A stretch of DNA of 64,000 bases from Ceratodon purpureus (lineage: Eukaryota > Streptophyta > Bryopsida > Pseudoditrichales > Ditrichaceae). Location: contig CM026426.1 in assembly GCA_014871385.1 (NCBI GenBank), positions 31,827,386-31,891,385 of the forward strand. The letters run 5' to 3'. Positions 1 through 64,000 of this stretch are shown in pieces. Each line of letters opens with the position of its first letter. Position 1 is the stretch's first letter. Under the pieces are notes generated by a model. The model did not search any database, had not been told where the DNA came from, and saw only the letters and a list, made by a program, of their open reading frames with translations. A program made the translations under genes and the position numbers.

Positions 1-388
1 CATAGTGGTGGGTGTAGACTTAATGTTGTAGGACTTAATGACTCAAAGTGCTACGGGACTAGTTAGTTTAGTATGTTCTATTATTGGCGGGTCGCCAACT
101 CTGTATTGTACATTTCATTACTTGAATCAACATGATATTCTTTAAAGTATTCATTGTAACTCTTATTCAGCATCATATGTCGCAATCTTCGGGTTCATAT
201 ATCCATCACTGGCAAATTCCGCCCATGCACATATCGATGTCCAGTTTTGCATTCCATATTCTGTGGTATTCATATACAATGACAGTGTTCATCGGTGGTC
301 TCCATCCATTGGCGGTCCGCTGAGTTCGCATTGGTCATTTTTGAATTCTGGACTTTTTTTTGTCCAGAATTACCTGAATATCCCTTAA
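1..388. other. Non-coding left edge, no gene recognised
   Basis: No convincing coding sequence. The stretch lies directly upstream of the retrotransposon pol remnant, so it could be decayed internal sequence of that element. I see no gag-like zinc knuckle, no primer binding site and no 5' LTR here, so the 5' half of the element is either outside the window or deleted. Confidence 0.4.
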
Positions 389-3302
389 ATGCTGGTTGAT
401 GAAACACCTGTAAGAGAGCAGCTAGGGGATATGAAGGTGGCAGCATGGAACATGACTGAAGAGGAGCAGTTACGCAAGATCAATGTTGGCACTGAGGAGT
501 CTCCCAAGATCTTGAAGATTGGAGCTCAATTGGAGCCAGCCATGGCCAAGGCAGCTGAGGACCTGCTGAGGGAGTATACAGATGTGTTTGCTTGGACATA
601 CAAGGATTTGAAGGGCATACCTCCATCGGTAGCTCTGCAGCGGATTGTGCTGCAGAAGGACGTTCTTCCTATCCATCAGGCCCGTTACAGGATGAATCCG
701 AACTATGCGAGCATTGTCAAACAGGATATTGACAAACTGTTGGCGGCAGGGTTCATCATACTAGTCGAGGAAGCAACCTGGCTCTCACCCATTGTTGTTG
801 TTCCTAAAAGAAGTGGTCAATTAAGGATTTGTATTGACTATAGAAAATTAAATGCTGCTACTAAAAAGGATCCTTACCCTCTACCATTTACTAAAGAGGT
901 GTAAGATGCTGTGGCAGGTTATGAGATGTACTCCATCCTGGATGGTCGGTCTGGTTACTATCAGATTTCGATTGCTCCTAAGGATAAGCATAAGACTGCC
1001 TTCATCACGGAATGGGGCGCCTTTGTCTGGGTGGTTATGCCTTTCGGCCTGACAAATGCACCGCCGACTTATCAGAGGGCCGTGAACAAAGCGTTCAAGG
1101 ACTACTTGGGGCGATTCATGAAGTTGTTCCTAGACGACTTCACAGTGTACAGCGACATAGCCGACCATTTGCACAAACTGCGCCTATGTTTCGAGAAGTG
1201 CAGGCAGTATGGCATCAATTTAAATCAAGAGAAGTGTGCATTTCTAGTCACCTGAGGCATTATACTAGGTCATGTTGTTTCCAAGGCAGGCAAGATGCCA
1301 GACCTTAAGAAGATTGAAGTCATCCAGGAGATGCCCAGACCACAACACGGAGCCGACGTACAGGTTTTCAATGGATTTGCACAGTTCAATAGAATTTACA
1401 TTAAATTCTATGCTCACATTATGGAGCCTATAACTAATCTGATGCGAAAATCCGAAGAGTTTGTGTGGATGGACAAGTGTGAAGCTGCGTGGTTGGAGAT
1501 CAAGGACAGATATACCAAGGCACCAATCCTGGTCATTCCCGGCTGAGATTTGGAGTTTCATGTCCACACAGATGCCTCTGACATAGCCATCGGGGCTATG
1601 CTGGCTCAAAACCAGACAGGGAGGTGTGACCAACCGATATCCTATGCTTCTAGATTGCTTAATTCTGCTGAAAAAAATTATACCACTACAGAAAAGGAAG
1701 CCTTGGCTATGGGTTATGCTCTTACAAAATATCGTCATTATCTTTTGGGGAACAAGGTGGTTTTTTATTTGGATCATATGGCTTTAGTATACTTGATTAA
1801 CAAGCCTCAAGTGTCTGGGCGGATTGCCCAATGGCTTTTGCTATTTCAGGAGTATGATTTCACAGTGGTGTACAAGCTCGGCCGATAGGAAGATTCTAGA
1901 TGCTGGATATTGGTGGCCGATCCTACATAAGGATGTTTCAGAGTATTGCAGGGCCTGTGACAAATGCCAACGGGTCGGAGGGTTGGCCAAGACAGGACTA
2001 GCCGAGTTAGTCACGAGCCTACGTGCAGAGCCGTTCATGAAGTGGGGCTTGGATTTTGTGGGACCCATTAAGCCGGCAGGGGCTAGAACAGGTAAGAGGT
2101 TTATTCTAGTCGCAATTGACTATGCGACAAAGGGGGTGGAGGCTAAGGCGCTCCGCACGAATACGGCTGCTGTCACTGCCAAGTTTCTGTATGAGAACAT
2201 CTTGACCTGCTACGGCTGTCCTCTAACTCTGGTCAGTGACCAGGGCACTCACTTCATCAACGAAGCCATCGAAAACCTGGTACAGCATTTTCTCTCGCAA
2301 CATCGGACATCCACAACTTACTATCCACAGGGCAATAGACAAGCCGAATCGACCAACAAGGTTCTAGGTTGGATACTTACCAAACTTGTTAGTGACAACA
2401 GGACTGACTGGGATGAGCATTTACCGACTGCCTTATTTTCTTAGAGGACCGCCTTCAAGGTTAGCACCGGGTATACCCCTTTTCAGCTGGTCTACGGGCT
2501 ACATCCACTTATGCCTACGGAGTGAACTGTCCCTACCCGCAAAACCGACGGCGAGATTGATTTTACTCAAACTCGAGTCTTACAAGCTCGCCGAGCCGAC
2601 TTGGAGCAACTAGATAGTCATAGGTTGGCAGCGCAGGACCAGTCTGGTAGTCTGCAGTGGGACAGATCTTTGTGGAGCCAACAACACTACCGACAAAAGG
2701 ATTTTCAAGTGGGGGACCATGTTCTCTTCTACCCCAAGGGCAAAAAAGAACATGCCGGGAAATTTAAGAGCAGGTGGTTCGGGCCATATCGCGTTCAGCA
2801 CCGGTTACCTAACAATACAGCCTTGTTAGTGACTGAGGATCATTTTGAGCCCAACCCCATTATTGTCAACATTAATAAGTTGAAACCCTACCGGTTTTAT
2901 TCTAAAGATCAGTTAGTCACTATCGGCCCCAAGCAATTGCCACGTGGCTCAACCACGAACCCTAACGACCAGCTACTTAACCCCACTAATTCCCCCGGAC
3001 AACCTTTAAGTGGAGATTCACTCCTGGTGGACTCAAGCCTCTCCTGCCAAGTTCCATCTTCCCCAGTGATGGCCGGTGTTCCGCTTTCACGTAGCTCGGG
3101 CTCTAACTCAGCTACTAGCTCGCCCCCTGCAGTGCAGAGCATTAATGAGGCTACGAACCCCTCTGGAACACTCTCAGCAGTAGGGTGTTTTTCGGTGGAA
3201 CCAGTGTTTGAATTCCCAAACCTTCTCCCTTCTTCTCGGCCATCGTTGAACGTTTCCCCTCTCTCTATCCCGCCACTTTGCCCATTTTCTCCTCTCTCTT
3301 GA
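389..3302 (+). pseudogene. Ty3/gypsy retrotransposon pol (RT, RNase H, integrase), degenerate
   Basis: Pol region of an LTR retrotransposon. Domain order is reverse transcriptase (motif LRICIDYRKLNAATKKDPYP near 820-890, VMPFGL near 1040, and FLDDF at about 1127-1141 in place of YxDD), RNase H (HTDASDIAIGAML near 1563) and integrase (zinc-finger remnant [13 protein letters not shown] near 2052, SDQGTHF near 2235, QAEST near 2345), then a C-terminal tail rich in Pro and Ser. RT before integrase is the Ty3/gypsy order, and the sequence style is that of plant elements. It is dead: in-frame stops at 902-904, 1253-1255, 1544-1546, 1886-1888, 2442-2444 and 2523-2525. Between RNase H and integrase (about 1889) there is a frame change plus loss of the linker and the first zinc-finger residues. 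No gag or protease is visible upstream. Confidence 0.9.
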
Positions 3303-3515
3303 CCATCTCTATTTTGCCCCTCTTCTCTCGGATACCCTCCCGCTGGCCAGCTTACCACTCTCCTTCCCCCCCAACCTCCATCACCTACTTCTAATTCTCT
3401 CGTCTCTCTCCCACTACCACCTCCATCCTCCACGTCATCTACTGCTGCCCCTCCTTGCGGTTCGAGGTTATTCGAGCCTACATGCCGTCACCATTTTTCA
3501 GCACAGGCGCCCACT

Positions 3516-5112
3516 TTGCTGCTCACTCAGCCACCTCTCCGCCTACTTACCTCGCAGCTCCCAATTTTGCAGCCGACACCCTCACTACCTTCGGCGGAAA
3601 CTGTTCTTCCATCTATCAGCAACCGCGGCGCCGGATACTCTTCTCTTTCAGGTTTTTCGAACCAGGTTTTGTCTTCGTCTGGTTGTTGTGTGTCATTGCC
3701 GCCTTCTTGTTCAGCAATTACGTCTAGGGTTCCGCTCATCAGTCCCATTAAACCTAGTTTTGTAGCTCTGTCTGTAAAGATTAAACCAACATTGTCTTCT
3801 CCCCATAATCCTCTTGCTTTCTTGCCATTGTCTATCACTCCATCCTATCCTCTTCCGCCTTTAGTGCCCTCATCAAACCCTAATTTGCAGTTCTTGTCGG
3901 CACAGCCAGCGTCTATAGCCTCGGTGCCTCGTCCTCCTGTTTTAGCTTCTGTTTTCCCTTTGTGTGAGACTAATAGAGTCCCTCCTCCCGAACCCTCGGA
4001 TTATTCTTCCGACAGCAGTGGTAGCTCCAATCTTTTAGACTTTCCCGTTCATTGCTCCCAGCGCTCTGACCCACCCATTGACAGAGCGGACTTCACCATC
4101 GCCGGCAGAGACTTCACTACATACCGACCTCCCCGCTTAGGTCAGTGCAGAAGGCGCAATCAGTTCGGTACCTTGGAGCGCTACTTTGCCCGCAGTGTGC
4201 TTTCCCAACCGCCCAGCCAGGAGTCCATGGAGCTCGGGAGTTGTAGCCATCAACCACCTGCGCCGACTGCCACAGCTACGCCTCCACCGTCGGCACCACT
4301 CACCCAGCTTTCACATCCCGAGGCCGCACCACCGGAAGGAGCCACCACGCCATCATCCGACACTCAACGCCGTGGCGTGAAACGCAAACTCACCTCGGTC
4401 GATGGCCGCGCCCCTAAGCGTGTTTGTATTTCCAAACAGCTGCGACGACGATGGCAGGTTCAGTTCGAACCATTCACTTGTTGGGACGCATGGACAGCGA
4501 TGTCAGACGACGATTGGGCCGCACAGACAAGTCTCGAAGCTTTTTATAACTTCAACTGGCCGGAGCCCCGTAGAGAGCTGATACTGGACTTTGTCGAAGG
4601 GTTCGCATATGTTCAGCCACCTCCTAGTAAGCGCCGACCTGCTGTCGAGCTTGGGGGACCTATCCGCTCTATGGTGCGGGGCAAACCTGTGGAGGTTACA
4701 GCCTTCGTTATCAGGGCTGCCTTGGGTTTCGAGGATGGTATAGACTTGGCGGGCCACAAGCCGGTTCATGGGTTCCACCGCCGCTACGCAAGATACGGCC
4801 TCAGCGCAGCCGACCACAAACACGACGGTAACCGGGTCACTGCCCTCCAGCCAGACTACCAAGTATGAGTCCAAGCTCTCTGCGATGCCATTGGATTTAA
4901 AGGGCCGCATATTTTTGTCAATAACGACACATAAGAGTATCTCTTTGCAGCCGAAGAGGCCGGTGCCAGTGACCAGACCTTCGATTGGTCTCACTTTGTG
5001 CTTACCAACCCTCGTTGCCACCTGGTTTATATCCACTCTCAAGCCCCCGGTACGCGACGACTCAAAGGCACCAGTGATGGACGCCATCCTATCAACTTGG
5101 TTTCCGGATCGT
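3516..5112 (+). pseudogene. Accessory 3' ORF of the gypsy element, first part
   Basis: The longest open stretch is 450 codons (3516-4868), between pol and the 3' LTR in the same orientation. The first 270 residues are Pro/Ser-rich low complexity. Then comes a globular-looking part with a basic run (GVKRKLTSVDGRAPKRVC), the segment WEAFYNFNWPEP-like near 4535-4560, and GKPVEVTAFVIRAALGFEDG near 4680-4735. The same frame continues past stops at 4866-4868 and 4932-4934 with protein-like sequence (FDWSHFVLTNPRCHLVYIHS) to about 5112, so the ORF is truncated by nonsense mutations. I do not recognise a domain. Tat- and Athila-type plant gypsy elements are known to carry an extra ORF in this position, which is the main reason to attach it to the element. 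It could instead be a captured host fragment. Confidence 0.5.
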
Positions 5113-6587
5113 GAAGAGGTCACCACCCCTCCCCCTGTTTCATCAAGCATGGATACGTTAGATGGAAGTCACGAGGGTGCTCCAGTCAGTGATCCTCAGC
5201 CTCAGAACCCCATCGGCTCAGCCCTGCGTGACCAGACGAGTGGCGATCACCTCCTAAGCACGCTCACGGCTTCGGCAGAGATACTTGTGGCCACTACCCC
5301 AACGTCAAAGTCCCAAGACGGATCTTCCGATGTCGGTCGCTCTTCACGGCGATTGACCTGAACCAGCAACCGAAGCCTACCTGCCGACCACCCTCCCACC
5401 ATCAACGACGGCCCTCCGGGCATGCTTCCCACAGTTACAGCATCACCGTCCTGCAGGTACCCTTTACGGTCCCGCACCCCTATTACTGTCCCTGCTACGG
5501 ACTCCTCCGACTCGGAGCCCCTTGTGGTCGGCCGTGTCATAGCGCCCCCGAGAGTTCCCTCCACACGCGTATGTAGCTCCTCTAGTGAATCGCTCACTAT
5601 GGACCCGCAACTAGTCTCGACGCCGCCACCTTCGACATATTCGACACAGCCAACTGCGATACCCCTGGAGCAACCTTGCACCGCAGGACTCACGATCACG
5701 AGCGGGGCGATTATACCGTGGCGACCCCTTGTCGATTTGAGTCATTTCCTGCAACACTTAGCCTAGACAATGGCGCCAACTGTGCCAGTACCCGGTCGGA
5801 CCAACCCACCCGCATCTCGTTGCACTACGCCACCACCGACGGCCGCAGCTGACCGAGCTAATGCTGGATCCTCACAGCATCCCCAGCCACGGGGACAACA
5901 TTCAGGGGGCTCATCGGGTGGTCATCCTAAGGATTTGTTTGGCAGTCTTCCTGGTGGTCCTACCGCCCCTTCGGATTTTCAGCTGTTGCTGAATAATCTG
6001 AATGCAATCGCCACTGTCCTCGTCAGGACACGTGCGGCCGCCCGACAGTTGGAAGCTACTCGCCTTGCTTCGGCCAATCGAGTCATCGAACTCGAATCAG
6101 CGATTAACACCCTCACCGGACAGGTTGCCGAGGTAAGCCACCGACTGCAACTCTCTGAGGATGTTCGTGCGGCAGTGCTCTTGGACAACGCCAGGCTCCA
6201 GTCCTCGGTCACTGAGCTGCAGGACAGGTTAGCAGCAGCCCCTCCCCAACACAGCCAACCGAGCCCTCACTTCGCCGATTTGAGCTTGAGTTACAGCTAA
6301 GCACACGCTTACGCGACAGTGATCTTCTCCTGCTGGAGAATCAGAGACTGACCTTGGAGCTGGCTGCCCTTTCTCTTCCCTCCCGTGACCTGAGCCGTGC
6401 TGTTTGAGACTACGCCGCCACCAAACAACAAGACCTCGATCTGGCGCTTCGAGCGCATCGTGCAGACTATGCCTGGCAGCAACATTGGCTTCAAAGGTTC
6501 GAGGAGCGCAACCCTACGTTTGAGCCTTCGCTGGAAGACGACGAGCCCACCTGCGCAGAGCCGACTTCCCCATTGCCGCAGGCCTAA
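5113..6587 (+). pseudogene. Accessory 3' ORF of the gypsy element, coiled-coil part
   Basis: Continuation of the accessory region, mostly in frame 1, with stops at about 5359-5361 and 5764-5766. A long Pro/Thr/Ser-rich linker is followed by a predicted coiled coil (from LLLNNLNAIATVLVRTRAAA near 5965 through VIELESAINTLTGQVAEVSH to about 6230). The coil continues in frame 3 after a frameshift near 6250-6290 (RFELELQLSTRL, then LLLLENQRLTLELAAL). One further stop lies near 6406, and the frame ends at 6585-6587. No catalytic motif is seen. A heptad-rich C-terminus suggests a structural or multimerising protein. Function is unknown; assignment to the gypsy element rests on position and strand. 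Confidence 0.45.
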
Positions 6588-6734
6588 GAACCGTCGACCG
6601 AGTACTAGTTTTCTTTCCCTTAGTTGTTGCTATAATCCTTTCTTTTAACTTTTTTATTTTTTTCCATCACCTTGGCCGAGTTTTCTTTTCACCATTTTCC
6701 CTAGGCCCCGCGTTCTGAGGACAAAACTACCGGA

Positions 6735-6990
6735 AAAAGGGGGGGGAAAGTTCGTATGTGAGCGGATAGCGGAGAGCACAGAATGGAGAGCACAGAATTG
6801 ACAATTAGCAAAATTTTCAAAAGCAAAGTAGACCCTATAACCGTGGAAAATTACTAAATTAAGGCTTGATTTTGACGCTTTTTTTAGGAAAAGAGTATAT
6901 TACCGTGGAAATCAGGGTTATCTCTGGTAAGAATTTATTACGTTTGTTCTCTAAGATAGAAATTAGGGCTGATGTCATGATGACGTCATG
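6735..6990 (+). mobile_element. Polypurine tract and start of the 3' LTR of the gypsy element
   Basis: A purine run (GGAAAAAGGGGGGGGAAAG, near 6731-6750) follows the last ORF, as expected for plus-strand priming. It is followed by an LTR-like start with GTATGTGAGCGG and repeated GGAGAGCACAGAA. The same block occurs in inverted orientation at 47,640-47,885, including GTACGTGAGCGGAGAGC and GACCCTATAACCGTGG, which shows it is a repeated LTR segment. The 3' end of the LTR was not found. Confidence 0.6.
6981..6988. promoter_or_regulatory. TGACGTCA palindrome (bZIP-type site)
   Basis: A perfect TGACGTCA palindrome sits inside the LTR-like segment, in the context ATGTCATGATGACGTCATG. ACGT-core palindromes are classical bZIP binding sites and are common in plant LTR enhancers. 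One site alone is weak evidence. Confidence 0.3.
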
Positions 6991-8095
6991 CATACATTCA
7001 TTTAGATTTGTCATGGGTTTAGGCAAGATACAATGATCAGGCGTTAAGTTTTAGATCAAACAAATAATTCTTTCATAGGATTATGTAAATGCACAAGGAA
7101 AAAAACAAATATCACAGAACATAAAGGAGGCAAGGTTTGAAAACTTCCTGGAATATTTCAAAATTCGTGTAAAATATCTTAACTACTGAAACCAAGATAT
7201 ACCTTGTTAGAGTCATTGTCTTCATCGAAGATTACTTTGACTTCCTAGGCAGCGAAGCATCTTCATTTCAGTGATACAAGTAGGAGATTTTCATCATGAA
7301 ACTGCACTTGGTAAGCTGGGTTCCAGAGAAGGTCACTCTTGGTTTCTTGAGCTTGTTTCTAGGTGGCGTATTAGGATAGTGACACAGTCCTTGGCATTCT
7401 GTGCTGTATGCGAAGGTAGCGTAGGAATTCGAGGGGGTCAATCTGTAGGCTTGCGTGGAACGTTTTAAGACTACAACAATTTAGTTTGTTGCGCGATGCC
7501 GAAGGTGTGTAATGCGAGATCGAGGAGGACGAGAGCGGCTGTAGGTTTGCCCCCAAAGGCACCGGCGAGTTATGAGGAGCTGCGGCCCTGGTGTTGGAGG
7601 TGGAGCGCGCCAGAGAACGAGGCATGGACCTGCCACCGTGAAGGCACATCGGAACCCTCCATGTTGGTGAAGGTGAATGGCGTTGGACAGTGCTTTGTAC
7701 CAATGAGCTTCTCCGTATTATGGAGTTGTCCCTAATCCCGTATCCCTTGCTATCGAACGTCGATGAGAATCCAGTTGTTCAGCTGCCCGAAGTGATCATA
7801 TCAGATGGCAAAACTTGCTGGTTTGATATCGACAAGAGTTGGACTGTATATCCTCCGAAGGATTAGTACTGTGAAGTCTAGTGGGGTGTTCAAATACATT
7901 CCTTTAGATTTGGTCCCTTATTGGATCTAGATACGAGTATTCCAGCATGATGGTTTTAGATAAGATAGACAATTCTAGGAATAAGACAACTCGAAACCAA
8001 CTAAAAGAAATGGTCTTAAAAGTTCGTGGAATATTTCAGAGTTCGTGTACAATAATGGAGAAGCAGAAACCAAGATCTCTACCAAGTCAAGAATA
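6990..8095. repeat. Diverged direct repeat pair flanking about 670 bp
   Basis: Segment 6990-7215 recurs in diverged form at about 7888-8095. Shared landmarks include TACATTC(C)TTTAGATTTG and GGAATATTTCA..ATTCGTGTA, followed by GAAACCAAGATNT. Identity is roughly 70 per cent over the best 70 bases. The 670 bases between hold only short open frames (for example 7496-7735), none recognisable. This could be an old tandem duplication or LTR remnants. Confidence 0.4.
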
Positions 8096-8380
8096 TGTAA
8101 CATGGCTATGGAAATGTGGGATTTTGAATGATTAAAATATAAATTACAGCGCAATATAAATTTTGAGCATTTCTTTTGTAACATTTCATTCTCCATATTA
8201 TATTTTGAGCATTACAGTTGTGACATTTCATCCTCTACATACAAGGAGACGATTTGGAAATGAGAAACGTAACAAGTTTAGGTTTAGGGTAGTAGAGTAG
8301 ACGAAGGATTACGCAATGAACTCCAATTAAATCAAATCAAATCCAATGAAAACAATGAAAGATCGAAGCCTCCTTCAAAC
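8096..8380. other. AT-rich spacer with a short tandem repeat
   Basis: No gene seen. A roughly 44-base tandem duplication lies at 8153-8240, sharing ATATTTTGAGCATT and TGACATTTCAT-like blocks. The spacer follows the 3' end of the minus-strand gene that stops at 8381, so it would hold its 3' UTR. Confidence 0.35.
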
Positions 8381-11300
8381 TCAGAACATGCTACCATCGC
8401 TACTTCCACTCTCAGAACTAGATGACTCTGAATCTCCTTCTACCGCCTCGTCATCGACGAATAGAAGGGCCATGGGATCAAAAGTAGTTGGCCAACTAGG
8501 AACATATGTAAGGGCTCTAGATTGAAACGCTTGTGCTAAGTCCTCTGCGTAGTCCGGAAGTATAAAAGGCTGAATCGGGCTGGAATGAAGACGCCACGAT
8601 GGAGTGGACACTGATGTTGGCCCACGTGGCGGTGTTGCTGAAACTACTCTGCAATAGAGAACCGATTGTGGTTAGATCGAGTACGTAGAGCTCCAAAGAG
8701 AAGTAATGCTTGGATAATTTGAACAAAGAATAGAAGACTTACACCACTTATCAGGTCTTGCTCTCTTTGGAGGCGCTTCGCCTGCTGCTGCCGGCCTTGG
8801 ATGTTTAGGAGGGCCCATGGCGGATGGTCTAGCCATGCTCGGTTTGAGAAGGGCGTTGAATATGGCTTCGTCCTCCTCAAAAGCAAGAATTTGACGACCA
8901 GCAGCCTCGGCGGCCTTAATGGAGGCCCCTGAAACTCGGAGAGAAACAAAGAAATGAGAAACTCTGGAAAAAATGAGAGGAAAAATGAAGCAGAGATATG
9001 TAAGAAGAGTTACTTGTCCTTGCATTCCAATCAAGGACTATGTCGCCGGGCTTCGACAGCTCCTCAATGATGCTCTGCATCATCTCAGGGGTTTTCTCCC
9101 TTGGGCCTCTCCACGGCACCTCCCCATTCATGAGCTGCGAATCCACATCGGTGAAGTTGAAAATGGCATCACTTTCGGAAATGTTGAGGAGTCCATGTAT
9201 CAACTTGGATTTCTTCGTCTGGAAGGAGAAGGTACTGCCACTACGAACGTAGACGCGAATCCAGAACCGCATAGTCTGCAGTCCAGCGAAACAAGTGAGT
9301 AAAATTAAGCGGGAGGGTTATCACTAAGTAAAGAGAAGGGTATGTTTAGGGAAATTACCAAGTTCTCCGGGTTCGTTGGAGAAGTCAGGCCGAGTACATT
9401 CACACCCCACCAGTCCTTGAAAAGCACAAACTGACCGCCAGCAGCTTCTTCCTCGATATCCTTAGCCAGCTTCTGATCAGTGTTGTAGATGAGGCAGATG
9501 GCACCATCTTTCTGCAGGTATTTATCTGCAAAATGGAAGATGTCGAACACATAGTCCTTCTTACGAGAGTTCCAAGGCGGAATACTCGTGGGAGGAACGG
9601 AAACGAAAGGGACGGGAAGATTCTCAGGGATGTCGGCAATGATCAAGTCGACTCCCAGATGGTCCTCTTGTTTGCACCGGTCCGGAACTCTGTTTCCGCG
9701 GCCTGCGCCAAACTTGAGGAAACAAGAAAGCAGAGTTAGTAACTACATAGCGAGTAGAGGTGGCTGAATCCATGAAATGTCAAAATATAGGAACATACCT
9801 TGCGAATGAAGTCTTGAGTCTTGATCCAATCCGGGTCGCCACCTTTTCTCTCCTGTCTCTTATTTCGCCGTAACATGGAATCCACAGTTGAGTTAAAGAC
9901 GGAAACATGTGTGGAAATCGAAGCTCCAGCGGAAGAAGTTGTTTGAGGATATAGTTTGGCCTTCCTTTGCTCAATGAGACTTCGGGTGATCGCAGAAGCA
10001 CCAATGGATGAAGGCGCATTCACTGTGGTTGACGTTGGCATTGGGACGTCTATAGTTGGAGAAGCTTTGGGTGTCTCCTTCGCTGGGGAGGAAGACTCAT
10101 ACCCCAATATCTTCTGACGTCTGGGACTTCGAACCCATAATTCGCAGTCGCCGAGCTCTCCCTCTCTTTGGTGGAGGTGCAGATGATTGACTCTGATGAG
10201 CTTCGTCTTCTTCAGAACCGTCGTTGGAGTCTTTGACTACTGGCGCTCGAAGATGAAGTGATGATTTGACATCGGCCTCAGAATCAACTGTAAAACCACG
10301 GAGGCAATCTAGATACCAACATCCTGCCTCCAAGTGGGGAGCTTTGTACCTCTTCAATTGCTGAGGAGAGTAGATACACTGGTCCGAGCCCCTCTGGATC
10401 CATAAAGGAAAGTACTTCGGGAGTTGTTGGACACTGACGGCACCTTTCGGAAGGAGCTCTCTCTTGAAGTACCTAGAGTGGGCCAATTTTGAATGACTTA
10501 GTATGTGGGAGTGAGGAACGGGAGGATTCGAAATGCACACATGTTTGAGAAAAGATTCATACCAGTATATGACTCGCTTGACAACATCTACCGTTCCAGG
10601 GAATTTCGTAAAAATCGACTTCTTATCAAAAGTCTTCTTCGCCTTGGATCCAAGGAATGCCGGGAATGCTCTGTCCCAAAGGAGAATACGCCAACTCTCC
10701 ACGAAATCGCCTGGTCACTGAACATCAGGGGAGGCATTCCAATTGATGTCCAGGTCCTCAGACTAACACATGTCCTCGAACTCTTGGATGACCGCTTCTT
10801 CCAACTACAAGAGACAGTCAGCAGAATTAGACTACAACAATCAAAGTGATAGAATGACAAAGACATTATCAGTTCTTGAAATAAGGGAGCATACCCCTGC
10901 CCAGAATGAAGCCCTGTTTAGCCAACGGTCGAGGTCAGCTTCCTTGAACTCCGGTGGTGGGAACCTATAAGACTGCCTTGAAGTCGGAGAGGAGTTCCAC
11001 CACCTCAACCAACGAGCTTTGTACTTGGGTTCCACTGTCGCCGGCACAATCTTCTGCAGCTTGTCCAACGTCATCTCAGGTTTGTTGACATCGCTAAAGT
11101 GGCGGTTATTCTGCAATTAGAACTGAACAGTTAGCATTATGTAATAAGGAGTACATAGGCGATAAAAACAAAATAGCTTAAGATGAAGTGATTAAGGATT
11201 CACCTCGGCAAGGAAGTCGTCACCATTTTTGGGATTTGCAATGGCCAAGTACTTGGTGAAGTCCTTCTTCTTGACGGCATCGATGAAGTTGTTTGATGCA

Positions 11301-13385
11301 GTCGTCATCGCATCCCAAACTCCAGATCCAGATTGATCCTCTATTGGCGTGTTCTCCTTGTAGGCTCTTGCGGCCTGATCCGAGGCGACTGCAATCTCTC
11401 TTTGTACATGGAAACGCAATATATTAAAATCAATGTACAAACTACTTGAAATGCATTAGTTAAAGTAAGGATCAAAACGAATGTACTTGCTGTGTCATGG
11501 AATGAATTCTTACTCGGTATAGGAACGCAATGAAAACCTTCGTTGTCAAGGTGAACCATCGGTCCTTTGCGTGTTTGTTCTGCATACAGATTTCAAACTC
11601 TTCTGGGCTTAGAAGATCTTTGAATTCTTCTAACTTCATAACACCAAAAGAGCGGATGCGGAATAACTTCGCTGGAAGATTACTCTTCACATGGTCATTC
11701 TCAGTAGACCTGTGGACAAAATAAACAGTTTAGAAAACACATCATAATAGAAGGATGATCCGAAATCAAAATTGAGAAATTGTTCCACCAAAATTCTTAC
11801 CAGTTGATGTCGTGCATGGCCTGGAGAAGATTGCCCACTTGGCCGCGGGGGTCCAATATGATGCAATGCACGGAGATGTGCCAATCAGGGTCGTCGGCAT
11901 GATGCTTGTTGATGTGTCGTAACCAAGCTGAGCGGCGATGGTTACCTTCCCACACAAAAAACATTTTGCCACTGAATTGATTGAGGTCATCGTCTCCTTG
12001 GAGGTCGGCTTCGAAGGCTTCGTTAGCCCTGCGCCAGCACGGGCTCCACTTTGCCTTCACTTCCTCCGTGACATCCATTGACATCTCTTGAGTGTTGAAC
12101 ATGGAAATGTACATCACGCGGTCCCCATATCTGTAACCCTTCACGAACTCCCTCTCCAGATGTTGCACTCCCATTTCGCCAACCGGTCTGACTTTTGCCA
12201 TTGCGACCATTCTACACAATGGGACAAGCAGGCGAGACTTCCTCAAGGGCTGAATACGAACGGCATTGATGACGTTGATCGAGTCAACTTTATGCTGTGT
12301 TCGATGAAGAAATTCCCCTTGTACAGCGTCTTTCAAATCCAGAGGCTTTGATGATGATGGCAACACGTCCTCTGTTTGCGTCAACTCGGGTACCTGCCGT
12401 AAGCAATAGAAATGAACAATCAAAATCAACAATGTAGATACTGAAAAATATATTTTGCCAATCACTTAGAGATTTTCTCATAAATGAAAGAGTAAAAAAA
12501 AACATCTCAAATTAAATCTATGGCACCAAGCATCAAGGCCGTGCCACTCTACGAGGAGCCCTTCCATAGTACTGTCTAGCCTCTCTACTATTCCAATGAT
12601 GGCGCCTCCTCCAAAATCGCCTGGTCTGACGGCAAGCGCTGGGCAGTATTGCCGGAAGGGCAAACACTACATGGGCTGGCCTCCTCAACACCAAAGGTGA
12701 AACTGGGGGATTAGGCGAAGACGGCGGTGTGCCAAGACGTGGCGAGGTGGGCATGTACACTGGAAAGGGGGGCATGTACACAGGAGAGGTGGGCTCATAA
12801 ACAGGCAAAGTAGGCATGTACTGGGGTGACTGGACCTCGAAAGGTCCAGTGTATACACCTACAGGAATGGCTAAATCACAGGTACAAAGACGCTCATCCT
12901 CTAGGTCTGACAGGTCAGAAAGGTTTATCACAGAGATTGGGGAATTGACAGACATGTTGGGAGCATCAGAGCCTACCTGCAAGTACATGGCACATGAGGA
13001 AGTTAGAGTTTAAAAATCATTTGAAATAATTTTCAAATGCTCGAATTTTTTAGATTAATAAGAACATGTGAATCCAAAAAATGAATTTATCAGTAACTAT
13101 ACCTCAGTCTCCTCAAGACCCTTGCTTTCACTCCCGGTCTCCATGTTCTGCTGAGAAGTATCCTGTAATTCATAACAAATGCATTAATGACAATTATTAA
13201 AATTATTCTCACCCATGTAGATAGTTTCGCATCTACAAGCAGTAATGATCAGACATTAATACAAGCACAACATCCTAAGAAAAGAAGAATGAAACCAAAA
13301 ACTAATAATGCATGGCAGAGTTCACTTAATACTAAAGAAGAAAAAAAGAAATAAAAAAACAATTATGCGTGTTCGCAGCACTGGT

Positions 13386-13870
13386 GGGAGGCTCACAGCC
13401 TCCTCAGCCGCGGCATTGCTTATGAGGCGAGCTACGAATTGGACATCAAACCGCAAGCACCGAGCCTCATCACAAGCGGCAAGCCTCCTCAGCCGGGTGC
13501 CCTCGCATGCTCGAGGCACTGGTGTCTGCTCCGAAAGCAGACACCGGGCTGCTTCGCATGAAGGGATTTAAAAAAAAAAATTAACACCGCAAGCCTCATA
13601 GGAGGCTCACAGCCTCCTCAGCCGTGGCATTGCTTATGAGGCGAGCTACGAATTGGACATCAAATCGCAAGCACCGAGCCTCATCGGAGGCTGCAAGCCT
13701 CCTCAGCCGGGTGCCCTCGCATGCTCGAGGCAATGGTGAGCACACACCAGGCTGCTTCGCATGAAGGGATTTAAAAAAAAAAATTAACACCGCAAGCCTC
13801 ATGGGAGGCTCACAGCCTCCTCAGCCGCGGCATTGCTTATGAGGCGAGCTACGAATTGGACATCAAACCG
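13386..13870. repeat. Tandem repeat of about 205-215 bp with palindromic cores, in intron 1
   Basis: Two full copies and one partial copy (starts near 13,386, 13,601 and 13,804). Each contains the imperfect palindrome GGAGGCTCACAGCCTCC, and the full copies add AAGCCTCCTCAGCCGGG. The copies share TTGCTTATGAGGCGAGC and end in a run of A before TTAACACCGC. The block lies in the long first intron of the minus-strand gene. Open frames across it on both strands are products of the repeat. Confidence 0.8.
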
Positions 13871-14242
13871 TGGCATTTAAATCTCTTGAATACTAATTGC
13901 CTCCACTGAATCCCCGAGTCCGAATTCCCGACACTCATTCATAGAATGCAACTTCTCAACACTCCCAAGCAACCATGGAAGGTGAATCCCCAACATTAAA
14001 AGTTCCCAACAATTTGAATCCGCAACATTTGAATCTTCATAGCTACCCATAACCCAACAGCCGCGAATCCCCAACACACAACAGAAACCCAACAAGTTGC
14101 GAATTCCCAACAATCCCAATAACTACCCATGAACCCAAACACCCAGCACGCACTGAAGCACCCAGCAAAATCACAATGATCCCCCAGAAACTCCCAACAA
14201 GCTTTCAAAGAGTAAATCGTGGAGACAGCAAAGGTCGCCTAC

Positions 14243-14243
<1 letters not shown>

Positions 14244-14275
<32 letters not shown>

Positions 14276-14278
14276 CTT
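14244..14278. repeat. CGT trinucleotide microsatellite encoding poly-Asp
   Basis: About eleven CGT units. On minus they encode the poly-Asp end of exon 1 of the ParB-methyltransferase gene, directly before a splice donor (GAG|GTAGGC). Confidence 0.8.
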
Positions 14279-14429
14279 GTCTTCGACCTGGTCCGCTTGC
14301 TGAACTTCGACCTGGTCCTCAGGCACAACAATCCCATCAACGACGCCGACTTGCTCGCCAGGGGCAACCTCCTCTTCATCACCATGCTCGCGGCCTCCCA
14401 CATTCTCCTCCCTCTGCGCAGCCATAGCT

Positions 14430-15340
14430 ATCCCCCCCACTCCTGCTGCTAAAATTCCCTGCCTAGCTCGCCTCGCTTTGACCCGAAGATGCTACAAAAC
14501 TTCAAAGCTACAAAACTTCAAAGCTACAGGCAGATCTCCTCCTCTCCGTTTCACGGGTGCACTCAAATGGTCACTTTTAAAATCTACCTCTTTACGTAAT
14601 GCTCTCCTCTTTCTAGCTCTTCTATTTGTAAAATCAGTGCGGCCAGGTTTCCTTCTCTGTTTAGGAGTAACATAAGTGGAGGGAGATGGCCCTCCACTCT
14701 GCTTCATGTGTCTAACCACACAAAGGACTCTCTCACAAAAAGACTTTCTGAAGAACTTCCTCCCTGCTTAAATACCTATCACGTACAACTATTTTGATAA
14801 AACCCTAAGTTGATATACAATTAACCACTGACAAATTTTCTACCAACTTTATATTAAAGGTATCAATAACATTTCTATAATTGAAGCTATGTTTAAAATA
14901 TCAAGCTTTAATGGTAAGGAAGAAATCTAAGGTCACTATAAATTAAAAGATCGAATCTAGCAATTCAATCATGCTTCTTTTTATATTCATTGTTTCAAAT
15001 GTAGTTTTGAAATGACGGCTCATTCTAATCTTATAATACATCATGACAAATAGAATCCTCTCCACGGATCAAACATTAAAGTAGAGTTAAAAAAACCTTA
15101 ACTCATGTATTTAGACCTGCAAAAAGTGCCTTTATAATTAATTAGCGCCGTCTCTCTATAATCATACATTCGTTACCTAACAGAATGAATCATTCTCAAA
15201 CTGTTCACATGGACGTTTAAACCTGAATAAAATGATCAACAACGATGCTCCCTTCCTCTCACTTTGCTCTCGCGATACGGCTTCGCTAGTACACTCCCTC
15301 TTCTACACTTTCCGTCTGCAAACATGGGGATGGTCAAGGC
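14430..15340. other. Spacer between two divergent genes
   Basis: AT-rich towards the right. It separates the minus-strand ParB-methyltransferase gene from the plus-strand Mutator-like gene and would hold both promoters. A TATTTAAG box on minus near 14,767-14,774 is a candidate for the former. A 16-base tandem duplication (CAAAACTTCAAAGCTA) lies near 14,495-14,525. Minus ORF 14,492-14,719 (basic, many Arg/Lys) is in frame with exon 1 across one TAG and may be an older N-terminus. Confidence 0.4.
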
Positions 15341-18300
15341 ATGGGCATGGGCATCCCTCTTCGGTTTCTCGTAGATGACGATGGTCTTGCTACGGTGTCC
15401 TCTCTTCGCCTTAGTCTCAGATTCCATTTCCGTGAGGGTTCTATCAGTATAGAGGAGGAGATCTTTGATGACGTTACTGCCGAGGTTACCCACACCCTCG
15501 GGCAACCTTCAATGAGAGATGAGAACAATATGTTGCAATGGAGACTCTTCCCTGGATCCTATAGAGTCTACAGTCTTACCGATTCTCTGATGGCTGCATC
15601 CACTGAGATCCTCACCCCGCGTCGCTCTTCTACTTGCACAATTCAGACTCCCTTACCTCGTGATGTCAAGGTCAAAGTCGAGCCTGGTACCGAGACTTCA
15701 GATATAGAGAAACCTCCTCCGACTGTCATATCTCTCTCTCCTGATGACGAAGTCAGTCCCGTCAAGTTGGTGCCTAAGGTCCACGCTGATGCTCCTCCTT
15801 CCAATGTCTCTCCTCCATTGTCTCAGGTCACAGTTAGCATTGTTCCGCTTCTTAAAGTGATTGCTAAGACGCGTGGGTCAAAAAACATTTTGAAAAAGAT
15901 AGACTACTCCACTATTTGACACGAGAGAGTTGAGTACTTGCCTGCGAAGTTTGATGGTCCGGTTCTTTTTGAGTTGCCCCCAGCTGCTGCAGGATCCTTT
16001 AAGCTCGCCGCCAAGTCAATGCAGAGAATGGACAAACGATACGACGGACACTTGTGGACCAAGACCATCACAACAAACATCAAAAACGACTTCGGACTCT
16101 CTTTTCGAAGTTCCACCTGCGTCGGATGGCTGCGCTGCACCAACGAGGAGTGTGACTTCCTAAAGCGTGTTCCCAAGATCTTCGATGTTAACGAGACTGA
16201 GTTCGAAGGCTGTACCTTGCAAGCTTTTCTCATGGATCAGCCTCCTCCATCTGACTCCACGCTAGTGTGCAAGGTATGTAAAGAACCTCCATCATGTGTA
16301 GCTACATGCGAGGCTAGGATTTATTACGTAGTGGGCAAAGCAAATCAGACTAGAGTTTGTATTCACCTAGGAACACATGATCATCCAGTGAAAGTTGGGG
16401 ACTACAGAGACTCTAAAGCAGAGATTAGTAGCTTAATAGAAGAGCAGGTAGAGATGAACAACAAAGCAACAAAGAGCGCCGTTGTCCTGGAGGCGAGCAA
16501 ACTCCTCATCGGAAGCTACCTGCTACAACCCGAGGATGCACTACCGAGGAAGCTGACGATGGAGGAGTTGGTTCCTGTTCTGGATCGATGCAAAGACATG
16601 GCGTCCTCAAACATCCGCAACAAAGTCGCCACCTTCAAAAAATTCAAAAGGTACGGAATCATGGACGGTATCACCAAGCTCCGTGGAAACAGTCTCTGGG
16701 CGTATGTCCAGGAGAATAGGTTTCCTGGTCAGGGAGCTATGCATGACAAAGTCTTCGTCTTCAAGATGTCGGAGGTCGGGCCGGGAAGTGGTGTCGACTT
16801 AGTCAGCCGTATGCAAGCTGGTGGCGACTTGGAGAACGCATGGATCATGTTCGACCATGTAAAACGCGTCAAAGACTGGTCGACGATGGCGTGCCATGTG
16901 TACGATGCCACTAACTGCCGCGTGATGACAATCGCCACTTGCGACATGCAGTCCGAGGACACGGAGGCCCAGCTTGTCTTCTCGAAAAACCTGAACTTCG
17001 TCATGGAGATCAATGGCGTTGCAGCGGCGAACTTCAAGGGGTTCATGGCAGATAACGCACAAGCGAATTGGAATGCAGTGCGAATCCTTTACGGCAATGG
17101 CAACAAAGAGGACCCAATGGAGGACCGGGAGAGGTCGTGCTTGTTCCACTGGACTCAAAACATGGTGGCGTATACGCAGAAGCACTTCCCCGAAGAATTG
17201 TGGGAACAGCACAAGAAGATGTGCACTCAGTACAAGAATGCGACCAGCATGGCAGAGGCGGAAACTCTGTACCACGCGTTGCGAGCATGGTGGGCATCCA
17301 CCGGGGTCGTTGGCGAGAGCGGGCTCATCAAACTCGATCAGTGGATGTCATTCTGGCACCACCGCTTCCGCCAGTGGAGGGGATTCATGACCGAGGTATT
17401 CTCTCTGCACTCTGTTTTCATGTTTTTAATACTGGTTTCCTAGCCCTGACCTACAAAACTGTAATCGGTGAATCTAAGAGCACCTACTGTCAAATCTGCA
17501 GAAATTCACGAAAGAAGAATTCACAGAGATGCCGACTTGTAACCTCGCCGAAACAGTTCACAACAAGTGGCTCCAAGCTTCAGGAAACAACGGGAACGAC
17601 CTCTACGTTGCTACCGTGGACGATTTCATTCGGGCTTTTCTACAGGTTGTCAACTACTACCAGTTCCTCAAAGGTGACGTTGGCGGTACAGGACCGTCCA
17701 AGAAGGACCTGAGGCTCCGGATGGCTGAACGCAACGCAAAGAAATGGGGAAATCCTACACTGCTCGATAAGCCCATGCTCGATATGCCAGGCGCGGATGA
17801 GTTCTGCACCCGTCAGCCTATCATGCCTGGAGCGGAAGTCTTCGGTTCACAGAAGCGAAAAGCTGACGTCCCCATCAGAGCTGACGAGGAGTCTCATCGC
17901 CCGGACAAGACGAACTTCTCACGCCTAGGAGGCCCAAGACGTGCCGTCAGGGCTTGCCCTATGCAGATGCCCGTCATTGTGGAAGACGACTCTGAACACG
18001 ACACCGAGGTTCAATGTACCCAACCTCCTGCCCAGGAAGTTGATTCCCCTGTACCTTCGCCTGTGAACAAGAGCGGCATTCGCCATGTCAACGCGGTTGA
18101 AGAAACCAAGGTGGACGTGAAGGAGTGGCACATTTCGAGACTTCACAAACTTTCTGCGAAGTGCTGCTGAGCCCAAAGAGCTGAAACGAAGAAGAAGTGC
18201 ACTGAGAGAATCGTCAGGGGGCCTCATTGCACAACTGCCCCGACCTACACTGGGCTTTGGACTAACTATCGCAGAAACATAGTCGAGAAGACAGAGTTCT

Positions 18301-18995
18301 TCTTCTGCTCCGACGATATTGAGCGCTGCGTGAAAGGCTCTAAGCGCAAGTGGGTAGCGCACTACTCAAAGGACCAGGAATTCCCCTCCATTTCAGAGGT
18401 CTAGCCAGTGAAACTAGGTACTAACCTAAAACTGACGGAGATTCTTGCCCTCGAAGCAGCGGGCTTTCAACTTCCGCCAAAGAAGCCGGTCTCCCCAAGA
18501 CGCCTGTTCTCCTCTGCCTCGCCCCCTGCAAATCTGAGCTCGGTGCCAGTCCCTGCAGACGCTGACCGCTACCCTGGCAAGAGAGACGGCAAGATGGTGA
18601 AGCGCACTGCCACTCGTCCCAATCCGGCGCAGCGACTCTCCATGGGCTCCTCCGAGTCACTCAAAGCGCGCCTCCGTTCCGTCACCATGATACCTCAGCC
18701 CGGCCACGGTTGCATCATTGGGCTGGATTCGGGCGTCGCTCCTCACATCACTCGGTACCAGATTACCATCAGTTCTTACCCTGGTTGCACTTGTCCCGCA
18801 TTCAAGAAGACGATGACTTCGTTTCGAGGCAAGACTCAGTTCACGTATTGTAAGCACCTTTACTACATACTCTTGAAGGTCTGCAACCGTGATCCCGAAG
18901 CGGAGCTTTTCATCTATGCGCCCATCTTCAGCTTTAACGAGGTCAAGCTACTCCTAGAGAGTGGAATCTTGCGTCACCCCTTGGCGAAGAAGTAG
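15341..18995 (+). pseudogene. Mutator-like (MULE) transposase with SWIM zinc finger
   Basis: Large transposase-like gene with one probable intron (donor after MTE at 17,395, acceptor CTGCAG before 17,502). A variable N-terminus of about 190 residues is followed by a DNA-binding-like part (CTNEECDF; CKVCKEPPSCVATCEARIYY; GTHDHPVKVG). The MULE core has FDHVKRVKDW, then MADNAQANWNAVRILYG near 17,044-17,095, then LFHWTQNMVAYTQKHFPEEL. A SWIM finger follows (CTCPAFKK ... YCKHLYYI, CxC then CxH, 18,787-18,860). DDE-type MULE transposases with a C-terminal SWIM finger are well known in plants (FAR1-related). In-frame stops at 15,917-15,919, 18,168-18,170 and 18,402-18,404 make this copy a pseudogene unless some reflect unseen introns. 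No terminal inverted repeats or 9-11 bp duplications were found by eye. Confidence 0.8.
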
Positions 18996-19249
18996 GTAGC
19001 CCTCCTACTTTAGAACTGCCATTTCCACAATGGCCATTTGTCACGTACTGAATGATTTTAGTAATATACCATGTACTAAGTCAGAAATACAGAAGCTGTA
19101 TTGACTTTTTCATTATATTGAAGGCTTTGTCGTTCACTTTGATTGCATTCTATTTCAAAACATTCTATCTTGAACAAGTGCACTATATACCTCGTATCCC
19201 CTGACATGTAACCTTTATTACAGCAAACATATACTTGTTATTAGATGTC

Positions 19250-19717
19250 CTAATCTTCGAACCTAACACGTTTAGGGTTGCCCACTACACTATCCCTAGG
19301 GCTGCGAACGTCTGACTGTACTACATGACAAACTACATTCGCGTTCACTTTCGGTCCCACACTTGCCAAGTGTCCTTGGTATGAACGTTTCAGCAATGGC
19401 CCACCTCCCCGCCTCCGATTCACTGATTTTCTGGAATAGGTTCCCCTTGGGATCTTTCCAACCTTGGAGTATGCATGAGGATGCAAAGGCACATCTGCGT
19501 CCTCCTCCAGCACTCTGATATCATCCGAATTTTCTGAACGTGGAGGGTCAGCTCTTACATCCGGTTGCACGTCAACATCCGTTGTCAAAGGACGCCCTTG
19601 GCTGTTGGCCATCACCTCTTCTTCGTCCTCCACCTCAACATATGGTTGAAATGGACAAACATCGTCAGCAAGTGAAACAACAGTATCTCTGACGTCTTCC
19701 GTAGCCGCTGTTCGGCA
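19250..19717 (-). CDS. Terminal exon of an unknown minus-strand gene (155 residues)
   Basis: An open minus-strand frame begins at a good acceptor (CTCTTTTCCGTAG before 19,717) and runs in phase to a stop at 19,250. The product is hydrophilic: an acidic start (TEDVRDTVVSLADDVC, then VEVEDEEEVM), a middle with mixed charge and a basic end (KRVRFED). No domain is recognised. Upstream exons would lie to the right, but I could not find any before the A-rich repeat. It may be a decayed gene end or a fragment. Confidence 0.35.
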   Translation of the reverse strand, partial: CRTAATEDVRDTVVSLADDVCPFQPYVEVEDEEEVMANSQGRPLTTDVDVQPDVRADPPRSENSDDIRVLEEDADVPLHPHAYSKVGKIPRGTYSRKSVNRRRGGGPLLKRSYQGHLASVGPKVNANVVCHVVQSDVRSPRDSVVGNPKRVRFED

Positions 19718-19902
19718 CTACGGAAAAGAGCTTCACAAAACACCAACAGAAAAGAGGAAGAGACATTCCATAATCCTAACTTAAATATCCGTGAAGGAGA
19801 TGCTTGGCGCCCTTGAATTTCGGCTATTCATTCATTTGAAAGTTGTCATCGTCCTCAACTGAATGGAAAAAGATGAGGGTTGAGCAGATGTCATTTAGCA
19901 TT

Positions 19903-20340
19903 TAAAATTTAAAAATAATAAAATAAAAGAAAAAGCAAAAAAAAAATATTAAGGTTGAAAATAATATGAAGGCGACTAAGAAAATGAAAGAGAAAATAAA
20001 ATTAAAGGCGACTAAGAAAATGAAAGAGAAAATAAAATGAAAGGGAAAATAAAATGAAAGAGAAAATAAAATGAAAGAGAAAATAAAATATAAGAGAAAA
20101 GAAAATGAAAGAGAGAATAAAATGAAAGAGAGAATAGAATGAAAGAGAGAATAAAATGAAAGAGAGAATAAAATGAAAGAGAAAATAAAATGAAAGAGAA
20201 AATAAAATGAAAGAGAAAATAAAATGAAAGAGAAAATAAATTGAAAGAGAAAATAAAATGAAAGAGAAAATAAAATGAAAGAGAAAAATAAAATGAAAGA
20301 GAAAATTAAATGAAAGAGAATTAAAGGAAAGGAAAGATAG
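19903..20340. repeat. A-rich minisatellite, 17-bp unit
   Basis: About 20 imperfect copies of GAAAATAAAATGAAAGA, most regular from 19,970 to 20,325. It lies about 130 bases left of the left end of the giant hAT-type element E1. Confidence 0.85.
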
Positions 20341-20599
20341 ATAGAGTAATGGAAGTTAATATGAAAAATAAAAGAAATAAACCATGTAGACCATGGCGGA
20401 TGATTTCTAACAATGTTAAGAAAATGTTACGATATTAAATGTTACTTTATCCCTCTTTAAAGGTTCAATACCCGGGTTGTCACGGTCGTCCGGGACGCTC
20501 GGGACGTGGGGATGTCCTATGACTTAGAAAAAAAAAATCACCCGCATAGGTTTCACCCCGGGGTGAAACCACATCTTCTACGCGGCGGAGGGATTGCGG

Positions 20600-21030
20600 G
20601 GGAGGGTGCGGTCGTCGCCGCGGAGCGGGGGGGGCCGTCGGACGCGTCGGGAAGGGGCCGTCCCCGGCGACGGCCCCTTGCCGTCGCCGCGGAGGGGGGG
20701 GCCGTCCCCGGCGACGGCCCTTTGCCGTCGCCGCGGTGGGGGGGGGCCATCCCCGGCGACGGCCCCTTGCCGTCGCCGCGGTGGGGGGGGCCGTCCCCGG
20801 CGACGGCCCCTTGCCGTCGCCGCGGTGGGGGGGGCCGTCCCCGGCGACGGCCCCTTGCCGTCGCCGCGGTGGGAAGGGCCGTCCCCGGCGACGGCCCCTT
20901 GCCGTCGCCGCGATGGGGGGGCTGTCCCCGGCGACGGCCCCTTGCCGTCGCCGCGGTGGGAAGGGCTGTCCCCGGCGACGGCCCCTTGCCGTCGCCGCGG
21001 TGGAGGGGCCGTCCCCGTCCACAGCCCCTT
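20600..21030. repeat. Array A: 44-bp GC-rich tandem repeat, left subterminal region of E1
   Basis: Eight to nine copies of a unit of about 44 bases built on GGCCGTCCCCGGCGACGG. Each copy contains a perfect 8-bp hairpin, GGCGACGG / CCGTCGCC, with a 7-base CCCCTTG loop. Period starts fall near 20,658, 20,702, 20,747, 20,791, 20,836, 20,879, 20,924, 20,967 and 21,009. The array ends about 110 bases before a TATA-like box and about 320 before the hAT transposase ATG. Long open frames on both strands here have no independent support. Confidence 0.9.
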
Positions 21031-21135
21031 CGACGGCCGTGAGAGTCCATGATCGGACGGCCCCTCGTTGACTTACGGCCTCGACGGTCGTCCTCCGTTG
21101 ATTTTTGAGGCTTACCCCTTGGTATTTCATGGAAT

Positions 21136-21146
21136 GAGTATAAAAG
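21136..21146 (+). promoter_or_regulatory. TATA-like box of the E1 hAT transposase gene
   Basis: AGTATAAAAGA lies about 210 bases upstream of the ATG at 21,351 and downstream of array A. This is the same order as at other genes in E1 and E2. Confidence 0.5.
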
Positions 21147-21350
21147 ACCCCTCCTGAAAGTTGTCATTACACTTCTGAATTGTACTCCATGTGCTACTAG
21201 TTGCACTATTATACGTGTGTATCTGTTGCATGGTGAACGGCGGCGTTCAGAAGTGTGTTGAATTGGAGCTTCTTCGGAGGCTCTAGTTCTCTTGAGGACG
21301 TGGTACCCTGATTTTTTGAAGTTTTTCCGGGCGATCTATCAAGTGCACCA

Positions 21351-24334
21351 ATGGCGTCTAAAAGTTACTCCCCATGGTATACCGAAGTCCATATGATCGA
21401 TGCGGAGAAGAAGAAGACTGAGATGGTTCAATGTATGCTATGCAAGAACACTTTCGCATAGAGGATTGAGCGGATGCTCAGTCATTTGGGCTATGACAAA
21501 GTTCTAGGGCTACAGACTAGTGGAGTAGGTCGTTGCACTAATTTGTCACCCGCTATACTGTCCTTGTTCAAGAATTGCGGTGGCAAATTCCCCAACGATT
21601 CCAGAATATTCATGTCGGAGCAAAGTACTTCCCCTGTGACTCGTGGCAATATTTCCCCGAGAGTGAACACTCCCATGGATGTGGACTCATGTGCTGGATC
21701 CCGGGTTTCAACTCCGAAGAATGAACCCGTTTTATTTGGTGAGGGTGTACCTTTCATTTCCACTCTTCCGGGGGAAGGTAGTGGACCGTTTCCTCCTTTG
21801 AAGGCAAAGAGGCAATCTACCCTTCAAGAGGGCTTCGAAGAGACTCAGAGGCGGGAATGCGACAAAGCATGGGCCACATGTTTTTACGAGAACAGTATCT
21901 CGTTTAACGTGGCTCGGAGTGCCTCTTTCAAGGACGCGGTGTTGAAGACGTCCAACATGAAGAGATCATACACACCTCCATCTTACCACCATCTCCGAAC
22001 AAATTTACTAGCCCAAGCAAGGACTGATTTGGAGACTTCCTTGAATGATAGGATTTTTTCCAGTGTTAGGAAGTACGGGGGAACGTTGGCCCTGGATGGG
22101 TGGACTTCTGTAAGCAGTCGCCTTCTAATAAACGCAATGCTGGTATCTCCAGCTGGTGAGTTATTCTTGGGAGCCGTTGACACGAGTGGGAAAGAGAAGG
22201 ATGCTGTTTTCGTAGCGACCGTCATTGAGAAGTTTATCCAACAAGTTGGAGAACAGAACATCATTCAAGTATGCTACGATAATGCTCCGGTGATGCTTAA
22301 TGCCGGAAAGTTGGTCCAAGCACTCTATCCATCCATATTTGTCCAAGGATGTGCTGCCCATGCGATGGACCTTTTGTTGGAGGATTGGAGTAAGATGAAG
22401 TGGGTGAAGGAGCTCCTAGATCGGGTTAAGAACTTGGTTAAGTTCATAAAGATAAGGCAAATGCCACTCTCGGTATTTCGAAAGCACGAGGCAAAACTTA
22501 GCTTGCTGATGCCTGGTCAGACTAGGTTTGCATCGCACTACATTATGATTTCGCGTCTATTGAAGGTTCGAGGAGCATTGGAGCAGAGCGTTGTGGATCC
22601 TGACTAGAGAAACTACGAAACGAAGAAGACCTTATCTGCCTGTGACAAAGCGAAGATCTCACGCGATGTTAAGAGGGTTGTCTTGGATGACGTTTTCTGG
22701 GAGCAATGTGCAAACTTCAAGTGGATGACGAGTCCCGTTGTATATGCCCTACGAGAGTTTGATGCGAAGGAATCGGCATTGGGTAAAGCCTACGTCGTTC
22801 TCCGCAACCTTGAGAAGCATGTTCTCTCTTTACGCCATGAGCCCTTCAAACTAGACTCAGACAATGCTGATTTCTGCGAGGACTCATTTTACGAGCGTAA
22901 AGCCATGATTAAATCACCCTTACAGTGTGCTGCTGCGCTTCTAAACCCTTATCTTATTGACGATGAAGACCTTCGCAATGATACTGATGCAATGGCATCG
23001 GCGAAGGAGGTCTTGTTGTCGATGGCTCCTCCGACACTGAAGGAAGTGGTCATAGAAGAGTTCTTTGCATTTCGTGAAGCTTATCCTCCGTTTCGTGATG
23101 TACGTGACTCCTCTAAGTCACAACTGCCGCCTTCTGGTTGGTGGGATATATACGGATCCGCTGGTAAATTCATTTCCCCAATTGCAAAAAGGATTTTAGC
23201 TCAGCCCCTGTCTTCTTCTTCATGCGAGCCGAATTGGAGTAGCTACTCCTTTGTCCACGACAGGAAGCGAAACCGTTTACTTCCGGAGAGGACTAATGAC
23301 CTCGTGTTTGTGTATACAAATTCCAAGATAATTTCCCAGTCCAAGTTGAGTGCCTTAGGCAGGTTCTACGGGGAGTTGGAGGGGAAGGAGGATCCGAAGG
23401 CCGTGGAAACCGAGGACGTTGACTACTCTAGTGAGTATGATGTTGATCTACCCTTCGATGATCTATCAATTGACCCCCCCATCGAGGCCCCAGTCGACGA
23501 CCTCGAGGTGTCTCCGAAAGGAAAATCCCGTTGTTCTCCTGCGCCAATGGAGCGTGCTTTCGAGTATGATGATGTCGAAGAAGAAGGTACCAACGAGGAG
23601 GATACGATTCATCTTGCCTCTTTTTTGAATGGAGACGGTTTATTAAACAATGATAAGATTCTCCGGGGAGGATCCTCTCATACTACCGTGGATTTGGTCG
23701 TACCAAAGAAAGAGGAAGACCCCACCCTTGATACTTCTATGGTTGTTTCTCCAAACTTCAACCGCTTGAAGGAGGATATGGTTCCGACCACTACAAAAGA
23801 GGATGTGCCCGTACCCGTATCGGGTGCGTCTCGGACATTGTTTGGAACTGCAAAGACTAGGGTCCAAGTTGGTGGGTTCGAATCGTCCACGAGGCTGGTT
23901 GATTGTCTAAAAAAATGAAGGCAGATGCTAAGGCTACTAAAGTAGTGGAGAAATGTAGGAAGAGATTGGTCCGAACCCGACAAGCGGACCCGGGCATCCT
24001 CTCTACTGATGACGGACTTCCAATTGGGCATCTCTTTGGGCCGAAGTTGGCTTTGGGAAAACCGGACATATTTCCTGAAAAACCCCCTACTAGAGCCACG
24101 TCGAAGTGAAAGGCTATAGACAAGACTCAGAAGGTGTTGGCTTTCAATCCTGGGAGGCCAAAAACTCCTTTGGATGACCCGAATGGCCCAAAGAAATTCC
24201 TGAACCCATTCGAGTCAAAGAAGAAGACTAAGGCGAGGGTGAAGAAGGTACGCGCGAGCGATGGCGATGACGAATACGATTCTTCCGGTCCTAGTGGGGC
24301 CGAAGTGAAGGACGACAGCGATTATGTGGCCTGA
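21351..24334 (+). pseudogene. hAT transposase of E1 (BED finger, DUF659, C-terminal dimerisation domain)
   Basis: Intronless. The start at 21,351 (MASKSYSPWYTEV) is chosen because it precedes the BED-type finger (QCMLCKNTF ... RMLSHLGY). Then come a linker, DUF659 (LDGWTSVSSRLLINAMLV; VCYDNAPVMLNAGKLV; GCAAHAMDLLLEDW), TRFASHYIMISRLL, a helical region and the hAT dimerisation domain (PSGWWDIYGSAG ... CEPNWSSYSFVHDRKRNRL). The two Asp and the Glu expected of hAT enzymes are all present. The acidic C-terminus runs to 23,918. A further frame (23,903-24,334) looks like its continuation after a frameshift, with a stop at 24,107-24,109. In-frame stops at 21,459-21,461 and 22,605-22,607 disable this copy. 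It is the left-most gene of E1 and is the likely former mover of the element. Confidence 0.85.
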
Positions 24335-24454
24335 TTGGGCAAGATAGTTAGAAGGCTGCATTTCCAGTGCACCACCCTAGAATGCCACTCTTTTATGAAT
24401 GTCCATTTCTAGAAACCATTATCATATTATATCTCATTTAAGCAGTGGTGCCGT

Positions 24455-24840
24455 GCCTCCGCGGCCGTCCGATCGGGCCCTCTCCTCGGCAACGACCGTC
24501 CGATGAAGGCCGTCGCCGAGGGGACGGCCTTGGAGACGGCCCCCGAGGGGGCGGTTTGCGGCCCTCCGATCGCGGCCGTCCCCGCGGCCGTCGCCGTCCG
24601 ATGGCGGCCGACCGCGCGGGGACGGCCACGTAGACGGCCACGTAGACGGCCTTGGAGACGGCCGCGGGGACGGCCCCGTCGGCGACAGCCCGCGGCCGTC
24701 CGATCAAGGCCGTCTCCAAGGCGACGGCCGTTCGATCACGGCCGCGGTCGAAGGGCCGTCCCCGCGGACGGCCCCTCACGGAGACGGCCCCCGACCGTGG
24801 GGACGAGGCCGTCGCGGCCGCGGGAAATTTCCCTCCCCCC
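24455..24840. repeat. Array B: GGCCGTCC / GACGGCC degenerate repeats (E1 dialect)
   Basis: Irregular GC-rich repeats of GACGGCC, GGCCGTCCGATC and CGCGGCCGTC downstream of the E1 hAT gene. Same dialect as arrays C and D. No gene follows directly; the next sequence is AT-rich for 2.6 kb. Open frames in all phases here are by-products of the composition. Confidence 0.85.
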
Positions 24841-27440
24841 CTTTTTTTAAATACAAAAGAAAAAAACATATAATGCTACATCTTCCGACCACATATTACA
24901 CTAAACCTGTTAATTTCTTTCACCATTTAAAATGAGAACAGCAGTTAATGTAAACATGAATTAAAATACTTCATGGTATGCAAAGCATCTAAATTCTTCA
25001 ACGAGTCATTATTCCGTACGTTCCACCGAAGTTAATGTATGTGTCATTTATTCGAATCATTATTTCTGTTGTTTCTATCGTACGCAATTTCATGCTGTCT
25101 ATCATCGCACTCCAGAAGTTCCTTGCAGAATTCGAACTCATCTAAACTTGTTTCAGAAATTGTAATCTAAATAGTTCTCCGTCTTCTTATTCTCCGCTTT
25201 GAATTTTTGTTTTTTTAAATACATAAGTACTTCTATTATACTTTCATTAAACGGCTTCATATTCTCAATTTAATTCGAGTTACCATCTCTTTATGTACTT
25301 TTAACATTCCTCCCTCTATACAATTTCCACTTTCGAATATGGTTTTCATTTACTTCTTCTTTATTTTCCTCTATGTTTATTCCCCCCTAGTTTATGCCCT
25401 TTTTTTAACGTCTACTTTGTCTAATCTACAACTCCAACCCTCGAAGCTCCATAAATGTCATTTCGTGAATTTTTTTCCTTTCATATCGTTTCGAACGTTC
25501 GTATTGCGATTTATTTCCTCCATGACCCATGTTAAAGTATATTTTACTAATTCGACCACTATTCCACCATTTTACTACTTCTACCCTACTCCTTTAGTTT
25601 TGAATTATATTCTACTAGATGTACCGTACTGCTTTAGTTTTTATTGAGTACTGTACCCCTCTTTCATATATACGTTTTGAACTCTCCATGTATCACTACA
25701 TCATGGCCGACTTCTATTTCTTGTAATAATTATAATTTCGATACTTTCCCTCTCAAACTATTCTTTTTTCGTCTATTATTTTGATGGTTCACTCATTTGT
25801 TTACTTATGAATATACTTCTACTTCACAGCTTTCCCCAAGTGTATCGATACGTTATTTCTTAATATTACACCCGTCGTCGTTATAGTTCTAATATTCATA
25901 CCCGTCCTCAAAATTCTTGTTCTTTGTGTTGTTGATTAATTAAATTAATTACTATTCCGAAACAATACCACCCTACCAAACATCGTTCATCAGTATTTTT
26001 AGTATTCCAATAATATATATATATTTCTAAAATTATGTCCCGTCAATATACGTTTTCGTGTAATAATTTTATTTCCGTACTTGTAGCTCCAAGTATTTCA
26101 CGTCGTGACTTTTTAATTTTTCCTTGGTACAGTATAGTCTATATGTCTCTATGAATTATCGTGCTTGTTAAATTCTCTCATTGTGTCATTTGTAAGTGAT
26201 TACTTTTGTACGTATATACTATACATTGTACAAGTTAGAATCCAATTCCATATTTATATTTACGTTAAAGTGTATATGAATAAACATATATTCGTATAGT
26301 ATATAATATAAATGTGTTACCTATTTTATTTATTTTATTTCATATAAGTTACAAGGTACAACTCAATTCTGGGCGTGGGAAACTAGAATTGTTTATAAAA
26401 ACAATGATTTCAATTTTAGTCGTTCACAAAGTGGCATTATTCGGTGACGGTTGAATGTTTTCTGTTTTTATTTTGTTTTTAACTATTATCCCTTCCTCAT
26501 CTCATAATGTGAGCTAGTGATTTTTTTATTTTTTTTTAAGATAACACAGTACTACGGTGTGGAAGTGTGTAAGATAAAAGACATTAAAGTGCAAGGAGAG
26601 TTTTTATATTTCATATAACTCTAAACCAGGCATGAGAAATTAGAATTGGACCATTTGTTATGAAAACAATGATTTGAGTTTTATTCCTCCCATGAATTGC
26701 ATAATCCCAAGAGAATTGAATGTTTGTTTTGGTTTTTTTCAATTTATTATTATCTCCAGTTTCTCTCATAATCTAAACTACTATTTATGTTTTTATTTTT
26801 GATTCTACCATAATACTAAAGAACGAGAGTATGTAAAATTAAAGAAATAAAACTGGGGTAAATCATTCCATTAAAAATTAGAGTCAAAGAATCTATATAA
26901 ATATTTTCATTGTATACCACTATTCGAGAAGAAATTGGATCTATATTTCTAAGAGATTTATGAAACCATAAACCGGTGAATTGTAAATGCAAATCTCTTA
27001 AAGGTAAGGTGCACCGCATGAAAAACCAAGTGTGTACATCAATTTATGCGTTGAATTACTTCTAGTGCATTCTCTCCGCGATGTTCCTCTTATCATATCG
27101 TTGTTGACATTTACTCTTTTGATTCGTTAGTATAAAATGTTAATTCATTACCGTATGCTAAATCATGAGTAACTTCGTTTCTTTAAATGACAATTGGTAA
27201 AAACTGTTTTAGTGTACCCACAATGTTTACGGTTCTTTCAATTCAATAGGATATATATTCTTCTTCATAAACGTGTTCACATTATTTGTAGATCCTAGGG
27301 GGTTATCCACCCTCAAAGAACCAAAATATCACATAGTCCAATTTCAAACGTGGACCCCACCTCCCCGATCATAGAATCTTCAGGACATTCCCCACAATAT
27401 CCTGGATATGTCTGAATTTTCCATATCTAGGAGATATGCT
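24841..27440. other. AT-rich block inside E1 with a 270-bp duplication
   Basis: No gene seen over 2.6 kb. A diverged tandem duplication of about 270 bases lies at 26,335-26,600 and 26,607-26,865. Both copies share TTTCATATAA, GAAANTAGAATTG, AAAACAATGATTT and later CTCATAATNTNA. The short frame at 25,339-25,647 is a Phe-rich low-complexity product, not supported. The block could be an old insertion between arrays B and C. Confidence 0.45.
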
Positions 27441-27441
27441 G

Positions 27442-27473
27442 TCCAAACAATCCCAAGTGGGATTGTTTGGGAC
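27442..27473. repeat. Perfect 12-bp inverted repeat, tight loop
   Basis: CCAAACAATCCC and GGGATTGTTTGG are perfect reverse complements separated by four bases. The hairpin lies at the transition from the AT-rich block to array C. It could be a stem-loop or the fused ends of a small deleted element. Confidence 0.6.
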
Positions 27474-27564
27474 AAGAAGGAGGGGGGAGAGTAGAGGAGG
27501 AGAGGGGGGAGGAGAGGAGAGAAAACAGAAGGGGAGGGGAGTTCCTTCGACCCTCCCCCCCCCC

Positions 27565-28265
27565 CCGGCCGTCACCGGGGACGGCCACGGCCGACCCCCC
27601 CTGGACGGCCGTCGCCCACGGCCGTCGGATCTTCTCCGACGAGAAGATCCTACGGCTGCGGACGACGGCCGTCCACGCGGGGACGGCCGTGTCCGACCCC
27701 GCGTGGACGGCCGTGGCCGACCCCGCGTGGACGGCCTTGGCCGACACCGCGGTCGCAGCCCCCCGACCCCGGGGTCGGCCGCGGCCGTCCCCGGGGACGG
27801 CCACGGCCGACCCCGCGGTTGGAAGGTCCGTCCCCGTGGACAGCCGTAGCCGACCCTGCGGTCGGAAGGGCCGTCCGCGTGGACGGCCGTGGCCGACCGC
27901 AGGGTGGAGCACGGCCGTCCCCGCGGGGTCGGACAAGGCCGTCCCCGCGAGGTGGAGCACGGGTGTCTTCGGGGACGGCCACGGCCCACCCCGCGGTCAG
28001 AAGGGCCGTCCGCGTGGACGGCCGTGGCCGACCACGCCGCTGCAGCCTCCGACCGACCAAAATGGAGCACGGCCGTCCCCGCGGTGGGCCGCGGCCGACC
28101 CCGAGGACGGCCGTCCACGTGGTCAGCCGTACCGACCGCGGGGCGGCGGTCCACCGACGCACCCTTTGGGGAGCGGTCGCGGCCGCGATCGTGGACAGCG
28201 GCGACCGGTCCCGCGACGGACTTGTTACGGCCTTCAGATTCTCTATTCCCCAAGGTCCAACGGCC
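27565..28265. repeat. Array C: GGCCGTGGCCGACC-type repeats (E1 dialect)
   Basis: About 700 bases of degenerate GGACGGCC, GGCCGTGGCCGACC and GGGGTCGG units, ending about 50 bases before a TATA-like box and 400 before the ATG of the gene at 28,666. Several frames stay open across it on both strands because stop codons are rare in this composition. Confidence 0.9.
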
Positions 28266-28311
28266 GTAGGTGGGCCGTTGTTTGACCTAACTGTCAGTCT
28301 AGGGATTCGGG

Positions 28312-28328
28312 CCAGCATAAATGGCTGG
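28312..28328 (+). promoter_or_regulatory. TATA-like box in the loop of a short inverted repeat
   Basis: CCAGC and GCTGG flank ATAAATG directly downstream of array C, about 340 bases upstream of the ATG at 28,666. The arms are only 5 bp, so chance pairing cannot be excluded for this site alone. Confidence 0.35.
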
Positions 28329-28665
28329 TCCTGCTTCTTTTTCTTCACTTGGGTGCTCGTGCTACATGTGCTGGATTTACTTCAGCTCAGTTGCGTTCCC
28401 CCAAGCTTTTACTACTTCCCCACGGGTTATCGTGGGATTGTGTTTAGGGTTGTCAGCATCGTTTGTTGGTTATTGTGAAACCAACAATATAGTGCTTGAT
28501 ACGTACAGTTTTTCGGCAGGAGTTCTGGGTTTTGTTTTAGTCCTTATGCACTTGATATATACGAGATTAAATCAACTTTTATACGGTGGGGAGAAGTTAC
28601 AGGCATTGTTACGAGGTTGGTTCGATACACGGTATTCACAGCTACTCGCTTACCGGACTTTCGCC

Positions 28666-30168
28666 ATGCCTCGTAACGACCGGGGAGGACCCTCCACTCC
28701 TAAAAGGAAACACCCCTTGGATCCATACGCTACGAATGACCCTGATTGTGTAGCAGAGATTGGATGGGAGGGGGAACCATCACCATGGCGGATGGTAACT
28801 TGCAAGGAATATGTCAAGATGAAGCACCTCATGAAGTTGATCCCAGTACATCTACGTACCGAGGCTGTGGAGAAACAAGCAACACGGAGAGAGATCAGGA
28901 TCGACAATTGTGAAAGTAATCATTTCAAAATTCGATACAACGAGGTTTTTCGAGCAGCACGAATCCAGAACTCCCGACCTCATATCATGTTGTATTCGAA
29001 TATGGCAATGGTGTGGGCGGAGATAGTCTTACTTAAGAGGGTTGACTGGACCACAGTCTCGGACTTGAGGACAGATAGAATGAACAGAGACAGCATGGAT
29101 CTTGTAACAGACTGGAGTGGACATAGCCATTGTCCCCCATTACATATTTCAAACCGTCGGAGTCCACCGGCACAAGATGCAGGAATACAAACTCTAGCCA
29201 TCGAATATAATGATGAGGAACAGGAGAGACGTCGTTTAAGCTATGATGATGAAGACAACTATTGAGGGCGTCGCTCAAACGAAAATCCCAGGAATCGCAG
29301 AGGGCATCATGCCAGAGAGTCATCGCGTGTCAACCATGAGGAGTATAGACAAAGCTCTGCCCACGGGGGACACCGTTCGCTAGATCGTCAGGACATGGGA
29401 CCCCACGAACAAGGCTATGGCCACGGGGAACCGGAAGGAGCTGATTTACCCTTTGACTTTGCGGATGGTGCGTATGGACCCTATGGGGGACGACCGTGGC
29501 CAGATTATGCAACGGGATCAAGATACTTTAGTAACTATGACGACGGCTGGTCGGAAATATCGAGTCCTCCAAGGAGTGCTAGTCCGCGCCATCGAACACC
29601 TCCGAGAGAGGTACCTCACGGTTATTCCCCAGATCGCGAAGAAGATACGCAGAGACTGGGACGTGATGATTACGCAACTTCCCGTCCATACCGCGGATAT
29701 GGTGGTCATGGTACTCCATCTGCCCTATTTGCAGAAGATGATTACAGATCATCTTCGCGGACTCCGCCTGGAATATTTCCTCCACCTCTAGGTTATCACA
29801 CCAACGGTACTGATCACAATAGCGGGGACAACCCCAACGTACTTCATCCCGATGACAGAGTACCACCTCCTCCTTTTGGATACCCTCCCGGTCGAGTTGT
29901 AAGAGATAGCTATTTTGAGGAAGAACTAGAGTTGGAGCGAACAAGGCAAAATTACGTACTACAGATGGAGAATCATGCGTTTCACCTTAGACGGGATAAT
30001 CGAAGATTGATGGAGGAGAGAGAGAGACTTCTGAGAGCCTCCACAAATTCTGCAAGGCACGGGCCACAAGAAACGTACGATCGGGGAGGTCCAAGCGAAC
30101 TCCCCAATGATGGGAACTATTATCATCCATATGACTACAATGGATTAGGGTGGAGGGGAGACTATTAG
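28666..30168 (+). pseudogene. E1 charged/coiled-coil protein gene, one nonsense mutation
   Basis: Intronless. Start MPRNDRGGPSTPKRKHP. The same frame runs through a TGA at 29,263-29,265 to a stop at 30,168, about 500 codons in total. The N-terminal 150 residues form a globular-looking module (PSPWRMVTCKEYVKMKHLMK; IMLYSNMAMVWAEIVLLKRVDW). The same module begins the E2 gene at 35,265 (QPWTLATCEQFIEWCHIGK; FICRMVYAEVVLHRQVDW), so the two are paralogues. The rest is Gly/Pro/Arg/Asp-rich disordered sequence ending in a short coiled coil (YFEEELELERTRQNYVLQME ... RRDNRRLMEERERLL). No RING finger is found, unlike the E2 paralogue. Function unknown. The frame is otherwise clean, so the TGA may be recent. 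Confidence 0.6.
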
Positions 30169-30174
30169 AATGGG

Positions 30175-31126
30175 GTGCATGGTAGTACTTTCTACAGCAT
30201 CGGAGCGTATCGAGACTTGAACGTGGACCTCGCATATTACAAATTTACAACGGAAAGTAAAAGATGCAAGCATAGTATGTACGTAGTTTGCAGTTTTGTA
30301 GATGGAGGTTTAAAATGTACGGACTCAAGAATACTGGCACGTGCCTCATTTTGCAAGTAGAATAGATATAATTAGTGTTTTAGAGTGTAGTTGTGTTGTC
30401 TTTTATATTGTAGTTGTCTTCACATTTGAAAGGAATTTACCTTTCTAATATTCTGGTAGCCGTATTCGAAGTGCACATTACTATCAATATCACTATTTTT
30501 AAAATGACAACTTCCTATTGACATGGGTTACGAGTCTACGACTTACGAGCACTAGAATATAATGAATCTCAAGACAAGTATGCAAAATAATTTTCAATTA
30601 TATTTTTGGCTAAATTAATAAGAATATCGTGAATGATATTTTTTGAGGGATGCATATTTATATCTAAGGTATTTGTTTGTACCGGGGATTATGAGCAATC
30701 ATGTTTTGCGGCCCTTACGCTTTCGTCTTCACGAAAAGAACTTCAGTATACGCTTGCCAATATTTCTAAGAGTAAAATTTACAAAGCATAACGGTTACAA
30801 ACTTACAATTCACATATCGCATCATTTTCATAATTAGAATTGAGAGTATTGACTTTTAGCTAGATGTGTGGAGCCAATCCGTTTTCCTCATAATAGAAGG
30901 AGGAGAAATAGACCAATCTCAGTACAGAGACCATATTTGAACCAAATGCAAGAAAACTTTATAAACAAAATATTGACCGGTGTACAAAACTTGAGATTCC
31001 AACATCTCATAATAATATAGAGTGTAAATATGACTATTCACTACTGAGAGCTATGCCCGCCGTCCGGTAACAAAAAAAACATTATGCTTTTATAGGAATA
31101 CGGAAAGGTAGATATGTAACTCCATA
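30175..31126. other. AT-rich spacer between convergent genes of E1
   Basis: No gene recognised. It lies between the 3' ends of the charged-protein gene (+) and the kinase-like gene (-), so it would hold both 3' UTRs. Short open frames at 30,175-30,360 and 30,643-30,837 have no support. Confidence 0.4.
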
Positions 31127-32602
31127 TCAATAACCCACGCGATAGTGCTCGATGGGAGTGGGCCTATTGTGTGTATCTCTGAAACGGTTAATAAGATGTC
31201 CGAGTCCACCAATCGTTCCTTTGTTGTTTTGGCAAACTCTCTCAAGGTAACCTTCGAAAACCATTGCGAGTTCTCCGATATTCTGGAATTGGGGTGTTTC
31301 TACTGGCTCGGCTTCGTGGTATGCCGTGCACATGTTGCCCCTGTTGATCTTCGCCGCTATCTTTGCAGCTGCGAAATCCTCCGATGCAACCGTCAAATCT
31401 GGAATGATTTGAATATCTTGGTTTTCCTTGTGTACGTATACCACGCGAGGATCCACCCAGTATCGCCTCCTCATAGTCTCCTCCTTCTGATGGACACTCT
31501 CAAAAACCCAAGGCGACCTTCTGTTCTCTAGTGTCTTCGTCATCAAGCCCCAATCACAAACCCCGATGTAGATCTTGGACTCATCTTCCGGAAAGTGAAG
31601 TAGGATGTTGTCCGGTGACAAGTCATTGTGGAGGTAACCGTATTTGTGCACAGCATCTATGATGTTACACAATGCCCAAGCAAGCTCTGTACGCTTACTT
31701 CGGAAAAGTTGGAGACGCTTCCCTAGAATCGGACTGTCGTCTGCATTCTCTCTGAAGATGTAGTCGATGAGGAGGTCACGCGGGGCCTCGTTGTCTCTCT
31801 GTAGCATGGCTCGAAAGGTCCCACCGTTCCACCAGAACATGAATCCCACATGTTCCAACTGATGAATGGCCATGAAGCGGATGACACCAGGATGGGGAAT
31901 CCTTATCGCAAGAGATTCATTGTTGTGGTCCACACGTGCCAAATCCGGCCTCATAGACCAATTGAGCGGCCGTTTCTCAGCAAACTCCCAGTACGGTGGG
32001 ATTTCCGGGTTTCCTTCGATACGAACCCTACGTATGGTAGCATAACCACCTCTCTGGACTTCCTTGTCCAAGTAATAGAAAATTGCAAAGTCTGCCAAGA
32101 TAGTCAAATGCCGTTTACGTAAGTCAGCCGCCGTCTCCATCCCAATCGGAGAATTGCACCAAGTAATAGACGCCCGTCGATGCTTTCTTGAGCTATGGGG
32201 CGCCATTAGTCTCGTGAAGCAATCTGCCTTTGCAATAGTATCCTTGAAGGCCTGGACTCCCCCCCTTTGCGCCTTTGCATACTTAGTAATAACCTCTTTA
32301 GCATTCCATAACGCATCGTGTGCACGTTGTGACACGAAATGATCGTAACCGGGCTTCTGTGTATCCGAATGCCAGCACGGATCCATCAAACGATCCCTAA
32401 TCTTTGTCTCCATCTCTGACTTGAATTTCCTGGGCCCATCTTCTTCATACCGAAAGTAACGACTATTCAATGAAACAAGGGTATTCTCCTGGTAAAATTC
32501 CACGATGAATGCCACAATATAATCCCTGCAACGTAAGCTCGGCATGTCATCGAATTTGTTCGCCCATTCCCCCACATTCTTCTGCTTCTTGTTCTTTGGC
32601 AT
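31127..32602 (-). CDS. Protein-kinase-like protein of E1 (491 aa)
   Basis: Uninterrupted intronless ORF with its ATG at 32,602. The N-terminal 180 residues (MPKNKKQKNVGEWANK...) are not recognised. The kinase-like part has a glycine-loop remnant (GGYATIRRVRI, about residue 186), a candidate Lys (FAEKRPL), HPGVIRFMAIHQLEHVGFMF, catalytic-loop motif YLHNDLSPDNILLHF (about residue 324) and metal-binding motif YIGVCDWGL (about residue 350). HRD is replaced by HND and DFG by DWG. The activation segment has no APE (RRYWVDPRVVYV instead). It is clearly related to the intact E2 kinase at 45,154. This copy may be a pseudokinase, though the open frame argues for some retained function or recent decay. 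It is the right-most gene of E1, transcribed inward from array D. Confidence 0.8.
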   Translation of the reverse strand: MPKNKKQKNVGEWANKFDDMPSLRCRDYIVAFIVEFYQENTLVSLNSRYFRYEEDGPRKFKSEMETKIRDRLMDPCWHSDTQKPGYDHFVSQRAHDALWNAKEVITKYAKAQRGGVQAFKDTIAKADCFTRLMAPHSSRKHRRASITWCNSPIGMETAADLRKRHLTILADFAIFYYLDKEVQRGGYATIRRVRIEGNPEIPPYWEFAEKRPLNWSMRPDLARVDHNNESLAIRIPHPGVIRFMAIHQLEHVGFMFWWNGGTFRAMLQRDNEAPRDLLIDYIFRENADDSPILGKRLQLFRSKRTELAWALCNIIDAVHKYGYLHNDLSPDNILLHFPEDESKIYIGVCDWGLMTKTLENRRSPWVFESVHQKEETMRRRYWVDPRVVYVHKENQDIQIIPDLTVASEDFAAAKIAAKINRGNMCTAYHEAEPVETPQFQNIGELAMVFEGYLERVCQNNKGTIGGLGHLINRFRDTHNRPTPIEHYRVGY

Positions 32603-32860
32603 TGTGGAAAGCCTTCAAGGCTTCAAGAAATCGTAACCGCAACTCCAAAGAAACCCTCAATTCCCACAATGATTAATAAGAGCAATACAAATCCAAAGGG
32701 TTTTGAAAAAAACCGTTTAAAAATTCGAAAGTCCCTCCCCCCCCAAATGAAGGACCCCTTTCCTCCCGGTGAGAACGACCAACGGAGAAGGATCAAGTCC
32801 CCCACCAGTAGCAATCAGCCTCACTCGAAAAGGGAGAAAAAAGGTAAAAAATGAAGAGGC

Positions 32861-32885
32861 GGCTTCCCCTTATATAGGGGAAGCC
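32861..32885 (-). promoter_or_regulatory. TATA box in the loop of a perfect 10-bp inverted repeat
   Basis: Arms GGCTTCCCCT and AGGGGAAGCC are perfect reverse complements around the loop TATAT. The site lies between array D and the kinase ATG at 32,602, about 260 bases upstream on minus, so it is the likely core promoter. Ten perfect base pairs are well beyond what chance pairing would normally give. Confidence 0.6.
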
Positions 32886-32886
32886 G

Positions 32887-33508
32887 ACCTCGCGGCCGTC
32901 CCCACTGCCGTCCCCACGGCCGTCCCCGCAGCCGTCCGATCTACGCCCCCGCGGCCGTCCGATCGGGCGCGACTCCGCCCGAAGGCGCCGGCCGTCCGAT
33001 CGGACGGCCGCGTCGGGCGATGGCGCCGCATGGCCGTTCGACCGACGCGGCCGTCTCCGCGGTCGGCCGTGTCTCCTCGCGGTCGCCCATGCGGACGGCC
33101 GCGGGATCGGACGGCCCTCCGCAGCCGCCATGGTCGGCCGCGGAGGCCCGTCCGATCCAGTGGCCGTCCCCGCGGCCGACCATGGCTGCCGCGGGCCGTC
33201 CGATCCCGCGGCCGTCGCCGTTGCCGACCGCGGGGACGGCCACGGGGACGGCTGCGGGATCGGACGGCCCGCGGTTGGCCGCGCCGATCGAGCGGTCCCC
33301 GATGGCCTTCGCCGGGGTCGATCCGGGCCGTCGGATCCCGCGGCCGTCCCGAGGCCGTCCCCGCGGTCGGCCGCGGCGACGGCCGTGGGATCCGACGGCC
33401 CGCGATGTGCCAGTACGGCCGCATCTTGGCCGTCGGATCGACGTGCGGCCGTCCCCAACGACCCCGCGGCCGTCTCCGCGGCCGTCCCCGCGAACGGACG
33501 GCCGAGAT
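32887..33508. repeat. Array D: CGGCCGTCCGATC repeats, right subterminal region of E1
   Basis: Degenerate GGCCGTCC, GATCGGACGGCC and GGGACGGCC units upstream (on minus) of the E1 kinase gene. The array is cut at 33,508 by insertion of E2 and resumes at 47,370 with GATCGGACGGCTGG. Open frames on both strands were treated as artefacts of composition. Confidence 0.9.
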
Positions 33509-33654
33509 CATGGTTGTCATAATGGACGGACGGGCCAAAAAATTGTCGTGTAGTCACGTGACGAACGTGACGGACGGTTATCGGACGGACGCTTATCGGA
33601 CGGGCTCCCGACCGCGAGCAAAATTACTGTCCTCACAGTTTACTACTGTTTACC

Positions 33655-33960
33655 ATGGGTGGCGCCCGTCATCGTGTCCGCGCGCGTCTTTGCGCCTGTT
33701 CGCGCCGGTCATTTGTGGCTGTTCGCGCCCGTCGTCAGTCTCGCGCGCGCGCGGTGATCGCGCCCGATTACCCTCGCCCGACCAGGGTCGCCCGCGCCCG
33801 TCGCGCGCTTGCTGTGATCGCGCCCGTCGTCAGTCTCGCGCGCGCGCGGTGATCGCGCCCGATTACCCTCGCCCAATCAGGGTCGCCCGCGCCCGTAACA
33901 TGCTCGCGCCCGTAGCAGCCTGCGCGCGCCCAACCTGCTCGCGCCCACACTGTCGGCCCC
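33655..33960. repeat. Array E: GCGCGCCCG repeats, left subterminal region of E2
   Basis: Repeats of GCGCGCCCG(T), TCGCGCCCG and CGCGCGCGGTGATCGCGCCC, including a duplicated block of about 100 bases (GTCAGTCTCGCGCGCGCGGT occurs twice). This is the first array in the E2 dialect. It ends at the TATA-like box of the small gene at 34,094. Confidence 0.9.
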
Positions 33961-33962
33961 GT

Positions 33963-34080
33963 GAGTATAAATTGCCACCCTCCTCCACTGATTTCGCACC
34001 CCCCCACTTTGTGCATTTTGCCTTCAACAGCCCAAGGGTAGCTGATTGCTTAGTGCTACGGTGGGTTTTTCAACATTCGG
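33963..34080 (+). promoter_or_regulatory. Promoter and leader shared with the next E2 gene
   Basis: AGTATAAATTG directly follows array E. The leader contains GCCTTCAACAGCCCAAGGG and TAGCTGATTGC, nearly the same as the leader at 34,982-35,098 before the RING gene (GCCTTCAACAGCCCCCGGG, TAGCTGATTGC). The two genes therefore carry duplicated promoter-leader cassettes. Confidence 0.6.
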
Positions 34081-34093
34081 TGTACCGTCCAAC

Positions 34094-34498
34094 ATGAATT
34101 CCAACGCCTGCAATTGCCAACAAATCGAGTCCATTATGAGTTTAACGAATGGTGCTACTCCACCGGGCACTGCACAGCGAACGGACACAGTTATTTGGTC
34201 AAAGCTGGAGCGACTCCGTCAACTGATTGAGTTCTTCGAGGATTGGATCTCTCGCCGTGACAAATTGGTGGCCTACGCAGAGAATGGACGCCCTCTGCCT
34301 CCAACCACTGAAGAGCAGTTGGCAACCCAAGCGACTGTCGAAGAACTTGACTGTGAGATTGGCGATCTCATCAAAGAACTGAAGAAGGAGATGGCAATAC
34401 TTTGTGTCCCGACTATTGTCTCTAGTGCTCAAACGAACCATTTCGAGACGCACTTGAAAGACCTAGAGGACCGGTACCTAGAGTGCATGGCACTGTAA
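34094..34498 (+). CDS. Small coiled-coil protein of E2 (134 aa)
   Basis: Intact intronless ORF. The ATG at 34,094 is the first after the TATA-like box and leader. The product starts MNSNACNCQQIESIMSLTNG and then becomes helical and heptad-like (IWSKLERLRQLIEFFEDWIS; VEELDCEIGDLIKELKKEM; HFETHLKDLEDRYLECM). No known domain is recognised. No counterpart was found in E1. A small helical protein beside a transposase could be a multimerising or regulatory partner, but that is a guess. The frame is clean, and the shared promoter cassette with the RING gene suggests it is a real gene of the element. Confidence 0.65.
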   Translation: MNSNACNCQQIESIMSLTNGATPPGTAQRTDTVIWSKLERLRQLIEFFEDWISRRDKLVAYAENGRPLPPTTEEQLATQATVEELDCEIGDLIKELKKEMAILCVPTIVSSAQTNHFETHLKDLEDRYLECMAL

Positions 34499-34611
34499 TC
34501 GACATTACAATGAAGTGATACATTTCCAAAATAAATAAAGTATTCTTTTTTAACTCTGAATTTGCAAGTCCTCTTTGGTTACTCTGATTTTTAACAGTGT
34601 TCTAGGTTGTG

Positions 34612-34980
34612 GTGGCGCCCGTCCTGGCCCACTGCTCGCGCCCGTCCATTCAGCGTTGGCGCCCGACGGTCGCGCCCGTACAGTTCGGATCGCGCCCGAA
34701 AATATCCGCGCGCCCGCGTCGACGTCCGCGCGCGCGCCCCTTCGGTACCCGGACGACGCCCGCTCGCGCCCGACGAAGACCGGGTCGGTACCCGCTCGCG
34801 CCCGGTAAAACCCGCGCGCGCCCGTCATATACCCGCCACTGAACCGCTCGCGCCCGTTGATATCCGCGCGGGCGCGGACGGATACACGGCCGAAACCCCG
34901 CCGTCGGTGCCCGCGCGCGCCCGTCGGGTTTCCGCTCGCGCCCGTAGCAGGCTGTTCGCGCCCGTTCCCTGGCGCCCGTG
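34612..34980. repeat. Array F: GCGCCCG repeats (E2 dialect)
   Basis: Degenerate CTCGCGCCCG and CGCGCGCGCCCG units between the small coiled-coil gene and the RING gene. The array ends at the TATA-like box ACTATAAAAGG. Confidence 0.9.
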
Positions 34981-35098
34981 ACTATAAAAGGGCGATTTCC
35001 CACCTCATTTTGCACTCCCCCCCCTTTGAGCACCTTGCCTTCAACAGCCCCCGGGTAGCTGATTGCGTGGTACTCAGGTGGGTCCCAGCACTCTGACA
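34973..35098 (+). promoter_or_regulatory. TATA-like box and duplicated leader of the RING/coiled-coil gene
   Basis: CTATAAAAG lies between CGCCC and GGGCG (5-bp inverted arms). The leader GCCTTCAACAGCCCCCGGG with TAGCTGATTGC matches that at 33,963-34,080. About 280 bases separate the TATA from the ATG at 35,265. Confidence 0.55.
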
Positions 35099-35264
35099 CG
35101 TGTCCTTGTTTTTATTCTCCAGAACTCTATGGTGTCTGTGTATTACATTTGAGAATTTTGTAAATGTTTATAATTTGTAAATGTGATTGAGGTTCTGGGG
35201 TAGTCGTAGGCTTTTAATTTTGCACCTTCGGAAGACTTCGAAGAACGATCTACCTCGAGCAGAC

Positions 35265-37816
35265 ATGGAACGGCAACAACCAGCACTCACGGCGGCAGAG
35301 CAGAGGAAAAAGCAAAAGGATGCGGGACGGCCCAGGCATGGAAACCTCCAACATAAGAGGGTCCACGTCTTATTGAATCCAGCAAAGCTGGCATTCAGAG
35401 GGTGGGAAGCTGCATCGCAACCGTGGACTCTAGCAACGTGTGAACAATTCATTGAATGGTGCCACATTGGGAAGTTATTCCCGTTGCACCGTCATAATAA
35501 CAATCGTACTTCAAACAAGGCAAAATGAAATATTGCAAGAACCGTCAGTTCGGGAGGCGGTGTTTGGAGGTGTGGCAGGTCCTATACAACCAGGCGATGA
35601 ACGAGAGGAATGAGGTTCCGCTCTTTATTTGTAGAATGGTATATGCCGAGGTAGTGCTTCATAGGCAGGTGGATTGGAGGACCATACGGTTGACTCCTAG
35701 TGTCCAGCGGCGTCCACATGAGATGGCGATACCTACAGGGGTCCTAAGATTTCCAGGTGTGGACTGGGCATACTTGGATGATCCTGAGGATCAAGCGCCT
35801 GTTGAATGGAGTGACTCAGGGGAGGATAATGATTCTGATGGTACGGTAGACCGAACCCCTCAGTCACAGACAAGAGCAGCGACTAGTGCTAGAATCACAC
35901 GGTTAAAAAAGAAGGATCCTGTGCTAGCTGCCTGTTTGTCGACGAGGAATCGTGCACCGCCTGCAAATCCTACTGGACCGGGTATTCCTCATCAGGCTCC
36001 TCCAGCAATCGTCGGGGGCCCAAGCAATGTTGATGTTGCTCCTCCTATATTAGTTCCACATATTGCGGGCCCGAGCAATGTTGATGTAGCTCCTCATGTA
36101 CTAAATCCACAGATTGCGGGCCCGAGCAATGTAATGGAAGATGATGACACTGGGTTTGCAGATGAGTTGGAGGCTACAATAGCCGCCGCTGATGCCCAGG
36201 GCCTGCAAGTCGATGCATTGCAGAAGGAGCTGGAAGGAAAAAATGCAATAATTTCTGAGATGGAGAAGACTATCCAGAACTTGTACGAGGAAGCTGATAG
36301 GATGAATGAGATTATACGGAAGCAGAATGAAGAGATTTGGCAACTTAGATCTGCGAAGACTCCGACTTACGTACCCGAAGCAAGCCAAGCTCCAATCCCT
36401 GGTAGCCCTGGAATGAACGAGGAAGACGTGAATGCCATCATTGAATCGGCCACGCACGGTCTCCTGGAAGATACCCCGGTCCGAGTTCCCCGTAAGCCAA
36501 TCATTCCATTCGCGTCATCAAGTCAAGTGATGCACCCCCCCCAGCGGCAAATCATGTTCGTAGATTCTCAAGAGACGGAGGACTCTTTGGGATTTCAACA
36601 GCCATCAGTACCCACTGTCTCCGAATTGCAAGCTACCAACGGGATGCTCAGAAAGTATCTGATCGAGATGAGCAGACAGTACTACCAATGGAAGATTGCA
36701 TGCATCATGAACGTCGACCGTTTCAGACAGATGCGCGCTGAGTTCGAGAGGATTGACCCCGACTACCTCCAGCTTAACTCCAAGAGAGATTTCGGACTTA
36801 CCTCGTGGGCAGATCCAAATGAAATGTTCCCTGACAGCCTACCGATGATTGGTAAAGCAATAGATTGGACTCGGTTGGGGTGGGAGTACAAGACCGCCAT
36901 ATCCAATGAGAAGATCGCTAAAAATGCAAAGCCAAGCTTGCTCTGGCCCAATCCAGCGAAGTATGTGTTGGATGGAACCCACTGTGCAATTTGTACCAAT
37001 CTATTTGGGCCAGAGGGGGGCTGGCAATTGGGATCCTGTCAATGCATGTATCATCCACAATGCTTGATCTCGTGGGCCTTGATACGTCGGAAGTGTGCAG
37101 TATGTAAGGCCCCCTTACACAAGCGTTTTTATGAGCAATTCGGCCTAGTGAATTGGATGCCACCGCATTGGGAGCAAAATGAGGAAAATACTCCTGACTT
37201 TCCAGACAAGTGGGGTGAAGACTTGATTTGGAATTGGCTTATGGGAATGCACCTGTCCTATATTAAACAAATGAGCGATCAGTGGAGGTGGGACCAGAAA
37301 CCTGCGGAGATTGTACGGATCTGCCACGAACTCATCAAGGGCGGGACGGAGGAGGAACTCGAGGGAAGGAGGAATTTCTTCTACCAAGTGCTACATGGGT
37401 ATTGGGATATTCAAACTTGTACATTCCAGTACGGCCCCCATCCTCTTGGATTTAAGTGGAATTCCAAAGGGGAGTTGGTTGCGGATCAGATCAAGGAGTT
37501 GCACGACATGACTGCAGAGGATTTCCGGATCGCTGAGGATGTACAAACCGCGGAATCTGAATGGGATATGTTGTTCAAGAATCAAGCCGTGGATTTCCTA
37601 TGTGCTGAAGTGGCTCCGGAGGTCGTAACAGTGCTCCGTCGGATGCGCAACAACAACTTCATGGAAGCAATGCTTGGAGGAGATGGCATAGCGAAGAGAA
37701 CCCGTTCTGCCAAGCGGAAACTCATCGCCAACGATGGGGCAGAAAGTAGTGCAGCAGGTACCTCTCGTGCTCGACACGATGAAGGTGGATCGAGTTCCTC
37801 TGCACCGGGCACGTGA
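35265..37816 (+). CDS. RING-type C4HC3 finger and coiled-coil protein of E2, one frame slip
   Basis: Two overlapping frames make one gene. The first (35,265-35,528, MERQQPALTAAEQRKKQK) holds the N-terminal module shared with the E1 gene. The second (35,525-37,816) continues it (KYCKNRQFGRRCLEVWQV; FICRMVYAEVVLHRQVDW). They meet at an AAAA run (35,522-35,525), so a one-base slip or sequencing error explains the break. Then follow an acidic disordered part with a repeated GPSNVDVAP motif, a coiled coil (LQVDALQKELEGKNAIISEM ... NEIIRKQNEEIWQL, 36,190-36,350), and a zinc finger at about 36,980-37,100: CAIC ... SCQCMYHPQCLISW ... KCAVC, spacing C-x2-C, C-x-C, H-x2-C, C-x2-C. C4HC3 order resembles RING-CH, often found in ubiquitin ligases. 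The C-terminus is basic, then Ser-rich. An E3-like role is inference. Confidence 0.75.
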
Positions 37817-38420
37817 CGTCGTGGAGATCCATGAGTGAAGACCACGTTTTGTAAAAAGATATCGGAATATAAATACATGTAGATGGCATAGGGGTATGGA
37901 TTATTGGATAGGTTTGGGATTACATTCACATGTTTAATGTTTGTTAAACTCAAACAATGGATGATAATTTGCTTTTGTAAATCATTGTCGTGATTCTCAA
38001 GCCGCTTTTATGCTCCCTTCATAATACATTGGCCTCTCTTTTTTGGATTGCCAATCATGTTATTCATTCCGCCCGTTGTCTCATCTCCTTCCATCGTATG
38101 ATAAGTGTATAAATATCTCTGTTGCACACCAAAATGTTTAATATGGACAGTGGATTTAAGTCACGCTAAAGGTCCCTTCACACCTGGAGGTGTGTACCAC
38201 CGGCTACCGACTGTCTAACTCCGGGCCCTCCAAAAAACCCGTTTCCGATTCACAGGGTTCGAGTTAATTTACAGGGGGTTGGGTCTCGTGATAGGCCAGA
38301 GTCGGGGATCGGGGGCTGGGGTTCTTGCTGGATTTAAGTCACGCTAAGAGAACTTCAGTTATTGTAAGTGTATTTAACTTATGGACTGAATTTTATGTTA
38401 CGTGGATTTGAACTCTGATC
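37817..38420. other. Spacer with a 159-bp insert between perfect 19-bp direct repeats
   Basis: TGGATTTAAGTCACGCTAA occurs at 38,151-38,169 and again exactly at 38,329-38,347. The 159 bases between contain GGGTTCGAGTT, similar to a pol III B box. Direct repeats of this length are typical of insertions made by LINE machinery, so a SINE-like insertion is possible, but no A-rich tail is clear. Nothing else recognised. Confidence 0.45.
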
Positions 38421-39040
38421 CCGCCCGCATGGTCGCGCGCGTTTGCGCGCGCCCGTAGTGTGCGTACTCGCGCGCGCGCGAACCTGCCCCAGCGAGAATA
38501 AAACCAGGATTACGCCCGCCCGTGCGCGCGCGCACAAACTGCTCGCGCGCGTGCGAAGTGCTCGCGCCCGTCGCGCCCACAGCGCGCGAACGGATACTGA
38601 AATGTGGAACACCCGACGGTGTCTCCGTCGTTTGGCTCGCGCCCGATTCCGCATGCGCCCGCCCGATTTCGCGCGCGCCCGACAGTGCACGCGCGCGCGC
38701 ACTGCAACCTGGGTGGGGGACTAATTTCTCTCCCCAAACTCTCTTTTCCATTTGCCCGCGCCCGTACGCGCGCGCGCGTCCTGATCGCGCCCGTCAAACC
38801 AACCGCGCGCGCGCGGTCGCATGATTCTGAATCTCTTCCTCCCCCACAATGTCCCCCGCATTTCGTTCGCGCTCAATTTCGCGCGCGCCCGATTGCGCGC
38901 GCCCGTCAATACTCGCGCGCGCGCACTGCAACCATGTCATGGAAGTAATTTCTCCCCATTCAGTCCCTCGTTCCATTTGCACGCGCCCGGACGCGCTCGC
39001 GCCCATCAATGCGGGCGCCCAAGCACGCGCCCAAGCACTC
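38420..39040. repeat. Array G: GCGCGCGCCCG repeats with a higher-order unit (E2 dialect)
   Basis: GCGCGCGCCCG repeats interspersed with non-GC patches. A unit of roughly 270 bases occurs twice: ACTGCAACC ... TAATTTCTC ... TTCCATTTGC near 38,698-38,755 and near 38,926-38,980. No gene directly follows. Open frames on both strands are artefacts. Confidence 0.85.
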
Positions 39041-39151
39041 CAACAACATCACTCAAATAAATTTTATGATTCCCCCACTCTCCCATCGTATCCCCTTGTT
39101 TTTATTAAATAATCCCACACTCTCTAAATTTTTAATTGTTTTTTTTCCCCC

Positions 39152-40060
39152 TCTTTGAACAGTACGTTTTTATTTAACTCGTAATCTCATTTTGTCTGTT
39201 CATTTTTATAATATACTAAAGGTAGTAAATCTTCATGTCGACCCAGAGTCACATGAAGATCCTCTAAGCGCCTGAGTTCAGCTGATTTATATCCACTATT
39301 TTTTTTTTTCCCACTGTTTTTTTTTTCCCCCTTCGTTGAACACTACGCTTTTATTTAATTCCTTCTTTCATTTCGTTTGTTCAATTTTATAATTCCACCT
39401 CTCCCCCTTCTTCCCGCCTTATTTTTATTCAATACTTCTACGCTCTGTAATTTGTTTTATATTTTTTTTCCCCTTCGTTGAACACTACGCTTTCATTTAA
39501 TACCTTCTCTCATTTTGTTTGTTTATTTTTATAATTCCACCTCTAGTCTATCCTCCCGCCTTATATTTATTCAATACTCCTACGCTCTTGAATTCCTTTT
39601 TTTTTTTCCCCCTTCGTTGAACACTACGCTTTTATTTAATTCCTTCTTTCATTTCGTTTGTTCAATTTTATAATTCCACCTCTCCCCCTTCTTCCCGCCT
39701 TATTTTTATTCAATACTTCTACGCTCTGTAATTTGTTTTATATTTTTATTTCCCTTTCGTTGAACACTACGCTTTCATTTAATACCTTCTCTCATTTTGT
39801 TTGTTCATTTTTATAATTCCACCTCTAGTCTATCCTCCCGCCTTATATTTATTCAATACTCCTACGCTCTTTAAATCCCTTTTTTTTTTTTTTCCCTCTT
39901 CGTTGAACACTATCATTCTATTTAATTCCTTCTCTCATTTCGTTTGTTCATTTTTATAATTCCACATCTCCCCCATCCTCCCGCCTTATTTTTATTCAAT
40001 ACTCCTATGCTATTTAATTTTTTTTTTCTTTCTTTTGGGTACTCCAATCTCCCATACTAA
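39152..40060. repeat. AT-rich tandem repeat, about 140-bp unit arranged A-B-A-B
   Basis: The landmark CTTCGTTGAACACTACGCTT starts units at 39,331, 39,473, 39,612, 39,754 and, diverged, 39,898; a degenerate copy begins near 39,152. Units at 39,331 and 39,612 are nearly identical to each other, as are 39,473 and 39,754, so a dimer of about 283 bases was duplicated. Units contain TTTATAATTCCACCTCT and TTATTCAATACT. No coding potential is seen. Confidence 0.85.
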
Positions 40061-40144
40061 TGTATGGTATTTCAGTGTAGTCCAGTCTCTCCCTTAAGCT
40101 TTATTTTTTTTCTTTTTTTGAACTTACGACTTTTAAACTTCATT

Positions 40145-40395
40145 GAGCGCGCCCTGTTGGATCGCGCGCGTCCGAACGCGCCCGCAGGCGCCGGCGCGGT
40201 GGTGTCCGCAGTGGACCCACTGAACCTGCCCACGCGCGCGCGCGCACACTCGCGACCGCGCCCGCAAGTACGCGCGCGCGCCTGCTTGTTCGACGCGCGC
40301 ACGCGTCGTCCCCGACCTGCGCTCGCCCTGCTCGCGCCCACCCGTTCGCGCGCGCCTGCTCGCGCCCCACGCCGCCTGCGCGCGCGCTCGGGGTT
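40145..40395. repeat. Array H: GCGCGCCCG repeats (E2 dialect)
   Basis: GC-rich block with GCGCGCGCG and TCGCGCCC units, isolated between the AT-rich tandem repeat and a 340-base spacer with no recognised gene. Open frames on both strands are not supported. Confidence 0.85.
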
Positions 40396-40734
40396 TCAAC
40401 TGGATTAGTGCAGTAACTAGTAAAATTTATCCCATATTTTAAGTTAACACTCCCTGAGGTTAGCTTAAAACGACTTACCTTCCACTAGGAGGGCAGAAAC
40501 ATGAGGGGCGAAATGACAACCTGCTCTAGTTCTTAGACATGTGTGAATGGAGTGGTTTGTCCTTTCGCACTGTCATGTTTCTCATTTTTTTTACTAAAAT
40601 AGGGTTCCTTTTAATGTAGATGTGCACGTGTATGTAGTTCACACACTTTAATTTATTTAAATTTTATTCATTTTTCCCTCTCGTTGTTACTTCTTCTCAT
40701 AGAATTGAGGTGGTCAAATCGATCCCGGCCGTTT

Positions 40735-41050
40735 GATCGCGCCCGCACCCGACCGCCCGTGCGCGCCCGCGCCTGCATTCGCCCGCCGCTCTCCGCCCGT
40801 GCGCGCCCGCGCCCGCATTCGCCCGCTGCTCTCCGCCCGCGCCCGCCCGCGCCCGCCCGCTTCGCGATCCAGCGCTCGCGCGTGCATGCGCCCGCCCCCG
40901 CCCGTCTTCCACCGCGCGCGCTATCCGCCACGCGGCCTTCAATCGCGCGCACCCACCTGCGCCCGCCCGTTCGCCTCGGAGCGCGCCCGATCTTCTGGTG
41001 CGCGCGCGCCCGTTCGGTCGCGCCCGTCCGGACAGTACTCGCCCGGTCGA
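40735..41050. repeat. Array I: GCGCCCGC repeats upstream of the E2 transposase
   Basis: TCGCCCGC, GTGCGCGCCCGC and CGCGCCCG units, including a duplicated segment of about 45 bases (CTCCGCCCGTGCGCGCCCGC). The array ends directly at the TATA hairpin at 41,055. Confidence 0.9.
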
Positions 41051-41054
41051 GGGC

Positions 41055-41072
41055 GGCAGTATATAAACTGCC
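41055..41072 (+). promoter_or_regulatory. TATA box between perfect 6-bp inverted arms, E2 transposase promoter
   Basis: GGCAGT, ATATAA and ACTGCC form a stem-loop with the TATA in the loop, about 240 bases upstream of the ATG at 41,311. The leader ends with TTGGGTGGGGGG, as does the kinase leader near 45,093-45,106. Confidence 0.5.
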
Positions 41073-41310
41073 CCCTTGATTTGACATCCACCTTACCTCC
41101 TTGCGTGCTTCATGTCCTGGGTCTCCTTGAGGGCTCCTTGCTTGAAACTGTTAGCTTGAGGAGACACTTGGTTTGGGTGGGGGGAATGTAAAAATTCTTC
41201 TCTCCATAAATCAATGTGTCAAGCACTTTTCAGACACACTAAGTTATTCAGATAATAATCTTTTGGTACTACTGGTCCTATTAGTCCCGATACTTCCCTA
41301 ATCATTCACT

Positions 41311-44261
41311 ATGGATCCGGATGAAGCGGTTGAACCGGTTGAAGTGGTTGCTCCGGCTAGAGCCATTCCAAGACTCGGTACGAGAGAGTGGGCACCATGG
41401 TTTTCGATCAAGTTCCAGGAAGGGTCACTGTCACATAAGGTAGCCCAATGTGTGTATTGCAGGACCAAGTTTTCGTACGTGAGGTCCAGGTGCTTTCAGC
41501 ATTATGGTTGGGACCAGTCCAATCTCTCGAGGGTTTGCCAAAAGGCACCTACCGTAGTGAAGAGGAAGTTTCAGTTTTGCGCTGGAAAGATTCCCGGCCC
41601 TTTGACACAGGAGGAGGTGGATGGTATCAGGCCAACGTTCCCCGCGTCAATTCAACGTGGAACATCCAGTGCTTCCACACACGGCACTCTGTACGGTGGA
41701 TCCGAACCCTCGTATAATGATTCCGAAGAGGACCGAAATGTCTCCAGTGTTGCACCTAGTAGGGCCGGTTCGAATACCACTAGGAGCTTGCGGCAACAGG
41801 ACATGAGTGAAGTACTCCAGATCGCCAAGCGGAAGGAGCTGGACATGTTGTGGTCATCCTTCTTTTACGAAGCCAACGTCGCATTCAACGTGGCCAAGCA
41901 CCCAGCATTTATTAAGGCGGTGAGCACAACCGCGGCTGCCGGATTTAACTACAGTCCTCCTTCCTATGACGCGATGCGAACAACGCACATCAAGGAAAAA
42001 AAGAAGTTAATCAAGGCAAAGATTGATGAACGTACGAAAACCTCGACCGAGTTATACGGGGGTACCATATGCTCCGATGGCTGGGATAATGTGAATCGCC
42101 GACCGTTGATGAATGTCATGCTAGTATGTCCGGCAGGCGATGTATTTCTTGGGTCTGTTGATACGACTGGCGAGAAGAAGTCAATGGGATATATTGCCGG
42201 GGAGATGAAGAAGTATATTCGAGAAATTGGCCCTCAGAATGTTGTCCAGATTTGCACGGACAATGCAGCCAACATGCTTGGCGCCATGGATAATATCCTG
42301 GAGGAGTTTCCTCACATGTACAAGCAGGGCTGTTGTGCCCATATTCTAGATCTTCTTATGGAGGACTGGGGCAAGGAAGTCTTTGTGAAGGATTTGGTCG
42401 CCAAGGCTAAACACGTGTGTCATTACATTCGGAGACATCATGTTCCCATGGCCCTTTTCCGCAAATTTGAACCGAAGTTGTCCTTGGTGGTTCCCGCTGA
42501 AACCAGATTCGCTTGTAACTATCTGATGATAGAGCGCCTTATGGAGGTTAAATTTGCTTTGGAGCAAGTGGTCATGGCACAGGAGTGGTACGAGTATGTC
42601 GACGGTTTATTCAACCAAACCGAGGGGGTGCGTAATCATGCACGCGCAAGCGTAGTGCGTCAAACAATTCGTGACGATGGGTTCTGGCATCAGTGTGACA
42701 ACTTCACGCACCTAGTGAAACCAGCCCTAGTAGCTCTCAGGACCTTCGATGGAAGCCAGCCGGCAATGGGCAAGGCATGGATTACAATGAGCAACCTAAA
42801 GGATCACGTGTACAATCTCCGAGGATTCCCTTGCTTTTTCCCACCTGTCATGGCAACAAGGATGGAGCTGCGGTTCGACCGTAGATGGGACATGATGCAT
42901 ACCGATCTTCATTATGCCGCGGCGCTCTTGAACCCTTGGGTTAGAACGCATAAGGGCTTACAATCCATGGGGATGATGATGTCTGGGGACATGATAACGT
43001 CGACGTTAACACGAATGGGCAAAACGACGGTAATGGCAACGGACGCGGTGACCCTAACCGCAACAATCCGCGTGACCGCAACAACCACGACGATAACGGT
43101 GATGAGTACGACTTCAACAATGAACCAGAATATAACCAGGGAAACCCGGACATGAACATCTATGGAGACGAATTACCCACGCTCACGGTATTTGATGAAG
43201 CGGCTAATGCAGAAGGAAGAGGCGCTCGTGACGAAAGAGATGCTATTCCAGTCCAAATCAATCCTGAGAACAATGACGGGGTTGCAGATGATTCATCCAG
43301 CGAGGACCATCTAGGCAACGATATCCATGCTGGCGATGATGATGAGGACAGTGACGAAGGGGGTGATGGAAGTCATGGACGGGCTGTAGATGGACCTCAT
43401 TGGACCGGCCTCGTTAGTGGGGAGGGCAACTGGGGAACCGTTCCGGCACAAGGCGACTCAAGCTTGTTTCAAGAGATTCCTCCTGCTCACGAGAGAAGGA
43501 CTGTGCACGCAATCCCCGCACAGACTGTGGCTCCATCGCAACCCACTGGTACGGGGGGTATCGAACCAGATACAATCGTGGATGGAAGCCTGGCTCGGAG
43601 GCCCACAAGTTCAATGGGCGCAAAAATAGCTCGACTCCTTAGATCATCAGCAGCGGCGAGGCCTCCACTCAATCGAGCTAGTGGTAGTCGGCGTGGTGCC
43701 TCCACAGCCAAGCTAGTCCCCGTGGCGCCAGCTATAGACGAAGCCGTACAGAATGTGGCCCAACGTGGTGCGAAGAAGTCCACAGCCAAGGTTGTTAGGA
43801 AACCACCATCACAAGAACCCCGCGGAGGAACACAAAAGTCAAGCAAAAAAACTGGACCTGATCCCCTTCCATTCTATACAGGGTACACTGAAGGGGGGCC
43901 TTCTTCTGGAACTGGGGTTGTTCGCACACGCATAAACTTTGAGGATGGCATCACAGCCATCGGTAATTCCGGAAAGGAGAGGCCTATGAAGCGCCTAGTA
44001 AGTGCCAGAGATGGCAATACGGGTGAAGTTTCCGTGCAAGTGCGCAATCTTACATCGGAGGTGGAAGGAGAGGTACAAGCTCCAGTGGTCGGAGCTCCTG
44101 AGGATGAAGGTGACAACGAGCACTCAGAGGAGGTAGACCCCGATTGCGATGAGGCGCCAGATGACGAAGATGTGATAATCCGGCACGAATTGGGGCCCAC
44201 TGTAGCTCGGAAAAGACAATCTTCACGCAAGAAGAAGCCCCGCAAAGCAAGGAGAGTCTAG
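41311..44261 (+). CDS. hAT transposase of E2, dimerisation domain missing, one frame change
   Basis: Intronless. Starts MDPDEAVEPVEVV. BED-type finger (QCVYCRTKFSYV ... CFQHYGW, about residues 48-68), then DUF659 (ICSDGWDNVNRRPLMNVMLV; ICTDNAANMLGAMDNI; GCCAHILDLLMEDWGK) and TRFACNYLMIERLM. Paralogous to the E1 transposase. Where E1 continues with the dimerisation domain (WWDIYG ... CEPNWS), this copy jumps from LHYAAALLNPW to an Asp/Asn/Gly-rich stretch. The reading frame also changes at about 42,955-42,970, from the frame ending at 43,155 to the frame ending at 44,261. The catalytic Glu expected in the deleted part is therefore absent. The remaining tail is disordered and ends strongly basic (RKRQSSRKKKPRKARRV). 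With no other stop, the gene may be recently deleted or a repurposed DNA-binding protein. Confidence 0.8.
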
Positions 44262-44597
44262 ACTGTGGTCACCTTTTTAGCGCATGAAGTAGCAGTAAAT
44301 CTAAACATAAAATCTACCGGCTAAAAACCAAAAAAAATACTACGTTATTCTTAATGTTTTTTTTTTTTTTTTGGTAGCACCTTCTTATTACGTAGGCTTA
44401 TACTGTTACTTAGAGTCAACCTAGTTCATTATCTCACACTCGAAGGAATTGTATGGTTGTGCTTTGTATTAATTTTTGTGCGCTAAATGCGGTTAATATA
44501 TCTCCATTGAGTAATTTCCCAGTGAATTTTTTTGGTATTCTGTTCAATATACGAGTATACCGTAACCGAACCTGTACAGTGTATGTAACGCTGCCTA
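44262..44597. other. Spacer, 3' region of the E2 transposase gene
   Basis: No gene seen. Contains a T run (44,356-44,373) and AT-rich sequence before array J. Confidence 0.4.
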
Positions 44598-44965
44598 TCC
44601 GGGCGCGTGCACTGGGACGGACGCGTACAGGAAGGCGCCCGCAGGGGCACGGTGTCGGGCGCGTGCGCGGGGACGGGCGCGTGCACGGTCACGGGCGCGT
44701 ACAGCGTGCTCGCGCGTACAGATAACCGGCGCGCGCAGGGGTACGGGCGCGAGCACGCGGGCACGGGCGCCTGCGGCGTCGGGCGCGCCCGATGTGGGCT
44801 GACGGGCGCGCACGTGGGCACGGGCGCGCAAACGCGGGCACGGGCGCGGGCAGTCCCCCGCGCGAACGCGGTGGACGGGCGCGTGCAGACGGGCGCATGC
44901 GGACGGGCGCGTGTGGAGGCCCTGTGCGCGCGCGTGTACGCGCTTACGGGCGCGAACAGCCGAGG
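44598..44965. repeat. Array J: GGGCGCGTGC repeats upstream of the E2 kinase
   Basis: Units such as ACGGGCGCGTGC and GGGCACGGGCGC: the E2 dialect read on the opposite strand (GCGCGCCCGT inverted). The array ends directly at a TATA-like box. Open frames on both strands have no support. Confidence 0.9.
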
Positions 44966-44984
44966 GGAGCATAAAAGGCGCTCC
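44966..44984 (+). promoter_or_regulatory. TATA-like box in the loop of a 5-bp inverted repeat, E2 kinase promoter
   Basis: GGAGC and GCTCC flank ATAAAAGGC, directly after array J and about 170 bases upstream of the kinase ATG at 45,154. The leader that follows resembles the transposase leader (CTCCTTG, GCTTGGAACTG, GATTGGGTGGGGGG). Confidence 0.45.
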
Positions 44985-45153
44985 TTAACCCTTATTTTCT
45001 ACTTTTCAAAGTCTCCTCTTCCAGGTGGCTCCTTGTCCTAGCCCGTGACTCCACGTGCTCTGCTTGGAACTGCAGGAAGTGGGAGCAACCAGATTGGGTG
45101 GGGGGGATCTTTTGGTTTTTTTTTTATTGTGTGTCCAGTTCATTATTCCAACT

Positions 45154-46722
45154 ATGTCGGTCTCTCGCGGATCCGGGAAACGCCCTGCCTACGTAGATCT
45201 TGATGCTCCTGTAGAGGATGTGATGGCAACCTCCACAGCACCGACCGTTACAGGCTCAAACCCGTCATCAAGCTCATCGGGAAAGAAGAACCGGAAGTCG
45301 GCGAGTGAGAGGGACCCGGACTACCCACCTCCTCGGTACCAGGAATTCGTTAGAGAGCTAGCATTGGAGTGGTACGGATGTCGGAAACGGGAGATGATTA
45401 CCCGTACGTACGTTGAGAAGGGGGCGACCGGAATTAAGGACTTAAAGACCCATTTGGAAGAGTATTTGTGGAAGAAGCTGGACCTTTCCGAGAGATATAA
45501 TGATTGTATTCATTACTTTCATTTCCCTAAGTGGATGGAGCAACAAATAACAACAAACACTACGAACATTGTGCATGTCTTTGAGTGTGTCAACAAGAAG
45601 CCAAAGGAGGGCTACTCGCGGGCGCTGAAGGAAGAGATAGAGAAGCTCAAATATGTCCAGGATTCGTGCGCGAGATTCTCGAATAATAAGACGAGGGCGA
45701 GGCCATGGCTTGAAGCTGGACTGAAAAGCGCAATGGAGAAGTACTTGTGGGGAGCAGTGGTTGGAGTTCCGAGAGGGGTCAAGTTGGTTCCGCTGTCAGG
45801 CACAAAGGAAGGCGGTTATGGTAAAGTCCGAAAATTACGTATTGTTGGCATGCAAACCATACCTGAGACTTGTGTCTTTGCGGGGAAGACGTCCAAGGCT
45901 CCTGACGAGACCCAGAAGCGGCACGAGACATCAATAGAAGCCATGGTTTGCAGAATTGACCATCCCGGCGTTATTAAGTTTTTTGCGGTCAATGACTGGA
46001 CGATGGAAGCCTACACGCTTTGGTGGAATGGGGATTGCCTGCAGAATTTTCTGCACAAGTTCAATTCAAATATCGGTGAGGGTACTCAGAACCGTAACAT
46101 CCACAAGCAGATCGATATGCCCATGGAAACACGTGACCGTGTTAAGGCCTTCCGCACCCATAGGGCCAAGCTAGCTTGGGCACTCATCTGTATTATGGAC
46201 CGGGTGCATAAGGGGTATTTGCAGCATAATGACATCTCCCCGGGAAATGTCTTGCTTCACTTCCCAGAGGATAAAGTGAGCGAGGTTTACATTGGAGTAT
46301 GCGACTGGGGCCTTGCAAGTCGAGTGTGTGAGACAACTCCTTCAAGGTACGGTTACCCAAGTGATGAGGCGCGTACGGAAGCCTTCAAGGAACGTGGTAG
46401 TTTTGTGGCTCCGGAGTTGTGGTACACTTATGGTAAGCGAAATTCGGAGACCTCTTATGAAACTGTAAGGAGGAGACATCTATATACGCAGGCTGCCGAT
46501 GCGTACTCGGTTGGAGTGGTAGCAAATAAGATTTGGGATAACGAGGACGACTTCGACCTTTTCAAGGATACAGCGGGGAAGGCTAGATTTGCGGTGGCGT
46601 TGAAGGAGCTCACAAATCCCGATCCCAAGAGCCGCTCCACCTTGCGTTTGGTCCACGCTACTCTAACAGCCCCTCCCTACAATTTCCAAATCCCAGAGTG
46701 TTGTTATCGCAAACATATTTAG
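45154..46722 (+). CDS. Protein-kinase-like protein of E2 (522 aa), intact
   Basis: Clean intronless ORF; the first ATG after the promoter is at 45,154 (MSVSRGSGKRPAYVDLD). A Ser-rich N-terminus and an unrecognised helical region of about 200 residues precede a complete kinase-like domain: glycine loop KEGGYGKVRKLRI (about residue 217), Lys in FAGKTSK (about 243), Glu helix HETSIEAMVCRIDHPGVIKFF, catalytic loop LQHNDISPGNVLLHF (about 355), YIGVCDWGLASRV (about 382), activation-segment end RGSFVAPELWYTY (about 418), and DAYSVGVVANKIW for subdomain IX. HRD is HND and DFG is DWG, as in the E1 paralogue. Lys, Glu, catalytic Asp, Asn and metal-binding Asp are all in place, so activity is plausible. 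Substrate unknown. It is cargo of the hAT-type element and has its own GC array and TATA box. Confidence 0.88.
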   Translation: MSVSRGSGKRPAYVDLDAPVEDVMATSTAPTVTGSNPSSSSSGKKNRKSASERDPDYPPPRYQEFVRELALEWYGCRKREMITRTYVEKGATGIKDLKTHLEEYLWKKLDLSERYNDCIHYFHFPKWMEQQITTNTTNIVHVFECVNKKPKEGYSRALKEEIEKLKYVQDSCARFSNNKTRARPWLEAGLKSAMEKYLWGAVVGVPRGVKLVPLSGTKEGGYGKVRKLRIVGMQTIPETCVFAGKTSKAPDETQKRHETSIEAMVCRIDHPGVIKFFAVNDWTMEAYTLWWNGDCLQNFLHKFNSNIGEGTQNRNIHKQIDMPMETRDRVKAFRTHRAKLAWALICIMDRVHKGYLQHNDISPGNVLLHFPEDKVSEVYIGVCDWGLASRVCETTPSRYGYPSDEARTEAFKERGSFVAPELWYTYGKRNSETSYETVRRRHLYTQAADAYSVGVVANKIWDNEDDFDLFKDTAGKARFAVALKELTNPDPKSRSTLRLVHATLTAPPYNFQIPECCYRKHI

Positions 46723-46919
46723 AAGTAGGCAAGTAGTGACAACAATGTGATATTCTCAGTTCTCCATAAGAGGGGACATTTTTTGTAAGTGGTTTACTGC
46801 CACAATTTTGCAAAACTTTTCAATAAACATTGCACTTCCCAATTGCCCTCTTCTGAAATACATGCCCTCTCTTGTCATTTATGATTTTGCCCGATGTCGC
46901 TCTTTCCCTACTAACCTGC
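46723..46919. other. 3' region of the E2 kinase gene
   Basis: Short spacer with AATAAA at about 46,822, a possible polyadenylation signal 100 bases after the stop codon. Array K begins at its right edge. Confidence 0.45.
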
Positions 46920-47225
46920 AGCGCTCGCGCCCGACCGCCGGCGCCCGATGCAGCGCACTCGCCCAAATGCACGCGCCCGATCCAGGCTCGCGCCCACATG
47001 ACCGCGCCCGATAAGTGTGCTCGCGACCGTCAACTGGATCGCGCCCGCAGCGACGCTCGCGCCCGTTCGCAGGCGCACGCGCGCGACCGGAACGACGCAC
47101 GCGCCCTCGCTCTCGCGCACTCCAGCGCGCGCCCGTGACATCGCGTTCGCGCGGACGCTCGCGCCCGTCGTCCTGCTCGCGCCCACCCGCTCGCGCCCGT
47201 AATCGCGCTCGCGCCCGCACTAATT
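46920..47225. repeat. Array K: CGCGCCCG repeats, right subterminal region of E2
   Basis: CTCGCGCCCG, ACGCGCCCG and TCGCGCCCGT units; last array of the E2 dialect, ending about 135 bases before the right end of E2. Between lies GACGGACTAACGGACTAACGGACGG-like tandem sequence (near 47,316-47,340), which mirrors CGGACGG repeats just inside the left end. Confidence 0.9.
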
Positions 47226-47369
47226 CAGCGCTAGGTAAATTCGTTTTACCCTTACAGTGAGTCAACTGGTCAACGCCCTTATGTGACGGACACGGGGGTC
47301 TGTCTTGTCACCATGACGGACTAACGGACTAACGGACGGTCGGTCCATTATGACAACCATGGCCGAGAT

Positions 47370-47525
47370 GGGGCGTGGTGGGGGGATTCGCCGATCGGAC
47401 GGCTGGGGAATGTTTTTACCCCTCCGGGGTCGCAAAATTATTACCGCGACGTAATTCTCGAGCGTCGGGGACGCCACGTCTGGGACGGGGGACGTCCGGG
47501 TCGGACGTCTATTTGAACAACCCTG
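47370..47525. repeat. Remainder of E1 array D and right end of E1
   Basis: After the E2 target duplication the E1 dialect resumes (GATCGGACGGCTGG, GACGTCCGGGTCGGACGTC) and runs to the E1 right end (ACAACCCTG). A block GGGACGGGGGACGTCC near 47,482-47,496 resembles GGGACGTGGGGATGTCC near the E1 left end (20,501-20,516). Confidence 0.7.
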
Positions 47526-47639
47526 TTCAATACCAATACATTTTAAGCGGTAATTTGCATATAAATTTGAGGAGATAAGGAGAATTAATGTATGCCTGAA
47601 CTAGTAAGAAGGAGCTGGAGCATAGTAATCGGTGCACGT

Positions 47640-47885
47640 TAAAAAATTAATCACCAAGAGAAGAGAAAACGAACTACAAATTCAATGAAAACACTGTAAT
47701 TAGTCCACGGTTATAGGGTCAATAAAATTACTAAAATTAGTATTTTTCTAGAAATATACTTGGAATGTTCGAATCTTCTAATTTTAAAATTTATTTTTAG
47801 TAAAAAAAATTCTATTTTTAGGTTCTGTCCCCCACTCTGTGCTCTCCGCTCTCCAAATCTGCGCTCTCCGCTCACGTACAAGCTA
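47640..47885 (-). mobile_element. Inverted LTR fragment related to the gypsy element at the left of the window
   Basis: On minus, this reads TGTACGTGAGCGGAGAGC ... GGAGAGCACAGAG ... GACCCTATAACCGTGG, matching the 6735-6860 segment in order and spacing. It is a solo LTR or a fragment in the opposite orientation. No pol sequence adjoins it. Confidence 0.65.
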
Positions 47886-48770
47886 CGTCCGAAAAAGGGG
47901 ATAATGTTAACCGGAGATTGTTCATCTCCCCCTTCCTTAGTTCCCAGTAGTTTTTTGTAGTTTTTCATCCCTGGCTGCGACAGTCATCTAGTCGGCTGGA
48001 TGAACTCTGTCACAGCCGACTTGGATGAACTCTGTCGTCGCCGACTGGATGATTTCTGCTAGACTCTTAAGGCAGGTTTTAGGGTTTTTGAGATCATTCC
48101 TCACTAGTGCACTCAGAGTTAGGAGAGACTGAGGAGACTTTATGAGCTACTGTACCATGATTTTGGGGCATTTTGACCCTCTTTATACAGTTTTGACTCA
48201 CTTTTCCACTTCTTTTTAGTGTTTCCAGCATTGTATGAGTGTTTCAGCTCCTAAGGTAGTTGGGTTTTTGTAGGGTTTTGATGGGTTGTGAAGGCTAGGG
48301 TTTTATAGGAATTCCTCCCTTTACCATATGCGTTGAAAGAAGGTACATTTTTATTTTTGTTTCAAACATTGTCATGTGCATTACTTCAACTGTATGTATT
48401 GGTGTTATCTGATCTCATCAGTATAATATCCCTTCTAACAAGTGCTGGTCAAACAAGAAATAGAAGGAGATAAGAAGATAAATCAAGAAGCCGCTAATGA
48501 GAGGGTAACTTCACGCCTATTTCGTGAATTTCTATGAAGGTGATGGTTTTTTTCTTTCTTTGAAAGTTACGAAAGTAAAACGAAGAAGTTATGGTCTATA
48601 TATATGAGTGGTGGCTCGTTAGCAATGGTTACAAGTCTCCACAATCAAATACAGCAGGAGTCATTTCCATGTCTCCTGTACTTAGGACACGGCTCTCATT
48701 TTCTTGAACTGCGATGATTGCAGGCAGCAGCAGAGTGTAACTTCCAAATCACAATTTCCTCATAAGTTGG
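47886..48770. other. Spacer between E1 and the CACTA element
   Basis: No gene recognised. A short imperfect tandem repeat of about 24 bases lies at 47,985-48,050 (GCCGACTTGGATGAACTCTGTC, in three variants). The rest is unique-looking AT-rich DNA. Confidence 0.4.
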
Positions 48771-50267
48771 CACTAGTAGAACTGGTGACCGGTTCCACGC
48801 GCCAGTCCACGCTGCAGTCCACCTGAGAGTGAGCATTCCACGTACATGGACTCAGTGAACGCTGCGTTTAGTTGGGCAGTCCCGGTTTGGGTTACACCTA
48901 TTTCGAAATGCCTTGGTCGACCGTGTCTCAGAGCGGGGTCTGTCAGAGCAGAGGATGATGTCGTTGCAAATTGCGGGAGTGAGGTGGTAAGCGAGTTGGC
49001 ACACCTGATGCTCGTGACCGCGTGATTTGTGAGGTTGACGACCCTGCGAGAGAACCTGATGTACAGGACGTTCGGTGCGAACCAGGGACAGGAGGTGTAC
49101 TCGCTGAAGTAAAGGGTACTACGGCAAACTGGAGATATACCCTCCCGGAGGAGGAATACCCGTCTGCACACATTCTGAATTGATAAACGGGAAGAATAAA
49201 ACTATACCTTGCGGAGGTTGATATCCGACGTTGTGTCGGGTTATTGGATGAACATGTACTTCTGTAGGATGTTGTTTTTTACGAAACGAATGACGGTTTA
49301 ATATAGAGTTTGAGAAATCGGATTGAAAATGGATATTCCTGGACATTGTTTGCCCCGTGAATTAGGGTTTGCTGTCGGAGAAGGAAACCCTTTACAGTCT
49401 GAATGGGCTATTCCAGGGCCGGGGCAGTGCATTTCCAATTGGGGTTATTGGTTGCAATCGGAACCCATTGGATTGGTTGTGCTATTTTTGGAGACACCTT
49501 GATTTGTTCGAACTAGGGTTCGGAGTTTGTCGGAAACATCACATTCAAATAGAATCGTTGAGCTCGAAATAGGCAGCCAATTCTTCCCGTTGTATTCAGG
49601 AATAAAGTGTTATTTTATTATTCAAATGCGAACTCGAAAGTTTGAGAGGGCATAGTCGGTGGATACCAGATTGCGGCACATTCACCAAATTAGTTTACCG
49701 CAAAGGATGCTGTACTACAGGTCGACCAAGACGGGTCCATTCCATGAGGGTCGATTCGAGTTGCACGTAATTAGAAGTGGGACTTCTAATTCGTGTGAAA
49801 GATGCCCTACATTCTGTAAAGAAACTAACCTACCGAAACGCCGTTCTGAAGTGGAAGTTGAAGATTCAGGGTCGCGGAACAGCATGCTCCTCTGCCCTCA
49901 AATAGCGAACAAGCAGGTGATGTGCCCACTTCACATATACCGTTGAACTTACTTGTGGAACCACCGCCTGGATGAGAGTTAGGAAGGGTTGTCGTTCTAA
50001 TTCTAGAAACATGAGTGCGGCAGATGAATCGTATACATGGTGCACCTGCACCATCTGCTGGCCGAGGTCGCACGGGGTGTAAAGCTGGTTTTTGCGAGTG
50101 GATTTCCACGAGATGCCGCTCCTGCCGTAGGCCACTGGAAGCCCTCGGATGTCTGGGTGAAGTATCCATACCAGCTTGTTGCAGGCGACGGGATGATCTG
50201 TGCGACCACGCGGGTTTATGCGGCCGATGGATGGGCGAGCCACTGGTGGGACATGGTGCAGTGGACC
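48771..50267. other. Left subterminal region of the CACTA element
   Basis: The first 70 bases hold repeated AGTCCAC motifs, expected to bind transposase. From 49,650 to 50,420 open frames overlap on both strands (plus 50,037-50,417; minus 49,866-50,243) and I cannot choose between them. The minus frame looks slightly more protein-like and would continue the minus-strand gene to its right. Confidence 0.4.
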
Positions 50268-50957
50268 TCAGGATTTCAGATACTTCTTGGTTACAACACT
50301 CTTCTTCTGCGTAGTGCACTTCTGAGATCTTGTTGCTTTCGCAAGAGGTTGTGTCATGAAATCTGGGTCATCCGAGAATGTGATGCTTGGGAACTCCAGA
50401 TCGTCTTGAGGATATAGCTTTGATGGTTCCTCTACTTTTGTCTTATCAGAGGCTGTTGGTATTTCGATGGGATTCACGCATGCAACATCACCATGTCGAA
50501 GGAGTGTTGCCTGAGCACCGGAACTGTCTAGGGTGGAGCTCGGGCTTCCAATGTGGTCATGCCGCTGGGCTGTTTCGTGATTAGCTGCAACGACGGAGGG
50601 GGTGCTGGAAATGTCGGGGAGCCGCTGTTCAGATGACGTCAAAATTGGTGACTCCTCCTCAGATAAGGGAGTTGCGGCTTTACCGTGCTCTTGGACGAAA
50701 TCCCCCGTTGATATTCGTGTAAGAAGTTGTTTCATGTCGTTCAATACTTCAATGGTGTTCTGCTGAGTACTTGTCAATCTTTGAACACTTGCCTCAATAT
50801 TGCTCTGCCATTCCTGCTCCCGGGACTCATCCACTGTGCGTACGTTATGGTGGCGTACATACTCAAGCGTTCTCTGACAACCATGGACAAGCATGACGGG
50901 AATGTGGTGAGAAGACGGATCAAGGGATGCACTGGGTTCATAAACAATTACATACAT
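50268..50957 (-). CDS. CACTA minus-strand ORF, coiled-coil (229 aa)
   Basis: Open minus-strand frame. It starts MYVIVYEPSASLDPS, but the true start may be an acceptor near 50,945 rather than this ATG. A helical segment (QEWQSNIEASVQRLTSTQQN, then IEVLNDMKQLLTRI) could form a coiled coil. The rest is Ser/Thr/Pro-rich and acidic with a Lys-rich end. No domain is recognised. With the ORF at 51,593-52,357 it may form one spliced gene, the counterpart of the second (TnpA-like) gene of CACTA elements, which is divergently oriented here. That assignment is inference from position. Confidence 0.45.
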   Translation of the reverse strand: MYVIVYEPSASLDPSSHHIPVMLVHGCQRTLEYVRHHNVRTVDESREQEWQSNIEASVQRLTSTQQNTIEVLNDMKQLLTRISTGDFVQEHGKAATPLSEEESPILTSSEQRLPDISSTPSVVAANHETAQRHDHIGSPSSTLDSSGAQATLLRHGDVACVNPIEIPTASDKTKVEEPSKLYPQDDLEFPSITFSDDPDFMTQPLAKATRSQKCTTQKKSVVTKKYLKS

Positions 50958-51592
50958 GTAGAAGAGGGGAATGTGAATACCGTGGGAAAGACTGGCGTAT
51001 CGCGTAGCTCTACACCGCCTGCTTGTGAACTCGTGGTGAAATTAGTGTCCTGCAGCGCAGTTGTTCGGTCCATGATGTCCTCCCCCAAGTCCAGGTGCGT
51101 CTAATGACAGCATATGGTAGAAATCCGGCATTGGAAGTTAAAATCATGAGAACATGGTCAACTCAGTAACGAGGCATGAAGAGGAAATGGCGTGGCATGG
51201 AAACGGGGAATGCGGGCAGACATTTGAAGAGGAACAAAACTTAATCCAGAGTATCAATTACAGGTGTCTCAATACTGTCCTGTACCTGAAGGGAGGGGAA
51301 GAGTGAACTCCTCTTTGCGTTTGTGCGTCACTGTCGAAGCGTAGGGGATGATCCGTGGGACGTATTAAGTGCTCCTCGTTTCTCTACATTGGGAAATATG
51401 ATTCAGAGGCAATAAGGAATCTGGTGCATGGTAACACTCTTATTGCAGAGAATGAAGTACGAGATTTCATTGTCATACCGGATCCGATGACCTAGAAGCG
51501 TCTCCCGCAGTGCTTGGAGAATTGGACGTCTACAGGTGTTGAGAATTGTCAGGAGGTGTTCGCTCTGGACCTGAAGACCCTCGCAATCGTTT

Positions 51593-52357
51593 CTACTGCA
51601 TGAGTGAAGATTTCTGTCGCCCTTCTTCGCTGTCCCAATCAGGCATGCAAGATTGCCAAGCAGAGTCCGGGCAATCCTCGTGTTGTAGTCCTTTGTCATA
51701 GAAATTCTGCCTCCAAACGGTCTTGTCATGTGCTATGGCATCATCCAAGTATTTTGACAAGTAATTTGGATCGAGGTCGGTGGAGGTGTAGGTGAACAAT
51801 GAGTCCAGTTCCCGCTGCACAGTCGCACACAGTAATTTCCACTCCCCTTGGTACTTGGCATATGATGGGTATGACCAATTGATTAAACGCTTGGCAATTG
51901 ACCTGCATGTTCCATGCCATTTTGTTCGAAGTCCCACTATTTTACCTTGCTCGTTCGTTGGAATGTTGTGCTTAGGTTTCCGCCCTTCTCCGTGGGATAC
52001 GACGGTCTCCTTGAAGAAGGCTGGGTCATAGCTTCGCTGGTCGCGCCTTCTTTTGTTCTGCTCGGACCTGTCAAGAGATAAGGTCCCTCTAGATACCAAA
52101 CGCCTTCTCTCAGACTGAGATGAGCTTTGAGGTTCAGATGGTGAAGATGTACGAGGATATGGTGACGCTAGAGAGGGTAACAAGGTGCTCGAAGGCCTAG
52201 AAGATGGCAATGACGGAGTAGGGCCTGCGGCGGGACTCGACATGCCTGGAGAGCGAGGACTGGGGCGAGAATACTGATTAGGTATTCCGGACCCTCTGCG
52301 CAACAGATTGCCGTAGGGGCCAGCCCCTCCACCTCCACTGCTGCCAGGTTGCGTCAT
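51593..52357 (-). CDS. CACTA minus-strand ORF resembling plant En/Spm accessory transposase (254 aa)
   Basis: First ATG at 52,357 (MTQPGSSGGGG). The N-terminal 110 residues are Ser/Pro-rich low complexity with a basic cluster (SEQNKRRRDQRSYD). Then follows a globular part: KIVGLRTKWHGTCRSIAKRL, YAKYQGEWKLLCATVQRELD, DCPDSAWQSCMPDWDSEEGR. The W..IC..V...L pattern resembles the Ptta/En/Spm plant transposase family (Transposase_24), but I cannot confirm this by eye. A GTAG donor-like site near the 3' end suggests splicing to downstream minus exons. It is divergently transcribed from the TNP2 gene. Confidence 0.5.
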   Translation of the reverse strand: MTQPGSSGGGGAGPYGNLLRRGSGIPNQYSRPSPRSPGMSSPAAGPTPSLPSSRPSSTLLPSLASPYPRTSSPSEPQSSSQSERRRLVSRGTLSLDRSEQNKRRRDQRSYDPAFFKETVVSHGEGRKPKHNIPTNEQGKIVGLRTKWHGTCRSIAKRLINWSYPSYAKYQGEWKLLCATVQRELDSLFTYTSTDLDPNYLSKYLDDAIAHDKTVWRQNFYDKGLQHEDCPDSAWQSCMPDWDSEEGRQKSSLMQ

Positions 52358-53571
52358 GGCCGTGTTGTAGCCGGGGAGGATCTGCGTGCTCACGGAGTAC
52401 TAGTGAGGTATCGATTGCATGTACATTTACTTAAAGGGGCGGCTAATGCACAATGGGGTCCGACATCGGGTGAGGGCGAGGCTTCCAAGGCAATGCACAG
52501 TAACGACATGAAACTGGAAGAAATTCACAATCCGACCTAATTCTGAAGAAGAAGCAGATGTGACCTAGTTCGGACTCACCAGTGAAGGGGGAAGTCCATC
52601 CTCCGTGTCCTGTTGCTGCCGACCTTGATTGAACATGGTCGCTCCAAAGGCTAGGAGATCTGCTATGGCGTCCTTGTACTCTCTGCGTGCATACTTTGGC
52701 GCACGGCCCTCGTCACTCCAGTAGCCTGGCTCGTAACTGGCGGATCCGGCGCTACTTCCTTGAACTCAACACGAATCCATTATGGACTACGGTTTTATGA
52801 GGTAAGATGGTGGATCTATGACACTACACTTTCACGATACAATCTGCGAGATCTAGAATCCAAAATAGACTCTGTAAAAGTGGTAGCAAACATATCCCAC
52901 GCCCTTATTCGGAGTTCAGTGAAGGAGCAGTCAGGGCATTTGTGGCTCGACCAATGGGAGGAAGGGGATGACTTCGTCGACTTCGCAGTGAGTTCTTCGA
53001 TTACTATGCTGAGCCTCGTCGTGGAATGAATGTTTACACTGTCACATATCCATGGCTCCGCCGGTGCGTGGCATGGGCTAAGATTAAGGTTTCGAGTGGG
53101 GTACAGTAATCGGCATGGGGGCCTGATCTTCGAAGGAGGTGAGGAATAGAATGTTCTTCTTAGTCATTCCATCATCGTGATTGCTCACATCTCGAGAGCA
53201 AAATAGAATGCTGTCAGAACCATCCACAGCGGAATTTACGGCAGATCCCCTAGCCACATCTTCTCATTTAGACGGAGCTCAATATCTGAGCATGAACAAC
53301 TTGATATTTTCTAGTCTCGAAGGCGGCAACTAAAGATGTCAGCGCCATCTGTAATGTATAATATCTGGCCGCATAGTCATGAGTTTCATTATTTTAGACG
53401 TTAATGTGCACCACAGTGTAACGGGCAAATGTGACTGGGTACCATGAACATCTTCTTCCTGTGACTGTGATCGCCAGAGGGATCTGAGAGTCATCGGTAT
53501 AGAGAGTGCTTTAAATTCAGCTGACGATAAGTCCATTTCGTACTTGCATCACAGGAAGTCATACGATAGCT

Positions 53572-56500
53572 ATGGAGCCTCTCTACATTGAGTCCACTCT
53601 ACACCTGAAGAAGAGGATAGATGCGCGGGACGAGAAGTTGAATGCGAGAGAGGAGGAGTTGGCGGACAGGAATGGGACTGACCAGCGGGTGTGCAAGTGC
53701 AACATCTGCGTTGGTGAAGTCCGTTCCACACGGAAGCGTGGGAATGTAATGTACCATTTACAGCGATTTGGAAGGTCTCCTATGGTGCAAAGATCAACCC
53801 AGGTACGAACTTCTAACTGTACTGAATGATTTGTGCTTTTGCTGCGGGAATTCTTTGGTATTGGTACTTGATCCATTCATATGTTTGGTTTTACCCCGGC
53901 GATGTAAATGTAAATCAATGTGAACGTGGTGCTAAGTAGTCACCGTGACTGGATATTAGTCGTACACTTGTTTTCTCCGATGGAGTTTCTGCACTGCGGA
54001 AGTTATCAACTGTTTTCTAGTCAAACAATTCGTACTCCTTTACAGTCATGGTCCAGATTCAGAGATTAGTAATCCGATCCTCTTCATATCCGATGGAGCC
54101 TCATTGATGTCGATTGTAAGGGACTATGTAATATGAATTCATAGTAGAGTAAGTCTGTGGTCCGCACACGGAGTGAACAGTAGGCAGCGAAGGGACTTCT
54201 GATTTGTTGAATGCGGCGACTTCATTGGAATATCTACCAACTATTTCTCTCATTCTGAATGGTGACATGTTTTGCTGTAGAACTTTCCATCGGATGAGTC
54301 GGATCCTGAGTGGGATGCTGCGATTCTACGGGACTATGGACTTCGAGGTCGCACGTTCATGGCGGCAGGGGACGTTCAGATGGACGAGGACGTAAATATT
54401 GTCGAAGCAGTACAGCATGCATTTCATTTATACGACCTGGAAGAGGGTGTTGCAGGCCTCGGACTAGGCAGAGATGCCTTCCGAGGTGACCGACCTGCGT
54501 CGCCTGTAACGGACCACGAGGAGATGTTAAACAATGACGTGCCGGCGGCGGATGATGACGGATTACGGGATGACGACGTCCCCGAATTGCAAGAACCAGC
54601 AGCTGGTATCATGGGTGATGCGCCTCCGATTTTGCAAGACAGCGCCACCACGCCTTTGTTTGCTAATGCTTGCCTCTCCTGTTTGACTGGGACGCTCCTC
54701 TTGCTGAACTGTTTAAGAACTCACGGAGCAAGTAACACGCTGATATCAGAGTTATTCCGCATCCTCAGTTAGAGCGTACTTCCCACAGTGAATTCTCTAC
54801 CCAGCACAGAGTATGCTGCTGCGAATGCTCGGCCTGTCGTATGAAATGATTCACGCATGCCTTAGAGGGTGCATGCTTTTCAGAGGGGAATGTGCCAGCA
54901 TTTTGGATCGTTGCTCCCACTGTGACTCAGCAAGATTTAAAGAGGTCGGGAGGTCCTTGGTTCCCTCAAAGGTTTTGCGATATTTCCCTCTGATCCCTCG
55001 ACTTCAGAGGATGTACAGCACGCCAGAGCAGGCGGCATTCATGACGTGGCATGCAGCAAATAAAAGTACCGACGGACTAGTTCGTCACATAGCTGATAGT
55101 GCTCAATGGACATTTGTGAACTCGGTGTTCGGGGGCTTTGGAGTGGACCCTAGGAATGTACGACTGAGCATGGCGGCCGACGGAGTTAATCCGTTCTTGA
55201 TCAAGAGAAGCACTTGGAGCATGTGGCCCGTTATAATGCTCAATTATAACGTGCCACCGTGGTTTACTATGAAGAAGCATTTTTTAATGCTGTCCCTCCT
55301 CATTCCGGCGAAGCATGCAGTAACAGGAGACACCTTTGATGTGTACCTGCAGCCCTTGCTAGAAGAGTTACATATACTGTGAACTGAAGGTGTCATGACT
55401 CACGATGCTTCGAATTATGGGGGGACATCAATCTTCAGGATGCGGGCCATCCTTCTGTGGACAATCCACGACTTCCCTGCGTATGGGATAGTCGCGGGCT
55501 GCGTCACAAAAGGGTACAGAGCCTGGCCATGTTGCGGTCCCGAAACGGAGTCCTGGAGGTCAGCAGCATTAAACAAGAACGTGTACTTAGGCTCCCAGTA
55601 TTGCCGGTTTCTTCCCCCTGACCACCCCTAGCGTCTTCACCGCGTTTTTAACGGAGAGGTAGAAGTGCGCACGGAACCGCCTGTAGTGTCGGTGAGGATA
55701 TAATTCGGTGGGGAAAAATCAGGGAGGCATGGATTGCAGATGGAGCGACACCGGCATCAGCTGACCCTGCTCGATCCTACGGAATCAAACAAGTTTCATC
55801 TTTGTACAAGCTGCCGTACTGGAGGGTGAGCTTTGAACCTGTTTCATTTTTTTTCTCACACTTAGACATGCGAAAGTTGTATTTCCCTCTACTCTGCATA
55901 GTTCCAATTCTTTGAATGTCCAATCCCATTGTACTCAATGTTAGGAATCATAAGTACCACGTTTAGTCATGACAGCTTTTAGATAGGTGGCATGTTCATT
56001 CTAATGCACACCATTTGAATGTTAAGTACTGTCGGCACGCACTTCATTAGGTCGTTAGCTGTGAGGGGATTCTAAGAGTACATTACTCGAAGTTTTTAGA
56101 AGAAGGTGTAAGATTCAGGATTACATAGCTCTGAATTAGTGTTGTTTTGAAATATGTGACCGAGATTCTAATACATGGCTGTGTTACAGTTGCTTCCCAT
56201 CCGCCATACACTCGATGTCATGCATGTGGAACGTAATGTTTCGAGCAACATCCTCAAACACATCATGGGAGAAAACGATACACCAGCTGTGAGACGCGAC
56301 CTTGAGGAAGCCGGGGTTTCCCTCATCTTTGGTTACAAAGAGAAGGGGAGGTTGGGGACTATATCATGCCCCGTGCGCCGTGGGTTTTTTCCAGACAACA
56401 GAAGACCGTTTTCATTGGATTAGTCTCAGAGACTGGCGTGCCTACAGGATACAGCTCAACCTTGACGAAACATGTGGGGGAGTCAAAGCTAGCCGGCCTA

Positions 56501-58078
56501 AAGTCGCACGATCATCACTGCCTGTTGCAGCAGATTCTCCCCGTAGCAGTCCGGCATAGTCTCAGCCGAGGAGCTCGAGTGGCAATCATCCGCATGGGTG
56601 ATCTTTTCCACCGCATATGCACGAAGGTAGTTAATCCAGAGGAGATACAAGACCTGAAGACGTTTGCAGCAGAGACCCTGTGCTTGTTCGAATTAAGTTT
56701 TCCTCCCGGGTTCTTCGACGTGATGACACATCTCGTTATACATTTGGTGAACGAGCTTGCACTCTGTGGACCTGTGCACGGGCGCTGGTGCTATGGTATC
56801 GAGAGATACCTCGGAGTTCTGACGTCATATGTCAATGATCGGTCAAAGCCTAAAGCGTCCATGGCTTCTGGATACGTTGTCGATGAGGCATTGGGCTTTT
56901 GCACAGAATATTTCTCCCTGTATTCCCATAGTCCGTGTCGAATCTGGGACCCAGAGCTGGAGCTCCGGGACTCGGGTGAAGTTCTTCTCGGCCGCGGCAG
57001 CCATTACACTTTGACAGATTTGGAGATAGCGCAGATACATGATTATGTACTGCGCCATTCTGTCCACAGTGCTGAGCTTCTTGAGTAAGCACCCTCGTTT
57101 TTGCTCTATGTTCACTTCATGTTTACGTAACTGTTTGTGTTGGTCTGTGGATATCCTAACCGTGTGGCATTTGTCTCTGCTTGCAGGGGATATACGGCTC
57201 AAAAAGCTGCGCGGAACTCTGAGCGAGAAAGGGTACGAGCAGAGGCTCGAAGGCAGCACAGTGGTGATCCGAGTGTTCCTCTGAGGATAACATTCCCCCC
57301 ACATTTGCAAGGGCAGTTTCCACAGCTTTCGACCTGGATCCGGAGTCACGTTCAATCCCTTCAGGTGGCGGAATTCCCATTTCCTATGGAGGTTCTTGCA
57401 TTGTCTCTTCCTCCTGATTCTAAGGCGTTAAGCTACGCTGCAATGTGGGCTTACGGTGCGCACTTTCGCACGGACCGTTTCTATTTTCCAGCATACGTGA
57501 CGTATGATTCCGGCATTGCACACAACACAGAGGAGGGACTTTCGGAAGCCATCGACGTGGGGGTACTGAAGACTATACTGCACGTCAAATTCAGGGCTAT
57601 GAGTGCGGTTTTGATGAAAGGCGAATGGTACGAGAAAAAACATTAGGGAAGGACGGCCATCAAGAAAGACCGCTACGGCTTTTGGACGTTGAAGCCATCA
57701 ACGAAGGAGGATGGAGACGTTGTGAACCCCTTCGCATACCCAGAGCACATCAACCAGGTTTTTTTTATGCGTGACCTGCGCGATCCTGACTGTGCGATAG
57801 TCCTGAAAAATGATGTTCGAACTGTACGGGTCGTGGGAGAATGCGAAGATGTTTACTTTGGAGCATCAGGTACTGAAGTGGGGACGCTTGTCACACCCAA
57901 CCTCCCTGACCTAGCTGGTAATATACAGATCAATGATGAGGCAGCGGAGTGTGAGGTAGTCATAGAAGGCACAATTCTGGCTCTAGACGCGAACATGAGG
58001 GTCCATGGGTCTAATGGAATGGACACCGAAAGAGACTCAGAGGACGAGCATGCAGAAGAGAATCACGGCGCCCACTAA
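53572..58078 (+). pseudogene. TNP2-type CACTA transposase, four exons, several lesions
   Basis: Exons by GT-AG and phase: 53,572-53,802, 54,281-55,825, 56,190-57,084, 57,187-58,078. Exon 1 has a zinc-finger-like CKCNICVGEV ... HLQRFG. Exon 2 contains the TNP2 core (VRLSMAADGVNPF; WPVIMLNYNVPPWFTMKKHF; FDVYLQPLLEEL; RAILLWTIHDFPAYGIVAGC). Exon 3 begins LLPIRHTLDVMHVERNV and holds DUF4218 (GLKSHDHHCLLQQILP; MTHLVIHLVNELALCGPVHG; YVVDEALGFCTEY). Exon 4 holds a DUF4216-like part (ILHVKFRAMSAVLMKGEWY; NPFAYPEHINQVFFMRD). Lesions: stops at 54,770-54,772, 55,380-55,382, 55,629-55,631 and 57,644-57,646, and frame changes near 54,830, after 55,640 and at a GGGG run near 56,315. Family and order are clear; this copy cannot make a full transposase. 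Confidence 0.85.
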
Positions 58079-58821
58079 TAAGATCATCTTTTACATATGC
58101 TCTGGATTCTTTATAGTGCTGCTTAGGACCGAATTTGATGTATGTGCACTGAGTTCGCACATGGATGGTAGGATCATATATAAATTTCTGTGGCACGCGT
58201 TTCATCATCTGTTGTAAGAGAACTTCTTCTACCTTAGAGTGTGTGCTGTAAAGTAGGACATGCAGTCCTTGCACTACGTGATTGTCGTTTTTTATTACAG
58301 ATCAGACGCTGTATGAGTCCGATCGCACCATTCGACTAGCCATGGACATTGTGCTCTAATTACCGGAAATTCCACACCTGCTATTACGGAACGGCAGTAG
58401 TCTGTATGTATTTTGATAGATTTGTAATCAATTGCTGTGCGTGTAGATGGACAACGTCAGTTGAGGTGACTGAGTGCCAATTTCCTGATGTTCTTAATCA
58501 CCGATTAGAGGCCTGGCTATCAATGTGGTTCCGATTTATCGTATCAATTTTAATTGAGGATGCATACAATTAAGTACAACTCATTAAGTAGCCAACGATA
58601 GTGTGTGGCCACGTCATTGACTTACTAAGCTAATTACTGCATTGTACTTATGGAAAGAGGCTGATCAATGATGACCTCTGCGTACTCTACGTAGCATTCC
58701 TTTGATGCAGAGCCTCTGAACGTAGGACACTTTGCATTCCGCATGTTCCCCGTTGATGGTCTAAGCCGCTGCTCTTTAGAAATCGCACTAACTTGCAAGC
58801 ATTTCCTCTAAAGTTTTGACG

Positions 58822-59852
58822 ATGGGTGAACTCTTCGAGGATGCGGTGTCGGAGCTTGATTACTTAGGTGCGGTCTACTTCTCCGTTCACATCGAATCAA
58901 ACAGTGATCTCAAGTCTCAGCTGGTACGTTTCTCTACATTTTATCCACAGCGGATTCACTTCCGATCCCTGGCGGAACACTGATGCATTCTTAGCGGTTC
59001 AATACATCCTCTGTCCCAGGAGAAGTGAATGCCTCGAGTATTTCTGGCCGTAGGAAGCATAATTTGTTTTGAGTGAATAGAGCAGTACTTTTGTTTTTTT
59101 TTTTTTCCTGGCCATCGTAAAGATTTCAGTGTATGTCAATATCGCAGAGAATTCCACCCGCCTTTACACGACGGTGCGGTTGGCCTAGAGAGAGAGATTG
59201 CAGCATCGTCATATCCATATCGACGCTCCAGGAGTGGCCTGTAACCTTTGAGGAGACGACGACTGGATGGGTGAGCACGGGAGGGGGGTGGCCGGCTTTT
59301 CTAAGTGCATAGAAAGTTACTCCCGGAAAGTTTATCGTATTCGAGCAGGTGGACGAGCGCTGTTTGAGTGCTAAAGTGTATCCGAAAAATCTGAATCAGT
59401 CCTTCACCAAGACACTGAAACCCAGCCATACACGACCACGAAATAGCACACGTCTTGTAAGTGTCCGCACATGAAGTCTCTTCCTTTAGTACGTCATTTA
59501 GCACTGCTAAAACCATACGCAATGGTCCCCCTTCCATATGTTTACGTATCTGAATGCCTTCTGTAATTCCGTTCCTTCTCACCGACGTTATTCTTATTGA
59601 CAGGACATTCCCACTCGTTTCTGGCCGTTAGTCGGTGAGGACAAATTTGACCGCATTTTATACATGCTCCGACGGCCAAAATCTGACGTTGTCGTCGAGT
59701 CCTCCCGCACCCTTCTACCAAATCAGATTATGTGCCACTTCAGAGGTCGTTGGCCAGAGTTTGTCGCCAAAAATTCACTGAAAGTCGGGGACGAGCTTCT
59801 ATTCACCCTTGTTGATGAATGCGTATTCGAAGTCAAAAAAAGTGGACCATGA
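58822..59852 (+). CDS. B3 DNA-binding domain protein inside the CACTA element (two exons)
   Basis: Exon 1, 58,822-58,923 (MGELFEDAVSELDYLGAVYF...), ends at a GTACGT donor. Exon 2, 59,604-59,852, follows a TTGACAG acceptor and keeps phase; total 116 residues. Across the junction the sequence reads as a B3 domain: YFSVHIESNSDLKSQL, then DIPTRFWPLVGEDKF, then the diagnostic FRGRWPEFVAKNSLKVGDEL, then LFTLVDECVFEVKKSG. B3 is a plant-specific DNA-binding fold of transcription factors (ARF, LAV, REM families). It occupies nearly the whole predicted protein, as in short REM-like proteins. The intron is 680 bp. No stop or frameshift is seen. It is either captured host cargo or an element-encoded DNA-binding protein. 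Further exons up- or downstream are possible. Confidence 0.65.
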
Positions 59853-60411
59853 CGACCGGTTCGACTTTCTGAACGTTGTCTTTCCTCTATCTATTACCCA
59901 CTCGCTTAGGTTGTCATCTGCAGCACTGATGTATTGCCAGGACAATTACTCGGGGACCATTTCTATGTTGGTCATAAACTGAACTTTGTGAATCCTGTTA
60001 TCGAGAGGAGGACCTGTATATGGATTTCAATATCTTCGAGAGAACCGTAAACATTACATACATATTACAGTTTGAATGATCCCCTGAATGCAAAATTTCA
60101 GACTTCCTACTGTGTGCAATGGAACAAAACCTGCATATTATCAACGTACATGAGATGCTGGACAGTGGCCATAGCCACGTCGAATGCAGAATTCCCCGAG
60201 TCCACGCTGCATGTATGTAAATCCGCACATACTTTTACCTGTTAATATTTCTCCTCACTCGTCCGATGCGTACTCTTACGACTCATAAAGACGGATGTGT
60301 TCACTGGTCCAAGTCCAATTTCACAACGCATGACACGACTTTCATTAAGCATCACTATGTACTTAAGTGGGTGTGGGGCTACTGCAAATTTGGACTTAGG
60401 TTTAGAGGTTC

Positions 60412-61020
60412 ATGACGACGGAGGGATTGCTAGGTGGTGGGCGATGCATCTGCGATGTAACTGAATATGGGAGTGCAGAGTGTCCACATCCCCTTCGCCA
60501 GTCGGGTCCGATGAGCACAGATTTGGCCATGCCGCGGATGTGTTCTCCTGCTTGGTGCAGCGCTTACTTCGACTCAGATGGAGAGCCGCTCAGATTGTCT
60601 GTCGATGGCAGTCTTGTGCGGGTGTGGAACTTCTCCCACCTCGATGCCGCACTAGCGGAAGTTGAAGAACGCCTCCTACAATAGGAGCCATCGGCGTCGT
60701 CTACTCCGCCAGGTGCACCGATCCCGAAGTCTACGGATCGGAGTTCGAGCAGGATTCCGTTGTCCATTGTGGTCGGTCATGCGGGAATGGATTCGTGTTG
60801 TCTGTACCCTAACATTAACGAGGGTGATGCACATTCCGTACTGGAAGATAGTTCAGATGTTTCCGAACTTTCAGTAACGCGAGAGGTTCTATCAGTTGGG
60901 AAGACAGACTGGTCGTTAGGGGAATTCCGTGCTGAATTTTCACCAGCTGCCGTGTCTAATTCAGTGTCTACATCCGCTGAAACTGAGGAATGTGGGTTTG
61001 CATGTGTAGGTCGTCTGTAA
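60412..61020 (+). pseudogene. Unrecognised ORF in the CACTA element, one stop
   Basis: Frame from ATG 60,412 (MTTEGLLGGGRCICDVTEYG) runs through a TAG at 60,682-60,684 to 61,020, about 200 codons. The first part has several Cys and a short helical end (FSHLDAALAEVEERLL); the second is Ser/Glu-rich and acidic (EDSSDVSELSVTREVLSVGK). No domain recognised. It could be a downstream exon of the B3 gene or a separate gene. Confidence 0.3.
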
Positions 61021-61561
61021 ACACCACAACGTTATGAATAAAGTGATATAAAAGGAGCTTCATGTCCCAATCTTGAATGCAAGAACTACAACATTCCCGT
61101 TAGTTCCTCCGGTCGTTGGCACAGCAGACCCACGCTGCTAGTTATTAAGTAAAAATTGTGAACATGGATATTAATGACATCAAAAACCAAGCAAACACTC
61201 GGTAGTACATTGAAGCAAAATTGATATCACCATCTCCTGACGGGGGGATATATGAATTCCGAATATCCACAAAGTCTACCCCACCGTCGGCGCTTAAGCC
61301 TAATATTCTAATATCATCGTTTGTCAGACATGGATTTCATGTTATAAAACTATTACCAACAGTGGGGTTCGTGCCCTCTGTCCATATCTCTAATGATGCA
61401 CATTCACATGAATTACTCCAGTAAACAATTAAACATACACAACACACATGTACAAAGTACGACTAAGAGAGATCCATTGTAACGCTCCGTGTACCCTAAT
61501 CACTGACCAAAGTGAGCACTATCTTAGGTGGACACGAATTGTGCAAACGCCGCTGACATGC

Positions 61562-62182
61562 TCACCCGACGGTGGATCCTTCGCTGTCAACGTCCATACC
61601 GGTCGCGGTGAAAAATGGGCCATCTGTTGTGCTCCGCTCTGACGAGGTACCTGCCGGTGCTTGGAGGGAGATGGACTTGCTCTCGGCAGCCAGGCGTGTG
61701 TCTTCTGTGGACACCGCTGACACGAAACTCGTTGAGGCGCTGGTTGCCGACTGTGATCCTGAACGTCCACCGGAGTGCCTATCCGATGTCTCATCGTCAC
61801 TGAAATCAAAGATTGTAAGCGGGAACGAGTCGGACTTCACACCTTCATCGCCTGACTCCGTCGTGCGCCGCACTAGAGCAGCCCTGCGTGGTGGATCGTA
61901 ATTCGCCATGTCGTCGTCGTCTTCAACGACATTGATCGGATTTGATTGAACACTGCCCGGAATAGCAATGGGAGCTTTGATAGCACTCAGGTAGTCTTCG
62001 AATAACAACCCCGTCATACGTCCCAGGTAGTCCATCTCCTTGTAACATTGGTCCGTCCACGCTCTGCTGTTAGAGTGTTCGATCAAGGACGCCAACGCCG
62101 GCAGATTCGGGAAGATAATATTTTCGTGCTGACGGCGCCAGTGTAGCGTCGCCAAGTACTCGAGAATGAAACCCTTCTCCAT
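61562..62182 (-). CDS. Unrecognised minus-strand ORF near the right end of the CACTA element (206 aa)
   Basis: First ATG at 62,182 (MEKGFILEYLATLHWRRQHE); the frame is open to about 62,251 and may start at an acceptor. The N-terminal half is helical (FPNLPALASLIEHSNSRAW; LGRMTGLLFEDYLSAIKAP). The C-terminal half is acidic and Ser/Thr-rich. No known domain is recognised. Strand and position, facing inward from the right end, suggest an element gene. The opposite strand (61,572-61,901) is also open, which lowers confidence. Confidence 0.4.
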   Translation of the reverse strand: MEKGFILEYLATLHWRRQHENIIFPNLPALASLIEHSNSRAWTDQCYKEMDYLGRMTGLLFEDYLSAIKAPIAIPGSVQSNPINVVEDDDDMANYDPPRRAALVRRTTESGDEGVKSDSFPLTIFDFSDDETSDRHSGGRSGSQSATSASTSFVSAVSTEDTRLAAESKSISLQAPAGTSSERSTTDGPFFTATGMDVDSEGSTVG

Positions 62183-62251
62183 CTCCTCTGGAATCTGTCC
62201 CGAGCTTCCCCTTCCTCTCACACAGCGCACAGACCTCACACTACAATTCAC

Positions 62252-63054
62252 GCCGTGATTGACACTGAATCTAAGTTCCTGAAGGCCCTCATCTGCTCTC
62301 CAAACGTTCTTCTATGGCCATGCAAAGCTTCTCCCTGGTTTTCCCTCCATGTAACGCCATTGATAGGGCGTACAGCCGTAGTTGACATTTACACACTTGG
62401 GTGGCCCGATGAGACATCCTAGACTCTGAGTTTCTCCCTAAATGCCTGTTTCTTCTCATGGAGCTGATCAAATCATGATCAAAACCGATCAAGTTATTTT
62501 ACGACGTACTTCCCCCCATGAATGAAGATAAATTGCAATCTGTCCGAGGAGACACTTCTCAATCCCATCTGTCCAAGTTCTCGATATCCGGTTCCGCTCA
62601 AGAAGTGTTCCAGACCATCAGGTTATCTGGAGAAGTACATTACAATGGTATCAACAATTGGGGGCATGCCTAAAGGGTTCCATAGGCGGGTGTTATTTGC
62701 CACCGGGTCATCGCCGGGTACAGACCTCATACTCGGGTCCGGGTAAGGGAACCCATGTGGTCGCTGATGTTACAATATCAGCCGGTCCTGAGACCGTCAT
62801 GGCATCCTAAGTTTGGAACCCCTATTAATTTATCAAACCACTATGTCGCACCAAATTAAATCTATGATTTAAATAGCGCAAGTGTACTCAGTCCACCTGG
62901 TGGGTGGCAGTGAACCGCCCTCCCCTTCTGATGCGACTATTAATGCCTTCCACCAATCACAAAAAAATATCCTTCTGGGAGTCCACCTACAGTCCACCCG
63001 CAGAGGCCGTCTGGTGGACTGCCCGGGTGGAATGTGGTGCGATTTCCACTAGTG
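62252..63054. other. Right subterminal region of the CACTA element
   Basis: No gene supported. AGTCCACC and its inverse GGTGGACT recur at about 62,890-63,030 and mirror the AGTCCAC repeats at the left end. The terminus CTAGTG is at 63,049-63,054. Confidence 0.6.
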
Positions 63055-64000
63055 TGGGCCTCACGTGTCGCTGTATGTTCATCTTCAGCAAAAGACTTTG
63101 ATGGAGACAAAAGACAAGCTTAAAGAGGTGAGTATCTATTATGTACCTGAAATATCGGTTTTCATAACGAGTATTGTCTATTTCTCAGTTTCTTATTCTA
63201 GAAAAAGTCATAAAGTAGTACTATCTATCTTAAGCTTAAGGGGTATTGGGTCTGTTCTGTTTATCCATGTAGTAGTAAATATGTGCGTACAGTATGTCAT
63301 TCTAAGCTGTCATTAACAGGATGAGACTTGGAAACCTGAAGAGGGAACATACACATACATCATTATCGAGTGGTACAGAGGTTTGACTTCCTTGCTTATA
63401 GTAGATGGACTTATTAGCACTCGTAGTAAAAATGATCAAGTTTCAAAGCATCCCAATTAACAGTACACACAATTGGTATGGTACTGAGTAAGATGCGTTA
63501 ATAAGGTGCTAAAAAATGACTCAATTTTTAGCGTGGGAATATCAAAGCGAGATAGACACTGCAAGTAATTTTTGTGCATGGGGAACCTAAGTGAAAAGTT
63601 ACAGCAAGTTAGATCTGAATCTTTTGATCCTTCTAAATATATGAGTTTTTGCGTTACAAAATGTGTAGGCTCGTTTTATTGAATGGAAGGAGGAACTATG
63701 CTTAAGTGTAAGGGTTTTTCTGTTGCAGATGAAGCTAGGGGTGCCGATTAAGAAGAACGAGGGTAGGGGAGGTTCTCATCTTTTTAGATATCAAGAGCCT
63801 CTTGCAATTCAAGAAGTGTACCTTCCTGGATATCTACCTTTCGGGAGAGCCTAGCAATGAGAGGCCTGTGTTTGATAGGCTCATCCAGACGTTGAGGGCG
63901 GATACCTCTTCTTCGGCTTCAGAAGTAAGTAAAACTCAGCATCCAAATTTTTGTAGGCATGTAGCAAACATACCATTGATCCCAGGTTGTTTTGATCCCA
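63055..64000 (+). other. Right edge of the window, with a possible exon at 63,739-63,924
   Basis: A protein-like frame (LRRTRVGEVLIFLDIKSLLQ, then FLDIYLSGEPSNERPVFDRL) ends in a good donor, GAA|GTAAGT, after 63,924. An AG acceptor (GAAGCTAG) precedes 63,739. No domain recognised. The rest of this 950-base stretch shows nothing clear. The sequence to the right is outside the window. Confidence 0.35.

Follow-up and report, generated by a model that had tools for sequence, protein, structure and literature searches.

The DNA analysed comes from Ceratodon purpureus (assembly GCA_014871385.1, contig CM026426.1, forward strand, 31,827,386–31,891,385). The whole stretch of 64,000 nt is called the window, and all positions given below are window positions. 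It contains two transposons of the hAT type, E1 and E2. Their ends show that they are not neighbours: E2 (33509–47361, + strand, 13,853 bp) is nested within E1 (20472–47525, + strand), which without E2 amounts to 13,193 bp. E2 is bounded by terminal inverted repeats (TIRs) that match at 19/19 positions and by an 8/8 target-site duplication (TSD), GCCGAGAT, at 33501–33508 and 47362–47369; no equivalent of this end pair was found in shuffled sequence. The E1 TIRs, CCGGGTTGTC and CAGGGTTGTT, match at 8/10 positions and are flanked by identical TSD copies (8/8, TTCAATAC) at 20464–20471 and 47526–47533. Taken alone, the E1 pair has a chance background of 6/300 shuffles, and the assignment of these ends rests on related copies, which have the same ends. 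Both elements are internally deleted in the window, and the transposase of each is broken. Scanning the window for Rfam families and tRNAs yielded no match.

The E1 transposase (21351–24334, + strand) is a pseudogene with a DUF659 and a dimerisation domain; the window copy has in-frame stops at 21459 and 22605 and a change of frame near 23916. The transposase is in one open frame in none of six copies (that of the window and five full-length ones), so that E1 may be inactive. The E2 transposase (41311–44261, + strand) lacks about 500 bp at about 42963, among them the region of the conserved Glu and of the dimerisation domain, and its frame is shifted; it is open and 1148 aa long in two other copies. 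Pfam matches DUF659 in both transposases, and Dimer_Tnp_hAT in that of E1 and in the full-length relatives P0080 and P0109. The two proteins are 41% identical over 265 aa. In the C9 copy of E2, the 1148-aa transposase has the motifs SDGW, TDNA and CERNW, and the D, D and E columns, which we take to be the catalytic residues, are invariant in 19 relatives. A long and variable tail lies C-terminal of the dimerisation domain. The transposase domains, the D-D-E residues, the 8-bp TSDs and the short TIRs are those of hAT elements.

Each element also encodes a protein kinase in an open frame, of 491 aa in E1 (31127–32602, − strand) and 522 aa in E2 (45154–46722, + strand). Both match Pkinase in Pfam, slightly or clearly under the curated cut-off, and they are 28% identical over 387 columns (E = 5e-40). 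The catalytic Lys is kept in 64/64 kinase sequences and the catalytic Asp in 62/64. A model of residues 196–522, which barely covers the N-terminal helical part, predicts a eukaryotic protein kinase fold with its catalytic residues. Two candidate relatives on bacterial contigs, L001 and L002, are unrelated bacterial serine kinases that share the HND motif.

The three genes that the initial annotation had named for E1 (hAT transposase, charged coil protein and kinase) are all present according to Pfam and pairwise comparisons, as is the E2 gene for a 134-aa helical protein (34094–34498, + strand), which has no Pfam match and is open in the C9 copy and broken in the C5 copy. The further claim that E2 carries paralogues of all three E1 genes holds for the transposase and the kinase, but not for the remaining pair. 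The E1 coil protein (28666–30168, + strand) has 500 aa in intact copies and a stop at 29263 in the window, and the E2 RING protein gene (35265–37816, + strand) encodes 850 aa in P0063 and the C9 copy, whereas in the window its frame is broken near 35525. Their similarity is confined to an N-terminal domain that is common to the coil and RING proteins (37% over 38 aa; 31% over 109 columns between the coil protein and P0063, a close E2-type relative). The coil protein is not the true counterpart of the E2 RING protein: besides it, full-length E1 copies encode a RING protein of their own. The E1 RING gene (about 3.9 kb) is absent from the window copy, with a deletion at about 24459.

The eight RING Zn ligands are kept in all 17 of the 18 sequences that cover them, one ligand in 16. 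The ligand pattern is found in the C9 copy and, on visual inspection, in the RING protein of E1. The Pfam match to the RING domain is weak and under the curated cut-off, and P0063 and P0065 have none at E <= 0.01; the fold model of the RING protein is too poor for use (mean pLDDT 50.8). An origin of the kinase and RING genes in a large DNA virus or virus-like element, fused with a hAT transposase, would fit the uninterrupted and closely packed frames, their intronless reading and their own promoters, and VRK1 is among the weak matches to profiles of solved kinases. However, scans of viral contigs confirmed no relative, nor did those of plasmids, and we regard a viral origin as extremely improbable.

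Both families are multicopy: a search of the 362-Mb genome, with the window included in the counts, gave at least 40 copies of the E1 kinase (98% or more identity) and at least 40 of the E2 kinase (about 100%). The full-length E1 relatives are 16.5–17.5 kb long and encode a transposase, a RING protein, a coil protein and a kinase. One full-length E2 relative (the C9 copy, 15.7 kb), compared to which the window copy is deleted, has four open genes, for the 134-aa protein, the RING protein, the transposase and the kinase. The extra gene is family-specific, the 500-aa coil protein in E1 and the 134-aa helical protein in E2, and transposase, RING protein and kinase thus recur in two families which are only 28–41% identical. 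E1 and E2 belong to two diverged multi-gene hAT-type families that share a DUF659 transposase, a RING protein and a kinase.

The location of the kinases between hAT-type ends is supported for E1: the right end is present in 9/10 other copies fetched, and the left end in 4/5 of those extended leftwards, the remaining one running into N. The TIR CAGGGTTGT stands at both ends of four copies, whose TSDs match at 8/8, 7/8, 7/8 and 2/8 positions (the last in C4_21), so that three of the five extended copies reach at least 7/8. For E2, there are at least 40 left ends and at least 40 kinases; the candidates in the genome numbered 221 + 314 + 366, of which 40 each were scored. Among the best 40 left ends listed (window included), 18 could be paired by hand with a listed E2 kinase in the same orientation, the left end lying 11.6–14.3 kb upstream of the kinase, and the exact TIR is present at 8/8 right ends fetched. 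The 8 bp that flank the C9 copy do not match (CATGGCTC / GTCCAAGG), and no exact left end was detected in the C5 copy.

The accessory genes had been read as functional cargo and not chance captures, which their location in the elements and their conserved catalytic residues support. Purifying selection on them, also expected, agrees with the conservation of the catalytic Lys and Asp, but among copies within the genome it is weakly supported. The comparison of shared and private changes, pooled over 17 kinase and 16 coil copies, gives p = 0.046; the values are 0.15 when all four genes are pooled, with fewer copies, and 0.21 for the shared changes of the kinase alone. Stop density in E1, as a sign of constraint on the kinase, is not significant (P = 0.34). 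The private changes look neutral (N/S relative to neutral of 1.02 for the kinase and 1.14 for the coil protein) and 4/17 kinase copies have stops, as would be the case if these were host kinase and RING genes that a common ancestor had acquired accidentally and that have since been carried without function. Plant DNA transposons do capture genes (PMC13317346). On the contrary, the genes have been kept since before the split now seen as 28% identity, with their catalytic residues and Zn ligands conserved; their frames are open in young copies, and each has its own promoter and motif array. Conservation between the families already speaks largely against passenger capture, which we consider very unlikely.

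These arrays are a new feature: a dense array of a short motif lies upstream of each element gene. The motif of E1 is GGCCGTCC, that of E2 CGCGCCCG, and the two families hardly overlap in this respect. In E1, GGCCGTC occurs 17 times at 20633–21062, upstream of the transposase (TATAAA at 21139), 18 times at 24463–24813, adjoining the deletion and, in full-length copies, upstream of the RING gene, 22 times at 27567–28115, upstream of the coil gene (GCATAAA at 28315), and 23 times at 32894–33503, upstream of the kinase, where E2 is inserted at the array edge. In E2, GCGCCCG occurs 8 times at 33662–33912, before the 134-aa gene (TATAAA at 33966), 15 times at 34615–34978, before the RING gene (TATAAA at 34983), 11 times at 38449–39018, in the distal spacer, 11 times at 40739–41026, before the transposase (TATATA at 41060), 16 times at 44600–44953, before the kinase (GCATAAA at 44969), and 10 times at 46927–47217, in the right subterminal region. 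The E2 motifs are strongly oriented, with 8/8, 14/15, 10/11 and 11/11 on the + strand, 14/16 on the − strand before the kinase, and 10/10 on the + strand at the right end; the E1 arrays have no orientation bias. The spacers also hold tandem 44-bp and 142-bp repeats. The initial annotation had missed the arrays, like the nesting and the deleted E1 RING gene.

The arrays might be by-products, either GC-rich satellite-like expansions or CpG clusters that are tolerated in spacers and have no binding protein. Slippage spreads repeats such as the tandem ones of the spacers, and the unoriented E1 arrays would agree with this idea. It is nevertheless unlikely: position frequencies show a constant core motif despite varying spacing and neighbouring bases, the E2 clusters are strongly oriented, and the gene-by-gene placement recurs in five full-length E1 copies.

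The non-transposase genes are probably selfish accessory genes, in a system where recognition of a family's own arrays co-expresses its genes, with the kinase and the RING protein assisting. The kinase, RING and family-specific genes would form the element's own set instead of being passengers. The arrays of each family would be recognised by one of its own proteins, the best candidates being the transposase and the N-terminal domain common to the RING and coil proteins, and all the family genes would thereby be kept expressed together. The kinase and RING protein may modify host silencing factors, transcription factors or the transposase. Since the arrays are almost wholly different between families, each system would act on its own kin only.

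The accessory genes would act either in anti-silencing or transactivation, or in control of the transposase. In the latter case the kinase would phosphorylate the transposase and the RING protein would modify or degrade it (dosage or cell-cycle control), while the arrays would be transposase-binding enhancers with no role in anti-silencing. The long variable tail of the transposase is in line with this proposal. The Ac transposase binds a repeated subterminal AAACGG (PMC3260210), and ACGGAC is repeated at the E2 ends (3 and 4 copies); by analogy, the arrays at the element ends could be nothing more than transposase-binding repeats. However, arrays precede every gene, far from the ends, and their motifs are other than the subterminal ACGGAC repeats; such control of transposition seems rather unlikely.

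If self-recognising accessory genes are the right explanation, E1 and E2 would represent a hAT lineage whose multi-gene toolkit is conserved and includes two protein-modification genes, and two families with nearly non-overlapping motifs provide a direct test system for sequence-specific self-recognition. The question at stake is whether self-recognition is a general transposon route around silencing, beyond the VANDALs of Arabidopsis. Genetics is established in the moss Ceratodon purpureus, whose sex chromosomes are giant; the families can be tested in this host and bear on the growth of these chromosomes.

E1 and E2 share a hAT transposase, short TIRs and an 8-bp TSD with Ac/Ds and other plant hATs, for which this TSD length is usual. 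Ac encodes a single transposase, whereas members of the E1 and E2 families are 15.7–17.5 kb long, and among their four genes are those for a kinase and a RING protein, with an array before each gene. Ac measures 4.6 kb and has a repeated subterminal motif (PMC3260210), as the E2 ends do. No hAT element with a kinase appeared in the literature searched, which consisted of titles and abstract starts, with most subscription journals outside it, and the main text of a 2026 review of plant transposon gene capture does not contain "hAT" or "kinase" as whole words (PMC13317346).

By analogy, the arrays resemble the target arrays of the VANDAL/VANC anti-silencing system of Arabidopsis, which belongs to another superfamily. 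VANDAL21 (Hiun; VANA, VANB and VANC) has dense family-specific noncoding motifs, in one orientation, that differ between related families (PMC5735166). E1 and E2 likewise combine several genes with family-specific motif arrays in noncoding regions, but they have a hAT transposase and TIRs, VANC is a different protein, and the E1 arrays are not in a single orientation. VANDALs are non-TIR MULEs (PMC13317346); with their hAT transposase and TIRs, E1 and E2 are not members of this group, which is Mutator-like with a VANA-type transposase. Pfam scans of the element proteins revealed no VANC homologue. VANC proteins reportedly act on VANDAL elements of their own kin. In the VANDAL/VANC system, DNA methylation is lost in a sequence-specific manner. 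That hAT transposons independently evolved a VANC-like, sequence-specific self-activation or anti-silencing, executed by the kinase and the RING protein, with private and fast-diverging arrays before every element gene and with related families of one genome that speak non-overlapping "dialects", is a tentative idea that we find possible but doubtful. The KIU-carrying VANDAL (Kaonashi) elements offer another parallel, as an accessory gene for a protein-modifying Ulp1 domain is kept in these DNA transposons (PMC13317346), like the kinase and RING genes in E1 and E2, although the domain is Ulp1 rather than a kinase and a RING, and the elements belong to the Mutator superfamily, not to hAT.

Two hAT-type transposons lie one inside the other in the window, and both belong to multi-gene families whose kinase and RING genes are conserved and which have private motif arrays. 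The inner element, E2 (33509-47361), has terminal inverted repeats (TIRs) that match at 19/19 bp and an 8-bp duplication, GCCGAGAT; its TIR has no other occurrence in the window at up to 3 mismatches, and none in shuffles. The outer element, E1 (20472-47525), is flanked by TTCAATAC, outside E2, and carries the repeats CCGGGTTGTC/CAGGGTTGTT. The E1 end pair alone has a chance background of 6/300 shuffles; it is accepted because other E1 copies have the same ends. Since the ends and the duplication of E2 lie inside those of E1, E2 is an insertion into E1, placed on the border of the motif array that precedes the E1 kinase gene. A 17-bp tandem repeat array (19929-20370) is found immediately outside the E1 left end. 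The window also contains Transposase_21 (tnp2) and DUF4218 open frames (54813-57088), presumably the remnant of a CACTA-type element, and a retroelement integrase fragment (rve, Integrase_H2C2; 1824-2444).

Pfam searches and pairwise alignments show that the transposase, kinase-like and charged or coiled-coil proteins named in the initial annotation are present in both elements. The two transposases contain DUF659, that of E1 also has a hAT dimerisation domain, and they are 41% identical over 265 residues. The kinases match the protein kinase domain with 31.4 and 23.9 bits, both below the curated cut-off of 31.7, and share 28% identity over 387 columns. The E2 coiled-coil protein has a weak RING match. 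The claim that E2 encodes paralogues of all E1 proteins holds for the kinase and the transposase, while the coil protein has only an N-terminal domain in common with the E2 RING protein.

A further kinase of this kind, M758_3G001500 of Ceratodon purpureus (P0057), is 46% identical to the E1 kinase, and its sequence suggests that it may belong to another such family in this species. Relatives of the transposase include P0139, a Ceratodon U-chromosome protein. A kinase (P0027) and a DUF659 transposase (P0138) of these families are public records of a "Bacilli bacterium" MAG; their presence in that bin is probably due to plant contamination.

The genome search covered the 362.5-Mb assembly (window at G000:C6:31827386-31891385), and every list counts the window's own copy. 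The best 40 of 221 candidates scored for the E1 kinase are nearly all full length (98-100% identity), the best 40 of 314 for the E2 kinase are all full length and given as 100%, and the best 40 of 366 for the E2 left end are all 100%. Pairing by hand placed at least 18 of these 40 left ends, including the window's, 11.6-14.3 kb upstream of an identically oriented E2 kinase from the list of 40. As the pairing covered the best 40 of 366 and the best 40 of 314, the remaining 22 do not count against this arrangement.

Ten other E1 copies were picked via the kinase, and five of these were extended to the left end. The exact right end is present in 9/10 and the left end in 4/5, the fifth running into N; the four copies with both ends measure 16.5, 17.2, 17.2 and 17.5 kb. 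Kinases had been expected between hAT-type ends with 8-bp duplications: the ends bear this out, as do the duplications of C13_14 (8/8), C6_100 (7/8) and C6_77 (7/8), but not that of C4_21 (2/8). The window E1 lacks, at ~24459, ~3.9 kb present in the copies comparable at that point. This segment codes, on the opposite strand, for a 1056-1060-aa protein (open in 3/5 extended copies) which has an N-terminal domain and a RING region in common with the E2 RING protein (~29-33% identity). A full-length E1 therefore comprises four genes, for the transposase, the RING protein, the coil protein and the kinase. Among the extended copies, 4/5 keep the 500-aa coil frame open and 3/5 the full 491-aa kinase; the transposase is interrupted in all five and in the window copy. 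In copy C6_36 (L013-L014), ~10.7 kb of unmatched sequence within the coil gene is possibly another nested insertion.

For E2, two copies were fetched, together with eight further right ends, all eight with the exact repeat. The copy on C9 is bounded by perfect repeats, measures 15,718 bp and has its four genes open (134, 850, 1148 and 522 aa); the 8 bp on its two sides differ. The C5 copy has an open 1148-aa transposase and kinase, and broken RING and small genes; a search for its exact left end found none. Compared with both, the window E2 is missing two stretches, ~500 bp within the transposase gene and ~900 bp on the downstream side of the RING gene. An AT-rich tandem repeat within E2 (~142-bp unit, 39060-40040) varies in extent among E2 copies.

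The noncoding parts of E1 contain 49 GGCCGTCC, nearly absent from E2 and the flanks, and those of E2 contain 61 CGCGCCCG, nearly absent from E1 and the flanks; block-wise shuffles give at most 8. The E2 clusters are oriented (8/8, 14/15, 10/11, 11/11, 14/16 and 10/10), and the four gene-proximal ones stop 5-54 bp ahead of a TATA-like box; E1 clusters have no orientation bias. All five full-length E1 copies have four clusters of at least 5 motifs, one upstream of every gene (in C4_21 the RING start was set by analogy), and the window array at 24463-24813 is the counterpart of the one preceding the RING gene. The C9 and C5 copies of E2 have six clusters each, four of them preceding the four genes. 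Distinct from these arrays, repeated ACGGAC at the E2 ends brings to mind the AAACGG repeats to which the Ac transposase binds (PMC3260210).

None of the papers listed by searches of an open-access library (12 of 74 matches in one case) describes a hAT element with a kinase; the library covers few subscription papers, so that absence is unproven. We infer that the non-transposase genes are selfish accessories of the elements; the main rival explanation is that the kinase and RING proteins control the transposase itself. For the selfish-accessory reading, the nearest working model would be, by analogy, the VANDAL/VANC anti-silencing system of Arabidopsis with its KIU branch. E1 and E2 are outside the VANDAL family, because they belong to the hAT superfamily and have TIRs. 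VANDALs encode a protein that binds arrays of short noncoding motifs and lifts silencing only from members of its own family (PMC5735166, PMC10398659), and the KIU branch has an accessory gene with a Ulp1 protein-modifying domain (PMC13317346).
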